This document shows positions 1 through 43,135 of a DNA stretch of 43,135 bases, in pieces. Every line of letters starts with the position of its first letter. Position 1 is the first letter of the stretch. This stretch comes from a virus: IMG/VR virus record IMGVR_UViG_3300031787_000251, positions 1 through 43,135 of that record. One strand, written 5' to 3'. The translations under genes were made by a program, and so were the position numbers. The notes below the pieces were generated by a model. That model made no database searches, was not told the DNA's origin, and saw nothing but the letters and a program-made list of their open reading frames with translations.

Positions 1-7
1 GCGGCGA

Positions 8-208
8 TCATGCGAACACCGCCGCCGGCCGCGAGCGCGGCGTGTAGATCTTGCGGGCCACCAGGCTGACCTCCTGCAGGTGCAGGCCGACATGCAGGCT
101 GGCGTTGTCGCGAACCCATGCTCGGGCGCGGGGCAGGTCGTTGAATGTGCGGACCTGCACGCCGCGGCTGTTGTAGGCTGCGTAGTCGGTGCGAAGGGTG
201 CGGCTCAT
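8..208 (-). CDS. small hypothetical protein of the leftward operon (66 aa)
   Basis: I do not recognise a family. The protein is basic and soluble, with no membrane segment. Its ATG (206-208) overlaps the TGA of the gene starting at 489 as ATGA, the same coupling used through the rest of the phage, which supports it as real. It is the second gene of the leftward operon that begins near the operators at 520-559. A further ATG on the minus strand at 11-9 overlaps this gene's TGA, so another leftward gene probably begins here and leaves the window. Confidence 0.6.
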   Translation of the reverse strand: MSRTLRTDYAAYNSRGVQVRTFNDLPRARAWVRDNASLHVGLHLQEVSLVARKIYTPRSRPAAVFA

Positions 209-489
209 GCTGCACGCTCCATCATCCGCTCGCTGATTTCGGCGTGCCGGCGGCGCGTGCCGATCTCGACAGCCAGGCTCGCCGACGCCGACATCAGGTC
301 GATGACGGACAGGCCGTCCAGTTCCGACGGCACGTCATCCGCATCGGATGCCAGCACGTCGATCGCCTCGGTGACGAAGGCCAGCTTCTCGTTCAGCCGC
401 GCGACGGCGGCTTCATCCGACAGCCAGTATGACTGGTCGATCCAGCGCGAGACGGCGACGGGAAGCGCCTGTTGATTTGGGTGCGGCAC
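205..489 (-). CDS. hypothetical protein, first gene of the leftward operon (94 aa)
   Basis: Family not recognised. An acidic, mostly helical 94-residue protein with no membrane segments. The start is GTG (489-487), chosen because a strong AGGAGG Shine-Dalgarno lies about 9 nt upstream on the minus strand and the next gene is coupled to it by ATGA. Two palindromic operator-like sites (520-534 and 545-559) lie just upstream, so the gene is probably repressed in the lysogen, in the position of the lambda pL operon. Confidence 0.65.
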   Translation of the reverse strand: MPHPNQQALPVAVSRWIDQSYWLSDEAAVARLNEKLAFVTEAIDVLASDADDVPSELDGLSVIDLMSASASLAVEIGTRRRHAEISERMMERAA

Positions 490-519
490 GCTATGCCCTC
501 CTGTGTTGAGGAGGGAAGG

Positions 520-534
520 CTCGCAGATTGCGAG
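520..534. promoter_or_regulatory. left operator OL1-like (CTCGCA-N3-TGCGAG)
   Basis: A perfect 15-bp palindrome with arms CTCGCA and TGCGAG around a 3-bp spacer. The same arms recur at 545-559, 924-938 and 980-994, on both sides of the repressor gene, which is the arrangement of OL and OR in lambdoid immunity regions. It lies about 30 bp upstream of the leftward gene starting at 489. Binding by the 592-909 repressor is inferred. Confidence 0.75.
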
Positions 535-544
535 TATGCTGTCT

Positions 545-559
545 AGCGCAAAATGCGAG
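545..559. promoter_or_regulatory. left operator OL2-like
   Basis: An imperfect copy of the operator palindrome (AGCGCA-N3-TGCGAG), centred 25 bp from the site at 520-534. One half-site is perfect and the other differs at two positions. A further isolated CTCGCA half-site lies at 577-582. Confidence 0.6.
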
Positions 560-591
560 GTATTATTTCAGCCGTCCTCGCAGGCCGTGAC

Positions 592-909
592 TCACGCGCG
601 CTTCTTAAAGGTCTCGATGATCGCCAGCACCTGTGCCCGGTCTTCTGTCGGGACCGACATGACGGCGTCCAGAAATGACGTGTCCAAGTCGTAGGGGTCG
701 TGATCCAGCAGGAAGCCGGGCGTGGTTCCAAGGACCGGGGCCAGCTTCAGCAGCCATTTATGGGACAGTCCGCGCTCGCCACTCTCTAGCAGGCCGATCA
801 CATTGCCGGCGGTGCCGATCGAATCGGCGAGCTGTTCCTGGGTCATGCGCCTGAACTCCCTCCATGCCCGGAGGTGATTTGCGGCGAGCTTTACGGGTGA
901 TCTGGCCAT
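592..909 (-). CDS. XRE-family phage repressor (C1-type, short)
   Basis: A DNA-binding repressor expected to maintain lysogeny. The XRE helix-turn-helix occupies roughly residues 10-65 (HLRAWREFRRMTQEQLADSI, then NVIGLLESGERGLS). The rest is short and lacks a LexA-type self-cleavage domain, so RecA-driven autocleavage is not evident. I chose the ATG at 909 (105 aa). The frame is open back to 1032, but a start at 945 or 1032 would put the operators at 924-938 and 980-994 inside the gene. No clear Shine-Dalgarno precedes any candidate start. It is divergent from the Cro-like gene at 1004 and flanked by operators on both sides, as expected of an immunity repressor. Confidence 0.8.
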   Translation of the reverse strand: MARSPVKLAANHLRAWREFRRMTQEQLADSIGTAGNVIGLLESGERGLSHKWLLKLAPVLGTTPGFLLDHDPYDLDTSFLDAVMSVPTEDRAQVLAIIETFKKRA

Positions 910-923
910 GCGCTGACTGGTAA

Positions 924-938
924 ATCGCAGGCTGCGAT
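924..938. promoter_or_regulatory. right operator, repressor-proximal
   Basis: A perfect palindrome ATCGCA-N3-TGCGAT, 15 bp upstream of the chosen repressor start. Its arms match those of the other immunity-region sites, so it is placed for autoregulation of the repressor. A lone TGCGAG half-site at 954-959 lies between this and the next full site. Confidence 0.7.
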
Positions 939-979
939 CGTCCATGTCGTTTTTGCGAGGAATGAGGCTTGCCGTTAAC

Positions 980-994
980 CTCGCATTCTGCGAT
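980..994. promoter_or_regulatory. right operator, cro-proximal
   Basis: CTCGCA-N3-TGCGAT, ending 9 bp before the Cro-like ATG at 1004. It lies in the spacer of a weak promoter candidate (TTGCCG at 969-974, ATGTTT at 993-998), so an occupied site would block rightward transcription. Confidence 0.7.
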
Positions 995-1003
995 GTTTCA
1001 AAT

Positions 1004-1210
1004 ATGGACAACGTCGATACCTCATTTGCCAAGCAGTTGCAGGACAGCGGCGTCGCCCGTGGTGGCTATGCCTATGACATTGCCAACGGTCGCCGCGTCC
1101 CGAACCAGAAGCTCGCCCTCCGCATATTTCGTGCCACGGGCCGCAAGATCGGACCCATCGCCAACCTGCCGGACGAGACCATTGCGGTGCTCGAGCAGGT
1201 GACGCTGTGA
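1004..1210 (+). CDS. Cro-like helix-turn-helix protein (68 aa)
   Basis: A small DNA-binding protein, first gene of the rightward early operon. Residues 6-45 (FAKQLQDSGVARGGYAYDIA, then NGRRVPNQKLALRIFRATG) fit the YdaS/Cro-type helix-turn-helix, in which the protein is little more than the HTH. The ATG at 1004 is chosen because an upstream in-frame start at 944 would run through the operator. It is divergent from the repressor and coupled to the RusA gene by GTGA (1207-1210). By position it should be the lytic-side regulator. Which operator it prefers cannot be read from sequence. Confidence 0.75.
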   Translation: MDNVDTSFAKQLQDSGVARGGYAYDIANGRRVPNQKLALRIFRATGRKIGPIANLPDETIAVLEQVTL

Positions 1211-1779
1211 CCGCCGCGCGTATTTGCCCCATCGCAGAGGCCGCTGACTACGCGGCCCTCAACAATCCCGGCGCGGTTTCCGTGTCTGGGGTGCGCCAGC
1301 AGGCGGGAGCATCGTCCCCCGGCGCTTCCGCCTGCACCACGCTCACCATCCCCGCGCCGCCGTCGGTCAACAACCTGTTCTCGAACAGCGTCCGCGGTCG
1401 CTTCAAGACGCCGGCTTACAAGGCATGGCTGGCTGAGGCTGGCTGGACGGTGCGCGAGCAGATGACGCGCGACGGCTGCGACCGGGTGCCGGGCAGGGTG
1501 GTGATCGTCATGGGCGTCGAGCGCGCAAGCCTGCGCGCCGATCTGGACAACACCGCCAAGGCGGCGATCGACCTGCTCGTGTCCTGCAAGGTTATCGACG
1601 ACGACCGTTTCGTGACCGGCCTGGTGCTGGCGTGGATGCCGCAAGGCAATCACCGCACCCCGCGCGCCCGCATCATGGTGCGCCCGGCGGACCCGCTCAC
1701 TCTCAACTTCCACCCGCACAAGGACGGCGCGACCGGCGGCTGGTTCATCGACGCGCCTGAAGGAGACCAAGATGAGTGA
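1207..1779 (+). CDS. rusA: RusA-family Holliday junction resolvase
   Basis: An endonuclease that resolves four-way DNA junctions during phage recombination and replication. The RusA core is visible: PPSVNNLF at 51-58, then the acidic cluster DLDNTAK at 112-118 with Asp122, and DDDRF at 131-135, matching the metal-binding aspartates and basic patch of RusA. The protein (190 aa) is longer than E. coli RusA (120 aa) through an N-terminal extension of about 45 residues and a C-terminal tail, so the true start could be internal. The GTG start at 1207 is favoured by the GTGA overlap with the cro-like gene. Confidence 0.85.
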   Translation: MTAARICPIAEAADYAALNNPGAVSVSGVRQQAGASSPGASACTTLTIPAPPSVNNLFSNSVRGRFKTPAYKAWLAEAGWTVREQMTRDGCDRVPGRVVIVMGVERASLRADLDNTAKAAIDLLVSCKVIDDDRFVTGLVLAWMPQGNHRTPRARIMVRPADPLTLNFHPHKDGATGGWFIDAPEGDQDE

Positions 1780-2137
1780 CCGAGAGGAGCTGGCTGACGA
1801 TCTTACCGGGTCGCGCCTCTATCGCACCCAGTATCTCGTGCTGCCAAAGCTCGCGATCCAAGACATGCCGATCGAATGGCAGGCGCGACTGGAAGAACTG
1901 CTGCACATTGCCGACGAGGCAGGCATGGCAACCCCGAGCTACATCGTGCTGCGCGATGAGCCTGAATATGCCCTGCGCCGTCATGAAGACCCTGACGACG
2001 ACGAGTCCCCCCTCGATGAGGTGGCGGTGAACTGCGGCGATCCGTGGGCCAACTACCGGCGCGGCTCTGCCGCCGACCTCTGCGCTTTCGACATCAACAA
2101 GGCCGAATCCCTGCTCTCGGCCAAGGAGCCCGCATAA
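1772..2137 (+). CDS. acidic hypothetical protein (121 aa)
   Basis: Family not recognised. Strongly acidic, with a run of aspartates and glutamates near residue 75 (HEDPDDDESPLDE), and probably soluble. The ATG overlaps the end of rusA by 8 bp and has a good GGAG site about 9 nt upstream. The gene ends in TAATG shared with the next gene, so it is translationally coupled to the recombination genes. Its charge would suit a DNA-mimic or protein-binding role, but nothing in the sequence proves one. Confidence 0.6.
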   Translation: MSDREELADDLTGSRLYRTQYLVLPKLAIQDMPIEWQARLEELLHIADEAGMATPSYIVLRDEPEYALRRHEDPDDDESPLDEVAVNCGDPWANYRRGSAADLCAFDINKAESLLSAKEPA

Positions 2138-2925
2138 TGGCCATCACCCTCGCATCCCTGCGCAAGGTCCGCGCCGACCAACCCCCGCGCCTTTTGATCT
2201 ACGGCCCCGAGAAGATGGGCAAGACGACGCTCGCCGCCGAGTTCCCGGCGCCTGTGTTCCTGCAGACGGAGCGCGGCGAGAGCGGCGACCTGGTGCTGGA
2301 CAGCTTCGGCACGCTCGACACGTTCGAGAGCGTGGTCGAGGCGATCGCCTCGCTCGCCCAGGAGGAGCACAGTTTCCAGACGGTCGTGCTGGACAGCGTC
2401 TCGGCCCTGCAGAAGCTGGTCTGGGACAAGGTCTGCCGCGATTCGAACGTGAAGACGATCGAGCTGGCAGGTGGTGGCTACGGCAAGGGCTACATTGAGG
2501 CGGACAATCTCTGGCTTCAGGTGCTGGACGGCCTGAACTACCTGCGCAACGAGCGCGGCATGGCCGTCGTGTTGGTCGGTCACGCCATCATCAGCCGCTT
2601 TGATGATCCCGAGACCCAGTCGTACAGCCGCTACGACATCGACCTGCACAAGCGGGCCGAGGCGCTGCTGAAGCGAGAGGTCGACGCCATCCTGCTCGTC
2701 AAGAAGGACGTGACGATCAAGACCGAGGGCAAGGGCGAACGCGCCCGTGCTGACGGCGGCGACACGCGCTGGATCTACACCGAGGGCAAGCCCGCGTTCA
2801 CCGCCGGCAATCGGTACAACATGCCGGCGCGCATCATCTACCAGCGGGGGCAGGGCTTCGCCGCGCTGGCACCGTTCTTCCCGCAATCGGCATCCGCCGG
2901 TCAACCCGCCGCTCAGGCGGCCTAG
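2137..2925 (+). CDS. RecA-like phage ATPase, Sak4/AAA_24 type
   Basis: A single-domain RecA-fold ATPase of 262 aa. Walker A is GPEKMGKTT at 23-31 and Walker B is TVVLDS at 82-87. VVLVGHA at 144-150 supplies the sensor-like histidine region seen in Sak4 single-strand annealing proteins. The C-terminal tail (from about residue 245) is low-complexity Ala/Ser/Gln. The neighbours are RusA upstream and an SSB and a PD-(D/E)XK nuclease downstream, a classic recombination set in which Sak4 acts with SSB. The start is the ATG of the TAATG overlap at 2135-2139. An upstream in-frame TTG/GTG would run into the previous gene. Confidence 0.8.
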   Translation: MAITLASLRKVRADQPPRLLIYGPEKMGKTTLAAEFPAPVFLQTERGESGDLVLDSFGTLDTFESVVEAIASLAQEEHSFQTVVLDSVSALQKLVWDKVCRDSNVKTIELAGGGYGKGYIEADNLWLQVLDGLNYLRNERGMAVVLVGHAIISRFDDPETQSYSRYDIDLHKRAEALLKREVDAILLVKKDVTIKTEGKGERARADGGDTRWIYTEGKPAFTAGNRYNMPARIIYQRGQGFAALAPFFPQSASAGQPAAQAA

Positions 2926-2944
2926 CTTCCAACGGAGAACACAA

Positions 2945-3406
2945 ATGGCCGAACTCGGCTCATTCAACCCCGATGCCGTCACCGATGATCGCGAGATCCT
3001 TGAGGCCGGCAACTACGTCGCCCAGATCATCGAGTCCTCGCTCGCCGACACCCGCACGGGCGGCAAGATGCTCCGCCTGACCTGGGAGATCATCGACGGG
3101 CCCAAGGCCAAGCGCCGGGTCTGGGAAAATCTCAACATCATCAACTCCAACCCCGACGCCCAGTCCATCGCCGAGCGTTCGCTCAAGCGCATCTGTGCGG
3201 CCGTCGGCCACACGGGCGTCCTGTCGAACAGCGAGAGCCTGCACTTCAAGCCGGTCGAGATCACCGTCGCGATCCAGCCGGCCAAGGGCGAGTACGGCGA
3301 GAGCAACCAGGTCAAGGGCTACAAGGCGGTCGGTTCCGCCGGACCCGCGACCACGCAGACCGCTCCGGCCACAGCCTCGACCCCTTGGGGCAAGAAGGCT
3401 GCCTAA
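2945..3406 (+). CDS. single-stranded DNA-binding protein, DUF669 family
   Basis: A 153-aa phage SSB of the DUF669 type. It opens with the typical MAELGSFNPDAV, followed by a beta-rich body (NYVAQIIESSLADTRTGGKM, then LRLTWEIIDGP) expected to form an OB fold. It ends in a flexible Ala/Thr/Pro tail with basic residues (WGKKAA). A GGAGA site 7 nt upstream fixes the ATG. It lies directly after the Sak4-like ATPase, the known functional partner. A strong inverted repeat (3415-3456) follows the stop. Confidence 0.8.
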   Translation: MAELGSFNPDAVTDDREILEAGNYVAQIIESSLADTRTGGKMLRLTWEIIDGPKAKRRVWENLNIINSNPDAQSIAERSLKRICAAVGHTGVLSNSESLHFKPVEITVAIQPAKGEYGESNQVKGYKAVGSAGPATTQTAPATASTPWGKKAA

Positions 3407-3414
3407 CCTGAACA

Positions 3415-3456
3415 TCTGCCGGTCGGACTGATTACCACACCGGACCGACCGGCAGA
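3415..3456 (+). terminator. 12-bp perfect inverted repeat after the SSB gene
   Basis: TCTGCCGGTCGG (3415-3426) pairs perfectly with CCGACCGGCAGA (3445-3456) around an 18-nt loop. There is no clear U-tract afterwards, only CCCTTCC. It sits 9 nt after the SSB stop and 48 nt before the next gene. It could be a weak terminator, an RNA-stability hairpin that raises SSB yield, or a processing site within the early operon. Confidence 0.5.
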
Positions 3457-3503
3457 CCCTTCCAACCTGCTGTCTTCCAACAGCATCGCAGGAGCCCCTG
3501 ACG

Positions 3504-3686
3504 ATGACCGAACAACTGCGCCCTGTCGATGGCCGACAGGATGAGGTGGCGCTGCTCACCCAGGTCGCCGAGATCGTTCGCCAAGCCAAGATCGAGTTCG
3601 AGGGCGGCTTCATGACCGCCGGTCGCCTCGAGATCAGCCACGCACAGCGCCTGCTCGACCGCGCCTTTCACGGCGAGGCGGTCTGA
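3504..3686 (+). CDS. small helical hypothetical protein (60 aa)
   Basis: Family not recognised. Predicted almost entirely helical (VALLTQVAEIVRQAKIEFEG, then GRLEISHAQRLLDRAFHG). CAGGAG lies upstream at a normal distance and the stop overlaps the next ATG as TGATG. It sits between the SSB and nuclease genes, so a helper in recombination is possible but unproven. Confidence 0.55.
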   Translation: MTEQLRPVDGRQDEVALLTQVAEIVRQAKIEFEGGFMTAGRLEISHAQRLLDRAFHGEAV

Positions 3687-3853
3687 TGGCTGCCCGCGAG
3701 ATGACCGAGGACGAGGCCGACGACCACTGGTCGGAGCATGGCGACATGACCCCGGCTGAGGTCTGGGCGCGTGAGCAAGAGGCTCGCGAGGAGCGCGCCA
3801 AGCGCCCCTGCAAGTGCGGCTGTCCCTCATGCCCGCAGGTGTTCCGTGGCTGA
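3686..3853 (+). CDS. small protein with C-terminal cysteine cluster (55 aa)
   Basis: A short gene read directly from the sequence. It begins at the ATG of TGATG (3684-3688) and ends at TGA 3851-3853, overlapping the next gene's GTG at 3846. The N-terminal 40 residues are acidic and helical (MTEDEADDHW, AEVWAREQEAREERAKR). The end is CKCGCPSCP, four cysteines that could bind one metal ion. The tight coupling on both sides supports it as real. Function unknown. Confidence 0.55.
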   Translation: MAAREMTEDEADDHWSEHGDMTPAEVWAREQEAREERAKRPCKCGCPSCPQVFRG

Positions 3854-4784
3854 GATCCCGCAAACCATCCCCGCCACAGCCCGCGCCATCTTCGCCGCGC
3901 TGGAATCCAAGCAGCGCCGCGACCAGCACCCGCGCCTTGCCGCGTCGGGGCTGGGTGGCTGCGAGCGGCAACAGTGGGACAAGTTCCGCTGGCTGTTCCC
4001 GGCTGAGATTTTTGACGCCCAGAAGCTCTCGATCTTTGAGACCGGCGAGCACTGGGAGACCCGCCTCGTTCAGCGGCTCCGCGACGCCGGCATGATCGTC
4101 GACGACCTCGACCCGGCCACCGGCGAGCAATGGCGCATCGTGTTCGCGGGCGGTCACGCATCCGGCCGGACCGACGGCAAGGTCACGGGCGTGCCCGAGG
4201 CGCCGAAGACCATGCACGTCTTCGAGGCCAAGAGCATGAACGACCGCGCCTTTAAGGCGCTGCTGAAGGCTGGCTGCGTGCGCGAGGGCAAGCCTGAGCA
4301 TTTCGCCCAGGTCCAGACCTACCTGCACTGTCAGGGCCTGACGCGGGCGCTGTATCTTGGCGTCAACAAGAACACGGACGAACTGTACTGCGAGCGCATC
4401 GAGTACGACGTCCTGTTCGCGGTCGGGCTGATGACGAAGGCCGAGCGCATCGTGACGAGCGATCGTCGCCCGGCGTGTTCGTGCCCCGTCTATTTCCTCA
4501 AGGCCGGCTACGGTTGCGCGCCGAACGACGGGCTCATGCCGGCGCGCTCGTGCCGCTCGTGCTTGCACGTCACGTTCCATCTGGACGGCGACGCTCGCGT
4601 TTCATGCGGTCGCCACAACCGCGACCTCTGCCTCGACGAGCAGCGCTTTGGCTGCCCGCAGCACCTGTTCAACCCGGACGCAGTGCCCGGTGAGCAGACC
4701 GACGTCGACCACGAGACCGAGCGGGTGACGTACCGGCTCGCGAGCGGCGACGTGTGGGTGGATTGCGGCGGGGTGGCCGCATGA
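3846..4784 (+). CDS. PD-(D/E)XK superfamily nuclease (Cas4/RecB-like exonuclease)
   Basis: A probable phage recombination exonuclease, 312 aa from a GTG start at 3846 that overlaps the preceding small gene. The active-site order is HASGRTDG (His104, Asp110), then FEAKS (Glu127, Lys129), then the QVQTYLH helix (Gln155-His161), the PD-(D/E)XK plus QxxxY arrangement of RecB/Cas4 nucleases. An early Cys40 (GLGGCERQQW) and a C-terminal Cys-rich stretch (CSCP, CRSC, SCGRH) suggest a zinc or iron-sulfur site. With the Sak4-like ATPase and SSB it would complete an exonuclease/annealase pair. An upstream in-frame start at 3771 would overlap the previous gene entirely and is less likely. Confidence 0.75.
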   Translation: MAEIPQTIPATARAIFAALESKQRRDQHPRLAASGLGGCERQQWDKFRWLFPAEIFDAQKLSIFETGEHWETRLVQRLRDAGMIVDDLDPATGEQWRIVFAGGHASGRTDGKVTGVPEAPKTMHVFEAKSMNDRAFKALLKAGCVREGKPEHFAQVQTYLHCQGLTRALYLGVNKNTDELYCERIEYDVLFAVGLMTKAERIVTSDRRPACSCPVYFLKAGYGCAPNDGLMPARSCRSCLHVTFHLDGDARVSCGRHNRDLCLDEQRFGCPQHLFNPDAVPGEQTDVDHETERVTYRLASGDVWVDCGGVAA

Positions 4785-6670
4785 GTGCGCTCACCTACGG
4801 ATCCGTCTGCTCCGGCATCGAGGCCGCGTCCGCCGCATGGCATCCGCTTGGCTGGAAGGCGTCGTTTTTTTCCGAGATCGAGGCGTTCCCGCGCTCGGTC
4901 CTTGCTCACCATTACCCGGAGACCCCGCTTCATGGCGACTTCACCACGATCAAGGCTGGCGAATACGAGCCAATCGACCTTTTGGTCGGAGGAACACCTT
5001 GCCAGTCTTTCAGCGTCGCCGGGCTCAGAGGCGGACTGGATGACGACCGGGGCAACCTGGCCCTCGAATATCTTAGGCTGGCTGACCGACTGCGGCCCCG
5101 ATGGCTGGTGTGGGAGAACGTCCCCGGCGTCCTGTCATCGAACGGAGGACGGGACTTTGGAGCCATTCTCGGGGGCATGGTCGAACTCGGGTATGGCGTC
5201 GCCTACCGAGTCCTTGACGCTCAGTTCTTCGGAGTGGCCCAGCGCCGCCGCCGTGTGTTCGTTGTCGGATACCTTGGAGACTGGCGACGTGCCGCAGCGG
5301 TTCTATTTGAGCGCCACAGCCTGTCGGGGAATCCTGCGCCGCGCAGAGAAAAGGGGCCGGGCGTTGCCGCGCTCACTGCAAACGGCGTTGGAACTTGTGG
5401 CGCGGACGACAACCAGGGACAGGCCGGTCACCTGATCGCCCACACCCTCAAGGGCGAGGGCTTCGACGCCAGCGAGGACGGGACGGGTCGCGGGACGCCG
5501 ATCGTGCCTGTGGCGTTCTCCATCATGCCGATGAACAGCGGCAAGGACTTCAAGGGCCGGGAGACGAACGTATCGCAGCCCGTCATGGCTGCGGGGCCTA
5601 CGGGGGGAAACCAGGGCGGGGATTACATTGTCCAGCCCGCGGTGGCTTACGCCATTCAGGAGCGCGCCGTCTGCGAGAACCCGAACGCCGGGCCTGACGG
5701 TGCTGGGTTCAGGTCAGATGATGCCGCCTACACGCTGGAAGCTCGGACCGTGCCGCAAGCGGTGGCGCACGTCAGCGCAAGCCCCACGCTTCGGGCCGGG
5801 GGGAACGCCACAGGCGGAAACCGACCGCAGGGGACCGACGCCGACACTGCGGAAAGCCTGCTCACAGCCGGCTCCGCCGTCCGCCGCCTAACCCCCCGCG
5901 AATGCGAGCGCCTTCAGGGCTTCCCCGAAATCACGAATGAGCTCAGGATTCTCGTATGCAGAAGCGAGGACGAGAAACACGCGCTTGCGTCGTCTGCGGC
6001 GAGGGGTTCAGCAGCCCTCGCGCTCGGGCCAAGCGCACCTGTGGCCGTCAATGTGCTGATCGACTTAGAGCGGCAGGTTCTTCAGCTACACAGTGCCGGA
6101 AAGTCGTCTTGGTCTGCGAGCATTGCGGAACTCGAAAGCTCGTCTCTCCCACCTATGCCGAGCGACGCTTTTGCTCTCCTGGCTGTGCTCATGAACGCCG
6201 CCGTGGCGAACTCAACCCGCATTGGAAGGGCGGAATCACCACAGAGCACCAAGCCTTTTATTCATCCGCTGAATGGAAGCGCGTTTGTGGCTCTGTCTGG
6301 GCCCGAGATCACCGAACGTGCCAGCGATGCGGCGTGGTTCATCGACGGCCTGACCCGATGTTCGAGGTCCACCACATCGCCACTTGGGTCAAACGACCCG
6401 ACCTTCGCCTCGACACTGGAAACCTTGTCCTGCTGTGTGGCGATTGCCATGGCTGGGTTCATTCCCGAGGCAATGCGGAGCGGCTGTTCCTACGAGATTA
6501 GGTTCACGACGCACCACGGCTACACCTCCGTCCCGCATCGCGGAAAGCCCGCCGCTGACGGCCCTCGATACAAGGCTCTGGGCAACAGCATGGCGGTTCC
6601 GTGCATGCGCTGGATCGGTGAGCGCATCCAGGCTGTCGAGGCGGTTCGGTCGCTGGAGCAGGCCGCATGA
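4781..6670 (+). CDS. C5-cytosine DNA methyltransferase interrupted in frame by an HNH gene
   Basis: Transfers methyl groups from S-adenosylmethionine to cytosine, probably to protect phage DNA from restriction. Motif I is SVCSGIEAASAAW at 8-20, motif IV PCQSFS at 73-78 (catalytic Cys74), motif VI ENVPG at 112-116 and motif VIII QRRRR at 154-158. The TRD region is about 200-370. LTPRECERLQGFP then leads to the C-terminal RYKALGNSMAVP (GNS at 601-603). In ordinary phage homologues LQGFPx runs straight into GYTxIPxRGKPA. Here about 196 residues (384-579) separate GFPE from GYTSVPHRGKPA. That stretch is Ser/Ala-rich in this frame and coincides with a complete HNH gene in the +2 frame (5956-6501). 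The methyltransferase frame has no stop codon across the insert, so a 629-aa protein is possible. Whether it is active with the insert is uncertain. The ATG overlaps the nuclease stop (ATGA). Confidence 0.85.
   Translation: MSALTYGSVCSGIEAASAAWHPLGWKASFFSEIEAFPRSVLAHHYPETPLHGDFTTIKAGEYEPIDLLVGGTPCQSFSVAGLRGGLDDDRGNLALEYLRLADRLRPRWLVWENVPGVLSSNGGRDFGAILGGMVELGYGVAYRVLDAQFFGVAQRRRRVFVVGYLGDWRRAAAVLFERHSLSGNPAPRREKGPGVAALTANGVGTCGADDNQGQAGHLIAHTLKGEGFDASEDGTGRGTPIVPVAFSIMPMNSGKDFKGRETNVSQPVMAAGPTGGNQGGDYIVQPAVAYAIQERAVCENPNAGPDGAGFRSDDAAYTLEARTVPQAVAHVSASPTLRAGGNATGGNRPQGTDADTAESLLTAGSAVRRLTPRECERLQGFPEITNELRILVCRSEDEKHALASSAARGSAALALGPSAPVAVNVLIDLERQVLQLHSAGKSSWSASIAELESSSLPPMPSDAFALLAVLMNAAVANSTRIGRAESPQSTKPFIHPLNGSAFVALSGPEITERASDAAWFIDGLTRCSRSTTSPLGSNDPTFASTLETLSCCVAIAMAGFIPEAMRSGCSYEIRFTTHHGYTSVPHRGKPAADGPRYKALGNSMAVPCMRWIGERIQAVEAVRSLEQAA
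5930..6517 (+). mobile_element. HNH-bearing insert in the cytosine methyltransferase
   Basis: The methyltransferase reads GFPE up to 5929 and resumes with GYTSVPHRGKPA at 6518. The 588 bp between (196 codons, in frame) correspond to no part of a C5 methyltransferase and are filled by a single HNH gene with a few dozen bases of flank. A 6-bp direct repeat TCACGA occurs at 5931-5936 and 6504-6509, 573 bp apart and also in frame. The flanks are far too short for a group I intron core and no intein splicing motifs are present. I read it as a homing endonuclease cassette inserted in a conserved motif. The exact ends are inferred. Confidence 0.65.
5956..6501 (+). CDS. HNH homing endonuclease nested out of frame in the methyltransferase gene
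   Basis: A 181-aa site-specific endonuclease candidate. Two treble-clef-like zinc motifs come first (CVVC at 11-14 with C29/C33, then CEHC at 54-57 with C73/C77). The HNH domain follows: WKRVCGSVWARDHRTCQRCG at 107-126, EVHHI at 137-141 (His139/His140), GNLVLLC at 155-161 (Asn156) and CHGWVH at 164-169 (His165). Structural zinc cysteines are 122, 125, 161 and 164. An AGGA site 7 nt before the ATG gives it its own ribosome binding site. It is read in the +2 frame relative to the surrounding methyltransferase gene, which remains open through it. It shares its architecture of CxxC fingers plus HNH with the terminase-nested gene at 23718, but not its HNH subtype. Confidence 0.85.
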   Translation: MQKRGRETRACVVCGEGFSSPRARAKRTCGRQCADRLRAAGSSATQCRKVVLVCEHCGTRKLVSPTYAERRFCSPGCAHERRRGELNPHWKGGITTEHQAFYSSAEWKRVCGSVWARDHRTCQRCGVVHRRPDPMFEVHHIATWVKRPDLRLDTGNLVLLCGDCHGWVHSRGNAERLFLRD

Positions 6671-8295
6671 CCCAACTCCGCCCCTACCAATCCGCCGCCA
6701 TCGACTCCGTCCTCTCATACTGGGAACGGGGCGGCGGCAACCCCCTCGTCGACATGGCGACCGGCCTCGGCAAGTCCGTCACGATCGGCGACCTGACGCA
6801 GCGCCTCATGGGCGCCTACCCCCAGATGCGCGTGCTCATGCTCGTGCATGTGCGGGAGCTGGTCGCCCAGAACGCCAAGGCGCTGCTCTCCCTCTGGCCG
6901 CAAGCCCCTGTCGGCATCTACTCGGCCGGTCTCGGCCGGCGCGACACCAGTCAGCGGATCATCTTCGCCAGCATCCAGTCGGTCTATCGGCGGGCGAAGG
7001 AGCTCGGCGCGTTCGACCTGGTCCTGATCGACGAGGCGCATCTGGTCCCGTCGGCAGGCGAGGGCATGTACCGGCACCTGCTCGATGCCCTGCGTGAGAT
7101 GCGGCCGGACCTGCGTGTCGCCGGCTTCACCGCCACGCCGTTCCGCATGGACTCGGGTCGCCTCGACGACGGCAAGGACCGCCTGTTCGACGAGATCGTG
7201 TTCTCCTACGGCATCGGCAAAGGCATCGACGACGGCTGGCTGTCGCCGCTGGTGTCCAAGTCCGGCGCGACCGAGATCGACGTGTCGATGGTGGCCAAGC
7301 GGGGAGGGGAGTTCGTCTCCGGCGCCCTCGAGGCCGCGGCAGATGACGACGCAGTCACCCAGGCTGCCGTCTCGGAGATCATCACGCTCGGCGAGGGGCG
7401 GCGATCGTGGCTGGCGTTCTGCGCCGGCGTGAAGCACGCGCACCATGTCCGCGACGAGTTCGTGCGGCAGGGCGTGTCGTGCGAGGTCATCTCTGGCGAG
7501 ACGCATCCGGGCGACCGGGCCCGGTTCATCGACGACTTCCGTGCCGGACGCCTGCGCTGCCTCACCAACTGCAACGTCCTGACGACCGGCTTCGACGCGC
7601 CCGGCCTCGACATGATCGCGCTGCTGCGTCCGACGCTCTCGCCCGGCCTGCTCGTGCAGATGCTTGGCCGCGGCACCCGACTGGCGGAGGGCAAAGCGGA
7701 CTGTCTCGTGCTCGACTACACCGGCACGATCCGCCGCCTCGGCCCAGTCGACACGCTCACCGTTGATCGTCGGCCGGGCAAGAAGGGTGCGCCCGACGCG
7801 GCGAAGGTCACGGACGTCCGCGCCAAGGAGTGCCCGACCTGCAAGTCCCTCGCCGCGCTTAACGCCCAGACCTGCGCCTTCTGTGGCCACGAATGGACGC
7901 TCGACAAGGCCCGGCACGACGCTGAGGCGGACGACGTCGCGATCCTCTCACGGGATCTGCGCAACCAGCCGCCGGAGGAGATCCCGGTCGTCACCTGGAT
8001 GGCGCGTCGGCACGTCAAGGCCGGATCGCCGGACAGTCTGCGCGTCACCTACTCGGCCGGGCTGATGTCCTACCCCGAGTGGGTGCTGCTGCAACACAGC
8101 GGGCCCGGACGATACCGCGCTGAGAAGTGGTGGGTTGCGCATGGCGGGCGATTGCCGGTGCCGGACACGATCGAGGACGCGCTGGTGCGTTGGAGCGAGC
8201 TTTCGCAGCCCGCCTTCATTGGAATTCAGAAAAACGGAAAGTGGTGGAACATTGCTTCGCGCCGCTTCACTCAATCACAGGAGCAAGCGGCATGA
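6667..8295 (+). CDS. SF2 DEAD/DEAH-box helicase (type III restriction/Rad25-like)
   Basis: An ATP-dependent DNA or branched-DNA translocase, 542 aa. It starts with the Q-motif-like LRPYQSAAIDSVLSYW, then Walker A MATGLGKSVT at 30-39, motif II IDEAH near 120-124, motif III FTATPFR near 155, motif V TTGFDAPGLD near 305 and motif VI MLGRGTRL. A four-cysteine zinc ribbon (CPTC ... CAFC) lies near residues 389-411, as in several phage SF2 helicases. The ATGA overlap at 6667 couples it to the methyltransferase. Lying in the replication and recombination block, it probably remodels replication or recombination intermediates. No restriction endonuclease domain is present. Confidence 0.85.
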   Translation: MTQLRPYQSAAIDSVLSYWERGGGNPLVDMATGLGKSVTIGDLTQRLMGAYPQMRVLMLVHVRELVAQNAKALLSLWPQAPVGIYSAGLGRRDTSQRIIFASIQSVYRRAKELGAFDLVLIDEAHLVPSAGEGMYRHLLDALREMRPDLRVAGFTATPFRMDSGRLDDGKDRLFDEIVFSYGIGKGIDDGWLSPLVSKSGATEIDVSMVAKRGGEFVSGALEAAADDDAVTQAAVSEIITLGEGRRSWLAFCAGVKHAHHVRDEFVRQGVSCEVISGETHPGDRARFIDDFRAGRLRCLTNCNVLTTGFDAPGLDMIALLRPTLSPGLLVQMLGRGTRLAEGKADCLVLDYTGTIRRLGPVDTLTVDRRPGKKGAPDAAKVTDVRAKECPTCKSLAALNAQTCAFCGHEWTLDKARHDAEADDVAILSRDLRNQPPEEIPVVTWMARRHVKAGSPDSLRVTYSAGLMSYPEWVLLQHSGPGRYRAEKWWVAHGGRLPVPDTIEDALVRWSELSQPAFIGIQKNGKWWNIASRRFTQSQEQAA

Positions 8296-8666
8296 CCGCG
8301 ACCATCGAATCCCTCCGCGCTGAGGTCGAGTACCTGCGCGAGCGTCTGAGCGAACTGACTGGCACCGTCGACCAGAAGACACAGCTTCGCCACGCCTTCG
8401 GCCTCTCGCCCAAGCAGGCCGGCACATTGGCGCTGCTGATGGGCGCGACCCGTCCCATCTCGACGACGGCGATTTACCTCAACGTGTTCGAGCGGGACTG
8501 CGGTGACGGGCCCGACCTCGCCAGCGTCAAGGTTTGCCTGTCGCAACTGCGTCGCCGGTTCGCCGACTTCAAGGCGCCCGGCGGGATCAGCAACGCATAC
8601 GGCACCGGCTGCTACACCCTCGCCCCCGAGCTGCGCGCCTGGATCGACGATCGGGTGTCGGCATGA
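8292..8666 (+). CDS. winged-helix DNA-binding protein (OmpR-type fold)
   Basis: 124 aa. Residues 1-30 form a heptad-like coiled coil (IESLRAEVEYLRERLSELTG) that probably dimerises. Residues 35-118 resemble the DNA-binding domain of response regulators: FGLSPKQAGTLALLMGATR, ISTTAIYLNVFE, SVKVCLSQLRRRFADF, then the wing GTGCYTL. There is no receiver domain. It is coupled by ATGA to the helicase and to the GcrA homologue, so two transcription factors lie side by side late in the early operon. That is where a regulator of late genes would be expected. It is a candidate to act on the GTGCGTTGAG elements, but this is inference. Confidence 0.7.
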   Translation: MTATIESLRAEVEYLRERLSELTGTVDQKTQLRHAFGLSPKQAGTLALLMGATRPISTTAIYLNVFERDCGDGPDLASVKVCLSQLRRRFADFKAPGGISNAYGTGCYTLAPELRAWIDDRVSA

Positions 8667-9115
8667 ACGCGTGGAACGACGGCGTTGCGCACGATCTGTG
8701 GCGCGAGGGCAAGTCAGCGACTGAGATCGCCGGATATTTTGGCCTGACCCGGAACGCCGTGTGCGGCCGGCTGTGGCGCATGGGCCTGAAGCGCGAGGGT
8801 GCGATGGTCCGGGGTACGCGAGGCCCCGCCGCGCCCAAGCCTCAGCGCGTCAAGAAGTTCAAGGTGGTCAAACCGCCCAGACCGCCGCGTGTCGAGGCCG
8901 TGGTTGCGGTGCCGGTGGTGGTCGACATCATGGCCGCGCGCCCGTTCCTGTCGCGGACCATGCGCGAGTGCTCGTGGATTCTCGACGACGGGCAATCGTG
9001 CTGCAACCCTTGCGACGGGGCGACGAGCTACTGCGCCGGCCACCGCGCGATCGTCTATCGCCCGACGGGCAAGCCCAAGGATTTCGAGCGGTCCCTGCGG
9101 AGGTTCGTCGCATGA
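8663..9115 (+). CDS. GcrA-like cell-cycle regulator homologue
   Basis: GcrA is an alphaproteobacterial transcription factor that binds sigma-70 and methylated GANTC sites. The N-terminal part (MNAWNDGVAHDLWREGKSAT, EIAGYFGLTRNAVCGRLWRM) is the GcrA helix-turn-helix with the family TRNAVxGxxxRxGL signature. A basic Pro/Lys/Ala linker follows (about 50-85). The C-terminal domain has the Cys-rich pattern of GcrA: ECSWILDD at 107-114, then SYCAGH near 130. Length (150 aa) is close to the cellular protein. A phage copy could redirect host RNA polymerase or mimic the host cell-cycle programme. It points strongly to an alphaproteobacterial host. Confidence 0.8.
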   Translation: MNAWNDGVAHDLWREGKSATEIAGYFGLTRNAVCGRLWRMGLKREGAMVRGTRGPAAPKPQRVKKFKVVKPPRPPRVEAVVAVPVVVDIMAARPFLSRTMRECSWILDDGQSCCNPCDGATSYCAGHRAIVYRPTGKPKDFERSLRRFVA

Positions 9116-9282
9116 CCCGCTTCAACGCCACAGTCACGGGCGGATACGTCACGCGAACCGGCGAGTTCGTCCTGAACGTCAAGCCCGATCGGGGCGACGT
9201 CGTGCAGGTGAAATACTGGGAGGCGCTGCCGGACGGCAAGCGTGTGGTGCTGGCTGATGGTCAGATTGTGGGGGTTCAGTGA
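9112..9282 (+). CDS. small hypothetical protein (56 aa)
   Basis: Family not recognised. Predicted beta-rich (NATVTGGYVTRTGEFVLNVK, then VVQVKYWEALPDGKRVVLAD), perhaps a small barrel. It starts at an ATGA overlap with the GcrA-like gene and its own TGA overlaps the ATG of the next gene, so it belongs to the same translation-coupled chain. Confidence 0.55.
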   Translation: MTRFNATVTGGYVTRTGEFVLNVKPDRGDVVQVKYWEALPDGKRVVLADGQIVGVQ

Positions 9283-9806
9283 TGGGCAAGCGTTCCGACT
9301 TCGCCCGCGTCCCGCGCGACTTCTACCCGACACCGGAGGCGGCCGTGCGCCCGCTGCTGGCGCACTTGGCACCGGGCACGCGGTTCGTTGAGCCTTGCGC
9401 TGGCGACGGCGCGCTGGTCGACAGCCTGACGGCGGCCGGCCATGTCTGCGTCATGGAGTCGGACATTGAGCCGCAACGCTCCATGCTTCAGGCCGACGCG
9501 CTCACGCTGCGGTACGTTTCGCTGGACTGCATCATCACGAACCCGCCTTGGGATCGGAAAGTGCTGCACCCGTTGATCGTTCACCTGTCGGATCAGGCCC
9601 CGACATGGCTTCTGTTTGACGCCGACTGGGTTCACACCCGGCAGGCTGTGCCGTTCCTCGCCCGCCTCCGCCGCATCGTGTCGGTTGGCCGCGTGAGGTG
9701 GATTCCCGACAGCAAGATGACCGGCAAGGACAACTGCGCGTGGCACCTGTTCGACCGCACCGCCGCAAACACAACCGCCACATTTTTCGGGAGGCAAGCA
9801 GCATGA
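9282..9806 (+). CDS. class I SAM-dependent adenine methyltransferase-like protein
   Basis: A compact 174-aa DNA N6-adenine methyltransferase-like protein. DFYPTPE at 13-19 is typical of phage members. The SAM-binding motif I is VEPCAGDGALVD at 36-47, an acidic loop MESDIEP follows strand 2 (58-64), and the catalytic motif IV is NPPW at 87-90. No separate target recognition domain is visible, so specificity is unclear and it may work with a partner or be degenerate. The ATG at 9282 is preferred over the GTG at 9279, since it shares its A with the preceding TGA. With the C5 methyltransferase and ArdA it forms an antirestriction set. Confidence 0.75.
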   Translation: MGKRSDFARVPRDFYPTPEAAVRPLLAHLAPGTRFVEPCAGDGALVDSLTAAGHVCVMESDIEPQRSMLQADALTLRYVSLDCIITNPPWDRKVLHPLIVHLSDQAPTWLLFDADWVHTRQAVPFLARLRRIVSVGRVRWIPDSKMTGKDNCAWHLFDRTAANTTATFFGRQAA

Positions 9807-10009
9807 CCCCCTACCTCACACTCGACGACGTCAAGCGCGCGTCCGAGATCGGCGGCGCGCACCTGGACGCACTGGGCAAGTTCGACCTGCGCACCCTGTC
9901 CGCGGACGAATACGTTACCTTCTGTCTCATCGTCGTCAATGAGGCGAACAAGGCCGCGGGCGATCGCATCGTGTCGGCGTGGACGATTCCGGTGGGGGGC
10001 CTGGGGTGA
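9803..10009 (+). CDS. small hypothetical protein (68 aa)
   Basis: Family not recognised. Helical N-terminal two-thirds (YLTLDDVKRASEIGGAHLDA, then SADEYVTFCLIVVNEANKA). ATGA overlap with the methyltransferase-like gene and GTGA overlap with the replication protein gene. Its conserved position just before the primase gene suggests a replication accessory, without direct evidence. Confidence 0.55.
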   Translation: MTPYLTLDDVKRASEIGGAHLDALGKFDLRTLSADEYVTFCLIVVNEANKAAGDRIVSAWTIPVGGLG

Positions 10010-12417
10010 GTTCTCCCTTCTCCGCATCTGCCTCCGACCTGCAGGCGCTCGGCTACTCGGTCCTGCCGCTGATCCCCGCCGACTGGGCCCAGCATCAGGG
10101 TCGCGGCAAATGCCCCGGCGAGTATCGCTCGGGCGGCTGGCAGGGCATGTCCAAGTGGCAACGGTTCCGCGATACCACGCCCTCCGCGTTTGAGCTCGGC
10201 CTGTGGTCCAAGGCGCCGGGCGCGAACATCGGCCTGCTCATGGGCACGGTCGCGCGCAAGGACCTGCACGTCGTCGTTCTGGACTTTGACGCTCAGGACG
10301 CAGACGTGCTGGACACCCTGCTGCGTGCTGCACCGGCCAGCCCGATGGTCAAGCGTGGCGCGAAGGGCGAGAGCCGGTTCTATCTGGCCCCCAAGACGCT
10401 GAAGACCGCCTCGTATGACGGGCCCGACGGGCGCCTTCTCGATCGCCTGACAGGGTTCGACACGCGCCAGACCGTCGTGCCGCCGTCGATCCACCCGGAA
10501 ACCGGCAAGCCCTACGTCTGGCTGGCCGGACCCGTGCGCGCGGACGAGCTTCCCGTGTTGACCGATGACGACATGACGGCGCTGGAGGAGGCGCTGGAGG
10601 TGTGCGGGTGGTCGCGGGAGCGTGTGTCTGCCGGCAAGGATCGTGCGCCACGCCCGCCCCGTTGCGGCGAGCTTGACCCCGATGACATCTGGTCTGAGAC
10701 AAAAAGTGCGGCGTTGGCGAATCTCGACAAGTGGGTTCCCGCCCTCGACCTGTATGGATGCAGGCCTGCACGCGGCGGGTTTGAGGCGGTCGCGACATGG
10801 CGGGCGTCCAGCACCGGGCAGGCGATCCCGGACCGCAAGCGCAACCTGTCGATCCAGCGGGATGGCATCAAGGATTTTGGGACGAACGAGACCTATTCGG
10901 CGATCGACCTGGTCATGGCCGCGCGGGACTGCGAGCAAGCGGCGGCGACGGACTGGCTGCGTGAGCGACTGGGCCTGAAGGACGACAGCGTGGTGATCGC
11001 GCTGGATATGCCGACGGTGGTTGACAGCGACCTGCCTGAGCCTTTGCGGGTGAAGGCGCCGGTCACGCTGCAGGAGTTCGCTGACACGGTGGTCGCGCCC
11101 GCTATGGACCGGCTCAAGGTCGAGCATCCTGAATACGCAGACGCCCCGCCCACCACGTTCGGCAACGAGCTTCCCGATGCGCTCACCCGCGCACCCGGCC
11201 TTGTCGGCTCGATCACGGACTGGATCTGCGATACGGCGCGCAAGCCTCAGCGTGCCGGCGCGCTCATGGCGGCGCTGGAGATCGTCGGAACGGCTGCAGG
11301 GCGCACGTTTTCAGGCCCTACACGCACCGGAACGCACCTGTATGGGCTATTTCTGGCACCGTCTGGCGCGGCAAAGGATCACCCGCTCAAGGCGATTGAT
11401 CGCGTGCTGCGTGCGGCAACCCTCGGCGCCCATGTCGGGCCCGGCGAGTTCATGTCCATGTCGGCGCTGGTCTCGCGTCTCAATCGCCAGCCGCTCACGC
11501 TCACCTGCATTGATGAGTTCGGCGGCTATCTCGGCCGGATCAATGGGCGCAAGGCCTCGCCGCACGAGAAGGCGATCACCCGCACCCTGCGCTCGGCCTG
11601 GGGCTCGAGCTTTGACACGATGGCCACGCCGGAATGGGCGGGCAGGGTAGGGGAGCCGATCTTCTCGCCGGCGCTCTCGATCTACGGGGTGTCCACGCAC
11701 GAGGAGTTCTTCGCCAACCTCGACGGCGCGGACGTTTTCAACGGCTTCCTCAATCGCTTCCTGATTTTCTCGACGCACGCCCGTGTTGAGGAGCGCGAGC
11801 CGCTGCTGGACAAGACTGCCGTGCCGGATGCGATCACGGACGGGCTGGTTGCGATCGTCGCGTCCCTGCCTCCGCTCAGTCGCGCAACGTCACACAACTC
11901 CGCCTCGGACGGCCCCTCGATCGTCGTGCCATGGGACGACAAGTATGCGCACCAGGCCTACATGGCGTTCGGGCAGGAGTGTGAGCGGCGCGAGCTGGAC
12001 GCGGTGTTCTTCACCCGCTCGGCGGAAATGGCGCAGCGCATGGCCACGATCAGGGCGATCGGTCGCGACGGTGCCGCGGCGCGCGTCACGCTCGAGGACA
12101 TGGACTGGGGTATCGCGCTTGCACGGTGGTCCGCGGAACAGACGGTCGAGATGGCCGCCGATTACATGGCCGAGACGCAGCACCAGGGCGAGGCGCAGCG
12201 TGTCATCCGTGCACTGCAGGGGCGTGGCTGGATGACGTTTCGGGAAATATCCCAGTCGCTCAAGAACCGGCTCAAGGCAAAGGAGCTTCGCGACATGCTG
12301 GACGGCCTGGTCGACGGCGGGGATCTGGACCGGCGAGAGGATCAGCCGCCGGCAGGCGGGCACAAGATCAAGTCGTATCGCGTGTCCGTCGAGCGCCCCT
12401 CTCCCGGCACGTCCTGA
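10006..12417 (+). CDS. bifunctional primase-polymerase / DUF3987-type replicative helicase
   Basis: The main replication protein, 803 aa from a GTG start in a GTGA overlap. Residues 1-190 are an archaeo-eukaryotic prim-pol domain with the catalytic acidic motif VVLDFDAQD around 90-98 and the later VPPSIHPETGKPYVW strand. Residues about 285-325 (TYSAIDLVMAARDCEQAAAT, DWLRERLGL) resemble the linker helices of phage primases. From about 390 on it follows DUF3987, a RecA/AAA-like helicase module, with a P-loop-like APSGAAKDHPLKAI around 451-464 that departs from a canonical Walker A. The C-terminal 80 residues look like a winged helix (LQGRGWMTFREISQSLKNRL). Together they would prime and unwind at the phage origin. 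It is the last gene before a strong terminator. Confidence 0.8.
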   Translation: MSSPFSASASDLQALGYSVLPLIPADWAQHQGRGKCPGEYRSGGWQGMSKWQRFRDTTPSAFELGLWSKAPGANIGLLMGTVARKDLHVVVLDFDAQDADVLDTLLRAAPASPMVKRGAKGESRFYLAPKTLKTASYDGPDGRLLDRLTGFDTRQTVVPPSIHPETGKPYVWLAGPVRADELPVLTDDDMTALEEALEVCGWSRERVSAGKDRAPRPPRCGELDPDDIWSETKSAALANLDKWVPALDLYGCRPARGGFEAVATWRASSTGQAIPDRKRNLSIQRDGIKDFGTNETYSAIDLVMAARDCEQAAATDWLRERLGLKDDSVVIALDMPTVVDSDLPEPLRVKAPVTLQEFADTVVAPAMDRLKVEHPEYADAPPTTFGNELPDALTRAPGLVGSITDWICDTARKPQRAGALMAALEIVGTAAGRTFSGPTRTGTHLYGLFLAPSGAAKDHPLKAIDRVLRAATLGAHVGPGEFMSMSALVSRLNRQPLTLTCIDEFGGYLGRINGRKASPHEKAITRTLRSAWGSSFDTMATPEWAGRVGEPIFSPALSIYGVSTHEEFFANLDGADVFNGFLNRFLIFSTHARVEEREPLLDKTAVPDAITDGLVAIVASLPPLSRATSHNSASDGPSIVVPWDDKYAHQAYMAFGQECERRELDAVFFTRSAEMAQRMATIRAIGRDGAAARVTLEDMDWGIALARWSAEQTVEMAADYMAETQHQGEAQRVIRALQGRGWMTFREISQSLKNRLKAKELRDMLDGLVDGGDLDRREDQPPAGGHKIKSYRVSVERPSPGTS

Positions 12418-12443
12418 TTCCCCGCTCTTTTCCGCCCACGCAA

Positions 12444-12477
12444 AAGGCCCGACCGGCGTTTCTGCCAGTCGGGCCTT
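12444..12477. terminator. bidirectional Rho-independent terminator
   Basis: A perfect 10-bp stem AAGGCCCGAC (12444-12453) / GTCGGGCCTT (12468-12477), flanked by TTTTG on the plus side (12481-12485) and by AAAA before the stem, which reads as UUUU on the minus side. It lies between the convergent primase gene (plus) and the RHH gene (minus) and should stop both operons. Confidence 0.85.
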
Positions 12478-12505
12478 GGATTTTGAAAAATCTGTTGGCG
12501 GGATT

Positions 12506-12721
12506 TTATTCGGGCTTGCCACGCTGCGAGATATGCGCGGGCGCGGGCGCCAGAATCGCCCTCATGGCGGCCTGCAGGGTACCGTGGCGGGCAATCAGGG
12601 AGTCGAGCGCGGCCGCCATATCGGGCGACGCACGGAACGTGACCTTGCGCCAGCCTTCGCCCTGCAGCTTGGCGTCGTGGGCTGCAGCGGCCTTGCGTCG
12701 GGCGGGGCTATTCATCTGCAA
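12506..12721 (-). CDS. putative ribbon-helix-helix protein (71 aa)
   Basis: The segment WRKVTFRASPDMAAALDSL, then IARHGTLQAAMRAIL (about 24-58), fits the beta-strand plus two-helix pattern of Arc/MetJ-type repressors, preceded by a basic N-terminus (PARRKAAAAHDAK). It could be a regulator of this leftward cluster or an antitoxin-like protein. No toxin-like partner is obvious next to it. It is the last gene of the leftward accessory operon and overlaps the upstream HTH gene by 14 bp. Confidence 0.6.
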   Translation of the reverse strand: MQMNSPARRKAAAAHDAKLQGEGWRKVTFRASPDMAAALDSLIARHGTLQAAMRAILAPAPAHISQRGKPE

Positions 12722-12926
12722 AGCCTGCAGGCCGGAACCCGGTTAGGAACGCCTCAACACACACCGTGACCGGGCCGCTGATAGGCCGGGCGCCTGATTC
12801 CATATCCCGCACGCGGTCCGGGCCCTTTGTCTCAACCTGGGCAAGGCGCAAGGCACGGGCCATATCGCGGAGACTCCATCCTAGCGCGAGGCGGGCGGCC
12901 TTTAGGTCGTCGGGCGTGGTGATCAT
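12708..12926 (-). CDS. XRE-like helix-turn-helix protein (72 aa)
   Basis: From the ATG at 12926: LKAARLALGWSLRDMARALR at 7-26 is a clear XRE helix-turn-helix, and the recognition end reads VRDMESGARPISGPVTVCVE. An upstream in-frame start at 12983 would run into the ArdA gene. The 12926 ATG overlaps the ArdA stop (ATGA), as seen elsewhere in this phage. It probably regulates the accessory cluster. The palindrome at 13972-13989 over the operon promoter is a possible target. Confidence 0.65.
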   Translation of the reverse strand: MITTPDDLKAARLALGWSLRDMARALRLAQVETKGPDRVRDMESGARPISGPVTVCVEAFLTGFRPAGFADE

Positions 12927-13264
12927 GGCATGGCCGGGGGCGTGTCGAGAAAGACTCGCGCCTGATCCAGGTCGCCGCACCAATTCGCGGCAATGGCGGC
13001 GACGTCGTCCGAGTCGAGAAAGTCGAATTCTTCACACAACGCGACAAAGGCCGCGATCTTGTCGAGCCCGGGATATTCGCCCAGGCCGGACGGAACGCCG
13101 TCGTAATCATGCACCGCCCATTCCTCCGCGCCCGGTTCGCGGCTCGCCTTAAGCATGGCGTCAATCTCGCCTTGCATGGCGTCGGGATCAGAGCTCGCGT
13201 CAATCCAGCGGCCGTGAAGGATTCCGGCGTTATAACTGGCGAGACAAGCGACATAGATACGCAT
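12923..13264 (-). CDS. ardA: ArdA-like antirestriction protein, short form
   Basis: ArdA proteins mimic B-form DNA and inhibit type I restriction enzymes. The start MRIYVACLASYNAGILHGRW is the ArdA N-terminal signature, followed by the acidic middle (DASSDPDAMQGEIDAML), EEWAVHDYDG near 49-58, and GEYPGLDKIAAFVALCEEFD. The protein is strongly acidic. At 113 aa it is shorter than the usual 160-170 aa and lacks most of the third, dimerising domain, so it may be monomeric or partly degenerate. I chose the ATG at 13264 because the longer frame to 13336 adds a poorly fitting leader. It adds to the two methyltransferases as defence against restriction. Confidence 0.8.
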   Translation of the reverse strand: MRIYVACLASYNAGILHGRWIDASSDPDAMQGEIDAMLKASREPGAEEWAVHDYDGVPSGLGEYPGLDKIAAFVALCEEFDFLDSDDVAAIAANWCGDLDQARVFLDTPPAMP

Positions 13265-13362
13265 GGGGTGGATCTCCAATAGGCGCCCAGACTGGGCAAA
13301 CAGAACGCAACAGGCGTTCAAGAAACCGGCCGCCATTGACGGCCGGAAACTTGAGCGTCGGC

Positions 13363-13737
13363 TTAGGCGAGCACCTGGGCTGCAATCTGGCGAAGCGCGG
13401 GGGCGAGGGCCGCGCCCTTCGCCGGGTCCATGTATTGCGTCCCGTTGAAACCGGGACCCAGTTCCTGCAGTTCGTCAAAGGCGGCCCAGTTCAAGTGCGT
13501 TTGCGCTTCAAAGGCCGCGGCAACGGCGAGCTTATCGGCAAGCGTGACCTTGCGGGCCAGTGCCGGGAGAAGCGAGTTAACCGGCATTCCTGAACGTGTA
13601 TGGATCAGGGACCACGGCGCGTCGGCGTTCACCCGGACCACGGCGAAGCGGCTGGACTCCGTCGGGCGATAGCCGGACACTGTAAGCCGGGCCGTCATGT
13701 AGGGAATTTGGCCGGTGTAGGGGATGCGGCGAGTCAT
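13363..13737 (-). CDS. hypothetical protein (124 aa)
   Basis: Family not recognised. The ATG at 13737 overlaps the stop of the upstream gene as TAATG. The frame extends further upstream but would cover that gene. The N-terminus is rich in Thr/Tyr/Pro (MTRRIPYTGQIPYMTARLTV), followed by a beta-rich segment and a helical C-terminal half (VTLADKLAVAAAFEAQTHLN). No membrane segment. Second gene of the leftward accessory operon. Confidence 0.55.
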   Translation of the reverse strand: MTRRIPYTGQIPYMTARLTVSGYRPTESSRFAVVRVNADAPWSLIHTRSGMPVNSLLPALARKVTLADKLAVAAAFEAQTHLNWAAFDELQELGPGFNGTQYMDPAKGAALAPALRQIAAQVLA

Positions 13738-13925
13738 TAGCGGGCGCCCATGGCGAACGCTTGCCGGTTGACCCGGCGAGTCTCGCGAGCCGCGCGGAAT
13801 GCGTCGCGAGCGTTGACCTTGCACCACGCACGGCCGGTTGAGCCTGCAGGATAGAAGGCGGCCCGGCGGGCAAGCGAATGCCCGAATGCGAGCCAGTCGA
13901 GATAGGCGAGGCGAGGGCTTGTCAT
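13737..13925 (-). CDS. small basic hypothetical protein (62 aa)
   Basis: Family not recognised. Basic, with a helical Arg-rich C-terminus (ARDAFRAARETRRVNRQAFA). First gene after the leftward promoter at 13973-14002, and coupled to the next gene by TAATG. Confidence 0.5.
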   Translation of the reverse strand: MTSPRLAYLDWLAFGHSLARRAAFYPAGSTGRAWCKVNARDAFRAARETRRVNRQAFAMGAR

Positions 13926-13947
13926 CTTGTCTCATTCCATTCCAGGC

Positions 13948-13962
13948 GCCCCGCTTCGGGGC
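13948..13962. terminator. short GC hairpin between two leftward genes
   Basis: GCCCCG-CTT-CGGGGC forms a 6-bp stem with a 3-nt loop, 14 nt downstream of the promoter candidate on the minus strand and 23 nt before the ATG at 13925. No U-tract follows, so attenuation or RNA stabilisation is as likely as termination. Confidence 0.35.
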
Positions 13963-13972
13963 CGACGCCGCG

Positions 13973-14002
13973 TATATGCCAGCACATACCTAACCCCGTC
14001 AA
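13973..14002 (-). promoter_or_regulatory. sigma-70-type promoter for the leftward accessory operon, with overlapping palindrome
   Basis: On the minus strand TTGACG (14002-13997) is followed after 18 nt by CATATA (13978-13973), a good sigma-70 match. It lies about 50 bp upstream of the ATG at 13925. The -10 region falls in an imperfect palindrome GTATATGC-CA-GCACATAC (13972-13989), which looks like an operator. Genes 13925 to 12506 would be expressed from here independently of the lytic programme, possibly in the lysogen. Confidence 0.6.
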
Positions 14003-14012
14003 CCCCCTTTCG

Positions 14013-14606
14013 CTATTGCATCGGATAGGGCGGGACGCTCGCCAGCCGGAACGTGCTCAATCGGCCCTTGCCGCGCCGCTCTTTCAGGACGATCGCGCCC
14101 ATTTCCGCCAGCTTGCGCGCCGCTTTCACGGCCGCCAGCCCGTCCGCAATGTCATTCAGCGGCCTATCAACGGCGTATTTCCATGGCGTCCGGTAAAGTC
14201 TGATCAGTAGATCGCGCGCCGCTTCCAGGACCGGCCGCGCCGCCGAGTCCGCCAGCGTGACTGCCTTCGCCGCTTCCAAATCGGCAAACCATACCCGCAA
14301 CCGCGCCTCCGCTTCGCCCTGGACCCCAATCGCCTCCGCGCTCATACGGACTAGCAGGGGGTCGCGGGCGGCGCGCGCTGGATCGGCCAGGCGAAGCATC
14401 GTCCGGACGCCGCGCCCGTTCCGGATGATCGTCTCGGCGATATGTCCCGACGCCTTAAGCGTGTCGATCACGCCTTGAACGCGCGCCGTCGGATGCGCAT
14501 TGCAGCGGCGGCCAAGGTCCGTCCGGCTCATTTCGCCCACGGATAGCACGGCCCGCACCCGGTCCAGACAGGCCCGATCGGCCTGATATTCGGCGGAATC
14601 GATCAT
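14013..14606 (-). CDS. hypothetical protein with probable winged-helix segment (197 aa)
   Basis: Family not recognised with confidence. From the ATG at 14606, preceded by GGGGAGC at a good distance, residues about 15-75 (LDRVRAVLSVGEMSRTDLGR, then TARVQGVIDTLKASGHIAET) read like a winged helix-turn-helix. A helical middle part follows, and a second possible winged helix ends the protein (IADGLAAVKAARKLAEMGAI, then VLKERRGKGRLSTFRL). An upstream start at 14687 is less likely. It faces the repeat-rich region at 14607-14929 and is a candidate to bind the CTCACTCGAT repeats there. Confidence 0.6.
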   Translation of the reverse strand: MIDSAEYQADRACLDRVRAVLSVGEMSRTDLGRRCNAHPTARVQGVIDTLKASGHIAETIIRNGRGVRTMLRLADPARAARDPLLVRMSAEAIGVQGEAEARLRVWFADLEAAKAVTLADSAARPVLEAARDLLIRLYRTPWKYAVDRPLNDIADGLAAVKAARKLAEMGAIVLKERRGKGRLSTFRLASVPPYPMQ

Positions 14607-14835
14607 GTCGAGTGCTCCCCTTTTGCCCGTCGGCCATATGTAAGCGTTACACACGAAACCGGCAAGTGCGCCCTCACTCGATCCCACTCGATAAAGGCTA
14701 TTCAGTCAGGCAGTGACAGGGTTTAGGGCTCTATATATCAATCGAGTGAGAATATAGGGGGGGGTGTATATAACTGCACAATGGTAACAGTTTAGAGGAG
14801 TAGGCATACAGGAGCACTCGATCGCCTCACTCGAC
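14607..14835. repeat. CTCACTCGAT repeats in an AT-rich divergent region
   Basis: Copies of CACTCGAT, mostly in the longer form CTCACTCGAT, occur at 14673-14682, 14685-14692, 14741-14750 (inverted), 14815-14822 and 14826-14835 (one mismatch), with a related GTCGAGTG at 14607-14614 over the start of the leftward gene. Two are tandem, 10 bp apart. Between them lies an unusually AT-rich stretch (CTATATATCAA, GAATATAG, GTGTATATAAC) and a run of eight G (14757-14764). There is no gene from 14607 to 14929. The region could be the operator/promoter region of the two divergent genes, or an iteron-type replication origin. Confidence 0.6.
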
Positions 14836-14929
14836 AAAACGGCGATAACCCGGCGCTAACCCGCAACCGCCATATTGCCCTTGCGTTGGCGCGCCCCAGG
14901 TCACTGATCCCGCCCCGATCAAGGGGGCG

Positions 14930-15331
14930 ATGATGAACCATTGTGCGACCATAGACTCTGCAGGATGCGAACCCCGCCCCGTCCGTTACGCGGACCAGGC
15001 CTATCGCATTACCCGCCCCGTTATCGTTCATTCCCGCGCCGATATTGCGTCGCTGCTACGCGCGCACCGGATCGCATCAAATGAGACTTGCGAGCAGTTT
15101 GACGGGCGAGCTGGATGGAGTGACCGCTACGTCACCAAAGCGGAGCACGGTTACCGGGCCCGGATCACCATTGACCCGCCCGCACCGGACAAGCCGGACG
15201 GTGAGATCGCCCTAAGCTTCATGGCCGAAGTCTGGCTCGAGACCGCGGGGATTGCCCTCGTGCTCATGCCTGCAGAGCTTGCCCAGTCGATCGGCGCGGT
15301 TCCGGCGCCTAAGCGGGATTGCACGCGTTGA
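14930..15331 (+). CDS. hypothetical protein with HTH-like segment (133 aa)
   Basis: Family not recognised. Residues about 33-75 (VHSRADIASLLRAHRIASNE, GRAGWSDRYVTKAEHGYRAR) resemble a degenerate XRE helix-turn-helix of the kind found in phage and rhizobial regulators. The C-terminal half contains a hydrophobic strand (GIALVLMPAELAQSIG). It is the first rightward gene after the repeat-rich region and is coupled to the next gene by TTGA (15328-15331). Confidence 0.55.
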   Translation: MMNHCATIDSAGCEPRPVRYADQAYRITRPVIVHSRADIASLLRAHRIASNETCEQFDGRAGWSDRYVTKAEHGYRARITIDPPAPDKPDGEIALSFMAEVWLETAGIALVLMPAELAQSIGAVPAPKRDCTR

Positions 15332-15867
15332 GCGCCGACGCGCATCCGATCATTGACGAAAAGGCTAGGGCGGCCGTTGCGATTGCACGCGCGCCACAGA
15401 TTAGGCCGCGATTGCAAGAGGCTTGCACGCTGATTGTGACAGAGGGCCTTTCGCAACAGGACGCCGCTCGCCGTGCCGGTATGACGCCGCATAGCCTCAA
15501 CGTGGCGATGAAAAAGCCTCACGTTCGGGCGTTCCTTTCCTCTGTCAAACACGCATGGCTCGAGTCCCGAACCTCGAAAGCGTGGCTCAACGTGGCCCAG
15601 TTGGCCGACTCCGCCTGCTCAGAGGATGTCCGGCTAAAGGCGAACCGCGTGTTTCTCGAAGCTGCAGGCGAGCTTGGCGCGAAGGGCACGGACCCTAACG
15701 CGACAGCCCGGACCCTTGTGCAAATCGTGGTCAATGCGGCGCAAGGCATGGGGCATCTGCCTGCTAGTCAGATGCCCGGTGTGATCGAAAGCCCGCCCTA
15801 CACGCCATTACCGCCTTACCCGTCCAACTCCGACGCAGTTGGATGCGATGAGTCGGACGATGAATAG
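15328..15867 (+). CDS. HTH protein, candidate terminase small subunit (179 aa)
   Basis: The start appears to be TTG at 15328, overlapping the previous TGA, since no ATG is available before the conserved part. An alternative TTG lies at 15319. Residues about 30-65 (LQEACTLIVTEGLSQQDAAR, RAGMTPHSLNVAMK) form a helix-turn-helix. The helical middle (AWLNVAQLADSACSEDVRLK, NRVFLEAAGEL) is typical of small terminase oligomerisation segments, and the tail is acidic and Pro-rich. A DNA-recognising small terminase is needed and none is seen next to the large subunit. This is the best candidate, but 6 kb of other genes lie between them. Confidence 0.5.
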   Translation: MSADAHPIIDEKARAAVAIARAPQIRPRLQEACTLIVTEGLSQQDAARRAGMTPHSLNVAMKKPHVRAFLSSVKHAWLESRTSKAWLNVAQLADSACSEDVRLKANRVFLEAAGELGAKGTDPNATARTLVQIVVNAAQGMGHLPASQMPGVIESPPYTPLPPYPSNSDAVGCDESDDE

Positions 15868-15903
15868 GCCCCTAGTGGCCCCGGTTAACGGGCCTCCGAT
15901 TCC

Positions 15904-15940
15904 GGGCGGCCGTTCCGACGGGGTACCCTGCCGGCCGCCC
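15904..15940. terminator. GC-rich inverted repeat downstream of the 15328 gene
   Basis: GGGCGGCCG (15904-15912) pairs with CGGCCGCCC (15932-15940) around a 19-nt loop that itself contains the palindrome GGGTACCC. There is no U-tract. It lies 37 nt after the stop, in a 222-bp gene-free stretch (15868-16089), and may stop or slow transcription before the late region. Confidence 0.45.
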
Positions 15941-15963
15941 CGCATTGCCGGGCGAGATGCGCC

Positions 15964-16003
15964 GGGGCGGGGGGTACGGGGGGCGGGGGGTAATCGCGGG
16001 GGG
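15964..16003 (+). other. G-quadruplex-prone G-run cluster
   Basis: Five runs of 4 to 6 guanines (15964-67, 15969-74, 15978-83, 15985-90, 15998-16003) are separated by loops of 1, 3, 1 and 7 nt. This is among the strongest possible G4 patterns, and on the coding strand. It follows directly after the inverted repeat at 15904-15940 and precedes the gene at 16090. Confidence 0.6.
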
Positions 16004-16089
16004 CGATGGTCCCGGCAGGTGTCACACCCGCAACTTTTCCCGACCGGACCTCATTTTTTTTTCACCCCTCCAAAACCTCCGAGGTTTCA

Positions 16090-16278
16090 ATGACCCTGTT
16101 CGAGCAATGCGTTGAGGCGGCTGACCAGACCGACCTGGTCGATGGCCTGCCGGATTACATCGAGATCACCCGATCCGTGCTCGAGTGCCTGCGCGACAAT
16201 ACCGGCTCGCCGTACACGGTCGACGAGGTGACGCGGGTGTTGGCGGAGGGTGCGGTCGTGGCGCCGTACGTCGCATGA
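16090..16278 (+). CDS. small hypothetical protein (62 aa)
   Basis: Family not recognised. Acidic and helical (MTLFEQCVEAADQTDLVDGL, YIEITRSVLECLRDNTG). The ATG at 16090 is chosen because the frame upstream would run through the G-run region. CCGAGG lies about 8 nt upstream. It ends in ATGA with the next gene. Confidence 0.5.
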   Translation: MTLFEQCVEAADQTDLVDGLPDYIEITRSVLECLRDNTGSPYTVDEVTRVLAEGAVVAPYVA

Positions 16279-16958
16279 CCACTGTCCGTCGTTCCATCCC
16301 GACCACGCGGCCGGAGCCGACGCTTGAGCAGCGGCTGGCCAGGGCTGCCCGCAAGACCGAGTTGGCGGCGTTGGCCGCGGCTGCGGCTCAGGCGGATGCG
16401 ACCGCGGTAGATGATCGCGTCGATGACGTGCTGGCGGGCGACGAGGCGTTCACGGGTCTGAATGTCGGCGGGACGGACGTGAAGCCGTTTCTGGATCTGA
16501 CGGACGGGGAGAAGATCACGGACTCGGCGGCGCTGGATGACGGGCTGGTTCCGACAGCCAAGGTGGCGAGTTCTGCGATTACGGCCGGCGCGACCTCCGC
16601 GGTCGGCGGGGTCGTGGCCTTGAACGCGGCGCTTGAGACGACGATTGCGAGCCGGACCTATACGACGACGGGTGGTGAGCTTGAGATTCAGGCCAACTTC
16701 CACCTGACGGTCTGGCACCCGACGGCCGGCGGTGTCTCGTGCCGGGTCCGCATGTACCGGGACTCGACTGTGATTTTTGACAAGACCTTTGTGGCGATCA
16801 GCGGTGACTTGATCCAGGGCTGGCAGACGCCGCGCGCGGTCGAGACCCTGTCGGCGGGGACGTACACCTACAGCGTCACGGCGCAGGCAAGCGTCAGCAA
16901 CTACGAAACGGGCGAGGCCGATGCGGCGACCGTGTCCGTACGGGAGTTCAAGCGGTGA
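16275..16958 (+). CDS. hypothetical protein, possibly virion-associated (227 aa)
   Basis: Family not recognised. The N-terminal 45 residues are a helical Ala/Arg-rich segment (LEQRLARAARKTELAALAAA), then a repetitive Ala/Thr/Gly middle. The C-terminal half (from about 120) is beta-rich with alternating hydrophobic strands and Thr/Ser turns (ELEIQANFHLTVWHPTAGGV, AGTYTYSVTAQASVSNYETG), as in small jelly-roll domains of phage fibres. It is coupled by ATGA to the preceding gene and followed within 4 nt by the first late-motif copy. A structural or fibre-like role is inference. Confidence 0.55.
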   Translation: MTTVRRSIPTTRPEPTLEQRLARAARKTELAALAAAAAQADATAVDDRVDDVLAGDEAFTGLNVGGTDVKPFLDLTDGEKITDSAALDDGLVPTAKVASSAITAGATSAVGGVVALNAALETTIASRTYTTTGGELEIQANFHLTVWHPTAGGVSCRVRMYRDSTVIFDKTFVAISGDLIQGWQTPRAVETLSAGTYTYSVTAQASVSNYETGEADAATVSVREFKR

Positions 16959-16962
16959 CCTT

Positions 16963-16972
16963 GTGCGTTGAG
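16963..16972 (+). promoter_or_regulatory. late motif copy 1 (GTGCGTTGAG), upstream of the lysis genes
   Basis: An exact 10-mer, 4 nt after the stop of the 16275 gene. Forty nt downstream lies an ATG (17003) that opens a 13-codon leader peptide ending at the start of the 17041 gene. See the other copies at 20289, 20696, 21936, 24910, 27067, 29602 and 38435. Confidence 0.6.
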
Positions 16973-17002
16973 GGTGCGAGGTCGAGGCGGCGATGTGCGG
17001 GC

Positions 17003-17044
17003 ATGCAAACGCGCGCGCACGAAGGCTGGGGTGGCAACGGATGA
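17003..17044 (+). CDS. possible 13-aa leader peptide
   Basis: An ATG exactly 40 nt after the start of the late motif at 16963, the same distance as for the leaderless late genes, opens a 13-codon frame rich in Arg, His and Gly. Its TGA (17042-17044) overlaps the ATG of the next gene (17041-17043). If transcription starts at or near this ATG, translation of the peptide would feed ribosomes to the lysis genes by coupling. Coding status is inferred from geometry only. Confidence 0.35.
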   Translation: MQTRAHEGWGGNG

Positions 17045-17268
17045 CTCTGCATTCGGACGCGCGAAAGTTGAACTGGGCGATGATTGGCGTGATCGTCGCG
17101 CTGGTAGCTCAGGCGACGACGCTGGTCTTCTGGGGTGGCGGGATCAATCAGCGCGTCTCGACCCTTGAGCGCACGGTCGCGCCGCTGGCGGATGGGACGC
17201 TGGCCCGGCTGGATGAGCGGACAGAGGCCATGCAGAAGCAGCTTGACCGCATAGAGCGTGCGCGATGA
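17041..17268 (+). CDS. small membrane protein with coiled coil (75 aa)
   Basis: One transmembrane helix (about 13-34: AMIGVIVALVAQATTLVFWG) is followed by a coiled-coil-like tail (STLERTVAPLADGTLARLDE, RTEAMQKQLDRIERA). This type is common directly before the holin in phage lysis cassettes and may be a holin partner or antiholin. A longer in-frame start at 16993 (91 aa) exists but lies upstream of the presumed transcript start, so I prefer 17041. ATGA overlap with the holin gene. Confidence 0.6.
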   Translation: MTLHSDARKLNWAMIGVIVALVAQATTLVFWGGGINQRVSTLERTVAPLADGTLARLDERTEAMQKQLDRIERAR

Positions 17269-17504
17269 CCGACCACACCGCCCTGCCGGACCATCCGATC
17301 CGCACGCACTGGGCGTGGCAGTGCTTTGACCGTCTGTGGCGGCCGTCTGCTGGATGGGTCGTCGTTGCCGGACTGGCCTACGCCGGCGTGATCGGCCCCG
17401 CAATCCAGCGCCCCATGCCGGAGGGCTACCTCGTCGCCTGGCTCACCTTCTGCGCGGCGATGCTGGGCCTCAAGACCATCGAGAAAATCCGGGGGGTGGC
17501 GTGA
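17265..17504 (+). CDS. putative holin (79 aa)
   Basis: Forms membrane lesions that time lysis and release the endolysin. Two strong transmembrane segments are visible, about 29-47 (AGWVVVAGLAYAGVIGPAI) and 54-72 (GYLVAWLTFCAAMLGLKTIE), with a short basic C-terminus (KIRGVA). The N-terminus is polar, rich in His and Trp. The gene lies immediately before the endolysin with a GTGA overlap, the usual holin position. Confidence 0.75.
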   Translation: MTDHTALPDHPIRTHWAWQCFDRLWRPSAGWVVVAGLAYAGVIGPAIQRPMPEGYLVAWLTFCAAMLGLKTIEKIRGVA

Positions 17505-17995
17505 GTATCTGGATGCCTTACGCGCGTTCGCTGATCGGCGTGCGCGAAGTCCCCGGCGCGGGCAATAGCGCCACGATCATGGGCTGGGCCAAGCGGCTCG
17601 GCGCGAAGGTTCTCGGCATCAGCTACGCCGCCGACTCCGTCCCGTGGTGCGGCCTGTTCTGCGCGCACGTCATGGACCATGCAGGCATCAAGTCCCCGCC
17701 GATCGCCGTCCGTGCATCGGAGTGGGGCAAGTGGGGCCGCAAGTTGCTGGCTCCCCGACCTGGCTGCATCCTGACCTTCACGCGGGCCGGAGGAGGTCAC
17801 GTCGGCTTCTATGTCGGCGAGGACGACACACACCTGCACGTCCTTGGCGGCAATCAGGGCGACGCCGTCTCGATCACCCGCATCGCCCGCAATCGCCTGT
17901 CGGAGATGCGCTGGCCGAATGAGATACCGCTGCCCGTCGCTCGGGTTGTCAGGCTGAAGGCCAACGGCACGCCGATCACGGTGAACGAGCAATGA
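17501..17995 (+). CDS. endolysin, CHAP/NlpC-P60-like cysteine amidase (TIGR02594 type)
   Basis: A cell-wall hydrolase, 164 aa from GTG 17501 (GTGA overlap). The catalytic Cys is in VPWCGLFCAHVM (Cys50). The catalytic His is in GGGHVGFYVGED (His100), and the third polar residue is probably Asn118 in HVLGGNQGD. This is the layout of the TIGR02594 family common in alphaproteobacterial phages. No signal peptide or SAR domain is present, so release depends on the holin. Its catalytic domain makes up nearly the whole protein. Confidence 0.85.
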   Translation: MSIWMPYARSLIGVREVPGAGNSATIMGWAKRLGAKVLGISYAADSVPWCGLFCAHVMDHAGIKSPPIAVRASEWGKWGRKLLAPRPGCILTFTRAGGGHVGFYVGEDDTHLHVLGGNQGDAVSITRIARNRLSEMRWPNEIPLPVARVVRLKANGTPITVNEQ

Positions 17996-18201
17996 CCGAC
18001 TTCCGCGACATGCAAGACGCCCCGCAAGATGGGACGTGGATTGTCGGCATCGACGAGGACGGGCGCGAGGCCCGAATCCAGTCGCGCATCACGCATCCGC
18101 TGTGTCCGACCGTCAGACACTGGGGGGAAGGCGAGGTCGTGATGGAGGGGCACTGGGAGCGCAGCAAGTGCTTCTATCCTGTCGCGTGGAGGCCGGAATG
18201 A
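17992..18201 (+). CDS. hypothetical protein, DUF551-like (69 aa)
   Basis: It begins with FRDMQDAPQDGTWIVGID, the xxxAPKDGTxIL pattern shared by many small phage proteins, and ends with VVMEGHWERSKCFYPVAWRP, giving the Trp-rich close of that group. Function unknown. It overlaps the endolysin (ATGA) and the i-spanin gene, so it is embedded in the lysis cassette. Confidence 0.55.
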   Translation: MTDFRDMQDAPQDGTWIVGIDEDGREARIQSRITHPLCPTVRHWGEGEVVMEGHWERSKCFYPVAWRPE

Positions 18202-18527
18202 CCCGCTACCTGCTCGCTGCATTGGCCGTGGCTCTGGCGCTTGCCGGCGTGCAGTCGTGGCGCGTCGACCGGCTCAAGAACGAGCTGATCGAGGCCAACG
18301 CCGAACTCAAGACCCTGCGTGACTTCAAGGTCGCTGCGCAGGATGACGCCCAAACCCAGGCCGATCAATGCCTGGCCCGCGTGAACGAGGCCCGTCAGTC
18401 GGCCCGGCGCATCGAGACCATCATCGAGAGGCCGATCCATGTCGATCCCCAAGGCTGTGCTGTGCGCGAGCTTGTTCCTTCTGGCGAGTTGCGCGACGCA
18501 CTCCAACCAACCGCCCCTGCCGCCTAG
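18198..18527 (+). CDS. Rz: inner-membrane spanin (Rz-like)
   Basis: With the outer-membrane partner it bridges the envelope and disrupts the outer membrane in the last step of lysis. A single N-terminal membrane anchor (YLLAALAVALALAGVQSW, 3-20) is followed by a long periplasmic coiled coil (VDRLKNELIEANAELKTLRD, then QADQCLARVNEARQSARRIE). Length 109 aa is typical. The o-spanin gene starts inside it at 18439 in another frame, the classic nested Rz/Rz1 layout. The ATG at 18198 is chosen for the hydrophobic start and the ATGA overlap. Confidence 0.85.
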   Translation: MTRYLLAALAVALALAGVQSWRVDRLKNELIEANAELKTLRDFKVAAQDDAQTQADQCLARVNEARQSARRIETIIERPIHVDPQGCAVRELVPSGELRDALQPTAPAA

Positions 18528-18705
18528 CCTCTGCACCGAGGTCCGGCCGGAGCCTGTGCTGCCGGATAGCGCCGGTCTTGTCGCTCCCGTCACCAATGCC
18601 GAGAAGGACGCCACGCGCGACCTGCTGGCATGGGCGTCCGAGGTTCTGGACTGGGGCCGTGAGGGCTGGGGCCGGGCCGGCACGGCGCGGGAGTTGTGCG
18701 AGTGA
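18439..18705 (+). CDS. Rz1: outer-membrane lipoprotein spanin (Rz1-like)
   Basis: It begins inside Rz in a different frame. A lipoprotein signal peptide with lipobox LLASC (Cys18) directs it to the outer membrane, and a proline-rich stretch (QPPLPPSLC, then VRPEPVLP) follows, as usual for Rz1. At 88 aa it is longer than lambda Rz1 and extends about 178 bp beyond the end of Rz with a helical C-terminus (EKDATRDLLAWASEVLDWGR). Confidence 0.8.
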   Translation: MSIPKAVLCASLFLLASCATHSNQPPLPPSLCTEVRPEPVLPDSAGLVAPVTNAEKDATRDLLAWASEVLDWGREGWGRAGTARELCE

Positions 18706-19913
18706 CCGGCCTCCGGTTCGTCCCGCCGCAGGACGCGGTGCCGACCGAGGCTCTGCTCCGCTTCTGCGAGACGGAGCGCCAGCGAGAGTGCGTGCAGGCC
18801 GTCATTGACATTGGCAGCATTACCCACGCCGCCAGACACCTGAACACGGACGACCGCAGCTTCCGACGGATGCTGGCGCAGATCCGCGCCCGCGCTGCTG
18901 CGCAGGGCCACGCGCCTGAGTACGGCATGACCGAGCAGGTGCCGGACGGGTTCAAGCTCAAAGGCCGATCTGTCCTGCGCAAACTGGATCCGGTCACCGG
19001 CCAGCGTGTCGAGGTGCTGTCCTGGGACAAGTCGAGCGCGGACGATGAGCGCCGGGCTGAGATGCTGCGGGAGGCGTTTGCCGCCCTCAGCGAGGAGGTG
19101 CCGCGCGTTGCGTCCATAGCCCCGCCGGCGAGCACCAACGAGGCGCTGTGCAACCTGTTCACCCTGACCGATTCCCATGTCGGCATGCTGGCGTGGCGCA
19201 AGGAGGGCGGGGCCGACTGGGACATGCAGATCGCCGAGGACACGCTGGTCGGCTGCTTTGAGCAGATGGTCGAGCGATCGCCCTGCGCCGACACCTGCGT
19301 CGTCAACCAGCTTGGCGATTTTCTGCACTATGACGGCCTGCTGCCGGTGACGCCGGGCCACGGGCATGTGCTGGACGCCGACGGACGGTTCTCCAAGATG
19401 GTCCGCACGGCGATCCGCATTCTGCGCCGGGTGATTGATCTGGCGCTCTCCCGCCACAAGACCGTCTTTGTCGTCATGGCCGAGGGTAACCACGACCTTG
19501 CCTCGAGCGTCTGGCTCCGCATCATGTTCGGCGCCCTGTACGAGAACGAGCCGCGCGTGAAGGTCATCGACAGCGAGCTGCCTTACTACGTCCACGTCCA
19601 CGGCGAGACCATGCTGGCGTTCCACCACGGGCACCTGAAGAAGAACGACGGCCTGCCCCTGCTGTTCGCCGCTCAGTACCCGCGCGAGTGGGGCGCGACG
19701 ACAAAGCGATACGCCCACACCGGCCACCGGCATCACGAGGAGATCAAGGAGCACAGCGGCATGAAGGTGACGCAGCACTCGACCCTTGCGGCGCGCGACG
19801 CCTATGCGGCCCGCGGCGGCTGGCACAGCGACAGGCAGGCCACGGCCTACACCTACCACAGTCGGTGGGGGCAGGTCGGCTCTGTGACCGTCTCGCCGGA
19901 GATGGTCGCATGA
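18702..19913 (+). CDS. metallophosphoesterase-like protein with N-terminal HTH
   Basis: A calcineurin-like phosphoesterase, 403 aa from GTG 18702 (GTGA overlap with the o-spanin; GTG 18696 is also possible). Metal-site motifs occur in order: TDSHVGM (about 156-162), GDFLHYD (about 203-209), GNHD (about 262-265), FHHGHLKKND (about 306-315) and TGHRHH (about 339-344). Residues about 25-60 (CVQAVIDIGSITHAARHLNT, DRSFRRMLAQIRA) look like a helix-turn-helix. Related proteins are often found near phage packaging genes. The substrate (DNA ends or nucleotides) is not known. Confidence 0.75.
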   Translation: MTGLRFVPPQDAVPTEALLRFCETERQRECVQAVIDIGSITHAARHLNTDDRSFRRMLAQIRARAAAQGHAPEYGMTEQVPDGFKLKGRSVLRKLDPVTGQRVEVLSWDKSSADDERRAEMLREAFAALSEEVPRVASIAPPASTNEALCNLFTLTDSHVGMLAWRKEGGADWDMQIAEDTLVGCFEQMVERSPCADTCVVNQLGDFLHYDGLLPVTPGHGHVLDADGRFSKMVRTAIRILRRVIDLALSRHKTVFVVMAEGNHDLASSVWLRIMFGALYENEPRVKVIDSELPYYVHVHGETMLAFHHGHLKKNDGLPLLFAAQYPREWGATTKRYAHTGHRHHEEIKEHSGMKVTQHSTLAARDAYAARGGWHSDRQATAYTYHSRWGQVGSVTVSPEMVA

Positions 19914-20092
19914 TCGTGGCCGGCACACCCGAGCACGCTGTCTGGCAGGCAGAGCAACTGGTCAAAAACAAGAAAGCCTCCGCCAAGCGCGCACGCTGGG
20001 CCGCGCGCCTTGGCCGCCCGTTCCCGAGATCCGCGACCGACCTGCGGCCTGATCCGGGCACCCTGGACGTCGACGATGTGGAGATGGGGTAG
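19910..20092 (+). CDS. small basic hypothetical protein (60 aa)
   Basis: Family not recognised. Basic helical N-terminal half (HAVWQAEQLVKNKKASAKRA, RWAARLGRPF) and an acidic end (PGTLDVDDVEMG). ATGA overlap with the phosphoesterase gene. A packaging role is conceivable from position, but unsupported. Confidence 0.5.
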   Translation: MIVAGTPEHAVWQAEQLVKNKKASAKRARWAARLGRPFPRSATDLRPDPGTLDVDDVEMG

Positions 20093-20093
20093 G

Positions 20094-20297
20094 ATGGACG
20101 ACTGGGACGACGAGGACTGGCTGCCGTGGTTTGAGACTGGCACCTGCTACGATCTGAGCGGGCAGGAGGAACCGCCACGGTTCAAGTCCGTAAGCCCCGC
20201 CGCCCACCGCGCCTTTCAGATCGGCAAGGCCATGAAGGCGCGAGATGCCGCCGAATCGCATCGCGGCCCGCTCGGCTTTCACCGCCCCGTGCGTTGA
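20094..20297 (+). CDS. small hypothetical protein (67 aa)
   Basis: Family not recognised. The start is very acidic and Trp-rich (MDDWDDEDWLPWFETG), the end basic. The ATG lies 1 nt after the previous stop. The stop codon TGA is the TGA inside the late motif GTGCGTTGAG at 20289-20298, so the last two codons and stop are supplied by that element. Confidence 0.5.
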   Translation: MDDWDDEDWLPWFETGTCYDLSGQEEPPRFKSVSPAAHRAFQIGKAMKARDAAESHRGPLGFHRPVR

Positions 20298-20298
20298 G
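20289..20298 (+). promoter_or_regulatory. late motif copy 2 (GTGCGTTGAG)
   Basis: An exact copy, overlapping the end of the 20094 gene. A transcript starting about 39-40 nt further on (20328-20329) would begin just before the Shine-Dalgarno of the 20341 gene and omit the 5' arm of the SD hairpin at 20315-20336. Confidence 0.6.
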
Positions 20299-20314
20299 GC
20301 AGCCCCACCCCGAC

Positions 20315-20336
20315 CCCCTCCTACACACAGGAGGGG
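20315..20336 (+). promoter_or_regulatory. Shine-Dalgarno-sequestering hairpin
   Basis: CCCCTCCT (20315-20322), loop ACACAC, AGGAGGGG (20329-20336): a perfect 8-bp GC-rich stem whose 3' arm holds the AGGAGG ribosome binding site of the ATG at 20341. Read-through transcripts should be poorly translated. Transcripts starting after the 5' arm should be free. Confidence 0.65.
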
Positions 20337-20340
20337 CGCA

Positions 20341-20693
20341 TGCTGAAAACCCTGATCGCAGCCTTGGCTGTCACGCTCATACCCACCATGTCAGGCCCCT
20401 CCGCCTCTACGCAGGAAGTCCGGCTCTTTGTGCCCTCGCCTGAAGCGGTCGAGGCCCCGCCGGCCAAATACGATCATGCCCCTGACCAGCCGTTCGTCGT
20501 CATCGTCGGCACGCCGTATCAGGTGCACATGGCGTGCGGTGGCCAGCCGCCCCCGGCGCGGGACATCATCATGGCCTGCACCTTCATGCCCAGGCGCGTG
20601 ATCCTGCTGCCGCACTGTCCGGCCGAGCAGGACGCCTATTGCGGCAAGCTCCTGCGTCACGAGATTGCGCACCTCAACGGCTGGGTTCACTGA
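20341..20693 (+). CDS. secreted HExxH protein, putative small metallopeptidase (117 aa)
   Basis: An N-terminal signal peptide (MLKTLIAALAVTLIPTMSG) suggests export. The C-terminus has RHEIAHLNGW with a zinc-binding HExxH (His107, Glu108, His111) followed by GW, as in small phage and bacterial proteins of the HEIAHxNGW type. His117 at the very end could be a further ligand. Four cysteines (66, 80, 93, 101) may form disulfides in the periplasm. It follows the lysis genes, so a role in the envelope is plausible. Its SD lies in a hairpin (20315-20336). Confidence 0.65.
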
Positions 20694-20695
20694 CG

Positions 20696-20705
20696 GTGCG
20701 TTGAG
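20696..20705 (+). promoter_or_regulatory. late motif copy 3 (GTGCGTTGAG)
   Basis: An exact copy 3 nt after the stop of the 20341 gene. The presumed start about 39-40 nt downstream (20735) falls just before the SD (AGGAG, 20740-20744) of the gene at 20753. Confidence 0.6.
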
Positions 20706-20752
20706 CGACCCTTGGGCTTGCGGCGTGGTGTCCACGAACAGGAGACCCAACG

Positions 20753-21013
20753 ATGCCCGTTGTGCGCAACCCATTCGCTGCCGGTGATAACGGCGCTGCA
20801 GACGACGCGGTGGCGATCACGCCGTCCGACACGACCTATTTTGCGATCTGCCGCGGCATCTACGTCGGCGTAGGTGGCGACGTCGTCGTCATCACCGCCC
20901 AGGACAATGCGGTGACGTTCAAGAACGCTGCGTCTGGCACGGTGCTCCCGGTGAACTGCCAGCGGGTGAACGCCACCAGCACCACCGCAACGAACCTGGT
21001 CGCCCTCTACTGA
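20753..21013 (+). CDS. small virion-type protein (86 aa)
   Basis: A beta-rich protein (ICRGIYVGVGGDVVVITAQD, VTFKNAASGTVLPVNCQRVN) of a type common among tailed phages of alphaproteobacteria, ending in TTATNLVALY. Related proteins are usually annotated only as phage structural or hypothetical. A good AGGAG site precedes the ATG. The stop overlaps the next ATG (TGATG). Confidence 0.6.
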   Translation: MPVVRNPFAAGDNGAADDAVAITPSDTTYFAICRGIYVGVGGDVVVITAQDNAVTFKNAASGTVLPVNCQRVNATSTTATNLVALY

Positions 21014-21930
21014 TGCTCGGGATCGGCATAGATCTCGCATCGCTTTCCAAGGCTGCCATTTTCCACGACTTCCGCGCCGCCATGCCCGCAGGCTCGACCT
21101 ACACGCGGGTCGGCGCGGCGACCGCGCTGACAGCGGCAGGCGTGATCGAGACGTTTGCGGAGGATGCGCCACAGCGGACGGATCGGGGCCTTGCGCTAGA
21201 GCCTGCCGCGACCAACCTTCTGCGGCGCTCGCAAGAGTTCGACAACGGTTCGTATGCCAGAACCAATATCTTTGGTGTGACGGCCAACGCCGTTATCGCT
21301 CCGGACGGCACAACGACCGCTGATACCGTGGTCGCCAGCACGGCCAACGCGCAACACCGCCTCGATCAGACGCCGGTATCGTCGGCAGGAACGCAGACGT
21401 ATTCCATATTCGGTGTCCCGACGGGTTACGGGTTCGTCACTCAACGGCTGGGCACGGTCGGTTCCGGGGTGGTGTTTGACCTCAACACGGGCACGATTGT
21501 CGGCAATGAGGCGGGCGTTACGCCATCCCTGCTGGCGGTATCCCGCAGCTTCTACCGTAGCGCTGTGGCGATTACGGGCGTGGCCGCGAACGCGATCGCG
21601 CGCGTCAACATCAGCCCCACCTCCAACGTCACCTTCGCGGGCGACGACGTTTCCGGTGTTACTCTGTGGCAGGCCCAACTTGAGCTTGGCTCGGTCGCAA
21701 CGTCTCCCATCGTCACGACAGGCACAACGGCATCACGCAGCCTGCCGGTGTTCACGGAGCCGGTTCCTGCCGGCCACACCAGGGCGCTGCTGACCTATGC
21801 CGACGCCACGACGACTCTGGTCACAGGCCTGACGCCGGGCGGGACGCTTGACGTTGCGACCGCTGTGATCGGCGCGAGCAAGGGTCGTTTTGGTGCGTCG
21901 GAACTGGTGTCGCGGACCTGGCTGCCGTAA
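21013..21930 (+). CDS. tail fibre / carbohydrate-binding-like virion protein (305 aa)
   Basis: The middle (about 70-235) has the pattern seen in phage adhesins with a concanavalin-like or carbohydrate-binding module: ATNLLRRSQEFDNGSY, then TANAVIAPDGTTTADTVVAS, later GDDVSGVTLWQAQLELG. Flanking regions are Thr/Ala-rich. It may be a host-recognition or head-decoration component in addition to the 38474 spike. It is translationally coupled to the 20753 gene and ends 5 nt before late motif copy 4. Confidence 0.6.
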   Translation: MLGIGIDLASLSKAAIFHDFRAAMPAGSTYTRVGAATALTAAGVIETFAEDAPQRTDRGLALEPAATNLLRRSQEFDNGSYARTNIFGVTANAVIAPDGTTTADTVVASTANAQHRLDQTPVSSAGTQTYSIFGVPTGYGFVTQRLGTVGSGVVFDLNTGTIVGNEAGVTPSLLAVSRSFYRSAVAITGVAANAIARVNISPTSNVTFAGDDVSGVTLWQAQLELGSVATSPIVTTGTTASRSLPVFTEPVPAGHTRALLTYADATTTLVTGLTPGGTLDVATAVIGASKGRFGASELVSRTWLP

Positions 21931-21935
21931 TCCTC

Positions 21936-21945
21936 GTGCGTTGAG
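21936..21945 (+). promoter_or_regulatory. late motif copy 4 (GTGCGTTGAG), upstream of the terminase gene
   Basis: An exact copy. The preceding CCTC and following CC make a 16-bp identity with the copy at 38435. The terminase ATG (21976) is 40 nt downstream and has no recognisable Shine-Dalgarno. Confidence 0.65.
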
Positions 21946-21975
21946 CCCATAGCCAGCGCCGCGCCTTCTCCGCGT

Positions 21976-24564
21976 ATGGCCCGCAAGGCAGCATCCCAAC
22001 CACCGCGCGAGCCGATCCGCTTTGAGCCTGATGGCCGAATCCTGTCGGCGTTCCTGCTCGCGGACAATGAGTTCGACATCATCCAGGGGCCGATCGGCTC
22101 GGGCAAGACCGACGCCGCGATCATGCGCCTGTTCCGGCATGCAAGTCAGCAACCGCCGCAAGGCGATAAGGTCCGGCGCTCCCGCTTCGCCATCGTCCGC
22201 TCGACCTTCCCTGAGCTGAAGACGACGACGATCCCCTCGTTCGTGAACCTGTTTCCCGAGGGCTCGGAGGCGCAGGGCGGCTTCGGCGAGATGTCGTGGT
22301 CGCCGCCGTTCACCTACCACATGCGCTACGGCGACATGGAAGCCGAGTTCATCTTCCTCGCGCTGGACAAAGACGACGATGTCAAGAAGCTGCGCTCGCT
22401 GCAGTTGACCGGGATCTATTTCAACGAGCTTCAGTACATCAGCCTGATGCTGGTGACGGAGGGGTTGTCGCGTTGCGGCCGCTATCCGTCCGTCAAGAAC
22501 GGCGGGTGCAACTGGTCCGGCGGCATCGCTGACATGAACGCGCCCGAGAGCCTGCACTGGGCGCCCATCATGTTCGGCAAGGCGCCCGTGCCGGACCACT
22601 TCACGCCGGACGACGTGCAGAAGCACCGCCGCCCGCCCGGCTGGTGCCTGTATGTCCAGCCGCCGGCGCTGCTGGTGCTGGACGATGCGCTGAAGGCCTC
22701 TGGGCTGGAGCCGCTGAATCCGGGCGACGAGGTCGAGTACTGCGTCAACCCTGGCGCCGAGAACCTGCGCTGGCTTAGGCCGGACTACTACCCCAAGAAA
22801 ATCCACGGCGTGACGCGCCAGTGGATCGACGCCAACTGCCGCAACATCGCCGCCAGCCAGATGAAGGGTAAGGCGGTGCACCCGCTGTTCCGCGGCGAGG
22901 GTGAGCGCAACAGCCACGTCAGCCCGAACGCGCTCAAGTTCAATCCCGAGCTGGAGCTCTACGTCGGCATGGACTTCGGCCTGACGCCGGCGGTCGTGTT
23001 TGGCCAGACCATCCGCGGCCGCGTCTTCGTGCTGGGCGAGCTCTACGCCGAGGGCGTCGGCGCGGTGAGCTTCGCGCCCGTGGTCAAGCGCGAGATCCTG
23101 CGCCGCTTCGGCGGCCTCGATCTGGCGCGCGTCAAGTTCATCGGCGACCCTGGCAGCGCCGTCCGGTCACAGACCGACGAGCAAACCCCGTTCGACATCT
23201 TCCGCCAGCAAGGCATGCCGGTCCGACCGGCCCCCGGCGCCAACCGCTTCTCCAAGGTCGGCGGGCGCAAGGAGGTGGTCGACAGCCTGCTCGAGCGTCA
23301 GGTCGACGGCTATCAGGCGCTGATGATTGACCCCGGCTGCCGCATGCTGGTGCAAGGCCTGAGCGGCGGCTACCAGTTCAAGGTCACCAAGTCCTCGTTC
23401 GGCGAGTTCGTCTCCGACGACGTCGTCAAGAACCAGTACAGTCACACCTGCTTTGTGGCCGGGACGTTGGTGAGCACGCCGTCCGGCCGCGTGCCGATTG
23501 AGACGCTTCAGCCCGGTGATCTCGTCCTGACCCCAAATGGCGCGCAGAGGGTCGCGGCCTGCATGAACCGCCCCGCGTCCGACTTGGTGCAGGTTCATCT
23601 CTCCAATGGCCGCAAGATCACTTGCACGCCCGAGCATCACTTCGCTGTTGATGGCGTGCGTTTTGTGCGTGCTGATGCTTTGCAGTATAATGATCTCCTA
23701 GTCGGAGAATGTGATTCATGGGCAGACCCGCGAAGTACCCAATCCAAGAGTTCAACGGGCGGCGCTATTACCGTCGACCCGGCCCCAGCGGTTATTACCG
23801 CTGCGACCCCAAGTTTGGCGGGCGCTACATGCATCGCGTCGTCTGGGAGCACCATCACGGGCCGATCCCCGATGACCATCATATCCACCACGTCGACGGA
23901 GACGCAGCCAACAACGCAATCGAAAATCTGGAGGCGATGCACGCGGAGGATCACGCAAAGCACCACTGGATTCACGACGGACCTATGCCGCAAAACTGCG
24001 CGGGGTTTCTGGCTACCATGCGGCTCAAAGCTGCTGAGGCAAAGAAGTGCCCAGAATATCGCCGACGCGCCAGCGCCGCCGCCAAGCTCGACGCCTCAAA
24101 GCGCGAGCCTCAGCAACACGAGTGCGTCTGGTGCGCTAAGCCCTACTGGGTCAAATACGGCTACAGAAAAAAGGGCTTCTGCTCCATGTCCTGTCAGGGC
24201 ATGGCCCGCAGGGCTTCCGGCGTGGATGACGTGGATCGGATCTGCGTTCAGTGCGGCGTCGGCTTCCGCACCAACAAATATTCAAAGGTCACGCACTGCT
24301 CCAAGAGTTGTTCGGGTCGAACCGCTGCGGCTCTACGGCTCGCTACCCGTCTATGACTTAGAGGTCGAAAACGAGCACGTCTTCTACGTGGAGGGCGCGC
24401 TGGTCTCGAACTGTGACGCGTTCCAATACCTCCTGCTGGGTATGGGCGAGGGCGGGAACCTGCTGTTCGGTGCCGGCCGCAACGTCGCCGCAGTACAGAC
24501 CAAGGTGCAGGCGCGGGTGTTCGATCGCGGATCGCGCGCGCCGCTGTTCCGGGCCCGGCGATGA
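21976..24564 (+). CDS. terL: terminase large subunit interrupted by an intein
   Basis: A packaging motor and nuclease. Walker A GPIGSGKT is at 38-45, a Walker B-like GIYFNE at about 146-151. The RNase H-like nuclease has acidic residues in GMDFG (Asp334), FIGDPGS (Asp391) and CDAFQY (Asp814). An intein of 321 residues (492-812) separates QYSHT from CDAFQYLLLG, so splicing would rebuild the conserved SHxxDAxQYL nuclease motif and give a mature protein of about 541 aa. The whole 862-codon frame is open. Without splicing the nuclease should be inactive. The ATG has no SD and lies 40 nt after late motif copy 4. ATGA overlap with the following gene. Confidence 0.85.
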   Translation: MARKAASQPPREPIRFEPDGRILSAFLLADNEFDIIQGPIGSGKTDAAIMRLFRHASQQPPQGDKVRRSRFAIVRSTFPELKTTTIPSFVNLFPEGSEAQGGFGEMSWSPPFTYHMRYGDMEAEFIFLALDKDDDVKKLRSLQLTGIYFNELQYISLMLVTEGLSRCGRYPSVKNGGCNWSGGIADMNAPESLHWAPIMFGKAPVPDHFTPDDVQKHRRPPGWCLYVQPPALLVLDDALKASGLEPLNPGDEVEYCVNPGAENLRWLRPDYYPKKIHGVTRQWIDANCRNIAASQMKGKAVHPLFRGEGERNSHVSPNALKFNPELELYVGMDFGLTPAVVFGQTIRGRVFVLGELYAEGVGAVSFAPVVKREILRRFGGLDLARVKFIGDPGSAVRSQTDEQTPFDIFRQQGMPVRPAPGANRFSKVGGRKEVVDSLLERQVDGYQALMIDPGCRMLVQGLSGGYQFKVTKSSFGEFVSDDVVKNQYSHTCFVAGTLVSTPSGRVPIETLQPGDLVLTPNGAQRVAACMNRPASDLVQVHLSNGRKITCTPEHHFAVDGVRFVRADALQYNDLLVGECDSWADPRSTQSKSSTGGAITVDPAPAVITAATPSLAGATCIASSGSTITGRSPMTIISTTSTETQPTTQSKIWRRCTRRITQSTTGFTTDLCRKTARGFWLPCGSKLLRQRSAQNIADAPAPPPSSTPQSASLSNTSASGALSPTGSNTATEKRASAPCPVRAWPAGLPAWMTWIGSAFSAASASAPTNIQRSRTAPRVVRVEPLRLYGSLPVYDLEVENEHVFYVEGALVSNCDAFQYLLLGMGEGGNLLFGAGRNVAAVQTKVQARVFDRGSRAPLFRARR
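23449..24411 (+). other. intein in the terminase nuclease motif (321 codons)
   Basis: The N-terminal splicing domain begins at Cys492: CFVAGTLVSTPSGRVPIETL, then QPGDLVLTPNG (block A) and KITCTPEHHFAVDG (block B, with the TxxH). The C-terminal domain has VYDLEVENEHVFYVEGALVS (blocks F/G) ending in Asn812, followed by Cys813 as the +1 nucleophile. The usual penultimate His is replaced by Ser (SN|C), which some inteins tolerate. The middle of the intein in this frame (about residues 582-780) is Ser/Thr/Pro/Ala-rich with no endonuclease motif. The endonuclease is encoded there in another frame (23718-24356). Confidence 0.85.
23718..24356 (+). CDS. HNH homing endonuclease nested out of frame inside the intein
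   Basis: A 212-aa protein read in the +2 frame relative to terL. The HNH_3-type domain is near the start: YMHRVVWEHHHGPIPDDHHI at 37-56, HHVDGDAANNAIENLEAM at 57-74 (His57/His58, Asn66/Asn70), closed by a His near 79. Two zinc fingers follow: CVWC at 136-139 with C155/C159, and CVQC at 176-179 with C194/C198. GGAGA lies 9 nt before the ATG, so it can be translated independently. Its last codons overlap block F of the intein, so both frames are constrained there. It would promote spread of the intein by cutting intein-free terL alleles. Confidence 0.85.
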   Translation: MGRPAKYPIQEFNGRRYYRRPGPSGYYRCDPKFGGRYMHRVVWEHHHGPIPDDHHIHHVDGDAANNAIENLEAMHAEDHAKHHWIHDGPMPQNCAGFLATMRLKAAEAKKCPEYRRRASAAAKLDASKREPQQHECVWCAKPYWVKYGYRKKGFCSMSCQGMARRASGVDDVDRICVQCGVGFRTNKYSKVTHCSKSCSGRTAAALRLATRL

Positions 24565-24989
24565 TCGAAACCGACGACGCTCTCTCGGGCATGCCGCCGC
24601 ATTGGTATGTCGCTTTTTACGACGGCGATCGGCGGTATTGGTGGTCGAGCCTGTGCCGCGTTGGCTTTCGCCACGTCGCCGCGTTCGGCTATTGCGCCGA
24701 GCAGGCCGCGTGGCTGCTGTACGACGTCACGACCCGCCGTACCCTGATCCGCATGCTGACGCCCAGTCAGATGGACGCATGGGTCGAGGCCTTGCCGGAC
24801 AACCGCCGCATCGTCGCGTTCGAGCCGGTCGGCGAGCCTGTTGAGCCCGGCGTCCGCATTGGCTTCTGGTGCACGCCGGCGGTCGCGCATCTGGTCGGCG
24901 CGCGGTCCCGTGCGTTGAGACCGGAGGCCTTCTACCGCGATCTGATTGCTCAAGGTGCGCGACCCGCGTTCGAGAGCAGGCAGGCATGA
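24561..24989 (+). CDS. hypothetical protein (142 aa)
   Basis: Family not recognised. Aromatic-rich (HWYVAFYDGDRRYWWSSLCR, GYCAEQAAWLLYDVTTRRTL), predicted alpha/beta. It lies between the terminase and the connector genes with ATGA overlaps on both sides. It contains an exact late motif (24910-24919), which here is translated as part of RALRP, the only copy inside a gene body. Confidence 0.55.
   Translation: MIETDDALSGMPPHWYVAFYDGDRRYWWSSLCRVGFRHVAAFGYCAEQAAWLLYDVTTRRTLIRMLTPSQMDAWVEALPDNRRIVAFEPVGEPVEPGVRIGFWCTPAVAHLVGARSRALRPEAFYRDLIAQGARPAFESRQA
24910..24919 (+). promoter_or_regulatory. late motif copy 5 (GTGCGTTGAG), inside the 24561 gene
   Basis: An exact copy within coding sequence, 76 nt before the ATG at 24986. 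A start about 40 nt downstream (24950) would give a short leader before the connector operon. It could be a chance match, but its position ahead of the portal genes fits the pattern. Confidence 0.45.
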
Positions 24990-25294
24990 GGACTCCGAAG
25001 GTCACGCTTCCCGAAGAAGATCCGGCCACGAAAGCCGCGCGCGAGCGTGAGGAGCGTCGGGCTGAGAACGCGCGCACCGAGGAGACCCAAGCCTGGCTGC
25101 TGGGGGCAACCGGACGGCGCAACCGCCGTTTTGGCTCGCTGCCCGGCGGCGGTGGCGGGTCCGTCCCGATCGTGGGCGGCCCGATGACTCCCGGCGTCGG
25201 CTCGCCCGGCGGTTCAGGCGCGGGGTCTGGCACCGCTTTCGCCGGCGGCTCGCGTTTCGGCTCCGCTGACCGCAGCCTCTCGGTGATGTACTGA
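24986..25294 (+). CDS. hypothetical Gly-rich protein upstream of the portal (102 aa)
   Basis: Family not recognised. The first 45 residues are charged and helical (TKAAREREERRAENARTEET), the rest is a Gly/Ser/Pro-rich flexible tail (LPGGGGGSVPIVGGPMTPGV). This form is common next to portals in T7-like and BPP-1-like phages. The ATG at 24986 overlaps the previous TGA, and its stop overlaps the portal ATG. Confidence 0.6.
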   Translation: MRTPKVTLPEEDPATKAAREREERRAENARTEETQAWLLGATGRRNRRFGSLPGGGGGSVPIVGGPMTPGVGSPGGSGAGSGTAFAGGSRFGSADRSLSVMY

Positions 25295-26817
25295 TGGCCA
25301 ACGCCAAACAGATCCTCGCCCGCGTTGCCGCAGCGAGGCAGGACAAGGCGCGTCACGCGACATGGATTGACGAGACGCTGCGCCTGGCGCTGCCGACCTA
25401 TCGCCGATGCAACGACCGATCCGACTCCTCGCTCCGCATTGAGGAGCAGGACGACCAGTTCGACAATGAGCTCGAGATCGTCGCCGAGGATTTCGCGTCG
25501 GACATGATCTCGACCTTCACCCCGCGCCACGAGCGGTGGGTGATGTTCGAGCCGGCGGACGACCTGTCGGAGGGCCAGAAGCGCGAGATCGCGCCTCAGC
25601 TCGCCGCGATCGGCGACGCCGTGTTCGCTGAGATCGAGCGGTCAAACTACTGGGACGCCGCGCAGGAGTGCTTCGCGTACTGGGGCGTGTCGGCGATGGC
25701 GGTGGCCCTGTCGGACATGGGGCCGCTGAACCCGCTGCATTTCCAGCCGATCGAGATTCCCGACTTGCTGATGGAGCGCGGCCCCGACGGGTCCGTGACC
25801 GGCAAGTGGCGTGAGATGAAACTGACCCAGGCGGAGCAAAACATGCTCTGGGGCGCGTCGATGGGGAAAGAGTTTCCAGCGTTCAGCGGTGTCGGCAAGG
25901 ACAAGAAGCAACGGATCGTCGAGGGCTGTGACCGCGACTGGTCGACGCCGGGCGTTGAGCGGTGGAGCTACCGGATCTTCGTCGACGACAAGGAGCGGGT
26001 GAACCTCACCTATGAGGGTGCCGGCTCCTGCCCGATCATCACCTGCCGCTTTCGCCAGCAGGCCGATTCCGCGTGGGGCCCCGGCCCGTTCAAGAAGGCG
26101 ACGCCGCGTGCTCGCGTGCTGGATGAGCTTGCGTACCTGAACCTTAAGGGTCTGGGCCGCACGATCGACCCGGCCTTCTCCTACGAGGAGGACGGCCTCG
26201 CCAACTTTGACGGCGGCATGGAGCCCGGCAAGGGCTTCGCCCGCGCGCCGCAATCCAAGGCGCCCGAGGCCTTCCTGCCGGACGTGCGGTTCGACGCCTC
26301 GTTCTTCGCCGCCGACGAGATGCGCAAGGGCATCAAGCGCGCCTGCTACCAGGACCGTCCCGAGCAGCCCGGCGATACGCCGCCGACGCTGGGTCAGTGG
26401 ATGGACGAGAAGGCGTGGAACACGCGCCGCAAGGAGCTGCCGCGCGACCGCTGCGTCCGCGAGTGGGTGCTGCCGATCATCGAGCGCGTGGCGTGGATTC
26501 TCGCCAAGCGCGGCGTGCTGCCCGAGGTCAAGCTCAAGGGTGGCAAGATCGTGAACTGCCGGCCGATCAGCCCGCTGTCCAAGGCCAAGGATCTCGAGGA
26601 CATGAACCTCACGGGGCAGGTGCTGTCGATGGCCGCCAGCATCGGAGGGGCCATGCAGGTCGGCGTGCCGGTCGATGCCAAGGCCACGATGGAGAACCTG
26701 ATCGCCACGGCGAAGGAACGCCACATCGTCATGAAGTCGGACGAGCAGATCATGGCCGAGCAGGCCGCTCAAATGATGGCCCAAGGCGGAGGCATGCCAG
26801 ATGTCGGGGCCGCGTAG
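25294..26817 (+). CDS. portal / head-to-tail connector protein (T7-like)
   Basis: 507 aa, forming the dodecameric connector through which DNA enters and leaves. The start (AARQDKARHATWIDETLRLA, LPTYRRC) and the conserved FASDMISTFTPRHERWVMFE, then YWDAAQECFAYWGVSAMAVA, are typical of the podoviral head-tail connector family. The C-terminal part has LNLKGLGRTIDPAFSYEEDG. Its length agrees with T7 gp8 (about 536 aa). Position between terminase and scaffold is the usual one. Confidence 0.85.
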   Translation: MANAKQILARVAAARQDKARHATWIDETLRLALPTYRRCNDRSDSSLRIEEQDDQFDNELEIVAEDFASDMISTFTPRHERWVMFEPADDLSEGQKREIAPQLAAIGDAVFAEIERSNYWDAAQECFAYWGVSAMAVALSDMGPLNPLHFQPIEIPDLLMERGPDGSVTGKWREMKLTQAEQNMLWGASMGKEFPAFSGVGKDKKQRIVEGCDRDWSTPGVERWSYRIFVDDKERVNLTYEGAGSCPIITCRFRQQADSAWGPGPFKKATPRARVLDELAYLNLKGLGRTIDPAFSYEEDGLANFDGGMEPGKGFARAPQSKAPEAFLPDVRFDASFFAADEMRKGIKRACYQDRPEQPGDTPPTLGQWMDEKAWNTRRKELPRDRCVREWVLPIIERVAWILAKRGVLPEVKLKGGKIVNCRPISPLSKAKDLEDMNLTGQVLSMAASIGGAMQVGVPVDAKATMENLIATAKERHIVMKSDEQIMAEQAAQMMAQGGGMPDVGAA

Positions 26818-27061
26818 GTTCGACCGTCTCCGCGCGGCCAACGCACGGCCCGCCTCGATCGCCTCGCAAGAGGAGCCAATCGAGTCGGTGATCTGCCGGC
26901 ACATGCTGATCAGCGCCGATGGCCAGCGCGTCCTCGACTGGCTCATGGACGAGGTCAGCGACGCCACGCCCCTGGGCTGCAGCGAGGCGGCCCTGCGTGA
27001 CGCCGAGGGCGCGCGTCGGATTGTCCAGAAACTGATCGCCAAAGGCGCGCCCGCACCATGA
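26801..27061 (+). CDS. Bbp19-like small phage protein (86 aa)
   Basis: It overlaps the end of the portal gene by 17 bp. Residues about 30-65 (VICRHMLISADGQRVLDWLM, DEVSD) and the helical end (LRDAEGARRIVQKLIAKGA) match the small protein found between portal and scaffold in BPP-1-like podoviruses (Bbp19 domain). Function unknown. The constant position suggests head assembly or connector association. Confidence 0.6.
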   Translation: MSGPRRFDRLRAANARPASIASQEEPIESVICRHMLISADGQRVLDWLMDEVSDATPLGCSEAALRDAEGARRIVQKLIAKGAPAP

Positions 27062-27066
27062 GGTCC

Positions 27067-27076
27067 GTGCGTTGAA
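27067..27076 (+). promoter_or_regulatory. late motif copy 6 (GTGCGTTGAA, 9/10), upstream of the scaffold/capsid genes
   Basis: One mismatch at the last base. It begins 5 nt after the stop of the 26801 gene. The scaffold ATG (27108) is 41 nt downstream and lacks a Shine-Dalgarno. Confidence 0.55.
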
Positions 27077-27107
27077 GCTCGCCGCCCACGACCTCACGGT
27101 TCCGATT

Positions 27108-27812
27108 ATGACGGACCAAACACCCGCTCCCGAAGCTGCCGAACCGGCTGCCCCCGCGCCTGAAGTCTCTGTCATGGCTGCTGCGCCGGAGGTGTCGGCC
27201 CCCGCCATGCCCGCGCGCCCGGATGGACTGCCCGACACCTACTGGGACGACGCCGCCGGCGTGAAGCCCGAAGCCTTCTCCCGCCTCGCCGAGCTTGAAG
27301 CCGCTGAGGCCGCCCGCCGCGAGGGTGTGCCGGAGTCGGCTGACAAGTACGAGCTCAAGCTGGGCGAGGACATCGTCGGCCTGGACGGCAAGCCGGTCCA
27401 GTTCGACCCGACCGATCCTCTGGCGCAAGCCGTCCTGCCCGTGCTGCACGAGTGCGGCGTTCCGCAGGCCGGCGTCGAGAAGCTGCTGGCCGCCTTCACC
27501 AAGCTCGAGGTCGAGGCCGCGAAGGCCGAGCAGGCGCACATCACCGCCGAGCAGGCCAAACTGGGCGCCGAGCATGTCAAGCGCACCGGCGCGATCCACT
27601 CGTCCCTTGTCGCCGCCGTAGGCGCTGAAGGGGCCAACGCCATTCGCCAGTCGATGCGTTCCGCTGACGCGGTGATCGCACTGGAAGCCCTCGTCTCGAA
27701 ACTAACCGGCTCGGCCATTTCGGCCGGTCCGCCCGCCACCCCAACCTCAGACCTCGACGGCCTGTCCGGCCAAGCACTTCTCACCGCAATCCGCGCCCGC
27801 CAGGCCGGCTAA
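27108..27812 (+). CDS. capsid assembly scaffolding protein (T7-like)
   Basis: 234 aa. A Pro/Ala/Glu-rich N-terminus, then GLPDTYWDDAAGVKPEAFSR and ADKYELKLGEDIVGLDG, the pattern of podoviral scaffolding proteins. A helical centre (VEKLLAAFTKLEVEAAKAEQ) and a C-terminal helix-rich end follow. It sits between portal and capsid genes, as in T7. A TTG start at 27072 is possible in frame but would lie inside the late motif, so the ATG at 27108 is chosen. Confidence 0.75.
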   Translation: MTDQTPAPEAAEPAAPAPEVSVMAAAPEVSAPAMPARPDGLPDTYWDDAAGVKPEAFSRLAELEAAEAARREGVPESADKYELKLGEDIVGLDGKPVQFDPTDPLAQAVLPVLHECGVPQAGVEKLLAAFTKLEVEAAKAEQAHITAEQAKLGAEHVKRTGAIHSSLVAAVGAEGANAIRQSMRSADAVIALEALVSKLTGSAISAGPPATPTSDLDGLSGQALLTAIRARQAG

Positions 27813-27827
27813 GGGGAATCGACCAAC

Positions 27828-28751
27828 ATGACTGCTCAGAATCTCGTTGAATACTCCAAGGGCCTGCAGCCCGGCGTCGAAAAGGCGGTCGTTGAGCTCT
27901 ATGCTCAGTCGTCCGACCTGCTGGCTGCCGTGCCGTGGAAGACCACTGGCGGCGCTTACCAATACACGCTGGAGGCCACCCTGCCGGGCATCGCCTACCG
28001 CGGCGTGAACGAGAGCTACACGCCCGACACCTCGGTTGAGAACCCGCAGGTCGAGCAGGTGTTCATCGCCGGCGGCGAGGCCGACGTCGACAACTACCTG
28101 CTGGCGCTGGACCCCGGTCGCCGCGCCCGCGAGGAAAGCCGCAAGATCAAGCAGATGGCCCGCGCGGTTACCTCTGCCCTGATCACCGGCGACAACTCGA
28201 CCAACCCCAAGTCGCCCGACGGCCTGCAGCGTCGCCTGACCGGCCGCGCCGTGATTGCCAACTCGGCTGCTTCGGGCGGTGCCGCCCTGTCCCTGGCCGC
28301 CCTGGACGAGGCGATCGCCAACACGGTCGACCCGACCCACATCCTGCTGCCCTTCGCCCTTCGCACCAAGTTCGGCGCGACGATGCGGAACCAGACCCTG
28401 TCGGGCAACCTGAACCTGACCAAGGACGACTTCGGTCGTGAGGTCATGACCTACAACGGTCTGCCCTTCCTGGTCGGCTACGAGACCGGCCCGGACACCG
28501 CCCTGCTGCCCTTCACCGAGACCGCTTCCGGCGGCGGCTCTGCTGTCACCTCCTCAATCTACGTCATGTCGCTGAAGGAAGGCCACATCTGCGGCATCCA
28601 GGTCGCGCCGATGTCGGTCAAGGATCTGGGCGAGCTGCAGTCCGAGCCGAAGCACCGCACCCGTATCGAGTGGTTCAACAGCTTCTGCATCGAGAACCCG
28701 TATGCCGCCACCCGCCTGACTTCCATCACCAACGCCGCGATCGTGGCTTAA
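27828..28751 (+). CDS. major capsid protein
   Basis: 307 aa, expected HK97-type fold. A strong GGGGA Shine-Dalgarno precedes the ATG, unlike its neighbours with the late motif, as befits the most abundant virion protein. Typical elements are VPWKTTGGAYQYTLEATLPG, IKQMARAVTSALITGDNS, LRTKFGATMRNQTLSGNL and IEWFNSFCIENPYAATRLTS. The relationship appears closest to BPP-1-like and SU10-like capsids. It follows the scaffold gene by 15 bp. Confidence 0.8.
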   Translation: MTAQNLVEYSKGLQPGVEKAVVELYAQSSDLLAAVPWKTTGGAYQYTLEATLPGIAYRGVNESYTPDTSVENPQVEQVFIAGGEADVDNYLLALDPGRRAREESRKIKQMARAVTSALITGDNSTNPKSPDGLQRRLTGRAVIANSAASGGAALSLAALDEAIANTVDPTHILLPFALRTKFGATMRNQTLSGNLNLTKDDFGREVMTYNGLPFLVGYETGPDTALLPFTETASGGGSAVTSSIYVMSLKEGHICGIQVAPMSVKDLGELQSEPKHRTRIEWFNSFCIENPYAATRLTSITNAAIVA

Positions 28752-28764
28752 GGGGACACCGACC

Positions 28765-29208
28765 ATGGCCACCGCCACTCAGATCCGCTCCTACACCTAC
28801 GACTCGTCCCTCTCGCTCAAGGCGGCCGGCCTGGTCGCCGCTGACGCTGCCGGCTCGCTGATCGTCAACGTCGGCGACGCCACCTTCAAGGGCGTGGCTG
28901 TCATCGATGTGTCCGCAATCGAGATCGCCTCGAATGACGAACGTTACATCATCTCGGTGCAGGGCTCGACGTCGGCGACCTTCGCCAGCGACGTTCAGAA
29001 CCTCGCCTCGCTCGAACTGGGCGCGACCGAGGTCCGCTCCGGCGGCGCCATCGACTCGCTGACCGGGCGCTACGAACTGTTCTTCCTGAACGAGCAGGAC
29101 GGCATCGTGTATCCCTACATCCGCATCTACACGGATGTCTCGGGCGCGATCGCCACGGGCATCAACTACGCCGCCTTCATCGGTCGCGATCACCTGACCA
29201 ACGCATAA
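28765..29208 (+). CDS. capsid decoration / cement-like protein (147 aa)
   Basis: Beta-rich, with repeated strands (GSLIVNVGDATFKGVAVIDV, NDERYIISVQGSTSATF, GRYELFFLNEQDGIVYPYIR). It lies 13 bp downstream of the capsid gene with its own GGGGA site, the position of the Bbp16-type protein in BPP-1-like phages. A capsid-stabilising role is inferred from position and size. Confidence 0.65.
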   Translation: MATATQIRSYTYDSSLSLKAAGLVAADAAGSLIVNVGDATFKGVAVIDVSAIEIASNDERYIISVQGSTSATFASDVQNLASLELGATEVRSGGAIDSLTGRYELFFLNEQDGIVYPYIRIYTDVSGAIATGINYAAFIGRDHLTNA

Positions 29209-29218
29209 GGTGCTGCCG

Positions 29219-29536
29219 ATGCAAGTCGACAAATACGGCAACACCCGCCTGATTGACCGGGAGACCGGCAAGCCGCACGTTTGTTGCGCGGCTTCCGCCC
29301 GCGAGATCCTGCAGGTGGCAAGCCTGGCCGACGACGGCGCTCCGCGCTACGTCTGCGAGGCCGACTATGACGGCCTGTCGGTTGCTGACTCCAAGGCGGC
29401 CAAGGCAGAGGCGGCCAAGGCTGCTGCTGCTGAAGCCAAGGCGGCAAGGGAGGCTGAGGCTGCTGAGGCCAAGGCCCGTCTTGACGCCGCCGTTGACGCT
29501 GAGATCGCCCGTCGCAAGAAGGCCGGCGCTCTCTAG
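29219..29536 (+). CDS. hypothetical protein with Ala/Lys-rich coiled coil (105 aa)
   Basis: The N-terminal 55 residues have three cysteines (VCCAAS, YVCEAD), perhaps metal-binding. Residues about 62-98 are a long charged helix of Ala/Lys/Glu repeats (KAEAAKAAAAEAKAAREAEA). The ATG at 29219 is preferred over GTG 29210. It is the last gene of the capsid operon, followed by a terminator. Confidence 0.6.
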   Translation: MQVDKYGNTRLIDRETGKPHVCCAASAREILQVASLADDGAPRYVCEADYDGLSVADSKAAKAEAAKAAAAEAKAAREAEAAEAKARLDAAVDAEIARRKKAGAL

Positions 29537-29562
29537 CACTCTCTCCGGGTGAGGCTGAACTG

Positions 29563-29597
29563 AACCCGTCGTTCTTCGGAGCGGCGGGTTCTTCTTT
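29563..29597 (+). terminator. Rho-independent terminator of the capsid operon
   Basis: AACCCGTCG (29563-29571) pairs with CGGCGGGTT (29582-29590), nine pairs with one G-U, followed by CTTCTTT. It ends 5 nt before late motif copy 7, a terminator-then-promoter junction that supports a promoter role for the motif. Confidence 0.8.
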
Positions 29598-29601
29598 GCC
29601 C

Positions 29602-29611
29602 GTGCGTTGAG
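29602..29611 (+). promoter_or_regulatory. late motif copy 7 (GTGCGTTGAG), upstream of the tail tube genes
   Basis: An exact copy directly after the terminator at 29563-29597. The ATG at 29641 is 39 nt downstream and has no Shine-Dalgarno. The sequence before this ATG (GCAACCTGCGCCCATG) resembles that before the 38474 ATG (GCAATCTGGCCTCATG). Confidence 0.65.
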
Positions 29612-29640
29612 CCGCCACCGCCCTCGCGCAACCTGCGCCC

Positions 29641-30255
29641 ATGCCTGCCTTCTCCGCCCCCATCGAGGTCGTCCAGGCCGCCCTGCACCGCATTGGTGAG
29701 GAGGAGATCACGTCGCTCGACGATGACTCGTCCGGCGCCCGTGTCGCGTCCTCGAACTACGAGGGCATCGTCCGCAGTTTTTTCGCGCGCCACGCATGGA
29801 CCTTCGCCAAGCAGACGCTGGCGTTGACGTACCAGGGCGCGGTCACGCTGGGCCCGTACCTGCACGCATTTGTCTGGCCGTCGACGGTCATGAATATCCG
29901 TTACGTCATGCAGGACGGCGTCCGGCTGCGCACGGGCGAGTACACGATCGAAAGCGGCCGGGTGCTGACGCGCTCCAATCGACCCTTGCAGGTGGTGGCC
30001 ACGGTGCGCGCTGATGAGGCGGACTGGCCCGGCGACTTCTCTGAGGCCGTGGTCGTGCGCATGCAGGCGCTGTTCCTTGAGGCGTTGTGCGACAAGCCGC
30101 AGGACGCGCGACTGAAGACCCGCGACGCCGATGTGCTGATGCGCGACGCGATCATCCGCGACAAGCGTCAGGAGCCCGGCGTCAGCATTGAGTTCGTCCC
30201 GCTGGCCGAGGCGTGGCGCGGCTCGCGTCCGTCGCGGACGGCGCTTCGTGGCTAG
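29641..30255 (+). CDS. tail tubular protein A-like adaptor (T7 gp11-like)
   Basis: 204 aa, similar in size to T7 gp11 (196 aa). The start (APIEVVQAALHRIGEEEITS, LDDDS) and the motif NYEGIVRSFFARHAWTFAKQ are characteristic of podoviral tail adaptor proteins, which sit between portal and nozzle. The end overlaps the next gene's GTG by 8 bp. Confidence 0.75.
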   Translation: MPAFSAPIEVVQAALHRIGEEEITSLDDDSSGARVASSNYEGIVRSFFARHAWTFAKQTLALTYQGAVTLGPYLHAFVWPSTVMNIRYVMQDGVRLRTGEYTIESGRVLTRSNRPLQVVATVRADEADWPGDFSEAVVVRMQALFLEALCDKPQDARLKTRDADVLMRDAIIRDKRQEPGVSIEFVPLAEAWRGSRPSRTALRG

Positions 30256-32350
30256 GCGCTCTCCCTTCATCACCAGTTTCGCGGCGGGAGAGATCGCCGA
30301 GGAATACCTGATGCGGACCGACCTGCAGGTTCGCAACGAGGCTTGTCGCCAGTTTCGCAATGCGCAGACGCTCGCCGGAGGCGGGTTCCGCAGGCGTTAC
30401 GGCACCAACCATGTGGCGGCCCTGACCGCACTGACCCGGCTGGAAACCTACGGCGTGGGCACCGACGACGCGCGTCTGCTGCTGTTCAGCGCGGGCGTGT
30501 TTGAGGTCCGCGACCTGGCCGGTGCGGTCATCCAGACGATCAGCTCGTCCGTGCCGTGGGTCGCCGCGGATCTGTTCACGATGCAGGTCGCGATTGAGGA
30601 CGGCAAGATCGTCGTCTGCAGCCGATCCTTCGCGCCGCAGATCCTGACCCTGACCGGCTCGACCTGGGCGATCGCCAGCCTTGGCTTCGCCGACGGGCTG
30701 AACGGTTCCAAGCTCCAGCCCTACTGGCGCTTTGCTGCGCGCGGCGTGAGCCTGACACCGAGCGCATACACCGGGACTGGCGTGACCTTGACGACCAGCG
30801 CGGCCTTCTTCGACGCTGACCATGTCGGCACGCGGCTGCGCTACACCGGCGTCGAGATTTCGGTCACGGGCTACACGAGCTCCACCGTCGCCACCGGCAC
30901 CGTCGTCGGCTCGCTCTACCCCACCCTGACCGTGACTGTCGGCTCGTCGACCGGTTTCCTTGTCGGGCAGGAAGTGCAGGGTGAGGACTCGCAGGTGACC
31001 GGCGTTGTCGCGGGCGTGCCGGGCGGGACCAGCCTGACGGTCCAACTGCTCGACGGCTACACCTATTTCGACGCGACTGAGGATTTGGTTGGGCCCACCG
31101 CCAAGAGCACGATCAGCGCCGTGACTCTTACTGGCGCGCCGGCCGCGACGACCGAGTGGGATGAGGCGCTGATCGGCGTCGAGCGCGGCTATCCCGGCGC
31201 GTGTGCACTGCATCGCAACCGCCTCATGCTGGGTGACTTCCCGGCTGCGCAGAACGTCATGGCCGCCAGTGCGACGGGCGACATCACCGACTTCAACACC
31301 GGCAGCGGTCTGGAGACGGACGCGATCATCGAGCGGGTCGGCCGCGAGACCTCGCTGGGCCTGCGCCATTTTGGATCGACCGAGCAACTGCTGCTGTTCA
31401 CTGAGGGCGGCGTCTATTATGTCCCCGAGCAGGTGGCCGCGCCCCTGTCGCCAACCAACTTTGAACTGCTGAAGATCGGACCCGAGGCGGCTGGCGACCC
31501 TGTGCCGCTGGACGTGACTGAGGGCAAGATGTTCATCGAGCGCGACAGTGGCCGCGCCATGATCTGTATTCCGACCGGCAACGTCCGCCGCTCGTGGGAC
31601 ATCAGCGACCTGTCCGAGCTTGCCTATCACCTGATGGGCACGCCGGTTGAGATGGAGCTGATGGCGGCCGGCACTGAGAGCGACCGCCTCGTGCCGGTGC
31701 TCAACGCTGCCGGCGACATGGCTGTGCTGACGTTCCGTCGCAGCGCGCAGTTCTCAGCCTGGGGCGTCTGGTCGACCGTCGGCTCGTGGCGCTCGATCGT
31801 CTATGCGGGCGGTTTCCTCTACGCCGTGTCCGAGCGCACGATCAACGGCTCGACCGTGTTCCGACTGGAGAAGTTCAGCAGCACGGCATGGGCGGACGGC
31901 ATGATCTCGCTCGCGACGATCACGACGCCTGTCACCCAGTATGCGGGCCACACGGTCGGGGTCTGGGACGGCAACAACAAGATCGGCGAGTTCGCGGTCA
32001 ACGGCTCCGGCGTGCTGCAGGGCGTCGACGACAGTTACGGCGCCGTGCAGGTCGGTCTGGACTTCACGGTGACGGTCGAGGGCGTGCCGCCGGTCGATCA
32101 GCAGATGGGCCTGCGTCCAAACTACAAGATCACGCGCGTCGATGTGGATGCGGTCAACTCGACCGGGTTCACCGGCAACGGCCGCAACCCGTCCGGCTGG
32201 GTCGGCGGCATCGGCGGCGGCACGGGCGCGCAAACCGGCGTGCGTCGCTTCCGTCCGCTGGGTCGCGGCAAATACCCGACGTTCACGATTCAACAGACTG
32301 TCGGCGGGCCGCTGCAGGTCCGGTCTGTCACAATGGAAGTCACAAGCTGA
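30248..32350 (+). CDS. tail tubular protein B-like nozzle protein (T7 gp12-like)
   Basis: 700 aa from GTG 30248, chosen because it overlaps the adaptor stop and fits the usual N-terminus (ITSFAAGEIAEEYLMRTDLQ, then CRQFRNAQTLAGGGFRRRYG). Later conserved segments include GYPGACALHRNRLMLGDF and FGSTEQLLLFTEGGVYYVPE, as in phage nozzle proteins. It forms the tail nozzle with the adaptor. The length is close to T7 gp12 (794 aa). Confidence 0.75.
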   Translation: MARRSPFITSFAAGEIAEEYLMRTDLQVRNEACRQFRNAQTLAGGGFRRRYGTNHVAALTALTRLETYGVGTDDARLLLFSAGVFEVRDLAGAVIQTISSSVPWVAADLFTMQVAIEDGKIVVCSRSFAPQILTLTGSTWAIASLGFADGLNGSKLQPYWRFAARGVSLTPSAYTGTGVTLTTSAAFFDADHVGTRLRYTGVEISVTGYTSSTVATGTVVGSLYPTLTVTVGSSTGFLVGQEVQGEDSQVTGVVAGVPGGTSLTVQLLDGYTYFDATEDLVGPTAKSTISAVTLTGAPAATTEWDEALIGVERGYPGACALHRNRLMLGDFPAAQNVMAASATGDITDFNTGSGLETDAIIERVGRETSLGLRHFGSTEQLLLFTEGGVYYVPEQVAAPLSPTNFELLKIGPEAAGDPVPLDVTEGKMFIERDSGRAMICIPTGNVRRSWDISDLSELAYHLMGTPVEMELMAAGTESDRLVPVLNAAGDMAVLTFRRSAQFSAWGVWSTVGSWRSIVYAGGFLYAVSERTINGSTVFRLEKFSSTAWADGMISLATITTPVTQYAGHTVGVWDGNNKIGEFAVNGSGVLQGVDDSYGAVQVGLDFTVTVEGVPPVDQQMGLRPNYKITRVDVDAVNSTGFTGNGRNPSGWVGGIGGGTGAQTGVRRFRPLGRGKYPTFTIQQTVGGPLQVRSVTMEVTS

Positions 32351-32826
32351 TGGGACAGTCGACCCCGCTTCTCTCCGCGATCATGCAGGTTGGCCAGGGC
32401 CGCGCTCAGGCCAAGCAACTCGGCATGGAAAGCCTGATGCTGAAGCGTCAGGCGGGCGACGTTGACCTGCAGTCGGTGCAGGCCTCGGCCCGTCGCCGTG
32501 AGGAACTGCGTGCCGGTATCGCCGCATGGACCGCCAATCGCTCGGCCAAGGGCCTGTCGCTGGACAGCCCGTCGGGCATGGCGATCGAGCGGGAACTGCG
32601 TCGTCAGTCCGTGGTCGACGAGGGTGCCGAGAACCTGGGCTTCCGCAATCAGGCCTATGCGCTGCGCACTTCCGCGACCATGCGCCGGCGCGCGGCGTCC
32701 AACGCCAACCTGTCGGGCTGGCTTCAGGCCGGCGGGACGCTGGTCGACGGCGCATCAAACGCGATGTCGGCGGGGATGGGTGGCAAGACTGGCGCGGGCT
32801 CCGGCAGCAAGAGTGGGGGCCGATAG
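32350..32826 (+). CDS. internal virion protein, gp14-like (158 aa)
   Basis: A helical, Ala/Arg-rich protein: QVGQGRAQAKQLGMESLMLK, then NLGFRNQAYALRTSATMRRR and a Gly/Ser-rich end (GKTGAGSGSKSGGR). The order and size match the small ejection protein that precedes the large internal virion proteins in T7-like and Bcep22-like phages. TGATG overlap with the nozzle gene. Confidence 0.65.
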   Translation: MGQSTPLLSAIMQVGQGRAQAKQLGMESLMLKRQAGDVDLQSVQASARRREELRAGIAAWTANRSAKGLSLDSPSGMAIERELRRQSVVDEGAENLGFRNQAYALRTSATMRRRAASNANLSGWLQAGGTLVDGASNAMSAGMGGKTGAGSGSKSGGR

Positions 32827-34473
32827 ATGGCAACCGGACAAAGCGCACAGCAGGGCAGGGGCATGGTCCTGTCCAACATCACGCCGGGCGCGGACTTCCG
32901 CACGGGCGAGGGTGAACTGTTCCAGCAAGGCGAACGCCTGCTCGACAAATATGCCGAGGCGAACAAGACGAACCTGATCCGCCGGGCGCAACAGCGCGGC
33001 GCGATCGAGGGCGCGGCCGTGGCGGACGGATCACCCATGCCTGAGCGCGGGTTCCTGTTCACGGGCGACGTGGCCGAGGCGCGCACCGCCGCCCTGCAGA
33101 CGGCCTATACCGCGCGCGTGCGGACGGACTTCGACACGCGCGAGGCGCAGGTCCGCCAGCAGTTCCGCTATGACCCGGAGGGCTATGAGGCCGAGATGGG
33201 CCGCGTGCGGTCGGGCTTCATTCAGGGCGCCCCGCCCGAGTTCGCTGTCGATGTCGAGACCTATGCCGGCGAGCGTGTGCAGCGCGGGCTGGAGGCCGTG
33301 TCGAGTGCGCGAATGGTGCGTGACGACCAGGAGGTCGTGCAGTCCATAACTGTGCGCCGGGCGCAACTGGGTGAGAATCTGGTTGCGCTCGCGGCGAGTG
33401 GCGACACCGAGTCGATGGCGTTCCTGGAGGCGCAGGCGGACTACATTGCCCTGCAGGACCAGAGCGAGGCGAACCCGGCGATCCTCTATTCGACCGAGCA
33501 GCGCATCGCGGACGACAACAAGCTCGGCGACGGCATGATGCTGGCGACGGTCAACCGCAGCGCTGTCGAGACGTATAACGACTCGGGCCGCGGTCTGGCT
33601 GGCAAGGCCGCGGCATTGCGGTTTCTTGAGAGCGAGGTTCTGAACGGCGAGGAGTTTGCGGACGTAGATCCCGGCCGCCGGGCGAAACTGTACCGCGACG
33701 CTGTCACCGAGCTTAACGCCTTCACGGTCGCTGACACGGCAGAGCGCAGGGCTGTTGAGGAGCAAGAGCGCCAGCGCCAGGCAGACATTCGCGAGGAGCG
33801 CGACAGCCTTGTGCTGGCTGCGTCCCTGGGAGAGCTGACCGAGACCGAGGTTCTGACAAACACCAATCTGGACGATGCCGCAAAGAACCGTGTGCTGGGC
33901 GCAATCCGTGCGCGCGAGACTCGCGAAAGGACCGAGGCCCGCGCGGCATCTGCTGCCGAGGCGCTGGCCAACGCGACGCACTACAACACGCTGCGGGACG
34001 ATGCGCAGGCCGGCACGTTGAGCGCCGCCGAGGTGGCCGAGGGCGTGAACGCGGGCCTGATCTCCGAGGGCCAAGCCCAGACGCTGCGGACGATGAACGA
34101 CCGCACGCTCAAGCCGAAGGTCGACGACGTGATGGCCCCCGTTCGCGATGCAGGCGAGCGTCGTCGGCGACTGGTCCGCGACTTCAACGAGCGCATGGCC
34201 GCTGCTGAGGCGGGGGCCGCTGCGTGGGTCCGCGAGAACCCGAACGCCACGCTGGAACAGCGCCTGCAGGCCGGCCGCTGGTATGCCGAGCGCCACTTCG
34301 GCGCGGGGGCGAATAGCCCGGCGGCGGGCGGTGGAGAGACGCCGGCTGGCGATCAGGCGCGCGTCGCCCGCATCCGCGCCGTGAACGAGCAGATCAGGGC
34401 CCGCGCCGCAGCGGGCCGACCGTATTCGGCGGCTGAGGCCAACCGGATGCGCGCAGAAGCACAGGGACGATAA
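32827..34473 (+). CDS. internal virion protein, gp15-like (548 aa)
   Basis: Almost entirely helical and charged, with long coiled-coil-prone stretches (AERRAVEEQERQRQADIREE, NRVLGAIRARETRERTEARA). The start is an ATG adjacent to the previous stop and the end overlaps the next ATG as TAATG. Position between gp14-like and the giant protein indicates an ejected core protein. No enzymatic motif is seen. Confidence 0.65.
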   Translation: MATGQSAQQGRGMVLSNITPGADFRTGEGELFQQGERLLDKYAEANKTNLIRRAQQRGAIEGAAVADGSPMPERGFLFTGDVAEARTAALQTAYTARVRTDFDTREAQVRQQFRYDPEGYEAEMGRVRSGFIQGAPPEFAVDVETYAGERVQRGLEAVSSARMVRDDQEVVQSITVRRAQLGENLVALAASGDTESMAFLEAQADYIALQDQSEANPAILYSTEQRIADDNKLGDGMMLATVNRSAVETYNDSGRGLAGKAAALRFLESEVLNGEEFADVDPGRRAKLYRDAVTELNAFTVADTAERRAVEEQERQRQADIREERDSLVLAASLGELTETEVLTNTNLDDAAKNRVLGAIRARETRERTEARAASAAEALANATHYNTLRDDAQAGTLSAAEVAEGVNAGLISEGQAQTLRTMNDRTLKPKVDDVMAPVRDAGERRRRLVRDFNERMAAAEAGAAAWVRENPNATLEQRLQAGRWYAERHFGAGANSPAAGGGETPAGDQARVARIRAVNEQIRARAAAGRPYSAAEANRMRAEAQGR

Positions 34474-37400
34474 TGGCCATCGACACAGTCAGAGACGTTC
34501 TTGGCGCGGTTCCGGGCGCGACCCCGACGAGCACGTTTCGCGATCCCGCCACGAACCGCCGCGTCGGCGGAGCGGCGAACAGTTTTCACACCCGCGGCAC
34601 GCCGGACGATCCGCGCGCCGTCGATCTCGTGCCTGCGCCGGGCGAGAGTATGGATCAACTGGAGGCGCGCCTGCGGTCCAGCGGCCTGAACACGGTCGAG
34701 CTTCTGAACGAGGGCGACCACATTCATGTCGCCGTTGACGGGCAGCCGCGCGAGGCGGGCGCTCCGGGGCAACAGCCGGGCTACCGTGTCGTCAACGTGC
34801 AGGACCTGGCACCCGAGGACACGCCGGAATCGCTGGCGGCTCAGGGCTACCAGTTCGACGCCTCGACGAACCGCTGGTTCCGCAACCTCGACGCCCCCGC
34901 GCCGCCCACGCCTCTCGACAGCGCATATGCCGAGCGTCAGGCCGCGCGCGAGTCGCTGGCGCTGGATCAGGAGGAGGCTCAGATCATTCAGGCCGCGATG
35001 GTCCCGCAAGGTGTGCTGGACGGTGCGGGTGCTGTGGCTCGCGACGTTGCGCAGGGTGTCGGTCTGGAGATGGGCACGGCTGTCCTGTCAGGCGTCAAGC
35101 GCGGCTTCAACGCCACGATGGATTTGATTGACGAGACCGGCGATTGGATCGAGCAGTACGTCCCCGGCACGGTCATGTGGGAGGGCATCGACGGCGACGC
35201 CTCGACCCCCATGAGCATCCGCCTGACCACGCAGAACGACGCCGAACGCCGCATGACCGAGGCGCGTGGTGGCGATCAGCCCAACTGGCTGCAGCGTCTC
35301 GGCATGGGCCAGCTCCGGGCGCCTGTCAGCGAGGCCGAGCGTCCTGAGTCCGTGACCGGCCGCCTGATCGAGGGCGTGTCCCAGTTCGCTACCGGCTGGG
35401 TCGGCGGCGGCAAACTGCTGCAGGGCTGGAAAACGGCGGGCAATGCCGCGCGCATCGGCAAGAGCATGGCGCAGGGTGCGCTGGCCGACTTCACCGCGTT
35501 CGACGGGCAAGAGGAGCGCCTGTCCAACCTGCTGGCCGAGCACGCTCCCGAGGCGCTGGCACCGGCGCTCAACTGGCTGGCTGCCGATCCCGAGGACGGC
35601 GAGGTCGAGGGCCGGTTCAAGAACGTGATCGAGGGCACCGTCTTGGGCGGCGTCGTCGATCTTCTGGGTGTCGGCATCCGCCGCCTGAAGGCCGCGCGCG
35701 AGGTCCGGTCGGCGGCGAGGGACGCCGCCCGTGCTGAGGGCCTGCAGGTCGACCCCACGCTGGCGATGGACGAGGCCGCAGCCCGCGGTGTCGCGGTCCA
35801 GGCTGCCGTGCGTGAGGCGCTGGGCAATCCCGAGGGGCCGCGGTTCAGGGTAGCGGCTGAGGCTGAAGCCCCCGTCGTCACCCCCTTCCAGTCCAAGGTC
35901 GACGCGGCCGATGCGCCGGTCACCCCGCGCGACATCACCGCCAGCACCGACAACGTGTTCGACATCAACCTCGCGCGCATCAACACGCCGGAGGACGTGC
36001 AGGCGGTCATCGTCGGCATGGCTGACAAGATGCGCGACAACGTCGACCTGGCTCGCCGGGGCCGCATCTCGCAGGAAGCCACCCGCGAGGCCGCAAACGG
36101 CGTCGACTGGGTCGACAGCATGGGTGCGCGCCGCACCGGGCAGGCCATGAACGCCGAGGAGATCGTCGCCTATCGGCTGGCGCTCAACTCGTCGGCGACG
36201 AAACTCGATGAGCTCGCCAAGGCTGTCGAGGACAATCCCACGATCGCCAACCAGTTTGCCCTGCGCCGCGCCGCGTCCGTGCATGCTGCGATCCAGAACG
36301 AGTTTTTCGGCGCTCGCGCTGAGGCCGGTCGTGCGCTCAACGCCTTCAAGATCCCGGCAGACGCGCCCGCCACCTACCTGCGCCAGCTCGACAGCCTACT
36401 CGCAGACATGGGTGGTGCGGGCAGCGCGGTTGAGTTGGCGCGTCGGATTCGTCAGGCCAAGGCCAAGGGCGATGCCGAGCTCAACCAGATGGTCCGTGGC
36501 GGCGCGATGGCGCGCACCAGCGAGATCATCAAACTGGTCTATACCAACAGCCTCCTGTCGGGCATCGGCACGCCGATCATCAACATCGCCGGCAACGGAA
36601 TGATGCTGGGCCTGAACATGGCAACGCGCGCCGTCTCTCCGCGCCTGGCCAGCGCGTTCGGCGGCAAGGCCACCATGCAGGCCGGCGAGGCGTCAGCGAT
36701 GGTGCACGGCTACCAGCAGGCCATGCGCGACATCTTCCGCATGAACCCCGTGCAGGCTGCTCAGGACATCGGTGCGAACGCGGGCGAGCGCCTGCGTCGC
36801 GACGGTCTGTTCCGCGGCATGGCGCCCGGCCTTGACGACGCTATTCCTCCGGGCATTGGCCTACGTGCCGAGCGCGAGGAGGCCGGCTCGACAATGGGTC
36901 GCCCGCTGAGTGCGGCAGCATGGCGTGTCAGCGAGGACTCCACGCTGGGCCGCACGCTCGACATCATCCAAATGCTGGTCGAGGCCCCGTCGAACCTGAA
37001 CGCCCTGACCGATGACTTCTTCAAGACGGTCGCGGCGCGGGGCGAACTGCACGCTCAAGCCTTCCGCCGCGTGACCACTGAGGGGCTGACCGGCGAGCCC
37101 GCGCGCACGCGCTATGCCGACCTGATCCAGAACCCGACCGACGACATGATGGCGGCGGCGGAGAAGGAGATGCACGAGTTGACCTTCACGAATGCCACCC
37201 CAGGCATCGCCGCCGACTTCACGAGCCTTCGCCGCTCGATGGACGACAACTTCACGGGCATCCCGTTCGGCACGATAATCATGCCGTTCCTGCGCACGCC
37301 CGCCAACCTGATTAGCGTCGGGATGCAATACTCGCCGCTGGCTTGGGGGATGCGGCGTTACCGTGACGACCTTGCTGCCGGCGGCGCTGCGGCGGAGACG

Positions 37401-38429
37401 GCCAAGGCCAAGCTCGCCATCGGCACGGCGCTGTGGTCGGTCTATATCGGCATGGCGATGGACGGCGACCTGACAGGCCGCGGTCCCGGCAACCGTGCGC
37501 AGCGCGAGGCCATGCAGCGTCAGGACGAGTACGGCGGGTCTGTGTTCCAGCCCTACAGCGTCCGGGTCGGCAATCGCTGGTTCAGCTTTGAGCGCGCTGA
37601 CCCTATGGGGCAGGCAATGGGCCTGATGGCTGACATGGCCGACCTGATGAAGAACGGCGACTGGGACGAGGCCGGGCGCACGGAACTGTCCGAGGTCGCG
37701 GCGCACGCCATCGCCTCGATGGGCCAAGCCTTCTTCGACAAGACCATGTTGAGCGGCATCACCGAACTGACCAGCGCCCTGTTGGACGGCAGCAACGGCG
37801 AGGCCGAGCGGCTGCTCATGTCGCGTGCGTCCGCCCTGATCCCTGGCAGTAGCATGGCGCGCACCTTCCGCCGCGCTGACGACCCGTACATGCGCGAGAC
37901 CCACAACATCGCCACGGCCATGATGAACACCATGCCGGGCCTGTCGGACGACCTGCCCCCGCAGCGCGATCTGTGGGGCCGTGAGCGCCGGTACTACACC
38001 GAAGCGCCGACCGACCAGATGTACAATACCCTGGGGCTTCAATCCCGCGGGCAGGGTGGCTCGGCGATCGACCTTGAGATCCTGAACAACGGCGTCTCGG
38101 TGGCCATGCCGAACAGGTCGCTCTCCTACATGCGCGAGACGGTGTCGCTGAAAAACCGCCCGGACATCTACAGCGAGTTTTTGCGCTTGTCCGGCGAGCC
38201 TGCGTTCGAGCACCTGAACGCCGTGGCCGAGGGGCGTCACCCCGACAGTGAGTTCTACTATTCGCTGGACGACGGGCCGACGGGCGGCAAGGCCCAATAC
38301 ATCAGGGATATCATGGGCACCTACCGCGACGAGGCGCGGGCCGCTGTGACCGAGATGTTCGCCAGCGATCTGCAGGCTATGGCGGCTGACAAGGTGCGGC
38401 GTCGCGAGGAGGCGCGCACGGCGGAATAG
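34473..38429 (+). CDS. large internal virion protein with N-terminal M15-like peptidase domain (1318 aa)
   Basis: The first 90 residues have the zinc-ligand pattern of M15A peptidases: SFHTRGTPDDPRAVDLVP (His39, Asp near 51) and GDHIHV (His83 or His85). They probably cut the peptidoglycan peptide bridge during DNA ejection, the role of the lytic domain of T7 gp16. The remaining 1,200 residues are mostly helical, with amphipathic and hydrophobic segments (TSEIIKLVYTNSLLSGIGTP, IPFGTIIMPFLRTPANLISV) suited to crossing the membrane. Length matches the largest ejection proteins of podoviruses (T7 gp16, 1318 aa). It is the last gene before late motif copy 8. Confidence 0.75.
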   Translation: MAIDTVRDVLGAVPGATPTSTFRDPATNRRVGGAANSFHTRGTPDDPRAVDLVPAPGESMDQLEARLRSSGLNTVELLNEGDHIHVAVDGQPREAGAPGQQPGYRVVNVQDLAPEDTPESLAAQGYQFDASTNRWFRNLDAPAPPTPLDSAYAERQAARESLALDQEEAQIIQAAMVPQGVLDGAGAVARDVAQGVGLEMGTAVLSGVKRGFNATMDLIDETGDWIEQYVPGTVMWEGIDGDASTPMSIRLTTQNDAERRMTEARGGDQPNWLQRLGMGQLRAPVSEAERPESVTGRLIEGVSQFATGWVGGGKLLQGWKTAGNAARIGKSMAQGALADFTAFDGQEERLSNLLAEHAPEALAPALNWLAADPEDGEVEGRFKNVIEGTVLGGVVDLLGVGIRRLKAAREVRSAARDAARAEGLQVDPTLAMDEAAARGVAVQAAVREALGNPEGPRFRVAAEAEAPVVTPFQSKVDAADAPVTPRDITASTDNVFDINLARINTPEDVQAVIVGMADKMRDNVDLARRGRISQEATREAANGVDWVDSMGARRTGQAMNAEEIVAYRLALNSSATKLDELAKAVEDNPTIANQFALRRAASVHAAIQNEFFGARAEAGRALNAFKIPADAPATYLRQLDSLLADMGGAGSAVELARRIRQAKAKGDAELNQMVRGGAMARTSEIIKLVYTNSLLSGIGTPIINIAGNGMMLGLNMATRAVSPRLASAFGGKATMQAGEASAMVHGYQQAMRDIFRMNPVQAAQDIGANAGERLRRDGLFRGMAPGLDDAIPPGIGLRAEREEAGSTMGRPLSAAAWRVSEDSTLGRTLDIIQMLVEAPSNLNALTDDFFKTVAARGELHAQAFRRVTTEGLTGEPARTRYADLIQNPTDDMMAAAEKEMHELTFTNATPGIAADFTSLRRSMDDNFTGIPFGTIIMPFLRTPANLISVGMQYSPLAWGMRRYRDDLAAGGAAAETAKAKLAIGTALWSVYIGMAMDGDLTGRGPGNRAQREAMQRQDEYGGSVFQPYSVRVGNRWFSFERADPMGQAMGLMADMADLMKNGDWDEAGRTELSEVAAHAIASMGQAFFDKTMLSGITELTSALLDGSNGEAERLLMSRASALIPGSSMARTFRRADDPYMRETHNIATAMMNTMPGLSDDLPPQRDLWGRERRYYTEAPTDQMYNTLGLQSRGQGGSAIDLEILNNGVSVAMPNRSLSYMRETVSLKNRPDIYSEFLRLSGEPAFEHLNAVAEGRHPDSEFYYSLDDGPTGGKAQYIRDIMGTYRDEARAAVTEMFASDLQAMAADKVRRREEARTAE

Positions 38430-38434
38430 TCCTC

Positions 38435-38444
38435 GTGCGTTGAG
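38435..38444 (+). promoter_or_regulatory. late motif copy 8 (GTGCGTTGAG), upstream of the tail spike
   Basis: An exact copy 5 nt after the previous stop, within a 16-bp identity to copy 4 (CCTCGTGCGTTGAGCC). The spike ATG at 38474 is 39 nt downstream and has no Shine-Dalgarno. Confidence 0.65.
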
Positions 38445-38473
38445 CCACACACCACCACCCGCAATCTGGCCTC

Positions 38474-40273
38474 ATGGCCAGACTGACGATCCCCGACGAA
38501 CAGACGTTCGCGACGTTCACTGTCGTCACGTCGACCTCCGCATTCCCGATCACGTTCAGTCTGTTCGCCAAGGCAGATCTGACGGTGCTCGTCGATGACG
38601 TCGCGCTGGAGCAATCCGACTTCACGTTCGCCGGCACGCTGCTTGAGGGTGGCGGCTACGACGGCGGCACCGTCACACTGAACACGGCGGTCGACGACGT
38701 CACTGTCCGCATTGAGCGGAACGTCACGCCTGCTCGCACGAGCAACTTTGCCCCAGCCAGCACGACGCCGGTCCAGTCCGTTGATCAGGCGCTGAACCGG
38801 CAAATGGCAATCAGCCAGGATCATGTTCGCCGGATCGGTGTGGCTGAAACTACGCTCGAGGGCGTGGCTGGCAACGTGGCTGCAGTGGCGGCCGACCGTG
38901 CCGCCATTGAGGCTATTTTTGACGTCGCGGGCGAGGTTCAGTCGGGCGCGTCTGTGACGTTCCTTGCGGCAGGAACCGGAGCCGTTGTCCGCGATCTGCA
39001 GGCCCGTTTGCGCGATACGGTGTCCGTGTTCGACTTCATTCCGGTAGCTGAACACGCGGCTATCACCGCCGGGACCAGCACGTACAACGCCAGCGCAGCC
39101 GTTCAAGCTGCCATCGATACCGGCAAAACGGTTGAGTTTCCCGAGGGCGCGTACCAAGTCGTCGGCCTGACAATGTCTACCAACAACCAGCGGCTGGTGG
39201 CCCTCGGCAATGTCAATCTGCAAAAGCGGGCCAACGGCGTCATTCTGTCGTCCAGCGCCGACAACATCGAACTGAACGGCATTACGTTCCGAGGCGAAAG
39301 CGCGACACCCGCTTTTACCGGCGACAACATTTCGCTGACCGGCAATGCGCCCCGGATTATTAACTGCGGCTCGCTGTGGGCTTTTGGCCGCGCACTAAAA
39401 GCGACCGGAAACACTGTCGTCATACACGGTTCCAACCCGATCTGGCAGACCACGGACGCGACATCCAACGGCTTCGACATTGAGATTGGCGTGTCGGGAA
39501 CGGCGACGCTGTATCACCACTTGCAAGACGTTTACACCAGCCAGGCTACCGGCGGCATCCTGATGACCGACACGGGCAGCCACGCCATTGTAGGGGGGCA
39601 GTTTGGCAAATACTCCGTCCTTAGCGGCACATCCCCTGCGGGATCAAATGCGGGCACGACTGTCAGCGCTCGCATTATCGGCACCGTACAGATTGGCCTA
39701 GCTAACGGCTTGTTTTCTGGTTGCGCCTTTTCGTCCATCACCCTGACCTGTCTCGTAGGAACGTCAGGCATTTCGATTGACCGAAGCAACGCTTTTGCCG
39801 TTGGCGCGACCGTCGTAAACAACGGAAACGCATCTAACGTGATCCAGTTGGACGGCGGCGTCGGAGGCTATCAGTCCACAAAGTTTGGCGGCACATCATC
39901 TGTGGCCGTCCAAGCGTGGGACCCGGACAGTGGCAATATGCTTATGCCTGCCGGGGACATTTTGATAAACGGAACGAACAAGGGCGTGAAAATGACGAGC
40001 GGGGGGCATGCTATTCTCCCGTCCGGCAACAACCTCGCCCTGGTTAACAGCCTCGGCTCCACCCAGGTCATCCCCGCAGGGACGCTTCAGCTCGGCGGGA
40101 CCGACACAAACTCGCTCGACGTTAACGCCATCGGCCCCGTCATCAGATCCGCTTACACCCCGGCCAGCGCCGGCGCGACGGGGACGACGGGTCAGGTCGC
40201 GTGGGACACCGGGTACATCTATGTCTGCACGGCCACGAATACGTGGAAGCGTGTAGCGATTGCGACTTGGTAA
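38474..40273 (+). CDS. tail spike with beta-helix (pectate-lyase-like) receptor domain
   Basis: 599 aa. The N-terminus (about 1-120) resembles virion-attachment domains of podoviral tail fibres, ending TTPVQSVDQALNRQMAISQD. After a short helical linker comes VSVFDFIPVAEHAAITAGTS, TYNASAAVQAAIDTGKTVEF, PEGAYQVVGL, the entry signature of pectate-lyase-like right-handed beta-helices that bind or cut surface polysaccharide. The rest is repetitive Gly/Asn/Thr strands. DNA here (about 39300-39900) appears less GC-rich than the neighbouring genes, as is common for exchanged receptor-binding modules. Confidence 0.8.
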   Translation: MARLTIPDEQTFATFTVVTSTSAFPITFSLFAKADLTVLVDDVALEQSDFTFAGTLLEGGGYDGGTVTLNTAVDDVTVRIERNVTPARTSNFAPASTTPVQSVDQALNRQMAISQDHVRRIGVAETTLEGVAGNVAAVAADRAAIEAIFDVAGEVQSGASVTFLAAGTGAVVRDLQARLRDTVSVFDFIPVAEHAAITAGTSTYNASAAVQAAIDTGKTVEFPEGAYQVVGLTMSTNNQRLVALGNVNLQKRANGVILSSSADNIELNGITFRGESATPAFTGDNISLTGNAPRIINCGSLWAFGRALKATGNTVVIHGSNPIWQTTDATSNGFDIEIGVSGTATLYHHLQDVYTSQATGGILMTDTGSHAIVGGQFGKYSVLSGTSPAGSNAGTTVSARIIGTVQIGLANGLFSGCAFSSITLTCLVGTSGISIDRSNAFAVGATVVNNGNASNVIQLDGGVGGYQSTKFGGTSSVAVQAWDPDSGNMLMPAGDILINGTNKGVKMTSGGHAILPSGNNLALVNSLGSTQVIPAGTLQLGGTDTNSLDVNAIGPVIRSAYTPASAGATGTTGQVAWDTGYIYVCTATNTWKRVAIATW

Positions 40274-40274
40274 A

Positions 40275-40482
40275 TCCGTCCAACTGGGGTGCTAAGTCCT
40301 TGATTTATGGACCGCGAACAAACCGCTAACAGTTGGACGGACCTCAACGATTTCAACGGGGTTCGTCTGGTTTGGGACCAGAGGGTCGGAGGTTCGAATC
40401 CTCTCACTCCGACCATATTTTCAAGGGGTTACGGGGAGCGCGGGGCGAGGCGTCCAACTCGGAAACGGGTGGGCGTCCAACT
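40275..40482. other. attP region with repeated arm-type sites
   Basis: CGTCCAACT occurs at 40278-40286, inverted at 40331-40339, and twice directly at 40451-40459 and 40474-40482, on both sides of the tRNA-like core (40366-40415). The first two copies are part of a 12-bp inverted repeat (TCCGTCCAACTG / CAGTTGGACGGA). Short repeats flanking a core next to the integrase gene are the layout of integrase arm-binding sites. The 225-bp gene-free stretch 40274-40498 is accounted for by this. Confidence 0.7.
40366..40415 (+). other. attP: att core identical in form to the 3' half of tRNA-Pro(UGG)
   Basis: It starts with the anticodon arm TCTGG-TTTGGGA-CCAGA (anticodon TGG), then the variable loop, the T arm GGAGG-TTCGAAT-CCTCT, and the acceptor end CACTCCGACCA with encoded CCA. 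No 5' half precedes it, so it is not a functional tRNA gene. The sequence follows bacterial tRNA-Pro(UGG). The phage would restore the 3' end of the host gene on integration. Confidence 0.85.
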
Positions 40483-40498
40483 TTTGTTTACGGAAGGT

Positions 40499-41656
40499 TC
40501 ACGCCGAGACGATTCCCCGCTTCACCTGAGCCGCCCTCGCCACCGCCGTATCGCGGGGCAGATACACGCTCAGGATCGAGTTCACGCTCGTCAGCGCATG
40601 GCCTGTGATGGCCGCGATCTCGGGCACAGTGCAGCCAGCCCGCGCCAACTGCACGATGCAGGAATGCCGGAGCTGCTTCAGGATCAGCGGACGGCCGCCC
40701 GCCTTGACCGCAGCGATCCGCACCCAGGCGAATGTCTTGGACAGGCGGTTCTCGGTGTATGCCTTGCCGGTGCGGTCGTTGCGGAACAGGAACAGGTGGC
40801 CGTCGCCAGCCTCGGCCAGCATCGCCCGCAGCCCCATCGACACCTCGATCGACACCGGCTCATCGGTCTTGGACTGGCGGAACGAGAAGACGCCGCGCTC
40901 GGCATCGTACTCGGCGCCCGGCCGGAACGCGCGTACGTCGGTCAGACGCTGCCCGATCTCCCATTCCAGCAGGATGATAAGGGCGATCGAGGGCACGCCC
41001 GTATCGCGCGCTGCCTTCACATAGCAGTCGACGTCCTTCTGCTCCCAGATCGTCGCCTTGGTCTTCGGCACCTTGATGCGGATGCCTCGCGCCGGGTTAT
41101 CCGTACGCCAGCCCTTGTTGATCGCCTGCTCGAGCACGAGGCGCAGGACAGCGGCGGTGTGCTTCTTGGCCGTGTGGCGTGCGACCCGCGCCGTGCCGTC
41201 CGGTTCTGTGCCCGCGTCAAAACTGGACAGGAACTGCAGGATGGCGGAGCGGGGCAGGGCGCTCGGGTCTGGGTGGCCGCACGATTTCGACCATGCCAGG
41301 ATCTTCTTGAACCCGGTCTCGTACCCGACGCGCGTCTTCTCCGACAGCGCCGCCCACTCAGGAGACCGCTGCAGGGCATCCACGAGCGTCGACAGGCTGC
41401 GCTCAGGTGGTCGGACCGTGTCGCCGGTCTTCGCCTGCATGAGGGCCCCGTACAGGGCCTCGGCGTCCTTCTTGATGGCAGCGACCTCGGCCGCGTCCAG
41501 CGTGCCGCGCCGTTCAGCCGTGCGAGGCAGCGGTATGGCCGGAGACCAGCCGGAGGGGCGCAGGCGTGCCGGCACCTGAAAGTACGCCCGACTCGTGCCG
41601 TCGGCGCGCTTCTTGAGGACGACGTATCTGCCCAGCGAGAGCGTCACGGTAGGCAT
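40499..41656 (-). CDS. int: tyrosine recombinase integrase
   Basis: Catalyses integration at the tRNA-Pro gene. From the ATG at 41656 (385 aa) it has an N-terminal arm-binding region, a SAM-like core-binding domain (about 85-190: LSTLVDALQRSPEWAALSEK) and the catalytic domain. That domain has the first Arg in IGQRLTDVRAFR (about 234), Lys in FRQSKTD, a box II LKQLRHSCIVQLARAG in which the usual His before LR is Gln, then ITGHAL and the nucleophile Tyr in ILSVYLPRD (about 364). A start at 41698 is also open but would overlap the excisionase gene further. It lies 84 bp from the att core and is transcribed away from its start towards attP, as the last gene of the leftward operon. Confidence 0.9.
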   Translation of the reverse strand: MPTVTLSLGRYVVLKKRADGTSRAYFQVPARLRPSGWSPAIPLPRTAERRGTLDAAEVAAIKKDAEALYGALMQAKTGDTVRPPERSLSTLVDALQRSPEWAALSEKTRVGYETGFKKILAWSKSCGHPDPSALPRSAILQFLSSFDAGTEPDGTARVARHTAKKHTAAVLRLVLEQAINKGWRTDNPARGIRIKVPKTKATIWEQKDVDCYVKAARDTGVPSIALIILLEWEIGQRLTDVRAFRPGAEYDAERGVFSFRQSKTDEPVSIEVSMGLRAMLAEAGDGHLFLFRNDRTGKAYTENRLSKTFAWVRIAAVKAGGRPLILKQLRHSCIVQLARAGCTVPEIAAITGHALTSVNSILSVYLPRDTAVARAAQVKRGIVSA

Positions 41657-41918
41657 CGGGTTTGAATGTCCATGCATCGGCGGGGTCGGGGGTTTCATCC
41701 TGCGCCATCCCTAAAGCTTTGAGAACCGCGTCTCGGTCATAGATCCCGCCCCGGCCGCCGCGGTCGATCGGCATGGGCATGACGCCCGCGCGTTGGCGTG
41801 AGCGGAGTGTGGACCGGCTGTAGCCGGCGAGGGCGAGCACCTGGGGCAGGTGAAGGCGGGGAGGGAGGCTCATCCCGTCGCCGTCCTGCGTTAGCTCGGT
41901 GTGCCATGTGTCAGGCAT
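41514..41918 (-). CDS. xis: putative excisionase / AlpA-like MerR-type DNA-binding protein
   Basis: 134 aa from the ATG at 41918 (AAGGGGGGA upstream). A start at 41873 is also possible. Residues about 18-65 (LHLPQVLALAGYSRSTLRSR, then VMPMPIDRGGRGGIYDRDAV) form the winged helix of AlpA/Xis proteins, with the typical xxPxPI..GGRxxxYDxxAV pattern. The C-terminal 45 residues overlap the integrase start by 143 bp in another frame, so translation of int and xis is linked. Position upstream of int fits excisionase. Confidence 0.7.
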   Translation of the reverse strand: MPDTWHTELTQDGDGMSLPPRLHLPQVLALAGYSRSTLRSRQRAGVMPMPIDRGGRGGIYDRDAVLKALGMAQDETPDPADAWTFKPDAYRDALAGQIRRPQEARRRHESGVLSGAGTPAPLRLVSGHTAASHG

Positions 41919-42300
41919 GGTCCCCCCTTGTGCGGGCGTCGGTTTGAGTTTTGCCGGAAAGACCAAGCGTGGCTGTGTCTTCTCCTGTAAGGGCGGCTCG
42001 GGCTTCGGCGCAGCTTTCCAGCCATTCGATCATGTCGGGATAGTTAAGCCGCGCCCATTCGGTTGCTCCTCGATTGTAAGCCACCTGAACTGCACACCGT
42101 AGGTCGGTTCCGAGGCCCTCCACTTTATCCCGCAGTCTCTCTATCTCAGCGGCTTGGCGTTCAAGGGTGTTGGCTGCTTCGGGGCCGTCGGGATTTACAA
42201 GCCTCCGACCCCCACGAGGGTGGCTATCGGTGTCACTGCGAAGGGAAATCAGAAGTTCGTCAAACCCTTCGCACAGACCGGCTATGTCAGGGGTGATCAT
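41911..42300 (-). CDS. hypothetical phage protein (129 aa)
   Basis: A central helix (ANTLERQAAEIERLRDKVEG) followed by DLRCAVQVAYNRGATEWARL and PDMIEWLESCAEARAALTGE. Small proteins with a similar coiled-coil core are common in the left arms of temperate phages (Ea22-like), function unknown. The end overlaps the xis ATG by 8 bp and the start overlaps the stop of the small membrane gene. Confidence 0.6.
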   Translation of the reverse strand: MITPDIAGLCEGFDELLISLRSDTDSHPRGGRRLVNPDGPEAANTLERQAAEIERLRDKVEGLGTDLRCAVQVAYNRGATEWARLNYPDMIEWLESCAEARAALTGEDTATLGLSGKTQTDARTRGDHA

Positions 42301-42389
42301 TGGTCAGGGTCCAATCCTAAAAGCAGAAAAAGCAGCGCGAGCGTCGCGGTCACCGCTAGGGCGGCGATCTTGATTTCTAACCAGCCCAT
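42297..42389 (-). CDS. 30-aa single-span membrane peptide
   Basis: MGWLEIKIAALAVTATLALL and a further ten residues ending in LDPDQ: nearly the whole peptide is one transmembrane helix. GGGAGGGAG stands directly before the ATG, and both ends overlap neighbouring genes (TGATG at 42389, ATGA at 42297), so it fits the translation-coupled chain. Function unknown. Superinfection or membrane-directed effects are possible. Confidence 0.5.
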   Translation of the reverse strand: MGWLEIKIAALAVTATLALLFLLLGLDPDQ

Positions 42390-42559
42390 CACTCCCTCCC
42401 TGTATCGGTAGCCTTGAGGATGGCGATAGCGTCCCGAACAGCTAGTGCGGCGTCGTGGTGAAACGCTACTCTTGCCGGACGGTCTTTGCTCCGGTTCCAT
42501 GACGCAAGACGGTTATGCTCGCTCAGAACCGACTCCAGCCGCTTGATAAGGTCAGTCAT
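42389..42559 (-). CDS. small hypothetical phage protein (56 aa)
   Basis: MTDLIKRLESVLSEHNRLAS, then AFHHDAALAVRDAIAILKAT: an MTDLIxRLE opening and an AIAxLK end, common in short phage proteins of the lambda left arm type. CAGGAG lies 8 nt upstream. The ATG is chosen since the longer frame lies over the next gene. Confidence 0.6.
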   Translation of the reverse strand: MTDLIKRLESVLSEHNRLASWNRSKDRPARVAFHHDAALAVRDAIAILKATDTGRE

Positions 42560-43135
42560 GGTTGGCTCCTGTATCGGTAGGGGCGGGAGGGAGGGGCGCA
42601 GGCATCCATGCGACAGGTTCGCCGCCGACACCTTCTCCGCACCATCCGTGACCGTCAAAGCTGCCGATCTCGACGCGTCGCGCACCGAAGTACGTGTGCG
42701 GCGGATTGAACACCACATCGGCCAGAACGCGGACGCCCAGAGGCGCACCCGCAATGTCCCGCCACCCTGCATCGGTAGGGCGAAGGGCTGCGATGATGGC
42801 GTCGGCGGCGTTCCAAACCGCGCTGTCCAACTCGTCAGAGATCGCGTCGCATGGCCCAAAAACACGCATCAGGATTAGGTCATGGACCGTCTCCCTGCTC
42901 GCCCCTACCGGAACGACAGGGGATGCTGCGAGCATATCCCCCCAGACGCCTATCAGCGGCCCGTAACTGTCCAACCGGACGAGAGGCATCAGCGCCTCGC
43001 GGCCATTCACCAACATCGCCTCGGTCGGCTCAACCGGAACAGTCCGCCAAGCCTCCCCCTCGGGTGCCGGAACGACAGGGGATGCTGCCTCCAAAGCCCG
43101 CCCCCGCTCTTGGTATGCGAGCAGGAGGGCGCGGA
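42552..43135 (-). CDS. modular phage protein, 5' end beyond the window
   Basis: The frame is open to the right edge of the window. The first possible start inside is TTG 43094, but in-frame residues upstream (LLLAYQERGRALEAA) look genuine, so the gene is probably cut. It contains two copies of an AASPVVP segment, VPVEPTEAML, and a C-terminal WRDIAGAPLGVRVLADV ... PVAWMPAPLP that recalls DUF551-type phage proteins. The DNA for AASPVVP is a 22-bp direct repeat (42908-42929, 43067-43088). Function unknown. Confidence 0.6.
   Translation of the reverse strand, partial: RALLLAYQERGRALEAASPVVPAPEGEAWRTVPVEPTEAMLVNGREALMPLVRLDSYGPLIGVWGDMLAASPVVPVGASRETVHDLILMRVFGPCDAISDELDSAVWNAADAIIAALRPTDAGWRDIAGAPLGVRVLADVVFNPPHTYFGARRVEIGSFDGHGWCGEGVGGEPVAWMPAPLPPAPTDTGANHD
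42908..43088. repeat. 22-bp direct repeat, two copies 159 bp apart
   Basis: CCGGAACGACAGGGGATGCT plus GC occurs at 42908-42929 and 43067-43088, inside one gene and in the same frame (159 = 53 codons). It encodes the repeated AASPVVP segment, so slippage or recombination between copies would delete or add a whole in-frame module. Confidence 0.75.

Follow-up and report, generated by a model that had tools for sequence, protein, structure and literature searches.

Putative two-part late promoters, most of them predicted to give leaderless mRNAs, in a viral genome and its relatives

Introduction

The middle promoters of phage T4 carry a MotA box around -30/-40 in place of the -35 element and keep the sigma-70 -10, a case of sigma appropriation. 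In other phages, small DNA-binding proteins of the P2 Ogr, Mu C and RinA/ArpU types switch on several late promoters, and we know of no case of systematically leaderless virion genes among these small activator systems. Here we analyse a stretch of viral DNA of 43,135 nucleotides (IMG/VR record IMGVR_UViG_3300031787_000251; the window) in which repeats of the word GTGCGTTGAG would constitute the upstream half of phage late promoters. As at T4 middle promoters, a phage-specific box appears to substitute for the -35 with a sigma-70 -10 being kept. Unlike there, the genes are late, the mRNAs would be leaderless, the -10 is not TATAAT-like and the candidate factor is of the XRE type, no AsiA- or MotA-like protein having been recognised. 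With Ogr, Mu C and RinA/ArpU the window shares a candidate small DNA-binding activator of multiple late promoters, but the protein families and the box positions differ.

Late gene control in alphaproteobacterial phages is little known. The Caulobacter gene transfer agent is similar in kind, a late gene cluster of phage type in an alphaproteobacterium that has its own activator. In its GafY/GafZ promoter the -35 is AATCAT, the -10 is TATCTTT and the leader measures about 250 nt (PMC11150451), all of which differ from the box promoters, and we rejected GafY/GafZ-type control for this reason. The sigma-70 cofactor GcrA, which has a look-alike encoded in the window, works at m6A-methylated promoters (PMC7403470). 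A GcrA-dependent promoter was discarded because neither the box nor the -10 consensus contains GANTC and because the GcrA-like gene is absent from three box-bearing phages. TgrL of the Caulobacter phage phiCbK, whose host is related, is likewise an XRE transcription factor, but it is an early gene product that mainly represses host genes (PMC10688885), whereas the XRE protein considered here would be a late activator. Caulobacter crescentus has 375 leaderless mRNAs (PMC4117421), a precedent which suggests that the probable hosts tolerate such messages. A literature search for the 10-mer returned only three unrelated papers containing it, and in the library searched we found no description of such a late-promoter system and no paper on 'Microcystis phage Mwe-JY08', one of the relatives discussed below.

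Results

A plus-strand word at a fixed distance from late start codons

The word GTGCGTTGAG occurs exactly seven times in the window (16963, 20289, 20696, 21936, 24910, 29602 and 38435), always on the plus strand and only in the late half of the phage; GTGCGTTGAA at 27067, on the same strand, matches it at nine of ten positions. This recount of both strands agrees with a preliminary description of the DNA. The minus strand has no exact copy, and a control with the reversed word gave none in the window. When up to one mismatch is allowed, 13 sites are observed; 100 dinucleotide shuffles of the window averaged 4.3 sites and reached at most 10.

Offsets between the first base of the box and the ATG had been given as 40 (terL), 41 (scaffold), 39 (tail adaptor) and 39 (spike), and all were exact on re-measurement. 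However, these four are not the only starts at this distance, since an ATG at 17003, at offset 40 from the box at 16963, makes five. Two genes had been assigned longer offsets and a Shine–Dalgarno sequence; both indeed have the latter, but one distance, given as 52 nt, is 51 with the ATG at 20340. The earlier statement that no consensus -10 is visible does not hold: a -10-like element including the T was found at all eight window sites.

Thus the terL box (21936–21945) is followed by CCTTCT (21964–21969), with transcription predicted to start at the ATG itself (21976). The scaffold gene has the variant box (27067–27076), CACGGT (27095–27100) and an ATG at 27108; the tail adaptor has a box at 29602–29611, CAACCT (29629–29634) and an ATG at 29641; and the spike has a box at 38435–38444, CAATCT (38462–38467) and an ATG at 38474. 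For gene 20340 the box (20289–20298) precedes CCTCCT (20317–20322), and the Shine–Dalgarno sequence lies 3′ of the predicted start; for gene 20753, which also has a Shine–Dalgarno sequence, the box (20696–20705) precedes CGTGGT (20724–20729). One box (24910–24919) lies within gene 24561–24989 and would serve the genes from 24986 onward, with CGATCT at 24938–24943. All these elements are on the plus strand.

The putative lysis-gene promoter consists of a box (16963–16972) that is kept in relatives and the hexamer CGATGT (16991–16996, T at box+33), both on the plus strand. Its ATG opens a predicted leaderless mini-ORF of 13 codons, MQTRAHEGWGGNG (17003–17044, plus strand), whose stop overlaps the start of a holin-like gene (17041) by 4 nt. 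Each of the nine genomes examined has a short ORF at the +40 ATG. Most of these ORFs begin M-x-(T/S/N)-R-A, and in most genomes the stop forms a GTGA/ATGA-type overlap with the next start codon. Translation of the lysis gene therefore looks as if it were coupled to that of the mini-ORF.

Conservation in relatives and selection at the DNA level

A terL search yielded 19 IMG/VR loci as relatives. Conservation at equivalent gene junctions, which the preliminary description had put forward as a check, was borne out: the word is exact at these junctions and the neighbouring sequence has diverged. In whole-record counts over 14 records, the gene strand carries 78 copies and the opposite strand 2. 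Gene-strand copies number seven in C174, a contig of a Brevundimonas metagenome-assembled genome (MAG), and five each in Mwe-JY08 and contig G018. The terL of Mwe-JY08 is only 37% identical, and the boxes of Mwe-JY08 and G018 are homologously placed. G018 came to light through the promoter pattern: when IMG/VR was scanned for box, -10 and ATG, the result was mostly known relatives, this one clear new phage, and isolated single matches that appear to be due to chance. At the right distance, the main group has 73 exact copies (a redundant count), and mismatches there almost always fall in the last two bases, with GTGCGTTG as a practically invariant core.

The box within gene 24561–24989 provides evidence for selection at the DNA level inside a coding sequence. 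Across 21 homologues, which extend to about 50% protein identity, its codons CGT GCG TTG are unchanged, even though TTG accounts for 7% of the leucine codons here and variation is seen in nearby conserved codons. G018 retains the word in this gene despite different amino acids. The outgroups BcepC6B, Hodr, Pmp11, MEP301 and Rollin have no box, nor a convincing relative of the XRE protein (best Hodr, E 0.007).

Architecture of the putative promoters

At 39 of 63 non-redundant sites an ATG without a Shine–Dalgarno sequence stands 39–42 nt from the first base of the box, and nearly all other ATG offsets occur at 0–2 sites each. Start codons at this offset are ATG in 73 of 74 cases. A -10-like hexamer, C-A-n-n-S-T, lies 16–17 bp 3′ of the TTG-containing box. 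Its final T is present in 13/14, 13/13 and 13/14 sites of the groups with ATG at 39, 40 and 41, respectively, and a T at box+32/33 in 39/41 sites of these three main leaderless groups. The hexamer scores 3.99, compared with 2.0–2.2 at control positions. Across 72 sites, with the best of three adjacent offsets taken, T(-7) is found in 71, C(-12) in 58 and A(-11) in 40, so that the positions expected of a sigma-70-type -10, A(-11) and T(-7), can be recognised. The hexamer is poor against TATAAT, and a scan of 14600–30000 for a TTGACA/TATAAT consensus gave no match.

With the ATG taken as +1, TTGAG starts at -35 in the main group and the spacer is 16–17 bp. The promoter would then comprise the box from -40 to -31, the spacer of 16–17 bp, the -10-like element from -12 to -7 and the start at +1. 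The start codon thus sits where transcription should begin, and we predict leaderless mRNAs on this basis. The A of the ATG would be +1 at most box-bearing virion genes (leader 0–1 nt), a few genes having a longer leader that carries a Shine–Dalgarno sequence. Duplex energies agree with the AUG start and missing upstream Shine–Dalgarno sequence of leaderless genes: the ATGs in question have a mean of -1.4 kcal/mol with 8% at or below -6, and the later start codons with a Shine–Dalgarno sequence a mean of -7.5 kcal/mol with 75% at or below -6. Several distant relatives have the box and no leaderless ATG. Altogether, the window holds about eight putative two-part late promoters, most of which would give leaderless mRNAs, in support of the earlier proposal of a late-promoter element with a start near +40 and leaderless messages.

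The box drifts and the rest stays constant

A wider set, obtained with a terL alignment including G018 and Mwe-JY08, added many more distant contigs. A box TGTGCGGTGC, recognised from words repeated in L116 and L117 and not predicted in advance, occurs five times in L116 and four times in L117, all on the plus strand and including internal-gene, scaffold and tail sites. The tail-adaptor sites of both combine a -10 of CACCGT with an ATG at 40, an arrangement identical to that of the window group; the box therefore shifts with the lineage, and the -10 and the start are constant. L118, L136, L140, L141 and L152 have GTGCGTTG followed by other bases, and L135 and L138 have the box state GTGCTTTG at two sites each. 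The view of the box as a plain -35 finds no support, as its TTG is replaced in L116/L117 with -10 and start retained. Such drift fits a division of labour in which a phage factor reads the box and host sigma-70 the -10.

Among the longer of these contigs, several encode homologues of the XRE protein upstream of terL: L116 (E 1e-12), L117 (2e-10) and L120/L121 (1e-13), and also L130 and L140. Despite this close homologue, no box was recognised in L120/L121, where either the box is strongly altered or the XRE protein is used otherwise.

Which protein reads the box

Among 131 Brevundimonas genomes, the word is clustered in a single phage contig; 130 genomes have singles only, and in the remaining one, a 3.5-Mb MAG, 8 of 11 copies are on one 50-kb phage contig and the 3 elsewhere equal the reversed-word control. 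By these counts the box is phage-specific. The lack of enrichment in Brevundimonas chromosomes points to a phage-encoded reader, in line with the special factor called for in the preliminary description.

We searched profiles of window genes in other phages and compared all ORFs pairwise. Between the window and G018 the proteins in common are those of packaging and the virion plus one other, the XRE-type protein at 14930–15331 (133 aa, plus strand, beside terS). It is the sole non-virion family common to all phages with the GTGCGTTGAG box and enough sequence, its gene being found in every one. The profile matches G018 with E 1e-22; the Mwe-JY08 protein is weak against the window profile (E 0.0016) and clear against G018 (2.8e-7), which serves as a bridge. 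Downstream of the XRE gene come the terminase genes and, in the contigs examined, the gene-strand boxes. Of 12 close members, 11 are matched by Pfam HTH_31, with a best E of 2.8e-6; the score of the window protein falls below the curated cut-off. On sequence grounds we assign to this protein an HTH_3/HTH_31-type XRE family domain. Its AlphaFold model is of moderate quality (mean pLDDT 70), and a fold search with it gave no significant match, the best neighbours being weak and mostly XRE-type. From its presence and position we regard this protein as a reasonably likely late activator, which would bind the box and recruit the polymerase late in infection.

The most serious alternative keeps the same promoters and lets the winged-helix protein (8292–8666), the GcrA-like protein (8663–9115) or an unrecognised sigma-like protein read the box, and treats the XRE protein as a neighbour with a separate function. 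XRE proteins are frequently repressors. The sigma-70 cofactor model NF050816 hits the GcrA-like protein at E 2e-11, below its curated cut-off, and GcrA activates sigma-70 transcription in alphaproteobacteria (PMC7403470). However, in profile searches the winged-helix and GcrA-like proteins, the candidates of the preliminary description, are absent from the box-bearing G018 and Mwe-JY08, the GcrA-like one also from box-bearing C174, and the exhaustive comparison with G018 left the XRE protein alone among non-virion proteins. We therefore rejected the two named proteins and consider this alternative as a whole unlikely. The GcrA-like gene occurs in many, not all, relatives. A T7-type phage RNA polymerase was dismissed, as no polymerase gene was found and the 812-aa ORF is a primase. 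PHROG and Pfam scans of the ORFs searched gave no match to MotA or AsiA homologues.

Reading by a host sigma factor or host activator could account for the same word being kept in distantly related phages and for the TTG at the -35 position. The counts in the 131 genomes led us to reject a host promoter class, and the drift of the box with constant -10 and start also argues against a host reader, which is improbable in our judgement.

The second element goes with the box

Of the 28 sites that have no leaderless ATG, 23 also carry a T at box+33, and because of this the second element goes with the box and not with the start codon. Such independence from the ATG is the main argument for a promoter. 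It bears directly on an RNA-level reading, in which a site about 40 nt downstream of the box is cleaved to make leaderless mRNAs from a long transcript. That idea would explain the constant distance to the leaderless ATGs, most copies lying between genes of the same direction, but not a second conserved element at promoter-like spacing that persists without an ATG. Moreover, the tail-adaptor box comes only 10 nt after an intrinsic terminator (29562–29591, plus strand), noted in the preliminary description and real by its folding energy (ΔG -23.9 kcal/mol, z = -3.7), immediately 5′ of the promoter. RNA cleavage seems to us slightly less probable still than a host reader. A strand-biased word for packaging, recombination or replication, Chi-type words included, for which the short, repeated, one-stranded nature of the word might speak, is contradicted by the spacing statistics, by its fixed position relative to start codons and -10 and by its confinement to genes downstream of the XRE gene, and has hardly any probability left.

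Discussion

That the repeats are promoters is strongly supported and very probable. The whole explanation, with two-part, mostly leaderless late promoters at which host RNA polymerase with sigma-70 would read the -10 and a phage-encoded factor, at best the XRE protein, would act on the box, we hold to be likely. With more reserve, we lean towards a widespread and undescribed late-transcription system of short-tailed alphaproteobacterial phages: a terminase-adjacent XRE activator and an evolving GTGCG-type box replacing the -35, transcription starting at the initiation codon, leaderless packaging, scaffold, tail and spike mRNAs, and a mini-ORF coupling transcription to lysis-gene translation.

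The system offers a complete and testable promoter grammar of box, spacer, -10 and start, and its candidate activator can be named. Natural variants also exist whose box is altered and whose remaining parts are constant. The system points to leaderless translation of virion genes by phages, and laboratory hosts of the Caulobacter type could gain from it a compact candidate pair of promoter and activator.

Some further observations concern the genomes themselves. Mwe-JY08 (L057, PP395640.1) has its box and virion genes in common with Brevundimonas-linked phages, and its stated cyanobacterial host looks doubtful. The 60-kb G013 (L028–L030) seemingly has the early region twice, with two winged-helix and two XRE genes, and is possibly an assembly of two phages. 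In the window, several CACTCGAT / ATCGAGTG boxes at 14670–14840, between the minus-strand gene 14013–14687 and the XRE gene, are likely operators of another regulator. A divergent XRE-type repressor (HipB/RstR-like) and a small Cro-like ORF at 592–1210 may form a lysogeny switch. Finally, TerL (21976–24564, 862 aa) contains a long in-frame insert (residues about 490–818) that matches part of the TerL of Tetrasphaera phage TJE1 and is absent from the 541-aa proteins of close relatives; it is probably an intein.
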